Part shown: positions 1 to 21,839 of the stretch, piece after piece
Numbering within the stretch: the stretch's first letter is position 1
Layout of the letters: the number at the start of each line of letters is the position of its first letter
IMG/VR virus record: IMGVR_UViG_3300047323_000350
Coordinates: 1 to 21,839 of that record
Length of the DNA: 21,839 nt
From: a virus
Reading direction: 5' to 3' (one strand)
Notes under the pieces: model-generated
Seen by the model: only the letters and a program-made list of their open reading frames with translations
The model's database searches: none
Told to the model about the DNA's origin: nothing
Translations under genes and position numbers: made by a program

Positions 1-677
1 TTCAAAGCGGAAAGCCGGTGCTCGAACGGGTGTACAACATCATCCCCGTCACCGATGAAAAGCAGCTTACGGCCATCAATGGCTCGCTCACGAATGGCGG
101 CGGCCGTGGTCCTAGCGGCTCGATCAGCATTGAGGACGTGCTCTTTCACGCCAAGCTGCTGTCCGGCGCAATCGGTATCGATCTGTCGATGCTCGGCTTT
201 TCCGAACTGCTGTCGGGCGGCCTGGGCGATGGCGGCTTTTTCCGTACGTCCGCGCAGGCGGCCGAACGCTCGCGCCTCATCCGCGTTGGTCTGTCGGACT
301 TTTTCAATCACATCATCGACATTCACACGCACGCTAAGTACGGGATCATTTTCCCGGCCGATGAGCGGCCGTGGCATGTCAACTTCTACGGCACGATCAG
401 CGCGCTCGAAAGCGAGCGGCAGAAAACGAAAACAGAGGCCATGAATACGGGCCTGCTGCTCGTGCAGATGCTCCAACAGTTGCGCGACCTTGCCCTTGAT
501 CCGAAGGCGCTCACTGAAATCCTCGTGAAAATCGCGCTGCTCGATGAGGACCAAGTCAAGCTGATCGTTAAGGGCATGCCGAAAGAACCGCCCGACGACG
601 GCGGCGGTGGTGGCGGTAGATTCGGCGGCGGTGGCGGCGGCAAGCCCGGCGCGGACGACAACAGCGAGGTCGAATAA
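1..677 (+). CDS. Phage portal protein, C-terminal part (5' end outside the window)
   Basis: The reading frame is open to the left edge, so this is the C-terminal ~224 residues. The stretch with LSGGLGDGGFFRTSAQAA followed by a helix ending FFNHIIDIH is typical of the stem/crown part of myovirus portal proteins, which form the dodecameric DNA channel at the head vertex. The internal GTG at 18 is not needed as a start. The protein ends in two glycine-only tracts, GGGGGG and GGGGGG separated by RF, then an acidic tail; this looks disordered. The stop overlaps the next ATG (TAATG at 675-679), so the two genes are translationally coupled. Identification rests on motif recognition, not alignment; a head-tail structural role is well supported by context. 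Confidence 0.8.
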   Translation, partial: QSGKPVLERVYNIIPVTDEKQLTAINGSLTNGGGRGPSGSISIEDVLFHAKLLSGAIGIDLSMLGFSELLSGGLGDGGFFRTSAQAAERSRLIRVGLSDFFNHIIDIHTHAKYGIIFPADERPWHVNFYGTISALESERQKTKTEAMNTGLLLVQMLQQLRDLALDPKALTEILVKIALLDEDQVKLIVKGMPKEPPDDGGGGGGRFGGGGGGKPGADDNSEVE

Positions 678-1582
678 TGTCGATTTTTGACGCGGTCGCG
701 CGCGACCTTGGCGGCGGCTCGAACTCGTCGCGCTTTGACGATATTACCCAACGTCCCGGTTCCGGCATTGGCAGCGGCGGCGCTGGCGGCCTGCTCGGCA
801 ACGCCAGCATTGGCGGCCTGTCGCTCGTGGGCGCGGGCACGTCGTTGCTCAAGAATGCCGTCGGCAAGCTCGCACCGGCCGCCGCAGGCCCGCTCTCGAA
901 AGCGCTGCGCGGTGACTTCATCGGCGCGGGGCTTGAAGCGTTCGGCGAAACGGGCATCGGCAAAAAGATCAACAACGCGCTCACGAGCCCCTTTGCGTCA
1001 GACCTTCTGTTTGAGGCGACGGCCAACCCTCTGCTCGGCGGCATCACGCCGTTCGAGGCGCGCCAGATCATTCAGGAAGTGCAGAGCACGAACTACGCGA
1101 AAAAGAACCTCTTTTATGTCGAGATTCTTGACTTTTATCCCGGCAGCGGCACGGCGGGCAAGAGTTCCGGCCTGTTCAACCTGTTCTCAACGAGCGTGTC
1201 ATTCGGGCCGTGCACGGCTGAAGGCGAGGCCGTCAACATCGGGTCCGCGCAGATGGACAACCTGCATGGCAGCGGGCGCACGGAACTCCGTATTACCACG
1301 CTCGATGACGCCTACGGCTCAATCCAGCGCTGGTTTGAAACCCGCTTCGATGGCATGGCACACAACGATGGCACGTTCGGCGTACCCGCTGACTACCTCG
1401 TGCAGATCCGCCTGTTGCAGGCGGCTGTCAATGACACGGTGATGCAGCGCTTTGGCGGCCTGCAACGCAAATGGGTGATGCGGCCCGGCACGCTCGAAAC
1501 GGAAATGAACCGTGGCGAGGACGGCTTGCAGGAAATCCAGTTGTCGTTCACGCAGTTCGATACCTTCATGTACAACCCCTGA
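677..1582 (+). CDS. Tail tube-like or baseplate structural protein
   Basis: A 301-residue protein with a GAGGT ribosome site 5 bases before the ATG. Residues 1-130 are rich in Gly/Ala and low in complexity. The C-terminal ~165 residues look like the two-sheet tube fold of contractile tails: the strand-rich segment NLFSTSVSFGPCTAEGEAV, the alpha segment DDAYGSIQRWFETRFDG, and the ending LSFTQFDTFMYNP, which is common in T4 gp19/gp54-like proteins. The likely role is a tube-initiator or baseplate protein joining tube and hub. It sits between the portal and the tape-measure-like gene and ends 2 bases before that gene's ATG. The fold assignment is an inference; structure prediction against T4 gp54, gp48 and gp19 would decide it. 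Confidence 0.6.
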   Translation: MSIFDAVARDLGGGSNSSRFDDITQRPGSGIGSGGAGGLLGNASIGGLSLVGAGTSLLKNAVGKLAPAAAGPLSKALRGDFIGAGLEAFGETGIGKKINNALTSPFASDLLFEATANPLLGGITPFEARQIIQEVQSTNYAKKNLFYVEILDFYPGSGTAGKSSGLFNLFSTSVSFGPCTAEGEAVNIGSAQMDNLHGSGRTELRITTLDDAYGSIQRWFETRFDGMAHNDGTFGVPADYLVQIRLLQAAVNDTVMQRFGGLQRKWVMRPGTLETEMNRGEDGLQEIQLSFTQFDTFMYNP

Positions 1583-1584
1583 CG

Positions 1585-4008
1585 ATGAAAAGCGACTCGA
1601 AAGGCTTTCTGATCGCGGACGCGCCGATTGATGCGCTCGCTTCCGGCATTGATGCCGTGCACTCCGACACGAGCGCGATTCTCGCGCTGCTCAAATCGGG
1701 CTCTCGCGCCTCGTTGATGCAGCAACAACGCGTATCGAGCCCGCGCGCGATGCCTGCCGCTGCCGCCGCCGCTTCTGGTGCTGCCGGTGCGGCGATGACG
1801 TCGGCCGTGCGCTCTGCCCTCGCGAGCGCTCGCGCGCGTGACCCTCGCGGCCGGTTCCTGCCCGGCGCGCCTGGCATCACTGGCGTTCCAAGCGAACTGA
1901 CTAGCGTCGCCAAGGCCGTCGACTCGATGACGCGGCAGCAGGCAACGGAGCGCGCCTTGCAGCGGCGCGCGGACGCAGCGGCGACAGCGCGCGGCGATCA
2001 GAAGCGCGACGCGGGCGGGCGTTTCGTCGGCAAGGGTGGCAGTGGCGGCGGCCGTAGTCGCGGCGATGGCGACGGGTTCGGTCTGCTCGCGCGCCTGAAG
2101 TCGCTCGCCGGACTCACGCCTAAACTGGGTATGCCGGACCTTGGCGATTTCGACAAGGTGGACCCGACGGTAGAGGCCGCGAAAGAGGTGCACAAGCTCG
2201 TAGGCGGCCCGATGGCGAGCGTTGGCAAACTCACCAAGGCGGGCGTCTCTCGTGCCTTTGGCGGCGGTGCCAACACGGCCGTATCGTGGTATCGAAAGAT
2301 TTTCGGCGTGCTCAAGTCGAGCTATGAACAGCAGGGCGAGTTCGGGCTCGTGCAGACGCGCACGCTGAAGGAAATCGACAACAAGGCAGGCGGCGAGCAT
2401 GGCGGCGGTGGCGGCGGCATGCTGTCGGGCCTGCTCGGCGGTGCGCGCGGCATGCTCGGCAAGGGCGGCGGCCTGCTCAGTTCGCTGCTCGGCGGCGCTC
2501 TCAATATCGGCAAATTCGGATTGAAGCGCCTGCCGCTGCTCGGCGCACTGTTCGCGGGCGGCTCTGCCCTCGCGTCGATTTTCGGCGGCGATGACCCGAA
2601 CAAGACGAAAGACCAAAACCGCGAGGACCGTTTCAAGGGCGCGGGTTCCGGTATCGGCGCACTGGTCGGCGGCGCGGTCGGCATGTTGGGCGGCCCGGTC
2701 GGCGCGATGATTGGCGGTGTCGTCGGCGACAAGCTCGGCGAGATTGTCGGCGGATGGCTCGCGACTGTGGACTGGTCGAAAGTCGCGGCGCAGATCACGG
2801 ACGCATGGGACGCGACAACGGGTTTCTTCAAAGACTCGTGGAAGGCCGTCACCGACAAGCTCGACGCCTTCACAAAGAGCGTCAGCGACGGCTGGAATGC
2901 GATCATCGGCGGGGCAAAGGCGTTCCTGAAAAGCAAATTCGGCATCGACGTCGATGCTTTGATGGGCAAGGCGAAGGAAGTGATTGCGCCCGCCGTCGAC
3001 GCGGCGAAGAAAGCCGCCGCCCCTGTTGTCGACGCCGCAAAGAAGGGTGTCGACGCTGCTAAGGACGCCGGTTCGGCCGTCATCGACTACGGCAAAGATC
3101 GCGTCGAAAAGATGGCCGCGCCGATCCAGACGGCGGCGGGCAACGCGCTCGACTGGGGTAAAGGTCTGTTCGGCAAGGGTTCGAAGGGCAACAAGCTCGC
3201 GCTCATGTCGGCGGCCGACAAGGCGGGCATTTCCGACCCGAAAGAACGCGCGATGTTCATGGCGCAGATGGACACCGAAAGCGGCGGGTTCCGCAGTCTT
3301 GAGGAAAATCTCAACTACAAACCGAAAACGCTGCGCAAGGTGTTCGGCAAGTATTTCAAGACGGATGACGAAGCCAAGGCGGCGGCAGCGGGCGGGCCTG
3401 AGGCCATCGCCAACAAGGTGTACGGCGGTCGCATGGGTAACACCGAGGCGGGCGACGGCTACAAGTATCGCGGGCGCGGCTTTGTCCAGTTGACGGGCAA
3501 GGCCAATTACGAGGCGGCAGGCAAGGCGCTCGGCATCGACCTCGTGAATAACCCGGACCTTGCGGCCGTCCCGGCTATCGCGGCACAGATCGCGACGTGG
3601 TACTGGCAGAGCAAAGGCGGGCTCGCGGATGCCGCGCGCGCCGGTGACGTTGCAGCCGCAACGAAGAAAATCAACGGCGGCCTCAACGGGTTCGACGTGC
3701 GCAAAGAGAAGTACGACACCTACCTTGCACAAGGCACGGCGACACCCGCGCTCGGCATCGGTACGGCTGTCGCGCAGGCCGCGCCGCCCGTCGTCACGGC
3801 CGCCGTCGGCGCGCCGCAACCGCCGTCTATCCCGTCGGCGGCGGTGCCTGTCACACCCGCCGCGCCCGCCGCGCAGCAGGCCAGCATTCCCGTTCCCGTC
3901 AACAGCGACAAGCCGCTTGAGGTGCGCGTTGCCGATGATCGCGCCGTCGGGCAGGACTTGCAGAATCGACGGCTCGCGCAGATCGCAACGGGCGGCGTGT
4001 CCGGTTAA
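1585..4008 (+). CDS. Tape-measure-like virion protein with C-terminal GH19 muralytic domain
   Basis: An 807-residue protein. The frame is open upstream, but the ATG at 1585, two bases after the previous stop, is the natural start. The N-terminal third is Ala/Gly/Arg-rich. Residues ~314-333 and ~353-395 are hydrophobic Gly-rich segments, as in tape-measure proteins, followed by amphipathic Lys/Ala helices (~480-530). Residues ~540-720 form a GH19 chitinase-like lysozyme domain: DTESGGF with candidate acid E565, ENLNY with E574 nine residues later, then YKYRGRGFVQLTGKANYEA. A Pro/Ala-rich tail follows. The likely job is to span the tail tube and cut host peptidoglycan during DNA entry. It is short for a tape measure, so a baseplate-associated lysozyme is the main alternative. 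A second GH19 protein is encoded at 15334-15969. Confidence 0.72.
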   Translation: MKSDSKGFLIADAPIDALASGIDAVHSDTSAILALLKSGSRASLMQQQRVSSPRAMPAAAAAASGAAGAAMTSAVRSALASARARDPRGRFLPGAPGITGVPSELTSVAKAVDSMTRQQATERALQRRADAAATARGDQKRDAGGRFVGKGGSGGGRSRGDGDGFGLLARLKSLAGLTPKLGMPDLGDFDKVDPTVEAAKEVHKLVGGPMASVGKLTKAGVSRAFGGGANTAVSWYRKIFGVLKSSYEQQGEFGLVQTRTLKEIDNKAGGEHGGGGGGMLSGLLGGARGMLGKGGGLLSSLLGGALNIGKFGLKRLPLLGALFAGGSALASIFGGDDPNKTKDQNREDRFKGAGSGIGALVGGAVGMLGGPVGAMIGGVVGDKLGEIVGGWLATVDWSKVAAQITDAWDATTGFFKDSWKAVTDKLDAFTKSVSDGWNAIIGGAKAFLKSKFGIDVDALMGKAKEVIAPAVDAAKKAAAPVVDAAKKGVDAAKDAGSAVIDYGKDRVEKMAAPIQTAAGNALDWGKGLFGKGSKGNKLALMSAADKAGISDPKERAMFMAQMDTESGGFRSLEENLNYKPKTLRKVFGKYFKTDDEAKAAAAGGPEAIANKVYGGRMGNTEAGDGYKYRGRGFVQLTGKANYEAAGKALGIDLVNNPDLAAVPAIAAQIATWYWQSKGGLADAARAGDVAAATKKINGGLNGFDVRKEKYDTYLAQGTATPALGIGTAVAQAAPPVVTAAVGAPQPPSIPSAAVPVTPAAPAAQQASIPVPVNSDKPLEVRVADDRAVGQDLQNRRLAQIATGGVSG

Positions 4009-4013
4009 CGCGA

Positions 4014-4030
4014 CACCGGCACTAGGAAAA
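4014..4030 (+). promoter_or_regulatory. Candidate phage promoter element TAGGAAAA (copy 1)
   Basis: The intergenic sequence ACCGGCACTAGGAAAA lies 51 bases upstream of the ATG at 4081. The same word TAGGAAAA, with similar flanking bases, recurs ahead of the tail tube and capsid genes. No good sigma-70 -35/-10 pair is visible here. A phage-specific or activator-dependent late promoter is an inference from recurrence and position. Confidence 0.4.
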
Positions 4031-4080
4031 TGTAAGGGCGCATGGCACACTCGCGCGAAATGCACAACGGGGGAATATCC

Positions 4081-4500
4081 ATGCGCTGCAAAAAACTGCT
4101 GGTCGGCCTGGCGCTCTCGCTCGCCGCTCTGCCCGCTTTCGCCGATCAGGCGAATCTCGACCGCGCCGTCAATGACGCGCTGGCAACGTACCGCAGCGGC
4201 GGTGAAAACGCGCTCGCGACCAAGGCGAACCTCTGCACGACGGGCGTCGATTTCAGCGGCTCCGTATCGAGCCCGGCGCGCGAGGTCGAATACTGCATGG
4301 CGCTCGAAGCGGCGGGCGTGGTGATGCTCCAGCACGATGGCAAGCTCGCCCAGTCGCAGTATTTTCAGCCGGTCGACGTGATGGTCCGCGCGAAAGCGAA
4401 TCTCGCGCGCGCGCATATCGTTGAACTGCCGGAACAAGACCCGGCCTATGTCGTGCCGCGCATGAAGTACGTGCGCGAGCAGGTTCTCAAGCGCATGTAA
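4081..4500 (+). CDS. Small exported (periplasmic) protein, possible moron
   Basis: A 139-residue protein with a clear Sec signal peptide: MRCKK, a Leu/Ala-rich core, and cleavage after AFA (residue 21). The ATG at 4081 is chosen because it begins the signal peptide and follows a GGGGGA ribosome site; the in-frame ATG at 4042 would bury the signal. The mature part is mostly helical with two cysteines (NLCTTG and EYCMAL) that could form a disulfide, and ends in basic residues. I do not recognise a family. The gene has its own upstream TAGGAAAA element and a Rho-independent terminator just downstream, and it interrupts the tail genes. That is the pattern of a moron that acts on the host envelope, for example in exclusion or fitness; the function is unproven. 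Confidence 0.75.
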   Translation: MRCKKLLVGLALSLAALPAFADQANLDRAVNDALATYRSGGENALATKANLCTTGVDFSGSVSSPAREVEYCMALEAAGVVMLQHDGKLAQSQYFQPVDVMVRAKANLARAHIVELPEQDPAYVVPRMKYVREQVLKRM

Positions 4501-4523
4501 GCCAGGCTGAAACGCCCTCACCA

Positions 4524-4547
4524 AGCCCGCCGCGAGCGGGCTTTTTT
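4524..4547 (+). terminator. Rho-independent terminator after the exported-protein gene
   Basis: The stem AGCCCGC/GCGGGCT has a CGCGA loop and is followed by a run of six T (4542-4547). It lies 24 bases after the stop at 4500 and closes the single-gene unit before the tail tube transcript. Confidence 0.88.
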
Positions 4548-4550
4548 GCG

Positions 4551-4568
4551 TCCGGTGATTTAGGAAAA
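4551..4568 (+). promoter_or_regulatory. Candidate phage promoter element TAGGAAAA (copy 2)
   Basis: The sequence TCCGGTGATTTAGGAAAA lies directly behind the terminator and 70 bases before the tail tube ATG. Copy 3 shares the T-CCG-GTGA-TTAGGAAAA framework. Its place between a terminator and a highly expressed structural gene argues for a transcription start near here. Confidence 0.45.
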
Positions 4569-4638
4569 GCCGCGCGTGTCAAGCCAGAAAGCGACCTGAA
4601 AATCAAGCTGCACTCCCACATTTTCAGGTGACACACAC

Positions 4639-5124
4639 ATGGTTAACACCGGCAATTACCTTAAAACGGTACTCGGCGCGGTTCAGGCGATGGGCAACAA
4701 GGCCATCAACAGCGATGGCATGTTTGTACCCGTCGGCTATGAGGACATGCGCCTGCTCTGCAAGCAGTTCCCGCAGCCGGTCCTTTCCTCGAATGGCGAA
4801 ATCGCCGTGCCCGGCCCGCTCGGTACGGAAACGTTCCAGTCGCAACAGGCGAAGATCAATCACCAAGGCCAGATCGCGTTTTACGAAACCGAAGACGGTC
4901 ACGTCGAAAATTTCATCACGTCGCTGCAAGCGAACGGCGGCAAGTTCGACGCGAATATCTATCACGGCACGATGGAGAAGTTCAAGCGCGGCTGGCGCAT
5001 CACGGACTGTTTCATTCAGTTCGAGGACGTCGACCGCGACTGGGAAAACCGCTCGCAGGTAATCCTTCTGAGCGGCACGATCTTTTTCACCTACACCGGC
5101 GACAAGATCGTAGGGAACATCTGA
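4639..5124 (+). CDS. Tail tube protein
   Basis: A 161-residue protein, the usual length for contractile tail tube monomers. It would polymerise into the inner tube, through which DNA passes, inside the sheath. The N-terminus (MVNTGNYLKTVLGAVQ), the strand pattern FIQFEDVDRDWENRSQ and the final segment ILLSGTIFFTYTGDKI fit a gp19/Hcp-type tube fold. The ATG at 4639 has AGGTG 9 bases upstream. A long leader (4569-4638) separates it from the TAGGAAAA element. Most myoviruses place the tube gene directly after the sheath gene; here the sheath lies about 5 kb downstream. The tube call rests on length, strand pattern and context. Confidence 0.75.
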   Translation: MVNTGNYLKTVLGAVQAMGNKAINSDGMFVPVGYEDMRLLCKQFPQPVLSSNGEIAVPGPLGTETFQSQQAKINHQGQIAFYETEDGHVENFITSLQANGGKFDANIYHGTMEKFKRGWRITDCFIQFEDVDRDWENRSQVILLSGTIFFTYTGDKIVGNI

Positions 5125-5126
5125 TC

Positions 5127-5624
5127 GTGAAGCTCGCCGAACTCGCGAAAGACGTCTACTGGTCGTATGGCATCGTGCTCGATGACGATGCCTACAATCA
5201 GCAGGCCGTCAACGCTGCGCGCGTCTATCTCGGCTACGCGCACATCGCGAGTGTTGACCCGGTCGTAATGGTCGATCCGCCGCCGCCGTGCCAGTCGCCC
5301 GATGATGCTGCCGCGCAGGTCGTATGGGGCTACAACGGCACGATTTACGACGCGCCGCCGCGCCCCGCGCCGGTGCCATCGTACCCCGCGCCTACGTCGC
5401 CGCTCTCGCCAGAATCGGAAATCACCGATGGCGAATGGTTCGTGATCCGCCCGCTATTCCTGCTCTACGTCGAGCGTGAAAACGCGCGCGCGCTCGAAGC
5501 ATCGCGCCAGCTTGGTGTCGAGGTATACGGGCGCACGGTCGATCAGGTCGAGGCCGACATTCGCACCTACGAAACGCAGGACTTGACCCGCCTCGCGTTC
5601 GCTCAAACCGTCGAAGTTGTGTGA
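5127..5624 (+). CDS. Structural-module protein of unknown function
   Basis: A 165-residue protein starting with GTG two bases after the tube stop. The N-terminal helix (residues 1-40) is followed by a Pro-rich linker (PPPPC and a run of PxP repeats, ~50-95) and a helical C-terminal half with DGEWFVIRPLFLLYVEREN. No family is recognised. The helical bundle with a Pro-rich hinge, and its place between tube and hub genes, would suit a head-completion, neck or tail-terminator protein, but this is only context. The stop overlaps the next ATG (TGATG), indicating coupling. Confidence 0.7.
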   Translation: MKLAELAKDVYWSYGIVLDDDAYNQQAVNAARVYLGYAHIASVDPVVMVDPPPPCQSPDDAAAQVVWGYNGTIYDAPPRPAPVPSYPAPTSPLSPESEITDGEWFVIRPLFLLYVERENARALEASRQLGVEVYGRTVDQVEADIRTYETQDLTRLAFAQTVEVV

Positions 5625-5854
5625 TGCAAAAAACCGCTACTCCCCTGCTCTCTGCCGCTGAAATCACGGCCATCACCGAATCTGCGCGCGCGAACCGTGC
5701 GCGGCTCGACGCGTGCACCTTGCACGTTTTCACGCCGACCGGGCCGGTCAAGGCGTTGCGCCAGCACTATGTGTGCGCGAACTGCGCGGGCGAGGTCGAT
5801 AGCGCGGCCTATCGCTGGTACACGCAGGGTCGCGAGCACGAGGCGCGCGCGTGA
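5624..5854 (+). CDS. Small cysteine-containing protein of unknown function
   Basis: A 76-residue protein. The ATG at 5624 overlaps the previous stop; a GTG at 5621 would add one residue. It carries a CANC motif (a CxxC pair near residue 51) plus one more cysteine upstream, so a small metal site is possible but incomplete. Both ends overlap neighbouring genes, which supports real translation. No family is recognised. It may be a small tail or baseplate assembly factor. Confidence 0.65.
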   Translation: MQKTATPLLSAAEITAITESARANRARLDACTLHVFTPTGPVKALRQHYVCANCAGEVDSAAYRWYTQGREHEARA

Positions 5855-6729
5855 TTGAAGTCGCCAACATGCGCGGCGACATGATCCTGTCGGCCGTGCT
5901 GCGCTCTGACCTCGCGCCTATCCCGTACACGTTCGAGGCGCAGGTGCGCGTCACGCAGGACACGGCCGCTACGTTCAGGGACAACGCCGTCATTACGGTC
6001 AATTCGACCTCGTTTCGCATCATCCATACGGAACCGGTGCAGAACGTCGGCGGCGGCCCGCAAGGCAAAGAGCCGATCAACGCAGTGTCGATCACGGCCT
6101 ATCCCGATGACATTGCCGACGTCGCGCGCCCGCGTTCGTCGGCCGTGATTTTCGAGAACACGAGTCTCGCCGCGATCTACCGCGCGTGCGGCGCGAATGT
6201 CCCCATTAAGGGTGACCTGCCGGTGAGCGCGTTCGCCTGCCTCATCGGCAACATTCCGACATTCGGCCTTTCCCGAGTGCTGCAAGAGGAATCGGCCGTC
6301 GTGATGTGGCGCAAGGGGACGCTTCAGTCGATGGCACTGCGCGACCTCGTGGCGCAGGTGCCCGTCGATGCGGTTGACGGCGCGGAATCAGAGGGCGTGC
6401 AAAGCGAGTTCATCGTTGCCGATGAGGTGCCCGTCTATTACTCCATCGGGGCTGACGGCTCGTTTGTTTCTGGACCGCGCAAGAACGCCTGGCAACGTTC
6501 GGAATATACGCCGCGCAAGAGCGAGCGCGCCCTCAACGCGATGGGCCGCGTGCTCGTGCGGCGCAAGGTCATCACCGGCAAGGTGCGCCCCACTATTCGC
6601 GCCGGTGACGTCGTCACGGTGCGCGGTACGCCCCTTGTGGTGATGACCGTCGCGCAGGTGATGAAAAACGGGACGGGCGGCGACGCCCAACAACAGTACA
6701 CCCGCGTATGGCTTGGGGGGCTTTCATGA
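5851..6729 (+). CDS. Baseplate hub-like protein (gpD/gp27-type candidate)
   Basis: A 292-residue protein starting with GTG inside the previous stop (GTGA). It is strand-rich: FEAQVRVTQDTAATFRDNA near the N-terminus resembles the first tube-like domain of hub proteins, and the C-terminal ~60 residues (GKVRPTIRAGDVVTVRGTP) look like the OB/beta domain seen in gpD and gp27 proteins. The gene lies directly before the spike gene, the usual gpD-gpV or gp27-gp5 order. Hubs form the trimer that joins the tail tube to the spike. The family is not proven by a signature motif, so the call rests on beta pattern and neighbour order. Confidence 0.68.
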   Translation: MIEVANMRGDMILSAVLRSDLAPIPYTFEAQVRVTQDTAATFRDNAVITVNSTSFRIIHTEPVQNVGGGPQGKEPINAVSITAYPDDIADVARPRSSAVIFENTSLAAIYRACGANVPIKGDLPVSAFACLIGNIPTFGLSRVLQEESAVVMWRKGTLQSMALRDLVAQVPVDAVDGAESEGVQSEFIVADEVPVYYSIGADGSFVSGPRKNAWQRSEYTPRKSERALNAMGRVLVRRKVITGKVRPTIRAGDVVTVRGTPLVVMTVAQVMKNGTGGDAQQQYTRVWLGGLS

Positions 6730-7337
6730 TTGGCGGCCTGCTGCCTGCTGTCATTGCATCCGTCAGCGACGACGGCCGTGAGGAAAGGCAATACCGGATC
6801 AGTATTCCGGGCCTCACCGACGGCGCGGCCGTAATGCCGCTCGCGCAACTGTGCAACCCCATCGGCGACAACAGCGAGGAAACCGAAATCCGCATCAAGG
6901 CGGGGGATCGCGTCTGGATTGCGTTCGAGGCGGGCGACACGCGCTTTCCGGTCATCGTCGGTTTCCGGCCAAAGAATCAGGAAAACGGCATCGACTGGCG
7001 GCGTTTCTTCCAAGCAAACTTTCAGTTCAACGCTGACAACACGTTTGAGGTTATCGCCAATACGCTCGTGCATGTGAAGGGGGAAACCGTGCACGTAGAG
7101 GCGACGACAACCAACGTAGACAGCACCGATACCAATGTGAGCGGCAACCTCACGGTCGGCGGCCTGCTCACGTTTAACGGCGGCATGACGGGCAAGGCGG
7201 GTGCCAGCGGCGGCAAGGCAATCACCGTGCAGGGCGGCGCATCGTTCAGTGACGACGTGACGGCCAACGGCGTGAGCGTGAGCGGCCACAAGCACCCTGA
7301 AACGGGCTCAACGACAGGCGCACCGATCAAGTCATAA
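6726..7337 (+). CDS. Baseplate spike protein, gpV-like, with HxH tip
   Basis: A 203-residue protein. The ATG at 6726 is chosen over the ATG at 6708 because GGGGGG (6715-6720) is ideally spaced before it; it overlaps the hub stop by four bases. Residues ~1-85 form an OB-like domain (YRISIPGLTDG, AGDRVWIAFEAGD, FPVIVGF). Residues ~100-180 are short beta-helix repeats with T/V/N turns. The C-terminus has GHKHPETGSTTGAP, with H188 and H190 as the HxH pair that binds iron at the spike apex in P2 gpV and phi92 gp138. The trimer pierces the host outer membrane. This is one of the firmest calls in the window. Confidence 0.88.
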   Translation: MIGGLLPAVIASVSDDGREERQYRISIPGLTDGAAVMPLAQLCNPIGDNSEETEIRIKAGDRVWIAFEAGDTRFPVIVGFRPKNQENGIDWRRFFQANFQFNADNTFEVIANTLVHVKGETVHVEATTTNVDSTDTNVSGNLTVGGLLTFNGGMTGKAGASGGKAITVQGGASFSDDVTANGVSVSGHKHPETGSTTGAPIKS

Positions 7338-7344
7338 GGCAACC

Positions 7345-7833
7345 ATGAAAAACCTGATTTTCGACATTTACAACCTCTCCCACAAAGACAAGGCCATCAA
7401 AGACGCGGTGCGCGCGTTCGCTCGCGCCGGTGCGACAGTCGCGACCGTAGACGTCGACGCGAAAACGAAAAAGACGCTTGGCGTCGAGTATCGCGAAGTG
7501 CAGTTCGGGTTCTCCGACTCGCAACAGGTGCGCTTTGGCGTGAATGCTTCCGGCGACGTCGCGCAGATCAGGCTCAATGGGCAATCGCTGCCGCTGAAGA
7601 ACCCCGACGATCACGCCGCCGCGATCAAGGAAATCGTTGCGGCGATGGACAAGGGTCGCGCTAAGTTCCAACAGAAGCTGGCGCGCCAGAAAGTCGCCCT
7701 GCCCGGCACGATCCGCACGGCCGCGCCGAAGGTCGAAGCCGTGTTGCAAGAGAAAGTCTCCGCGCTCAACACGCAAATCGCTGAAGCGACGACGAAGCGC
7801 GACACGTTGAAAGCGCAACTCGGCGCGGTCTGA
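7345..7833 (+). CDS. Coiled-coil virion-module protein, possible capsid scaffold or core component
   Basis: A 162-residue protein with a TAAGG ribosome site overlapping the spike stop. Residues 1-60 look like a small alpha/beta domain (NLIFDIYNLS, VATVDVDAKTKK). Residues ~85-160 are helical with a C-terminal coiled coil (VLQEKVSALNTQIAEATT). I do not recognise the family. Lying directly upstream of the major capsid gene and ending in a coiled coil, it could act in prohead assembly; this is inference. It is the last gene before a 145-base intergenic region that seems to start a new transcript. Confidence 0.7.
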   Translation: MKNLIFDIYNLSHKDKAIKDAVRAFARAGATVATVDVDAKTKKTLGVEYREVQFGFSDSQQVRFGVNASGDVAQIRLNGQSLPLKNPDDHAAAIKEIVAAMDKGRAKFQQKLARQKVALPGTIRTAAPKVEAVLQEKVSALNTQIAEATTKRDTLKAQLGAV

Positions 7834-7859
7834 GAGGCTCGCCCCGGCTGGTTTTGACG

Positions 7860-7895
7860 GGTGTCCGTGAATTAGGAAAACTCGACACGGACACC
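7860..7895 (+). promoter_or_regulatory. Candidate phage promoter element TAGGAAAA (copy 3) inside an inverted repeat
   Basis: TAGGAAAA (7873-7880) lies 98 bases before the capsid ATG. It sits in the 16-base loop of a perfect 10-bp inverted repeat, GGTGTCCGTG (7860-7869) and CACGGACACC (7886-7895). Copies 1 and 2 lack the full repeat, so it may add an operator or an RNA structure to the capsid promoter. Activity is inferred. Confidence 0.45.
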
Positions 7896-7927
7896 TGAAT
7901 TTTCGCTCTGACAATGAAAACTCGATC

Positions 7928-7947
7928 AGAGCAAGTTCCCTTGCTCT
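7928..7947 (+). other. Leader hairpin before the major capsid gene
   Basis: The 8-bp perfect stem AGAGCAAG/CTTGCTCT has a TTCC tetraloop and lies 31 bases before the capsid ATG. No T-run follows, so it is unlikely to be a terminator. It could stabilise the capsid mRNA or shape its translation start, which has only a weak ribosome site. Confidence 0.5.
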
Positions 7948-7978
7948 TGTTTGAATAACCAACTTTCTTGGGTTAGAC

Positions 7979-9643
7979 ATGAGCGGAACTCAACCGACCA
8001 AATTCAATCTGAAAGACCAGACGGAAATCGAGCGCTTCGTTCACGGCACCGTTTCCAACGTGCAGGCGAACGCCGGCGCAAGCAACACGACGATGTTCGA
8101 TTCGGCATCGGCTGCATCGCACGCACAGACCGCACTCGCCGACGAAAGCGGCAGCACCCCGGCCATCCTGAATGAAGTGCTCGGCAAGGTGCAGGAAGCC
8201 GACGGCGAAAACAAGCTCGTGAAAGCGCTGTTCGACGGCGTTCGCGCGTATGAGCGTCAGCACGGCTTTCTGCCGTCGGGCGACATCATCCTGACGGCGC
8301 TGCATCAAGCCGATACGCTGCTCGACTCGGCGACCAACAACCATCACGATCAGATTTCGCTCGCACCGAACAACCCGGTCGTGGCGATTCTCGGCGCGCT
8401 CGCTGAAGCGTGCCCGTTCGCAGGCTACCTGCCTGCGGATCGCGGCTCGAACGAGGCGCGCCTCATCATCGTGACGCACCAGGCAGGTTCGAACTTTGGC
8501 GATTACAGCCAGGGCGACCTGATGGACGGTATCAAGCAGGGCGGCTCGTATCTCGCGTCCTCGCGCATGTCGACGCTCACCGCGCCGAATGCAGGCGCAG
8601 GCAACACCGACTATCACTTTGTGTTCACCGCGCAAGCTGCTGGCGGCAACGCGAACATTCTGCTGCGCGGCCGTTCGATCATCTACGTCAACGGCCTCGT
8701 GGCTGCAACGGAAGTCGCGAACGGCCCGAGCACGGCTGCATCGGTTCCCGTCGTGGGCTCGATCAACCTCGCGGGCGTCGACTACAACCTGACAGGTACG
8801 GTCAAACCGGGTACGGGTGAGGTGACCGTCACGCCGACGCCTGCTTTCCCGGCTGGCACGGCGGTTACGGCTGAATCGTTCCTGGACTACGAAGCGGACG
8901 CAAGCGTTACGCCGCGCATGCAGGTGCAGGCGCAGATGTTCCAACTGTTCGCCGCCCCGTACCGTGCGCTGTACCAAGTCACGCCGGAAGCGCGCTCGCA
9001 GTTCGCGAACGAAGTCGGCGTCGATGCCGGTGCGGAAGCGATGCTGACGGTGCGCGGCCAGTTCGCGATGGAGCGTCATTACGACGCGCTGAAGAAAGCG
9101 AAGATGATCGGCGCTTTCCAGAACACGCAGGGGTTCGATTTCCAGTACAGCGTGCAGATTCAGCAGAAGGTCCGGGCGCAAATCTGGCAAGACTTCGCCG
9201 CAGTGCTCGGCCTCGTGTCGCAGCAGATGGCTGAAGACACGGCAGATCACGGCGTGACGCACCTGTACGTGACGAAGTCAGTTGCGGCTCAGTTCCGCTC
9301 GATGCCGCAGGAATTGTTCGTTTCGTCGGGCATCGTGGACCGTCCGGGTATCTACCGCGTGGGCCGCCTGTTCGGCCAGTTCGAGGTGTACTACTCGCCG
9401 AAGGTCGTCAACGAATCGGCCGACGGCAAGACGGCGGAAATCCTGTGCGTGGGTCGTTCGACTCAGACGGCACGCTGCCCGATCATCATGGGCGACGCGC
9501 AGGCACCGATGTTCGAGCAACTGGGCGTGACGGAAGCGCTGAAGTCTGGCTACGGCTTCACCTCGCGTTCGTTCAACGCGGTCAACCCGCACCAAATGTC
9601 CACCAAGGGCGCGGCTCTCATCACGGTTACCAACCTGAAGTAA
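7979..9643 (+). CDS. Major capsid protein
   Basis: A 554-residue protein, the size of large HK97-fold or gp23-like capsid proteins. Its features include an N-terminal helical region without a signal peptide, a central strand-rich insertion (RGRSIIYVNGLVAATE through the Thr/Pro-rich segment near residues 240-300), and a helical spine segment (MLTVRGQFAMERHYDALKKA) followed by VRAQIWQDFAAVLGLVSQQM. The C-terminal PIIMGDAQAPMFEQ-FTSRSFNAVNPHQM part is typical of P-domain ends. It forms the icosahedral shell. It has the most elaborate leader in the window, as expected for the most abundant protein. There is no signature motif, so the call depends on length, layout and position between assembly and sheath genes. 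Confidence 0.82.
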   Translation: MSGTQPTKFNLKDQTEIERFVHGTVSNVQANAGASNTTMFDSASAASHAQTALADESGSTPAILNEVLGKVQEADGENKLVKALFDGVRAYERQHGFLPSGDIILTALHQADTLLDSATNNHHDQISLAPNNPVVAILGALAEACPFAGYLPADRGSNEARLIIVTHQAGSNFGDYSQGDLMDGIKQGGSYLASSRMSTLTAPNAGAGNTDYHFVFTAQAAGGNANILLRGRSIIYVNGLVAATEVANGPSTAASVPVVGSINLAGVDYNLTGTVKPGTGEVTVTPTPAFPAGTAVTAESFLDYEADASVTPRMQVQAQMFQLFAAPYRALYQVTPEARSQFANEVGVDAGAEAMLTVRGQFAMERHYDALKKAKMIGAFQNTQGFDFQYSVQIQQKVRAQIWQDFAAVLGLVSQQMAEDTADHGVTHLYVTKSVAAQFRSMPQELFVSSGIVDRPGIYRVGRLFGQFEVYYSPKVVNESADGKTAEILCVGRSTQTARCPIIMGDAQAPMFEQLGVTEALKSGYGFTSRSFNAVNPHQMSTKGAALITVTNLK

Positions 9644-9646
9644 GCC

Positions 9647-9714
9647 CGCACGCCTCGCGCGGCGTGCGCGGGGCGCTTGACGGCGGCACCTGGCTAATTT
9701 AGCGGGTGCCGCCG
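9647..9714 (+). terminator. Two hairpins between the capsid and next gene
   Basis: The first stem, CGCACGCC/GGCGTGCG (9647-9668), follows the capsid stop by 3 bases. The second is a perfect 10-bp stem, CGGCGGCACC/GGTGCCGCCG (9681-9714), whose 14-base loop can itself pair GCTAA with TTAGC. Neither has a convincing T-run, so they may attenuate transcription or protect the capsid mRNA 3' end rather than stop transcription outright. Confidence 0.5.
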
Positions 9715-9744
9715 TTTCCCAACCTGCTCCGACAAGGAAACACC

Positions 9745-10104
9745 GTGGCAACGAACACCAAGAGTGCAGCAACGAAAAAGGCCGTCGCAACGGCCGTCGC
9801 TGAAGCGGTCGATACGACCAAGTTCCCGCGCAAGATGCAGATCGTCAACAACACGGCCCGGCCGTGGGTGATTGGCGGCACGTATGTCGCGCCCAGTTCG
9901 ACGGCAGAGCATCCCATTCAGGATGCTGATGCGCTCACGCGCGACAAAGAGGACTGCCTGCACCTGCTCGGCGTGAGCGATCACTACAAGCCCAAGGAAG
10001 GCGCGGACCCGGCAACGCACGCGCTGCGCATCGAAGAACTGAGCGACGACGAAGCGGCGGAAGCATCGCAGGCGACGGGCGACGAATCGGGCGCGACGGC
10101 CTAA
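9745..10104 (+). CDS. Small virion-module protein of unknown function
   Basis: A 119-residue protein. The GTG at 9745 is preferred over an ATG at 9706 because AAGGA lies just before it and because the earlier start falls inside the hairpin. The N-terminal ~25 residues are Ala/Lys/Thr-rich, the middle (FPRKMQIVNNTARPWVIGG) is strand-like, and the C-terminal ~40 residues are acidic and Ala-rich. No family is recognised. Lying between capsid and sheath, it might be a head decoration or neck protein. Confidence 0.65.
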   Translation: MATNTKSAATKKAVATAVAEAVDTTKFPRKMQIVNNTARPWVIGGTYVAPSSTAEHPIQDADALTRDKEDCLHLLGVSDHYKPKEGADPATHALRIEELSDDEAAEASQATGDESGATA

Positions 10105-10141
10105 TCAAGGCCGGATGGTTTAACCGCACCAAGGGGAAACA

Positions 10142-11770
10142 ATGTCTTTTTACCCGCACACCCGCTCGCTCGGCGCACAGCCGGGCGTGCAACTGAATCC
10201 GAAGCGTGATGAAACCGACGGTTTCGTTACCGACCTGAGCGATCAGGTCGTGGCGGCTATCGGCCGTTTCAAGCGCGGCCGGATCGACGCGCCTTTCATG
10301 GTGGATCGCGGCAACATCAAGCGTAAGCTCGGCAAGGCGGAATCGCTGCGCGTATCGGCACTCAACGAGTGCTACGTGCAGGTGTATGAGGCCGTCAACA
10401 ACGGCGCGCGCAATGCCGTCGTGAGCCGCCTGACGCCTGCCAGTTCGAGCAACAACTATCTCGTCTACAGCCTCAACGCGCAGACGGGCGCATCGACGTT
10501 CGCGGCCTCGGCAGACCTGCCGACGGACCCGTATGTTTTCGCGCTGAAAGACCTCGAATGCTACAACGACGGTTCGATCTACACCGTCAGCGCAGCAAAG
10601 AAGACGGACGCGGCAGGCGCGGTCACCGCGAACAAGGAAATCACGCTCACGATTCTGGACCCGGACGGCACGACTATCCGCTTTCAGCAGACCGGCTCGC
10701 TCGACCCGGCGGCAACCGATGAGTACGGCAACGATTACTTCATTGGCTCGCTGCTCGCGCAACAGACCGACCTCATCGAACTCACGGCCTACGCGAACGT
10801 CAGTATTCCGGCGCTCGCCGACTGCTATGGCCGTGCCACCGACGGGACGCAGAAGGTCGCAACGAGCGGCGTGATGACCCTGTTCACGGAAGGCGGCACC
10901 GGCTACGCGAACGACGATTACGACCGCGTCATTGCTGCGCTCGAAAAATCGACGCTCGACTACGGCTGCATGATTAGCGGCGGTTCTCAGGCGGTTGCGC
11001 TGCTCGCGAAGCAGGTCGCGCTCAACGTGCGCGCAAACCGTGATTTCGTCATCGACGTGCCGGGCGGCCTGACGGTTGCAGCCGCTGAAACGTTCATTAC
11101 GCAACTTGGCCTCGATACCGAGTATGTGAGTATCTATTGGGCACCGTTGCAGACGGATGATCCCGTCAATGGCGGCAAGGCGATCATCGGTACTGGCGGC
11201 CTGCAAGCGGGCCTGCGCTGCGCGCGCAACGCGCAGACCAACGCATATGGCCTCGCGCCTAAGAACTTCCCTATCGCGGGCAAGGACTTCGCGCTGCCGC
11301 GTACCGGCGTCAAGCAGATCACGACGCCCGACGACATCACCGAGAAAAGCGACCTCGCGGCGGCGGGCTGCAATCCAGTTCTGTACGAGAAGTACAACAG
11401 CGGCGGCCGTTACGTGTTCACCGACTCGATCACCGCGAAGAAGACCAACGGCTATCTGAAACTGATCTCCGCTGCCGGAATGGCGGGATCGATTGACGAC
11501 ATGGTGTCGAAGTTCGGCAAGGAAGCGCTTCAAAAGCCGATGGGCGTTGCGATTGGCCTCATGGAAAAGTTCCTCGAAGTCCTTTTCGATGGCGCGCGCC
11601 ATACCGGCTGGCTGGTCGCATCGACGGATGACGCACTGGGCGACAAGGGCTATGTGTTCACCGTCACCCGCAACGCGCAACGCCCGGCCGACCGCATGGA
11701 CGTGACCTACGGCCTGCATTACGACGGCGTCGCTCGCGCGGTCTACATCACGCAAACCGTCAAACCGTAA
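10142..11770 (+). CDS. Tail sheath protein
   Basis: A 542-residue protein with an AAGGGG ribosome site 6 bases before the ATG. Sheath proteins polymerise around the tail tube and contract to drive it through the host envelope. The N-terminal part (PGVQLNPKRDE, then VVAAIGRFKRGRIDAPFMV) matches the early strand and handshake region of sheath proteins. The middle holds the variable outer domains (Thr/Asp-rich, residues ~110-240). The C-terminal ~150 residues contain NGYLKLISAAGMAGSIDD, the long helix with MEKFLEVLFDGARHTGWLVA, and the final strand pair with RPADRMDVTYGLHYDGVARA. Length and layout agree with contractile-tail sheaths. Confidence 0.87.
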   Translation: MSFYPHTRSLGAQPGVQLNPKRDETDGFVTDLSDQVVAAIGRFKRGRIDAPFMVDRGNIKRKLGKAESLRVSALNECYVQVYEAVNNGARNAVVSRLTPASSSNNYLVYSLNAQTGASTFAASADLPTDPYVFALKDLECYNDGSIYTVSAAKKTDAAGAVTANKEITLTILDPDGTTIRFQQTGSLDPAATDEYGNDYFIGSLLAQQTDLIELTAYANVSIPALADCYGRATDGTQKVATSGVMTLFTEGGTGYANDDYDRVIAALEKSTLDYGCMISGGSQAVALLAKQVALNVRANRDFVIDVPGGLTVAAAETFITQLGLDTEYVSIYWAPLQTDDPVNGGKAIIGTGGLQAGLRCARNAQTNAYGLAPKNFPIAGKDFALPRTGVKQITTPDDITEKSDLAAAGCNPVLYEKYNSGGRYVFTDSITAKKTNGYLKLISAAGMAGSIDDMVSKFGKEALQKPMGVAIGLMEKFLEVLFDGARHTGWLVASTDDALGDKGYVFTVTRNAQRPADRMDVTYGLHYDGVARAVYITQTVKP

Positions 11771-11778
11771 AGGAAATC

Positions 11779-12519
11779 ATGAGCAACCTGAACAACATTC
11801 ATCCGGCCTCGGAACTGCTGCGCACGGTGCTGACGCCCGTCGCGAAGCCCGCGCCCGCATCGCGTACAACCGTGTTCGATGACACGGGCGACGACTCGAC
11901 GGCAGACCCGGCCGGTTACGCGTCGACGGACCTGCGCGTCAAGGCCGCCAACATCGTGCAGACGTGGGCGGCCACCGATGCCGACTCGCTCGGCGACGAT
12001 GAAAACCTCGCCGACCGTCTGCTTATGCTGGTCATCGGTGCAATCGACGTCGACAAGGACGGCGAAATCAGCGATGACGAAGCGCAGGTCGCGTCTGTGC
12101 TGCTCGACTATATCTGGGACTACCTCGCAAGCAAGGGCGTCTCCGATGAAGATTGCGAGGCATTGCTCGACAACGGCGACGTCGACGCAGCGGCACGCGT
12201 GAAAGACCTGCTCTCCGACTCGCTGCCGTCGGAAGACGACGCAGCGGCCGACGACGTCGACGCGTTCGCGTTCGACGACGAAGCGCAAACGGCCCTGTTC
12301 GACAGCGCGGGCGAAGTCATTTTCGACGCGGCGTACAAAAAGAAGGTCGCGGTTCGCAACGGCCACAAAATCCGCATCAACAAGCGGGTTTCCGGCACGG
12401 TGCGTCTGTCGGCAAAGCAAAAAATCGCCGTGAAAAAGATGCTGCGCAAGTCGCACTCGGCATCGGCCACCATCAAGCGCATGAAGTCGATGCGCATGCG
12501 CTCGAAAGCCGGTCTGTAA
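11779..12519 (+). CDS. EF-hand-containing acidic/basic structural-module protein
   Basis: A 246-residue protein starting 8 bases after the sheath stop with an AAAGGAAA ribosome site. Residues 90-101 read DVDKDGEISDDE, a complete canonical EF-hand calcium loop (Asp at 1, 3 and 5, Gly at 6, Ile at 8, Glu at 12), flanked by helices. Residues ~100-190 are strongly acidic. The last ~60 residues are strongly basic and Ser/Met-rich (KKMLRKSHSASATIKRMKSM). The split charge suggests that the C-terminus binds DNA or an acidic partner, as in internal head proteins or scaffolds. Whether calcium is bound is not shown by sequence alone. A single EF-hand is unusual in phage tails; no family is recognised. 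Confidence 0.75.
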   Translation: MSNLNNIHPASELLRTVLTPVAKPAPASRTTVFDDTGDDSTADPAGYASTDLRVKAANIVQTWAATDADSLGDDENLADRLLMLVIGAIDVDKDGEISDDEAQVASVLLDYIWDYLASKGVSDEDCEALLDNGDVDAAARVKDLLSDSLPSEDDAAADDVDAFAFDDEAQTALFDSAGEVIFDAAYKKKVAVRNGHKIRINKRVSGTVRLSAKQKIAVKKMLRKSHSASATIKRMKSMRMRSKAGL

Positions 12520-12539
12520 AGACGGTCTGAGCCGCACCT

Positions 12540-12571
12540 GAGCCGCCGTCCCGCCTGTGGCGGGGCGGCTC
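12540..12571 (+). terminator. Strong hairpin between the EF-hand gene and the next gene
   Basis: GAGCCGCC-GTC-CCGCC pairs with GGCGG-GGCGGCTC around a TGT loop (13 bp with a 3-base bulge). It is followed by a pyrimidine-rich stretch, CTCCCCTCTCC, rather than a T-run, so termination is probably partial. Confidence 0.55.
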
Positions 12572-12599
12572 TCTCCCCTCTCCTACCGGAAACGCTCTC

Positions 12600-13439
12600 G
12601 TGTCGTTCAATGACGCCTCGCCCGCCGCTGTCTCCAGCGGTCAACAGTCGACGTTCAAGGTTCTTTCCTCGAAGTGGGACGGGCTCAACCCTGCGCTGAT
12701 CGCAAGGTTCTACCCGGTCAAACGGGCCTCATCCGGCCAGGGGTGGGAGCAGAGTTTCGACAAGCGCACGGTGTCGAGCGCTGACAGCTTCGTGGTGGAT
12801 GACGGCTATGAAGTGCACACGCCGATTACGGACGGCTCGCAGGAAATGTCGTTCAACTGGAATAGTCCGTTTGAGGGCGCGGGTGCTGAGTCGAAAATCC
12901 CGACCCTGTCGAGCATGCTGCAAACGGGCACGCTCACGCCGGACCTGACGGCCCTGCTCGGCGACTCTGTCGGCCAGACCGACGTCGGCAAGGCGCTGCG
13001 CGACGTGACCGGTCGCACCGGTATCACGAAGCTCAATTCGACGCAGGTATTTTCGGGTATGCCGCCCGTCAAGTTCAGCTTTACCGCGCATTTTCGTGCG
13101 CTCACGGACGCGCAAAGCGAAGTGCGCGATCCGCTGACGCAGCTCGAACAGTGGGCCGTGCCGTCGTTTCTCGCCGATCAGGGCGTCATCGCGGGCGCGC
13201 TGCAAAACGGCCTCACGCAGAGCCCGCTCGAAACCATCTATCCGTCCGTCGCGCCGCAACTGCTCGCGATGAAATACGGCGATCAAACCATCCTTCCTAT
13301 CGTGATTGAGAGCATGTCGAAGCCCATCACGGTGCCGCGTTCGAGCGCGGGTGAGGTGTTGCGTGTCGCCGTGCAATTGACCGTTGCGACGCTCAACGCG
13401 ATTGACCGGCGCGACATTGCGAACTGGTACAACAAATGA
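12600..13439 (+). CDS. Tail tube cap or baseplate-associated structural protein
   Basis: A 279-residue protein starting with GTG; no in-frame ATG lies near. The N-terminal half is strand-rich. The C-terminal half has FSFTAHFRALTDAQSEVRDP and a final region with PITVPRSSAGEVLRVAVQLT, similar in feel to tube-cap/baseplate proteins that carry a gp19-like core. It would act as an adaptor between tube and baseplate. The stop overlaps the next ATG (ATGA). Function is moderately supported by beta pattern and context; structure prediction against T4 gp48/gp54 would test it. Confidence 0.6.
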   Translation: MSFNDASPAAVSSGQQSTFKVLSSKWDGLNPALIARFYPVKRASSGQGWEQSFDKRTVSSADSFVVDDGYEVHTPITDGSQEMSFNWNSPFEGAGAESKIPTLSSMLQTGTLTPDLTALLGDSVGQTDVGKALRDVTGRTGITKLNSTQVFSGMPPVKFSFTAHFRALTDAQSEVRDPLTQLEQWAVPSFLADQGVIAGALQNGLTQSPLETIYPSVAPQLLAMKYGDQTILPIVIESMSKPITVPRSSAGEVLRVAVQLTVATLNAIDRRDIANWYNK

Positions 13440-14239
13440 TTTCCTTTAAGCCCCTGAGCACCGCGCGTCTGGACGTGCGGCTGCGCGAACTCTCTTTCGG
13501 CGATGAAATGGCGTTGTGTCTGACGCCTGAAACGGCGCACGAGCAGACCATGACGGAATACCTGCGGCGCGCGGTCGAGCATGCGGGTGTGCCGACTGCC
13601 GGGCACGTTGGAGACCCGCGCGCGTGGACGGTGTCTGAGCGGTTGCTCGCGCTCGTGCATTACAACGTGCACAGCCGCGAGGACCGGCCCAACTACGCCG
13701 TCACCGACGCATCGACCATTTCCGACTACCTCGAACTTGGACACGAGCCCGAAGTGCGCACGGCGTTTCACGAGGCCGACGACGACTGGACGCTCTACCC
13801 GCTCACCGGCGCGATGGCGGAAGCCATCGAAGCCTTGCATGGCGCGATCAAGTATGTCTCGCAGGCGGGCATCGAGACGACGCTCACCGGGCTCATGCAC
13901 TGGCTGGTAGGCGGCATGTCGGCGCAACTGCTGCGCGTGGCAGACGTCGAGCGCATGCCCGATGCTGTCGCGAACCCCAACGCGTACATGCAATGGCTCG
14001 CGAAGCGCATGCCGATTATGGCGGGCCTGCCGGGCTCGACGTTTGACCGGCTCTACGCGCAATACCGGCTCGCAATGGAAGCCGACCGACAGTTTTTCCG
14101 CCTGTGGTTCGATGCAGAGGGCGTCATTGTGCTTCCGCTCACGCAACCCAACGGAGCGCAGGCGGTCACGCCTGCGGCGCGATTTCTCGTGCGTTCCTGC
14201 CTCGGTCAGCTTGCGCTTAACGTCTCTGGAAAATCTTAG
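13436..14239 (+). CDS. Phage tail or baseplate assembly protein, possible tail assembly chaperone
   Basis: A 267-residue, mostly helical protein coupled by ATGA to the previous gene. It includes ERLLALVHYNVHSRED, a conserved-looking EALHGAIKYVSQAGIETT segment, and MQWLAKRMPIMAGLPGSTFDRL; no signal or membrane segments are seen. Its end, GGA AAA TCT TAG, is followed at once by an open frame shifted by +1 (14238 onward). This two-frame layout resembles tail assembly chaperone pairs such as lambda G/GT and Mu gp41/gp42. The role is an inference; it could equally be a T4-type baseplate assembly protein. Confidence 0.6.
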   Translation: MISFKPLSTARLDVRLRELSFGDEMALCLTPETAHEQTMTEYLRRAVEHAGVPTAGHVGDPRAWTVSERLLALVHYNVHSREDRPNYAVTDASTISDYLELGHEPEVRTAFHEADDDWTLYPLTGAMAEAIEALHGAIKYVSQAGIETTLTGLMHWLVGGMSAQLLRVADVERMPDAVANPNAYMQWLAKRMPIMAGLPGSTFDRLYAQYRLAMEADRQFFRLWFDAEGVIVLPLTQPNGAQAVTPAARFLVRSCLGQLALNVSGKS

Positions 14240-14468
14240 AGAGCAGGTCGCAAACCTGTTTCTAAACTATGGCCTGTCCTATGAAGAGGCCAGCGCAATG
14301 CGCCGCTCGGATCACAAAGAAGTGTTCGAGTCGGATGCGTTCAAAGATTGGAAGAAAGGCCGCGAATCGCAGGGGAACATGTTCCTCGCAGTATGTGAGC
14401 GGCTAGACAACATCGTGCGCGCAATTGGCGGCCTCGGTAAGGCGATAGCGGCGAGACGTATTCGCTAG
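14211..14468 (+). CDS. Small helical protein, either separate or the +1 frameshift extension of the upstream gene
   Basis: About 85 residues of convincing coding sequence. It is helical (ENLREQVANLFLNYG, then DAFKDWKKGRESQGNM and VCERLDNIVRAIGG) and runs to a stop at 14468. No ATG or GTG with a ribosome site is visible at the proper place; TTG at 14211 is my tentative start, CTG at 14226 is another possibility, and the first internal ATG is at 14298. It overlaps the last 29 bases of the upstream gene in another frame. Such an overlap without a clear start suggests a frameshifted fusion. The protein looks like the C-terminal partner of a tail assembly chaperone, but this is unproven. Confidence 0.55.
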   Translation: MRLTSLENLREQVANLFLNYGLSYEEASAMRRSDHKEVFESDAFKDWKKGRESQGNMFLAVCERLDNIVRAIGGLGKAIAARRIR

Positions 14469-14498
14469 TTCCCCAGTCAACCGATAAGGCGACGCACG

Positions 14499-14930
14499 AT
14501 GAAATCGCGCCCGCAAGTGTGTGTAGCAAGTGCCCTGTTCCGGCTTTACGTCTGTGGTATCGCAATCCTGACGTGGTACATCAGCATGTCTGAGCCACGC
14601 TCCCTGTATGCCCAAATCGCGGTGAGCGATGAGGGCTACACCCTGCTCTGGCTCATGCTCATTTGCGGCGTCGCGGGCATTCTCGACGTCCTCATCAACG
14701 ACACACCTCTTTTGCCGGTTGAGTTCGCCTGGCTTCGAACTCACCGGCATTTCGGCTTTTCATCCCTCGCCTTCTGTTACGTCGCTGTCCTGTTTATCGC
14801 GGTGCTGAAACTTGCATCGCCGGGCCTCGCGGTCGCATGTCTCTGGCACGCGCTGCTCGTCGTGACCTTTTCTCTGATTGACGCACATCAACGCTCCAAG
14901 GACGCGACATGCCTCAAAGCCTGCAACTGA
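14499..14930 (+). CDS. Four-helix membrane protein of the lysis cassette
   Basis: A 143-residue protein with an AAGG ribosome site. There are about four membrane segments: residues ~9-30, ~48-66, ~87-104 and ~108-125. It lies directly before the holin and overlaps it by 22 bases. The likely role is an antiholin, a second holin or an envelope modulator; no family is recognised. It also has three cysteines near the N-terminus and in the membrane segments. The function call rests on topology and neighbourhood. Confidence 0.65.
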   Translation: MKSRPQVCVASALFRLYVCGIAILTWYISMSEPRSLYAQIAVSDEGYTLLWLMLICGVAGILDVLINDTPLLPVEFAWLRTHRHFGFSSLAFCYVAVLFIAVLKLASPGLAVACLWHALLVVTFSLIDAHQRSKDATCLKACN

Positions 14931-15334
14931 AACGACTGTTCTACGCGCTGCTGCTGCTCTTTTGGTCGGCTGCGGCCGTAGCTGCTCAGGTGACGTTCGC
15001 GCACGACCTGCGCGACATTCCGGCCGCTGCAATCGGTATCTCTGTTCTGCTCGCGATCATCGGCGGCTCGGCATACACCGCGCAGAAGATCGCAGACCCG
15101 GCGACCGTCGTCAAAAGCGTGGCGCTTGAAATCGTGAAAGACCTGTTGACGTCGATTGTCGTCGGGCTGTGCATTTTCTTTCTCGGCTCGTATTTCAACT
15201 GGCAATCCGTCGTGCAGGCCGGACTCATCACGCTCGGCGGCTATAGCGGCTCGCGCGTGCTCGAACCGGCCGTAAGCGGCTTCGTGGCATGGGTGAGCCG
15301 TATGAGCGGTACGACGCCTGGCGAGGGCACGTAA
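14909..15334 (+). CDS. Holin, LydA-like (holin superfamily III)
   Basis: A 141-residue inner-membrane protein preceded by AAGGA. It has membrane segments at residues ~8-25, ~37-55 and ~75-95 and a C-terminal helix with QAGLITLGGYSGSRVLE, a pattern found in LydA-family holins. It would form pores that release the endolysin at the end of the lytic cycle. It overlaps the upstream membrane-protein gene and its stop overlaps the endolysin ATG (TAATG), so the lysis genes are translated together. Confidence 0.8.
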   Translation: MPQSLQLKRLFYALLLLFWSAAAVAAQVTFAHDLRDIPAAAIGISVLLAIIGGSAYTAQKIADPATVVKSVALEIVKDLLTSIVVGLCIFFLGSYFNWQSVVQAGLITLGGYSGSRVLEPAVSGFVAWVSRMSGTTPGEGT

Positions 15335-15969
15335 TGCAGATCACGCTCGCAGAACTGAAGCGACTCGCACCGGGCACGTCGGCAGACCTGCCTGTATGGG
15401 TCGATGCGCTTAACGCGGCGATGGCTGAGTTCGCCATCACGACGGAACAGCGCATCGAAATGTTCATCGCGCAGTGCATGCACGAGTCGGCAAGTCTCTC
15501 GCGCCTGTCGGAGAACCTCAATTACTCCGCGCAGGGACTGGCGAACACATGGGACCGCTACAGCGCGACGGGCAAGCGCGGCGGTGCGCCCAACACGCTC
15601 GCGCTGACGCTTGCGCGCAGACCTGCGGCCATCGCGAACAACGTCTATGCGAACCGGCTCGGCAACGGCAGCGAGTCGAGCGGCGAGGGCTTTCTGTATC
15701 GCGGCCGGTGCCCGTTGCAGATCACTGGAAAAGCGAACTACGTCGCCGCGAAAACCACGCTGAAGATCGACGTTGTGGCGCACCCGGAACTGTTCGAGCA
15801 GCCGGTGCACGGTGCGCGCGGCGCAGCGTGGTTCTGGAAGGCGCACGGCCTCAACGAGATTGCCGATACGGGCAATTTCAAGGCAACAACGGCCGTCATC
15901 AACGGCGGCGATATCGGCGGTGCGGCTCGCATCGGCCTGTGGCAACTGGCTAAGGAAGTCATCGCATGA
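15334..15969 (+). CDS. Endolysin, GH19 chitinase-like lysozyme
   Basis: A 211-residue enzyme of the GH19 fold that cuts the glycan strand of peptidoglycan. The ATG at 15334 overlaps the holin stop; an ATG at 15289 is in frame but lacks support. Candidate catalytic glutamates are E51 in MHESAS and E60 in ENLNYS, the same nine-residue spacing as in the domain at 1585-4008. The later substrate-binding motif reads GRCPLQITGKANY, where most relatives have a GRG start, so one glycine is cysteine here. No signal peptide is present, as expected for holin-released endolysins. Lysis context makes this a firm call. Confidence 0.9.
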   Translation: MQITLAELKRLAPGTSADLPVWVDALNAAMAEFAITTEQRIEMFIAQCMHESASLSRLSENLNYSAQGLANTWDRYSATGKRGGAPNTLALTLARRPAAIANNVYANRLGNGSESSGEGFLYRGRCPLQITGKANYVAAKTTLKIDVVAHPELFEQPVHGARGAAWFWKAHGLNEIADTGNFKATTAVINGGDIGGAARIGLWQLAKEVIA

Positions 15970-16538
15970 GCACGGTTACTGAGGTGCATGTCCAGCGCGA
16001 GACGCTGGAATTTGAGGTCAACATTCCCGGTCACGAGCCGCGTGTTACCACGCCGCTGTTTGCGCATTCGCGCAAGCTGCTCATTGAGCGCGAGGGCGGC
16101 CGGTGTTGGGTATCGGGCGCGACGGCTGAGGAAAGCGGCCATCCGCTCGAAGCGCATCACCACCCTATCGAGCGCTCGATGGCGAACATGATCGACTGGG
16201 AGCGCTTCGCGGCCGACTGCAAGCGTGGCGCGTGGGGTCCGCACGCGCAGGCATTCGACTGGGACAAGTTTTTCGAGGGCGCAGAGGTCACCGTGATCCC
16301 CGCGCCGCACCCGCTTGCCGATGAGGTGCGCGTGCTCACGCCGCGCGACCCGTATCTGTTCGTGGATGACATGACGGCGAATGGCCTGCTGCTCTCGAAG
16401 CCCTTCCATACCGGCAAGGGCTCCGGCATTCACGACATGCCGCACCCGGTTTGGGTCGCGCTCAGGTATGCCCGCGAGGGTTACCAGTTCTCCAGCACAA
16501 CGACTATCCACCACTTCGAAGGCGAAGGGCACGACTGA
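15966..16538 (+). CDS. HNH-like protein of unknown function
   Basis: A 190-residue protein coupled by ATGA to the endolysin. It begins with a basic segment, HSRKLLIEREGGRC, then LEAHHHPIE, a central aromatic/acidic region and finally NGLLLSKPFHTGKGSGIHDM. The H-rich centre, later N and later HxxxxxxH are in the order of an HNH nuclease, but the usual pair of Cys-x-x-Cys motifs is missing (only one Cys near residue 47). It may be a divergent endonuclease or a metal-binding phage protein. It sits between the endolysin and the lipoprotein, an odd place for a nuclease. Confidence 0.55.
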   Translation: MSTVTEVHVQRETLEFEVNIPGHEPRVTTPLFAHSRKLLIEREGGRCWVSGATAEESGHPLEAHHHPIERSMANMIDWERFAADCKRGAWGPHAQAFDWDKFFEGAEVTVIPAPHPLADEVRVLTPRDPYLFVDDMTANGLLLSKPFHTGKGSGIHDMPHPVWVALRYAREGYQFSSTTTIHHFEGEGHD

Positions 16539-16580
16539 GGCCCGGCGCGAACTGTTTTTCAACCACCTGTAGGGCATGCA

Positions 16581-17102
16581 ATGCAAAGAAGACTTCTAAG
16601 AGCCTGTGTCATCGCCGGTGCCGCGCTCATGATGGCTGTCGCTTCCGGCTGTGCGACGTACAACACGAGCGGTCCTGTGACGTCTGTCGCATCCGGCAAC
16701 GGGCAGGCTGTCGCCTCGCAAACGCCGACGGCGCAGACGGCCGCGAAAAAGCTCACCGCGCTCGCGGTGACGGTCGACAAGGACTGCACGGTAGGCCAGC
16801 CGTTCCTCGCGTCGCTACTGACGCTGCAAACGGACCCGGCCGCGATTGACCTCGTGAAAAAGGCCCAGGACAAGGCGGGCGAGGTATGCACCGTGGTCGC
16901 CGCCATCGCGCACCCGGTGAGTGGTGCGACCGTGCCGACACTCGACCTCGCAACCGTGAAAGCGTTCGCCGATTCGCAGGTTCCCGTCCTGCTCGACCTC
17001 GTGAAAAAATCCGGCATGGATGACAAGGCGAAGACTGCGGCGGGCCTCGCGATCACCGGCATGCAGGCTGCCCTGCTCATTGCGGTTGTCAACGCGCAAT
17101 GA
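16581..17102 (+). CDS. Small lipoprotein, possible outer-membrane spanin or exclusion factor
   Basis: A 173-residue protein with a type II signal peptide (RRLLRACVIAGAALMMAVAS) and a lipobox ending GC at residue 24. TAGGG lies 7 bases before the ATG. The mature part is Thr/Ala-rich, then helical, and ends with a hydrophobic stretch (AALLIAVVN). In the lysis cassette a lipoprotein is often the outer-membrane half of a spanin; however, this one is not Pro-rich like many spanins and has no nested inner-membrane partner. Superinfection exclusion is a second option. Confidence 0.65.
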   Translation: MQRRLLRACVIAGAALMMAVASGCATYNTSGPVTSVASGNGQAVASQTPTAQTAAKKLTALAVTVDKDCTVGQPFLASLLTLQTDPAAIDLVKKAQDKAGEVCTVVAAIAHPVSGATVPTLDLATVKAFADSQVPVLLDLVKKSGMDDKAKTAAGLAITGMQAALLIAVVNAQ

Positions 17103-17584
17103 GCAAATTCCTGTCGCCGCTGCGCGTCGAGCCCGCCACCTCAAAAGACGATGACAACTGGCGGCTGCTCGATTGCCTCGTGTATCAGTCTGACGTCGCC
17201 CGGCGCACGATCACCGTGCCCGCTGGCTTCGTGACCAACTTCGCGAGTGTGCCGCGTATTCCCGTCGTGTATGAACTGGCGGGCGACACGTCGAGCGCGG
17301 CGGCGACGGTGCATGACTACCTCTATTCGACGCATATCGTTTCGCGAGACGTCGCGGACGCGGTATTGCGTGAGGCGTCGGCCGCAACGGCGGTGCCGTG
17401 GTGGAGACGTCAGCTTATGTGGGCGGGCGTTCGTGCGTTCGGCTGGTCGCATTGGGGTACGGCCGCAACGGATAAAAGCTCGTCGGCCGACAAGGCGGCG
17501 GTGCAGCCGGTGAAGCTGCCCGACGGCACGGCCGCGTGCGCCGCGTTGATGGCATCGATAACCTACGCCAGCGCTCACCACTAA
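17099..17584 (+). CDS. DUF1353-family phage protein
   Basis: A 161-residue protein coupled to the lipoprotein gene by ATGA. Residues ~39-100 match the DUF1353 pattern: VPAGFVTNFASVPRIP, then AATVHDYLYS and a basic RDVADAVLREA segment, with a conserved His-Asp pair. This family is common near phage lysis and tail genes; its function is unknown. About 60 residues after the domain, from ~105, are low in complexity with a Trp-rich stretch and appear to be a local extension. Confidence 0.8.
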   Translation: MSKFLSPLRVEPATSKDDDNWRLLDCLVYQSDVARRTITVPAGFVTNFASVPRIPVVYELAGDTSSAAATVHDYLYSTHIVSRDVADAVLREASAATAVPWWRRQLMWAGVRAFGWSHWGTAATDKSSSADKAAVQPVKLPDGTAACAALMASITYASAHH

Positions 17585-17590
17585 AGGCAC

Positions 17591-17613
17591 GGCCGCCGCG
17601 CAATGCGGCGGCC
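17591..17613. terminator. Strong hairpin between convergent transcripts
   Basis: The 9-bp perfect stem GGCCGCCGC/GCGGCGGCC has a GCAAT loop and lies in the 33 bases between the rightward phage stop (17584) and the leftward rep stop (17618). TCTCTT follows on the + strand; on the - strand it is followed by GTGCCTTT. It is probably a bidirectional terminator insulating the phage and plasmid modules. Confidence 0.75.
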
Positions 17614-17617
17614 TCTC

Positions 17618-18865
17618 TTATGTCTCCCGGCTCGCGAGGACTTCAGCGGCTCGCTTGCCGCGAAAACCTGTCCAGTTGGCCTTTTCCTTGATGTTGGCGA
17701 ACTCGTGTTTCTCGCCGATGCGCGTTTGAGCGTGCGTCTGCTCGATGAACGCGACGGTAATCGCCTCTTTCTCATCGTCTGTCAGCTTGCCCCATGCTCC
17801 GCGCGTCGTGGCGACCTGCCTGTCTGCCTTGACCTCATCGGGCGACGGCAGCGCTGGCGCTTTGACGGCTCTCCTTGTCTTGCGCTCAGGCAGATCCAGC
17901 GGCGAATCGCTCTCGAACACGCTCATGAAGTAGCCCGCAGGCGAGCCGGTGATTTTCCCCGCCGCCTCGCGCTCCAGCGTGACCTTGATCGCGAGCGCGG
18001 CGCGCGGCAGGTTCTTCGAAAGAATGCTCTTTATGCTGGACTCACCGAAGCCGATAGCGGTCAACTGCTCGCGCAGCATGGCCTCTTTCGGGTCCGCCTC
18101 GAACGGCAGTTCCGCCTGGGCCTTTTCCGTCACGCCGAATTGCAGTTCGGTTACCGTGCGGCCGACCTTTTTAAACCGCAGTTCGACGTCGATATCCGAA
18201 ACGGCGTTGACTTCCTTGATGGCCTTCTGCAAGACGAAGTTGGAAAAATGCCGGTACTGCTCGTACATTTTTCCCGTCGCGCCTAGCAGTTCGCGCCACG
18301 TATCGACGGGCGCATACCGGGTTTGTCCGATGGTCCGATAGCGCAGGCAGTTCTCATACAGCGCGAGCGCATAACCGCTCTTGAAGCGTCGTTGCATCTT
18401 AATGTCGATGGCGGCGAACACTTCCGGGCGCGCAAGGCGGTCGGCGAGCCATTCGATATACGCGTATGTCACCCGCCCATTGCTCACGCCGATAGACGAC
18501 ACGAGCGGCGTTTTTTTCCAATCCTCTTTGCCGTCCGCGAACATGTTCAGCGTGACGATGTTGTGCATGATGTTTTCGGCGGCCTGCGCGAGTTTCTTGT
18601 GATCGTTGCTCGCCTCCCATCCGATTGCCTCGCACAGAAACTTCACCGACATGGTGTGCTCACGCTTCGTGAGCAGGTCATCGTATGCGTGCAATAAAAG
18701 CACATTCACGATTTTGCGCTCAACGAGAGACAGACTGCCGCTGACGTGGATTGTCGCGACGTGCTTGCGCAACTCGCGTTCGTCCAGCTTGGCGAGTTCT
18801 GCCGACCGGGCCTCTGCCGGTAACACCTCAATGCCGACCTTGTCGGCCGCTTTCACTCTCCCCAT
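17618..18865 (-). CDS. Plasmid replication initiator, Rep_3 (RepB) family
   Basis: A 415-residue protein. The start is taken as the ATG whose complement lies at 18863-18865, since GGGGAGAGGT precedes it; a TTG at 18883 would add six residues. Residues ~35-230 form the paired winged-helix domains of Rep_3 initiators: SLSLVERKIVNVLLLHAYDD, then YALALYENCLRYRTIGQTR and the DTWRELLGATGKMYEQYRHF segment. The ~170-residue C-terminal extension is basic and Pro-rich. The protein binds the iterons directly upstream and opens the origin. Iterons lie upstream of the gene, and an inverted half-site spans its promoter, so autoregulation by Rep dimers is likely. This is the decisive sign of a plasmid state. 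Confidence 0.9.
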   Translation of the reverse strand: MGRVKAADKVGIEVLPAEARSAELAKLDERELRKHVATIHVSGSLSLVERKIVNVLLLHAYDDLLTKREHTMSVKFLCEAIGWEASNDHKKLAQAAENIMHNIVTLNMFADGKEDWKKTPLVSSIGVSNGRVTYAYIEWLADRLARPEVFAAIDIKMQRRFKSGYALALYENCLRYRTIGQTRYAPVDTWRELLGATGKMYEQYRHFSNFVLQKAIKEVNAVSDIDVELRFKKVGRTVTELQFGVTEKAQAELPFEADPKEAMLREQLTAIGFGESSIKSILSKNLPRAALAIKVTLEREAAGKITGSPAGYFMSVFESDSPLDLPERKTRRAVKAPALPSPDEVKADRQVATTRGAWGKLTDDEKEAITVAFIEQTHAQTRIGEKHEFANIKEKANWTGFRGKRAAEVLASRET

Positions 18866-18891
18866 GACCTCTCCCCGATGCAATGGGGCGA

Positions 18892-18920
18892 AGTGTAGTA
18901 GGTTAACAGCATACCGGCAA
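18892..18920 (-). promoter_or_regulatory. Candidate rep promoter (- strand)
   Basis: On the - strand, TTGCCG and TACACT are separated by exactly 17 bases, with the start about 20-25 bases before the rep ATG. The par operon promoter candidate has the same -10 and spacing. The -10 hexamer differs from consensus at two bases, so this is a moderate sigma-70 match. Confidence 0.5.
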
Positions 18921-18939
18921 GGTGATATGTATGCCTTAT
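18906..18939. promoter_or_regulatory. Candidate Rep operator: inverted iteron half-sites at the rep promoter
   Basis: The - strand TATGCTGT (18906-18913) and + strand TATGCCTTAT (18930-18939) are iteron tails facing each other, flanking the -35 region. Iteron plasmids commonly use such inverted half-sites for Rep-dimer repression of rep. Here the role is inferred from position and sequence. Confidence 0.45.
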
Positions 18940-18943
18940 GCTA

Positions 18944-19085
18944 TCCCGCAAACTATGCTCTATGCGATTCATCCCGCAAACTATGCTCTATTGGGGGGCC
19001 TCATCCCGCAAACTATGCTCTATGGCCTCGCGCCGCGCCGGGCATCCCGAAAACTATGCTCTTTGTCCCGCAGACTATGCTCAAT
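18944..19085 (+). repeat. Origin iterons, cluster 1 (five direct repeats)
   Basis: Five 20-bp direct repeats with consensus TCCCGCAAACTATGCTCTAT start at 18944, 18972, 19004, 19045 and 19066. The fourth has TCCCGA for TCCCGC, and the fifth has CAGAC for CAAAC and ends TCAAT. They are Rep-binding sites of the plasmid origin. Start-to-start spacing is 28, 32, 41 and 21 bases. Confidence 0.9.
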
Positions 19086-19170
19086 ATTGGCTTACCTATA
19101 CCCAATAGACGCATAAATATCGTTATAAATCATCATGTTACGGCGGTTTACGAGCCTGTTTTCATTGCCA
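19086..19170. other. AT-rich spacer, possible origin unwinding element
   Basis: An 85-base stretch, much richer in A+T than the surrounding genes (for example CATAAATATCGTTATAAAT), lies between the two iteron clusters. AT-rich DNA flanking iterons is where strands usually open. I see no clear DnaA box with the TTATNCACA consensus. Confidence 0.55.
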
Positions 19171-19264
19171 TCCCGCAGACTATGCCTTATCCCGCAGACT
19201 ATGCTCTATCCCTCGCGAACCGTCCCGCAGACTATGCTATGACGTCCCGCAAACTATGCTGAAT
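19171..19264 (+). repeat. Origin iterons, cluster 2 (four direct repeats)
   Basis: Four repeats of the same 20-bp element start at 19171, 19190, 19223 and 19245. Three have CAGAC, and the last has CAAAC and ends TGAAT. The first is altered to TATGCCTTAT, the same as the half-site near the rep promoter, and shares its last T with the second. A decayed copy (TGCCCGCAAAC) follows near 19266. Confidence 0.88.
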
Positions 19265-19332
19265 CTGCCCGCAAACCCGCGCCGGATAAGGCTTTAATGA
19301 GCCTAAAGGTTTTAAAGATGTTGTTTACTTAA

Positions 19333-19357
19333 AAACAACAACAACCCCTGTTGTTGT
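19333..19357 (-). terminator. Possible second terminator or hairpin (- strand)
   Basis: ACAACAAC/GTTGTTGT (19338-19357) is an 8-bp stem with a CCCT loop. Read on the - strand it is followed by TGTTTTT, so it may back up the terminator at 19392-19427 and keep par transcripts out of the origin. Confidence 0.55.
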
Positions 19358-19391
19358 CTCTTTCAGAGACTTCCCCCAACCCAAACCCCAA

Positions 19392-19427
19392 AAAGCAAAA
19401 AGCCCGACCTCTGGCGAGTGTCGGGCT
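19392..19427 (-). terminator. Rho-independent terminator of the par operon (- strand)
   Basis: AGCCCGAC (19401-19408) and GTCGGGCT (19420-19427) form an 8-bp stem. On the - strand it is followed by TTTTGCTTTT. It lies 20 bases after the last par-operon stop. Confidence 0.85.
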
Positions 19428-19447
19428 CGGCGATAGACATATCTATC

Positions 19448-19852
19448 TTAGTCGCGGTCGGGCGTGTCGTATTGGGCGATCAGGCGATCAACGATTTCCT
19501 CAATGCCCTGCATGGCGATTTTCTGCATCGAGGTGTTCGGCATGTGCTCCGCGAGCCATTTCAGCTTTGCGTGCAGTTCCTCTGCCGGGCGCAGATTGAA
19601 CGGCTTCGTGACCTTGGGATGAGCGTCCTCCCACGGCCTGCGAGGCTTCGCGCGCAGATCGAGCCTGCCCTGCCCTGCCGTCGCCTCAGGTGTGGCGCGA
19701 TGCATGCGTTGTGCAGCCGCAACCGGCGCGACCTCAAATGGCAGCACGCGCTCAGGCAGCGGCGCGTGATCGGCGGGCATCGGCTCGCCGTCGGGAACAG
19801 GGACCAAGTCCTCAGGCCGGAACTGAAAGCCGGGTTTGAGCGCGTTTCTCAT
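19448..19852 (-). CDS. Second small DNA-binding partition-type protein (paralogue of the upstream one)
   Basis: A 134-residue protein overlapping the upstream gene by four bases (ATGA). The N-terminal ~70 residues are Pro/Ala-rich and probably flexible. The C-terminal ~60 residues begin RPWEDAHPKVTKPFN and have EELHAKLKWLAEHMPN and S-Q-K spacing equal to those of the gene upstream (PW-AHP-V-F-EE-H-KL-WL-E-M-S-QK). This is a small ribbon-helix-helix-like fold: a beta strand (VTKPFNL) and two helices. Such proteins pair with short ParA ATPases to bind centromere DNA and repress the operon. Its different N-terminus suggests that the copies have separate jobs. Confidence 0.68.
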   Translation of the reverse strand: MRNALKPGFQFRPEDLVPVPDGEPMPADHAPLPERVLPFEVAPVAAAQRMHRATPEATAGQGRLDLRAKPRRPWEDAHPKVTKPFNLRPAEELHAKLKWLAEHMPNTSMQKIAMQGIEEIVDRLIAQYDTPDRD

Positions 19853-20313
19853 GATTTCAGAATCTCCTTGATGCGCTTGTCGAGCAGCGCATCGACGGCC
19901 TCATGCACGAGTTTCTGGATTGACTGGCGGCCGGTCATATTCTCAGTGAGCCAGGTCAGTTTCATGTGCTGTTCTTCACTGAACTGGGTCGAAAAGTTGA
20001 CCTTGACGCGCGGGTGAGCGTTCGCCCACGGCAAACCGGCGTCCCTGCCCTTTTTGCCCTTGCTGGCGGGTTTCTGCGCGGCGGCCGGTGCCTCGGCATC
20101 CGCGACAGCCTCGGCGGGCTCGCTGGCGGCCTCTACAGCGGGCTGCGCGTCGCTCGCCGGTGCCTCGCCCTCAACGTCGGGCGCGGGCGGCTCTGCGGGC
20201 GCGTCGTGCGCTTCCGGGTTCCCCTTGTCCAGAAACGCGGCCATGCGTGCCTGTTCGGCTGCAAGGCGCGCGGCGGCCTGCCGCTCCTGCTTTGTCTGTT
20301 GTTGTTCAGCCAC
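19849..20313 (-). CDS. Small DNA-binding partition-type protein (ParG/ParB-like)
   Basis: A 154-residue protein starting with GTG, overlapping the ParA stop by eight bases. The first ~30 residues are Gln/Lys/Ala-rich helix, followed by ~60 residues of Ala/Pro/Glu-rich linker. Residues ~95-150 are the likely ribbon-helix-helix domain, with the strand RVKVNFSTQF and helices EEQHMKLTWLTENM and IQKLVHEAVDALLD. ParA-Ib systems usually encode one such centromere-binding partner; here there are two in tandem. A flexible N-terminal tail is also typical of ParG-type proteins, where it stimulates the ATPase. Confidence 0.7.
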   Translation of the reverse strand: MAEQQQTKQERQAAARLAAEQARMAAFLDKGNPEAHDAPAEPPAPDVEGEAPASDAQPAVEAASEPAEAVADAEAPAAAQKPASKGKKGRDAGLPWANAHPRVKVNFSTQFSEEQHMKLTWLTENMTGRQSIQKLVHEAVDALLDKRIKEILKS

Positions 20314-21013
20314 GGTAAATCTCCACTAGCAGTTGTTCCATTTCCGCGAGGGCGGCCTTGACGCCCTTGTCTCGTGGCCGTTGCTCAATGATGGCCTCGC
20401 CCGTTTTCGCCCATCCGGCATACTGCGCGCGGTAGTTGACGACGGTTTCGAGCGTACGGAACTCAATGAATTTCGCCGAATCCTTGTAAAACACCTCGAC
20501 GTCGCTCGATTTCGCGTTCGTGCTGGCCTGCGTGGGAAAAAGCATCGCGTCGAGCGTAGGATTCATCGTGCGCGCCTCGCCGACCAGTAGGTTGATCGCA
20601 TCGAGCCGGGCAATATCAGCCGGATTTGGCCTGCAAGGCGTCACCACGCGCGAGGCAACGAGCAGTGCGGCGCGGATTTCGGTCGCGCCGTGGCCCTCGC
20701 CGCCGACGTCGACAATGATTTCGTCATAGTCGGCCGCCTTTGCCTTCAGTTGCATGTGCAGGTCGCGCCCGCGCAAGGTGATGACCTCGATAAACGGCAG
20801 GTCGGTGCGCACCTTGGGATCATCCGGGCCTCGCGCAAGCGTCTCGTCGGCGCGGTCGTTGCGCGCCATGCTGAACGTGCGAAGCGACTGGCCGGTGTCG
20901 GCGTCCACCATCAATACGCGCTTGCCCGCGTAGGACAGCATGACGCCCAGGTTGACGGCGGTTGTTGTCTTCGCAACACCGCCCTTTGTGTGTGCAACGA
21001 CCGTAATCGACAT
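20306..21013 (-). CDS. parA: ParA-family partition ATPase (short, type Ib-like)
   Basis: A 235-residue protein. The start is the ATG at 21011-21013; AAAGGG lies upstream, and translation upstream of it does not look like the family. It has the deviant Walker A motif KGGVAKTTT (residues ~10-18), a Walker A'-type MVDADTGQS region, and the Walker B-like IIVDVGGEG. No N-terminal helix-turn-helix is present, so it belongs with the short ParA proteins. It segregates the plasmid copies by ATP-driven movement over the nucleoid, working with the two DNA-binding proteins encoded downstream. It is the first gene of the operon. Confidence 0.9.
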   Translation of the reverse strand: MSITVVAHTKGGVAKTTTAVNLGVMLSYAGKRVLMVDADTGQSLRTFSMARNDRADETLARGPDDPKVRTDLPFIEVITLRGRDLHMQLKAKAADYDEIIVDVGGEGHGATEIRAALLVASRVVTPCRPNPADIARLDAINLLVGEARTMNPTLDAMLFPTQASTNAKSSDVEVFYKDSAKFIEFRTLETVVNYRAQYAGWAKTGEAIIEQRPRDKGVKAALAEMEQLLVEIYRG

Positions 21014-21045
21014 GAGGTGACCCTTTTCGGCTTGATATGTCGCGC

Positions 21046-21074
21046 AGTGTATTGATTTATCTATATCACTACAA
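21046..21074 (-). promoter_or_regulatory. Candidate par operon promoter (- strand)
   Basis: On the - strand, TTGTAG and TACACT are separated by 17 bases. The predicted start is about 25-30 bases before the parA ATG. Hexamer sequence and spacing match the rep promoter candidate. A palindrome copy lies about 75 bases upstream. Confidence 0.5.
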
Positions 21075-21136
21075 GCCGGATAGCCCCGTTCCATATGGTT
21101 TGTGGGGCGAAGGGAACACGCCACATACGGTCGATG

Positions 21137-21175
21137 CAAGTGTGACTGATACCAACTGGTATCACGCCCGCGCGA
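21137..21175. repeat. Palindrome-containing repeat, copy 1
   Basis: This 39-base direct repeat (33 of 39 identical to copy 2 at 21509-21547) has at its centre GATACCA-AC-TGGTATC, a perfect 7-bp-arm palindrome (21148-21163). It lies upstream of the par promoter, in a place suited to an operator or centromere. Confidence 0.7.
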
Positions 21176-21508
21176 TAAGGGGTTTCGGACGTTTTTCTCA
21201 TTTCCTCTGTCACACTCAGAGCGACACGACACAAAATCACGGCCTAACGGAAACGGATTTCCTCTTTTCCATTCAATTTGGGTGCTGCCTGCTCTTTTCT
21301 TGTTGCTTTCGGCCCGGTTAGATCAAGAAAAGACACACAAAGAGCGAATAAAACCTATCTTATGTGTTTCGACATGACTTATTTGGGTGAGAAGTGACCC
21401 TATGTGGTTATGACGGACAAAACTACACAGGAAACGAGTCGAACAAACCATAACAAGAAACAAAAGGCACGATTTCAACACCCCAAACAAGGACAAATAG
21501 AAAATGGT
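21176..21508. other. Non-coding AT-richer region upstream of the par operon
   Basis: No convincing gene is seen on either strand. The base make-up is AT-richer than the genes, and the repeated word ATTTCCTCT occurs at 21200 and 21257. A short frame from 21410 to 21592 lacks the codon bias of its neighbours and runs through a palindrome, so I do not call it. The region may be part of the partition site. Confidence 0.5.
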
Positions 21509-21547
21509 CCAGTGTGTCTAATACCAACTGGTATCAGTGCCGCGCGA
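21509..21547. repeat. Palindrome-containing repeat, copy 2
   Basis: The second copy of the 39-base direct repeat, 372 bases from copy 1. Its core ATACCA-AC-TGGTAT lies at 21521-21534, preceded by GTGTGTCTA and followed by CAGTGCCGCGCGA. The match beyond the palindrome shows that the flanks are conserved too. Confidence 0.7.
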
Positions 21548-21575
21548 ATGTATGAAAGGGTGGTGTCGAGAAACG

Positions 21576-21621
21576 GCATAACGTGTGTTTAATACCAGTT
21601 GGTATGGGTTACACGTTATGC
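21576..21621. repeat. Concentric 46-bp palindrome, copy 3
   Basis: ATACCA-GT-TGGTAT (21592-21605) is centred inside an outer perfect 11-bp inverted repeat, GCATAACGTGT (21576-21586) and ACACGTTATGC (21611-21621), with the same midpoint. The 5 bases between arms and core do not match. The GTGTG that precedes the core is shared with copies 1 and 2. Confidence 0.75.
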
Positions 21622-21651
21622 GTACAGGTGAGGCAATACGGGAAGGAGGCG

Positions 21652-21839
21652 TTAAGCCTTGATTTCAGGCGGGACGCGCTCACAGGAGAGACGGTGAGAG
21701 ACGGCCAGCAGGCCATTGGACGGGCGGGGTAGGGCGGCCGTTTTGCACGGGTCGGCAGGCGGCGGGTCGAGTCGGGCCTGCAATGCAAGCAGCGCAAGCG
21801 CACCGGTGATAGCGATCAGGTACGTCGGAATATGGCGGA
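21652..21839 (-). CDS. Small membrane-anchored protein, 5' end outside the window
   Basis: The frame is open from the right edge to a TAA at 21652-21654, giving 61 residues. It starts RHIPTYLIAITGALALLALQ, which reads as basic residues and one membrane helix, followed by a Pro-rich segment (DPPPADP) and two cysteines. The start and any signal lie beyond the edge. Small membrane or lipoprotein genes next to plasmid maintenance loci are often exclusion or mating-pore components, but no family is recognised here. The call is tentative; codon choice and the membrane segment favour this frame over the alternatives. Confidence 0.4.
   Translation of the reverse strand, partial: RHIPTYLIAITGALALLALQARLDPPPADPCKTAALPRPSNGLLAVSHRLSCERVPPEIKA

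Follow-up and report, generated by a model that had tools for sequence, protein, structure and literature searches.

The window analysed here (21,839 bases, the entire record IMGVR_UViG_3300047323_000350) is, judged from its sequence, a fragment of about a quarter of a P1-related phage element. We consider it very likely that this element is a temperate phage with a contractile tail, that it belongs to the P1 lineage in the wide sense, and that its prophage would be a low-copy circular plasmid. Virion and lysis genes occur together with plasmid replication and partition genes on one molecule, and the joint between them is repeated in four relatives. The window carries a virion and lysis block, an iteron replicon and a ParA operon, and it is collinear with plasmid-borne relatives. 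Rep would bind nine iterons, whereby replication would start and be limited; ParA and two small partners would segregate the copies; and upon induction the rightward late genes would build virions and lyse the cell. A Paraburkholderia-like (Burkholderia-like) bacterium is the probable host.

The original prediction described a phage genome fused to a plasmid replicon. The phage-plasmid identity of the element is retained with high confidence, whereas the window itself, about 23% as long as a ~93-kb relative, is a fragment and not a phage genome. Phage-plasmids as a kind are known; the branch is probably little described, as had been suspected. No description of it was found in the open-licence literature searched, where no paper on pBVIE05 or Xanthomonas phage Rb1 by name was found either (pBVIE05 may already be listed as a phage-plasmid). 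Some of these records may have been listed before in PMC13221032, a screen of IMG/VR. The new points are an iteron spacing identical to that of a Paraburkholderia relative, the contrast between capsid and Rep in the relative G002, a recurring palindrome upstream of parA, and sister lineages in chromosomes.

Virion and lysis genes beside an iteron replicon

We worked with 26 window genes selected from the ORF list, excluding a small frame ending at 14468 and other short frames. The virion and lysis block lies on the + strand. It opens with the C-terminal part of the portal protein (3-677; PHROG 1497, 5.4e-66; P1 Prt profile, 1.7e-32), whose frame continues open up to the window start, the gene being truncated by the window edge. 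A tail tube-like relative of P1/D6 Tub (677-1582; phrog_1842 tail tube, 1.6e-9; D6 Tub, 2.2e-13) is followed by a tape-measure or injection transglycosylase with a GH19 domain (1585-4008, start inferred); the longer reading of the latter, 1471-4008, matches phrog_4067 (1.9e-131) and Pfam PF00182 (3.1e-12). Further tail genes encode a tail tube protein related to P1 BplB (4639-5124; phrog_1120, 6.1e-42; P1 BplB, 2.2e-7), a tail protein (5851-6729; phrog_1390, 2.3e-44) and a gpV-like baseplate spike related to P1 gp5 (6708-7337; Phage_base_V, 3.3e-5; P1 gp5, 7.8e-7). An Hdf-like antirestriction or head protein (7345-7833; DarA_N, 1.1e-12; phrog_1620, 3.6e-41) precedes the major capsid protein (7979-9643). 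The capsid was named because of its match to P1 gp23 (profile: P1 gp23, 1.1e-24; D6, 1.4e-20; tblastn: 23% identity over 410 columns, 2.2e-21), as its PHROG carries no function. Downstream are the tail sheath, related to P1 gp22 (10142-11770; phrog_1036, 9.3e-125; P1 gp22, 9.9e-17), a P1 gp21 relative (11779-12519; D6 gp21, 2.7e-11; P1 gp21, 6.7e-7), a PmgG relative (12600-13439; phrog_1114, 3.5e-56; D6 PmgG, 1.4e-15) and a PmgB-like morphogenesis protein (13436-14239; phrog_6830, 3.7e-42; phrog_1854, 3e-8; D6 PmgB, 4.3e-5).

The lysis genes encode a superfamily III holin related to P1 LydA (14909-15334; PF16083, 1.7e-8; P1 LydA, 3.2e-5) and a GH19 endolysin (15334-15969, start inferred). The endolysin matches phrog_181 at 4.6e-75 in the longer reading 15289-15969 and scores 25.1 bits against Pfam PF00182, slightly under the cut-off of 25.5. 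The + strand also encodes an HNH protein, and the final gene of the rightward block encodes a DUF1353 protein (17099-17584; PF07087, 4.8e-24).

The predicted hairpin is present at 17591-17613, where the DUF1353 and Rep genes converge; it is GC-rich, with 10 pairs of which nine are G-C. As a class, terminator-like sites were not above chance in the window (7 observed against 5.5 +/- 2.6 in shuffles). The Rep_3 replication initiator follows on the - strand (17618-18883; PF01051 Rep3_N, 2.8e-20; PF21205 Rep3_C, 3.9e-15). Beyond it, the repeat scan found nine iterons TCCCGCARACTATGCT on the + strand (18944-19260), starting at 18944, 18972, 19004, 19045, 19066, 19171, 19190, 19223 and 19245, which form the putative origin and copy control; at <=2 mismatches, the mean count in 100 shuffles was 0. 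The co-occurrence of contractile-tail phage genes, a Rep_3/iteron replicon and a ParA operon, as originally predicted, was thus upheld by PHROG and Pfam matches or P1/D6 profiles together with the iteron scan. The absence of a visible integrase also held, as the window gave no PF00589 or PF00239 match. Rfam had no match in the window.

Closure of the nearest relative and a probable exchange of replicons

We searched for the 26 listed genes in candidate relatives by tblastn (E<=1e-3). All 26 were found in Paraburkholderia sp. C35 and in G002, 25 in G003, 24 in the Burkholderia vietnamiensis G4 plasmid pBVIE05 (CP000621), 12 in Rb1 and 8 in P1; at gene coverage of at least 80%, the corresponding counts were 25, 25, 21, 18, 11 and 0. 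The tblastn match of small protein 1 in C35 is a paralogue, and the true homologue was identified separately. A phage collection gave no DNA match to the window and one sheath relative, Rb1. Pattern scans, which detect close relatives only, gave five sheath loci in viral_contigs and one in genome_contigs, as well as eight capsid loci and one Rep locus in viral_contigs.

The nearest relative is contig 24 of C35 (NZ_QBUY01000024 / IMGVR_UViG_2900588628_000001; 93,160 bases). One of its ends matches window positions 6-13657 and the other 13583-16564; further blocks cover 16725-20147 and 20885-21830, giving four main blocks of 73-88% DNA identity. Because the contig ends overlap exactly by 77 bases and are bridged by the window, we take this relative to be circular, with a length of about 93,083 bases. 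Circularity, which the original prediction proposed to check, is therefore seen in the nearest relative and not in the window record, which lacks a direct terminal repeat at its ends and is incomplete. The window corresponds to about 23% of the length of the ~93-kb relative, and in this quarter or so of the element terminase, repressor and most of the portal are absent. The Rep_3 relatives whose ends were examined are separate records of 88-98 kb: G003 (98,469 bases) has an end overlap of 105 bases, G002 (93,641 bases) has no end overlap, and the 88,096-base record of pBVIE05 is that of a circular plasmid.

C35 encodes relatives of P1 PacB, Prt (portal), Pro (protease), DarA, DarB, BplA, gp25 and HrdC, among others; the PacB relative matches P1 PacB at 3.5e-82, in a region outside the window. 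It also encodes a cI-like repressor with HTH and S24 domains, which fits a temperate phage. No tRNA was found in C35.

The element may instead be a decayed phage-plasmid that has kept plasmid replication and no longer forms virions, which we regard as unlikely. C35 has one in-frame stop each in portal and darB; this relative may therefore be defective or hold assembly errors, and PMC10879196 describes P1-like elements that have lost phage functions. In G002 and G003, however, the relatives of both genes each form a single open frame. The window, which covers about a quarter of the element, showed no disrupted gene: its portal frame runs open up to the edge, and 25 of 26 genes have alignments to C35 and to G002 that span 80% or more of the gene.

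C35 shares 88% capsid and 89% Rep identity with the window, and its nine iterons have gaps identical to those of the window (28, 32, 41, 21, 105, 19, 33, 22), whereas its ParA is only 64% identical. In pBVIE05 (Rep 68%, capsid 66%), eight iterons were found at <=3 mismatches with gaps of 36, 41, 21, 105, 19, 33 and 22, six of the seven equal to the window's; the search at this setting also gave two scattered single matches each in C35 and pBVIE05. This plasmid differs in that no DUF1353 or lipoprotein relative was found and in having a 215-aa resolvase. The iteron of G003, about CCCCCTAAACTATGCT, is related and occurs six times, at gaps of 30, 116, 20, 33 and 22, and G002 has a different iteron, roughly AGGTAACCnnnnCGGGT in a by-eye reading. 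The Rep of G003 is 39% identical to that of the window, the Rep of G002 37% and that of G404 31%; Rep proteins of ordinary Burkholderiales plasmids, at 39-41%, are at the same level as those of G002 and G003.

The low Rep identity of G002 stands against 81% for the capsid, 96% for the holin and 87% for DUF1353, whose gene adjoins Rep. A highly similar virion block beside an unlike Rep and unlike iterons suggests replicon exchange. The simplest reading of these comparisons is that replicon and partition genes were swapped between close relatives while the virion block remained stable; faster divergence of Rep together with its iterons would be a less simple alternative. With a similar virion block and unlike Rep and iterons, the window and G002 would offer a direct test of phage incompatibility-group change.

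Relation to P1 and styles of lysogeny

Profiles were built from the C35, G002 and G003 relatives of each window gene and run against 74 P1 and 31 D6 listed genes. Half of the window genes (13 of 26) matched P1 and/or D6 at E<=0.01, and the other 13 gave no match. The gene order had been called unfamiliar; instead, capsid, sheath, gp21 and PmgG are ordered as in P1 (AF234172) and D6 (MF356679), the P1 genes 23-22-21-pmgG running from 58773 down to 53975. The portal, spike and Hdf genes of P1 are placed elsewhere than in the window. According to PMC9024508, the P1 capsid gene lies between the sheath gene and parS, unlike in other model phages, and PmgG is assigned to the baseplate-tube junction of the P1 virion; the capsid-sheath neighbourhood of the window is the same as that of P1.

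The replicon had likewise been described as a different type. We dropped Rep_3 as a trait separating the window from P1, as the initiators of the window, P1 and D6 (orf42) all match PF01051, P1 RepA scoring 25.7 bits for Rep3_N (cut-off 22.4) and slightly under the cut-off for Rep3_C. P1 further resembles the element in its contractile virion, annotated iterons and Hdf/Dar genes. In contrast, P1 has a long ParA with HTH_54 and a large ParB, where the window has a short ParA and small partners; its capsid is only 23% identical, and it has Cre/lox and an invertible tail-fibre segment as annotated. D6 shares the core block, the Rep_3 initiator and a short ParA related at 3.1e-26, but has a small partner gene of another kind and, as annotated, a Cre-like recombinase and a rox site. 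Because D6, of subgroup P1_2, has a short ParA, P1-type partition is not general to the P1 group.

PF00589 (Cre-type) had no match in the window (about a quarter of the element), C35, G002, G003 or pBVIE05; PF00239 had none in the window, C35, G002 or G003 and one in pBVIE05. The high-identity conserved gene set of the P1 group was not found here (capsid 23%, tblastn matches for 8 of 26 genes, none with more than 80% coverage). We therefore call the element P1-related and not a member of the P1 group, because of its partition system, the absence of these recombinase matches and its distance. The typing published in PMC12977533 has P1_1 and P1_2, both for Enterobacteriaceae, and many singletons; the present records extend P1-related phage-plasmids into Burkholderiales.

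The same virion lineage is found with other maintenance genes. Rb1 (PQ569993) shares 12 of 26 genes (capsid 44%, sheath 46%) and has no Rep_3 match but a serine recombinase of some 630 aa. The Pseudomonas plasmid pKF715C (NZ_AP015032) is of the same virion lineage and has a ParA, but differs in its RPA initiator (PF10134), tyrosine recombinase and mer transposon. We searched 398 genomes from the family of C35 for the capsid (E<=1e-20) and found it in six, C35 included; three of the six carry it in contigs of 4.1-6.2 Mb. The integrase of G174 is 89% identical to the one beside a related block in Ideonella, the serine recombinase of G344 is 52% identical to that of Rb1, and no integrase was identified in the region of G297. 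The 100 kb taken around each of these three loci showed no relative of the window Rep, and the 100 kb around G344 no terminase relative.

A capsid and sheath tree of 16 rows, with P1 and D6 set as the outgroup, united the five further Rep_3 elements in one clade (100/100), which joins a clade of Rb1 and the integrated elements at 95/99. Four Pseudomonas plasmids lie outside those clades without settled order, and the direction of the lysogeny switch is not readable from the tree. RPA was found only in pKF715C and PaSM1 among these four; the other two, pPRS and PfDR133, lack RPA as well as Rep_3. One virion lineage thus carries several lysogeny styles: Rep_3 plasmid, RPA plasmid, tyrosine integrase and serine recombinase. 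The conversion of P1-like phage-plasmids to integrated prophages and plain plasmids is published in PMC10879196, so a lysogeny switch as such is already known.

These occurrences bear on whether the element is an integrated prophage that carries plasmid replication genes by chance. The capsid-bearing contigs of 4.1-6.2 Mb would fit such a prophage, as would the Ideonella block, flanked on a 709-kb plasmid by genes for an integrase (at 562 kb) and an excisionase (at 645 kb). The examined Rep_3 relatives are, on the contrary, the separate records described above, two with end overlaps (77 and 105 bases), one circular and G002 with neither, and the chromosomal relatives lack a window-Rep relative in their surroundings. 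We consider integration very improbable for the present element. An assembly join of a phage contig with a plasmid contig, which the original prediction had named as a possible refutation, has practically no chance of being correct and is refuted, because the joint between late and plasmid genes recurs in independent assemblies, namely in C35, G002 and G003 and, with lysis genes adjoining Rep, in pBVIE05.

Some observations sit less easily with a phage whose prophage is a plasmid. Lineages with the same virion block occur in chromosome-sized contigs or beside integrases, pBVIE05 has a resolvase and G002 lacks an end overlap; the stops in the portal and DarB genes of C35 are of the same sort, as is a window without terminase, repressor and most of the portal.

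Partition genes and a recurring palindrome

ParA is encoded on the - strand (20306-21013; 235 aa from ATG) and is short, lacking the N-terminal HTH that P1 ParA has; HTH_54 had no match in it at E<=0.1. It matches AAA_31 (3.1e-14, in the longer reading) and NF041546 ParA_partition (1.7e-31, below cut-off), and the start at 21232 in the ORF list is probably too far upstream. A sole PADLOC match to ParA (9.6e-4) was taken as reflecting the shared ATPase fold. Two overlapping small partner genes lie downstream on the same strand. Small protein 1 (19849-20313) has a C-terminal domain like that of small protein 2, the motif being visible in a four-row alignment, and it matched Pfam Antitox_RHH at 0.021, below cut-off. 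Small protein 2 (19448-19852; Pfam HicB, 0.013, below cut-off) is probably a ribbon-helix-helix centromere binder; its structural model, with two C-terminal helices, is of low confidence (mean pLDDT 58), insufficient for a fold search. ParA identity is 95% for the pair C35 and G002, against 64% for the window and C35.

Upstream of parA, the palindrome ATACCARYTGGTAT occurs in three copies (21149-21605; starts 21149, 21521 and 21592), with a mean of 0 in 100 shuffles. C35 has it at 82247, 85058, 85132 and 85511, three of these upstream of ParA, and G002 at 53326 (one mismatch), 55882 and 55962, upstream of parA there too. It was not found in pBVIE05, G003, Rb1, P1 or pKF715C. One C35 site is located upstream of a gene (82318-83496) for an RdgC-FtsK-gamma fusion; that gene overlaps the one for a ParB-like protein of 296 aa (83493-84383; HTH_ParB, 18.5 bits, below the Pfam cut-off of 22.6). 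We considered that ATACCARYTGGTAT could be the operator of the cI-like repressor; none of the four C35 sites is at the repressor gene (77992-78738). With that reading dropped, the ParB-like protein remains a candidate binder of ATACCARYTGGTAT, and its binding is a guess on our part; pBVIE05 and G003 encode relatives of the protein, yet are without ATACCARYTGGTAT.

A layered form of prophage maintenance could be imagined from these elements, and we offer it tentatively, its parts taken jointly being rather doubtful. In it, a short ParA and two ribbon-helix-helix partners arranged in tandem might act beside a ParB/KorB-like protein, encoded outside the window in C35 and G002, that would read ATACCARYTGGTAT upstream both of parA and of the protein's own operon, which includes an RdgC-FtsK-gamma fusion. 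Segregation, copy resolution and recombination might in this way be linked on an exchangeable replicon cassette.

Interrupted and fused genes in the closest relative

In the C35 contig (Paraburkholderia sp. C35, NZ_QBUY01000024), the closest relative of the window, the portal gene (contig positions 13023-14618; sequence locus L019) and the darB gene (17808-24635; loci L019 and L020) each carry one in-frame stop, TAG and TAA, respectively. The relatives of both genes in the records G002 and G003 are uninterrupted single frames. Elsewhere in C35, RdgC and an FtsK gamma domain are joined in one gene (locus L023:2318-3496; Pfam 2e-22), which is overlapped by a ParB-like gene.

Further capsid relatives and GH19-like domains

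An additional relative of 94 kb was observed (G404, IMGVR_UViG_3300028024_000006; loci L083 and L087); its capsid is 67% identical to that of the window, and its Rep only 31%. A remote capsid relative with 34% identity and a single in-frame TGA was found in a 2.2-Mb genome (G027:C12:8622-10268; locus L052). Two GH19-like domains lie in the late block of the window, one in the tape measure (1585-4008) and the other in the endolysin (15334-15969).

The virion lineage in other plasmids

The 709-kb Ideonella plasmid contains a virion block of the same lineage (NZ_CP088082, 562097-644879; loci L071, L040 and L070) flanked by an integrase gene and an excisionase gene, and diversity-generating retroelement genes (reverse transcriptase and Avd) adjoin the integrase. 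The related Pseudomonas plasmid pKF715C (NZ_AP015032) carries a mercury resistance operon and a Tn3-family transposase (locus L038, 33857-43779). In the pPRS08-11306 record, gene lengths and order are identical near the two ends (CP018759, 5582-18393 and 99824-112635; loci L068 and L076), a pattern that resembles an unresolved end overlap of the assembly.

Follow-up and report, generated by a model that had tools for sequence, protein, structure and literature searches.

Conserved ATACCA half-sites upstream of parA: a probable centromere and operator of a type Ib partition system in Paraburkholderia/Burkholderia phage-plasmids

What might be the role of the long non-coding stretch upstream of a phage-borne parA gene, and which protein would read it? 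The window analyzed here is an entire virus record of 21,839 bp, itself a fragment, and the remaining molecule was read in relatives; an earlier suggestion to search the rest of the molecule for the motif described below was followed in the relatives' records, the window already being the whole record. The features of the locus are collected in Table 1. ParA is matched by Pfam AAA_31 (1.4e-14), by PHROG 164 ParA-like (1.5e-36) and by NCBIfam ParA_partition (1.6e-31, which is under that model's cut-off). Type Ib systems have a deviant Walker ParA of about 200-240 aa without an N-terminal HTH and a small protein gene directly after parA; the protein encoded here fits that description, with KGGVAKTT near its N-terminus, and two small genes follow, overlapping the end of parA and each other. 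The order parA, RHH1, RHH2 is identical in five relatives. A ribbon-helix-helix (RHH) fold is tentatively predicted for RHH1 and RHH2 from a strand-helix-helix pattern (predicted helices at 113-125 and 129-153 in RHH1, and at 89-103 and 108-128 in RHH2) and from weak family matches below cut-off (Antitox_RHH for RHH1, E 0.021; HicB-type RHH for RHH2, E 0.013). The AlphaFold models are of low confidence (pLDDT 57-60), and searches of the PDB by fold and by sequence profile returned no RHH protein, the only structural match (Z 2.7) being meaningless. RHH1 appears to be a paralogue of RHH2, because the RHH2 profile matches the RHH1 of relative G001 at 4.4e-12. The same maintenance module includes RepB, which is 72.5% identical to the RepB of pBVIE05, an 88-kb circular plasmid of Burkholderia vietnamiensis G4, and the repeat array upstream of the initiator probably represents replication iterons. 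Immediately 3' of the RHH2 stop codon there is also a GATAG-N6-CTATC palindrome, found in five elements that include those with other par repeats (window, about 19432-19447; L125, 13254; L126, 13986; L116, 11419; L184, 8525).

Table 1. Features of the par and replication region (positions in the window)
Feature	Position	Strand	Description
Rep_3 family replication initiator (RepB)	17618-18883	-	Pfam Rep3_N 2.8e-20; same maintenance module
Direct-repeat array	18932-19260		about nine copies of CCCGCAAACTATGCT, located upstream of the initiator; probably iterons
RHH2	19448-19852	-	134 aa; best candidate reader of the ATACCA half-site; predicted strand KPFNLRP
RHH1	19849-20313	-	154 aa; N-terminal part disordered, ribbon-helix-helix predicted for the C-terminal part
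parA	20306-21013	-	Walker ATPase of 235 aa, in the type Ib size range, lacking an N-terminal DNA-binding domain
Non-coding par region with all three sites	21014-21651		638 bp, between parA and the next minus-strand gene
Proximal site ATACCAACTGGTAT	21149-21162		exact match; -149 to -136 relative to the parA start codon
Extended repeat of the proximal site	21137-21175
Distal site 2	21521-21534		exact match; extended repeat 21509-21547
Distal site 1	21592-21605		exact match; at the center of the 46-bp palindrome
46-bp concentric palindrome around distal site 1	21576-21621		17/23 pairs; outer arms of 11 bp, GCATAACGTGT

The stretch upstream of parA had been described as non-coding, and it is so from the parA start codon at 21013 to the stop codon (21652-21654) of a small minus-strand neighbor that is cut by the contig end. 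As first noticed, it contains three exact copies of the palindrome ATACCA-N2-TGGTAT, ATACCANNTGGTAT, and no further copy was found in the window even when 2 mismatches were allowed; the shuffled expectation is 0.11, and 3 copies were reached in 0/100 shuffles. The 39-base repeat reported around two of the palindromes is likewise borne out, the copies starting at 21137 and 21509 having 33 of their 39 bases in common. A consensus promoter was looked for at the site and not found.

Relatives were reached via the window's RepB and its 542-aa phage protein (10142-11770). Elsewhere in the window, the same chitinase-like (GH19) domain is present in an 845-aa phage protein (1471-4008) and in a putative endolysin (15289-15969). 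The relatives are phage-plasmids carrying a plasmid maintenance module, and they include G001 from Paraburkholderia sp. C35 (a contig of 93,160 bp, the same as NZ_QBUY01000024.1), G002 and G003 (virus contigs from metagenomes, 93,641 and 98,469 bp long, respectively), and pBVIE05. In G001 and G002 the gene order is CI-like repressor, ERF-like gene, exonuclease, RdgC (with an FtsK gamma domain), ParB-like, small genes, non-coding par region, ParA, RHH1, RHH2 and RepB, and the layout of the par region is identical to that of the window. Three of the phage-plasmids, but not G003, encode an RdgC that ends in an FtsK gamma domain (E about 1e-22 to 1e-25; L125, 8319-9497; L126, 9388-10509; L116, 6167-7276). 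This fusion is an unusual recombination protein, one domain of which may read DNA sequence.

The 14-bp palindrome is present in 4 copies in G001, and in 3 plus one altered copy in G002. Three copies lie upstream of parA in the window's order and with nearly its spacing (71/372 bp in the window, 74/379 in G001, 80/about 340 in G002), and one more precedes rdgC in G001, G002 and contig L136. Relative to the parA start codon, the proximal site starts at -149 both in the window and in G001, the counterparts of distal site 2 are at -528 in G001 and -490 in G002, and those of distal site 1 at -602 and -570, respectively. When the region is aligned with the relatives, the sites are conserved as islands and the spacers have diverged. 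A lack of conservation in related molecules had been named in the first-pass annotation as evidence that would speak against a function, and the opposite was found: order, spacing and distance to parA are all kept. In the whole 9.7-Mb genome of Paraburkholderia sp. C35 the palindrome occurs 4 times, always on the 93-kb element, the fourth copy preceding the RdgC/ParB-like operon, and a host regulator is therefore unlikely to be the reader. A distant nucleotide search with the par region among phages and plasmids found only a short ParA stretch in Thermus plasmids. The 16-mer TAATACCAGTTGGTAT was found in 106 stretches of viral contigs, nearly all single and apparently due to chance, of which 2 have symmetric arms of at least 9 bp; a longer pattern with a CACAC arm matches G001 and G002 only.

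The first-pass annotation took the 14-bp palindrome as the unit of recognition. Comparison of the sequences corrects this: the true repeated unit is the half-site ATACCA, because other relatives repeat it directly, 10 bp apart. Upstream of parA in G003, ATACCAGCTAATACCAG and ATACCAGCTAATACCGGTAAGTACCAG consist of half-sites and near-copies (ATACCG and GTACCA) in direct orientation every 10 bp, and the fourth site of G002 is a direct ATACCA pair with 10-bp spacing; the proximal half-sites are 10-bp direct repeats in both elements (-151/-141 in G002 and -159 in G003). The window and G001 have inverted half-sites, G003 direct ones and G002 both. ATACCA is significantly enriched upstream of parA in all four (observed 4-7, expected 0.2-0.3, 0/2000 shuffles) and is absent upstream of parA in pBVIE05. 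Type Ib RHH proteins read direct and inverted repeats equivalently, from a centromere upstream of the par operon (PMC5016525; PMC9499535), and the ATACCA half-sites form an upstream set of direct and inverted repeats of that kind.

The concentric 46-bp palindrome around distal site 1 is real but imperfect. About its center at 21598/21599, which it shares with the 14-bp core, 17 of 23 positions pair and the outer arm of 11 bp is perfect. By symmetry alone it is merely the best among many 46-mers, the runners-up reaching 15/23, and we take it as real because it is conserved in G001, where the same GCATAACGT...ACGTTATGC arms enclose the same core with 19/23 pairs. The G002 counterpart is a perfect palindrome with 15-bp arms and without the GCATAACGT arms. 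A second motif, ATAACGT, flanks the 46-bp palindrome and recurs in G001 and G002; it is absent from G003 and L184, and no binder could be named for it. The length of the concentric palindrome is what recommends the earlier idea of a telomere-resolution site of an N15-like linear prophage, but this is now scarcely credible. The core is common to two further sites and to one near rdgC, the outer arms are lost in G002, and pBVIE05 is on record as circular. The protelomerase gene that such a linear phage-plasmid would carry, and that the first-pass annotation proposed to look for, was sought in five relatives of the fragment (G001, G002, G003, G005 and pBVIE05), none of which has a match to the protelomerase family PF16684, although the positive control matched.

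Which protein reads the sites? In each of the ATACCA elements (the window, G001, G002 and G003) the predicted DNA-reading strand of RHH2 is PFN[LM]R, and in pBVIE05 and contig L184, both without ATACCA, it is TSIRLEM. These last two elements have other repeats in common, namely ACCTRWAC half-sites that form matching clusters upstream of parA, one distal and one proximal, with ACCTAAACTGTTCTGTACAGGT as a further repeat in the pBVIE05 clusters. The window and G001 have the same sites and share 91% of RHH2 but just 60% of ParA; pBVIE05 and L184 share 92% of RHH2 and 68% of ParA. Across these six elements, which amount to roughly two or three lineages and few independent changes, the sites appear to vary with RHH2 and not with ParA, the ParB-like HTH protein or the CI-like repressor. 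RHH1 could be the binder instead of RHH2, because it likewise changes with the sites. No ATACCA lies close to the orphan RHH-like genes of chromosomes G235, G095 and G245, and these genes therefore do not extend the co-variation test.

An operator for a regulator encoded outside the window, the other function originally suggested, is the weaker proposal. The ParB-like HTH protein encoded behind RdgC could use the sites as parS or as operators, repressing its own operon and parA in the manner of KorB. Typical ParB sites are palindromes of 14-16 bp, a protein with a ParB-type HTH (HTH_ParB, E 1.5e-4 to 3e-3) has its gene about 1 kb away in G001 and G002, and one site precedes the ParB-like operon in G001, G002 and L136. 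However, the site does not track the HTH as it should in an HTH-type ParB/parS system, whether type Ia or KorB-like: the HTH is largely kept in pBVIE05 (48/65) and G003 (45/65) with a nearly identical recognition helix, yet pBVIE05 is without an ATACCA site and G003 has direct repeats only, which are ill-suited to a two-fold HTH dimer. The closest relatives of this protein are in many other phages and plasmids, and here it lies within a recombination operon, all of which makes it an unlikely reader. A role for the RdgC-FtsK-gamma fusion, or for another phage recombination protein, is more doubtful still. The FtsK gamma domain is a winged helix that reads sequence, and in three relatives rdgC is immediately preceded by a site, but pBVIE05 has the fusion without the sites, and the sites cluster at parA. 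It is also very improbable that the sites are operators of a CI-like repressor that maintains the prophage: several palindromic operators would suit such a protein, and the relatives encode a CI-like repressor that has a peptidase S24 domain, but no ATACCA palindrome is near the repressor gene in any whole record, G001 and G002 included. Another palindrome, ATAGA-N4-TCTAT, is found just beyond that gene in G001 and G002 and at comparable positions in pBVIE05, and is the probable repressor operator.

A partition centromere for the two small proteins encoded at 19448-20313, which the first-pass annotation had listed among its candidates, is the best-supported reading, the sites lying upstream of a 235-aa ParA, with order and spacing kept and a sequence that switches with the predicted RHH strand. 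It is likely that the palindromes are the centromere and operator through which a partition system of type Ib, composed of ParA and ribbon-helix-helix proteins, works in a Paraburkholderia/Burkholderia phage-plasmid. RHH2 dimers, possibly with the paralogue RHH1, would dock on ATACCA half-sites, two half-sites per palindrome, and the DNA around the three sites would form a partition complex on which ParA would act to separate circular prophage copies. Binding at the same sites would repress parA, and the copy before the RdgC/ParB-like operon in the relatives is probably an operator. Three palindromes standing apart make a sparser array than is typical of type Ib centromeres, which counts against the type Ib assignment, and the putative system has other uncommon traits: two paralogous small genes for predicted DNA-binding proteins, long isolated palindromes, and a related site before a recombination operon. 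Arc/Mnt-type RHH repressors have an xFNLR strand and half-sites about one helical turn apart, a resemblance to the RHH2 prediction that serves as a lead; neither RHH1 nor RHH2 gave a significant database match to them.

The predicted system is reminiscent of delta/omega/parS of pSM19035, which has a small ParA without HTH, in which a small RHH centromere-binding protein reads direct and inverted repeats, and in which sites upstream of several genes make omega both repressor and centromere protein (PMC9499535). Both have a small ParA, a small (here predicted) RHH protein, repeats in either orientation and sites upstream of several genes. Unlike pSM19035, with 7-10 contiguous 7-bp heptads per site and one omega gene, the window has isolated 14-bp palindromes or, in relatives, 10-bp-spaced pairs, and two paralogous small proteins. 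In parFGH of TP228 the centromere is upstream of the operon and comprises direct and inverted repeats, and ParG has a flexible N-terminus and a C-terminal RHH (PMC5016525). The upstream repeats and the small protein with a disordered N-terminus and predicted C-terminal RHH are similar here, whereas repeat unit and density differ, and kinship by sequence with TP228 parFGH was not established. The par locus of pBVIE05 has the same gene order (RdgC, ParB-like, ParA, RHH1, RHH2, RepB) and two repeat clusters upstream of parA, but its RHH2 strand is TSIRLEM, not PFNLR, and its repeats are ACCT-type, not ATACCA. A literature search on pBVIE05 and Paraburkholderia phage-plasmids found nothing of use.

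With this proposal a function is assigned to the main non-coding region shared by a set of Burkholderia/Paraburkholderia phage-plasmids of roughly 90 kb, for which we found no published partition site. The naturally swapped pairs, ATACCA with PFNLR and ACCT-type repeats with TSIRLEM, could serve as a test of DNA choice by predicted RHH partition proteins, a choice that would bear on which phage-plasmids can share a host. More speculatively, the partition proteins might also control the recombination operon (RdgC-FtsK gamma plus ParB-like) via the outlying copy of the centromere site, with the paralogous RHH proteins dividing the composite palindrome, one on the ATACCA core and the other on the flanking GTGTGA or GCATAACGT arms. 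We offer this tentatively, as a possibility with the balance against it; if true, shared control via the outlying site would couple plasmid segregation with phage DNA processing.

The ATAGA-N4-TCTAT palindrome is located at 5130 in L125, 6280 in L126, 5662 in L136, 3066 and 3114 in L116, and 1117 in L184. The same motif precedes each of two orphan RHH1-like genes that are without parA and belong to other genomes of this family (L190, 6488-6904; L191, about 6810-7000), which may be solitary regulators or remnants.
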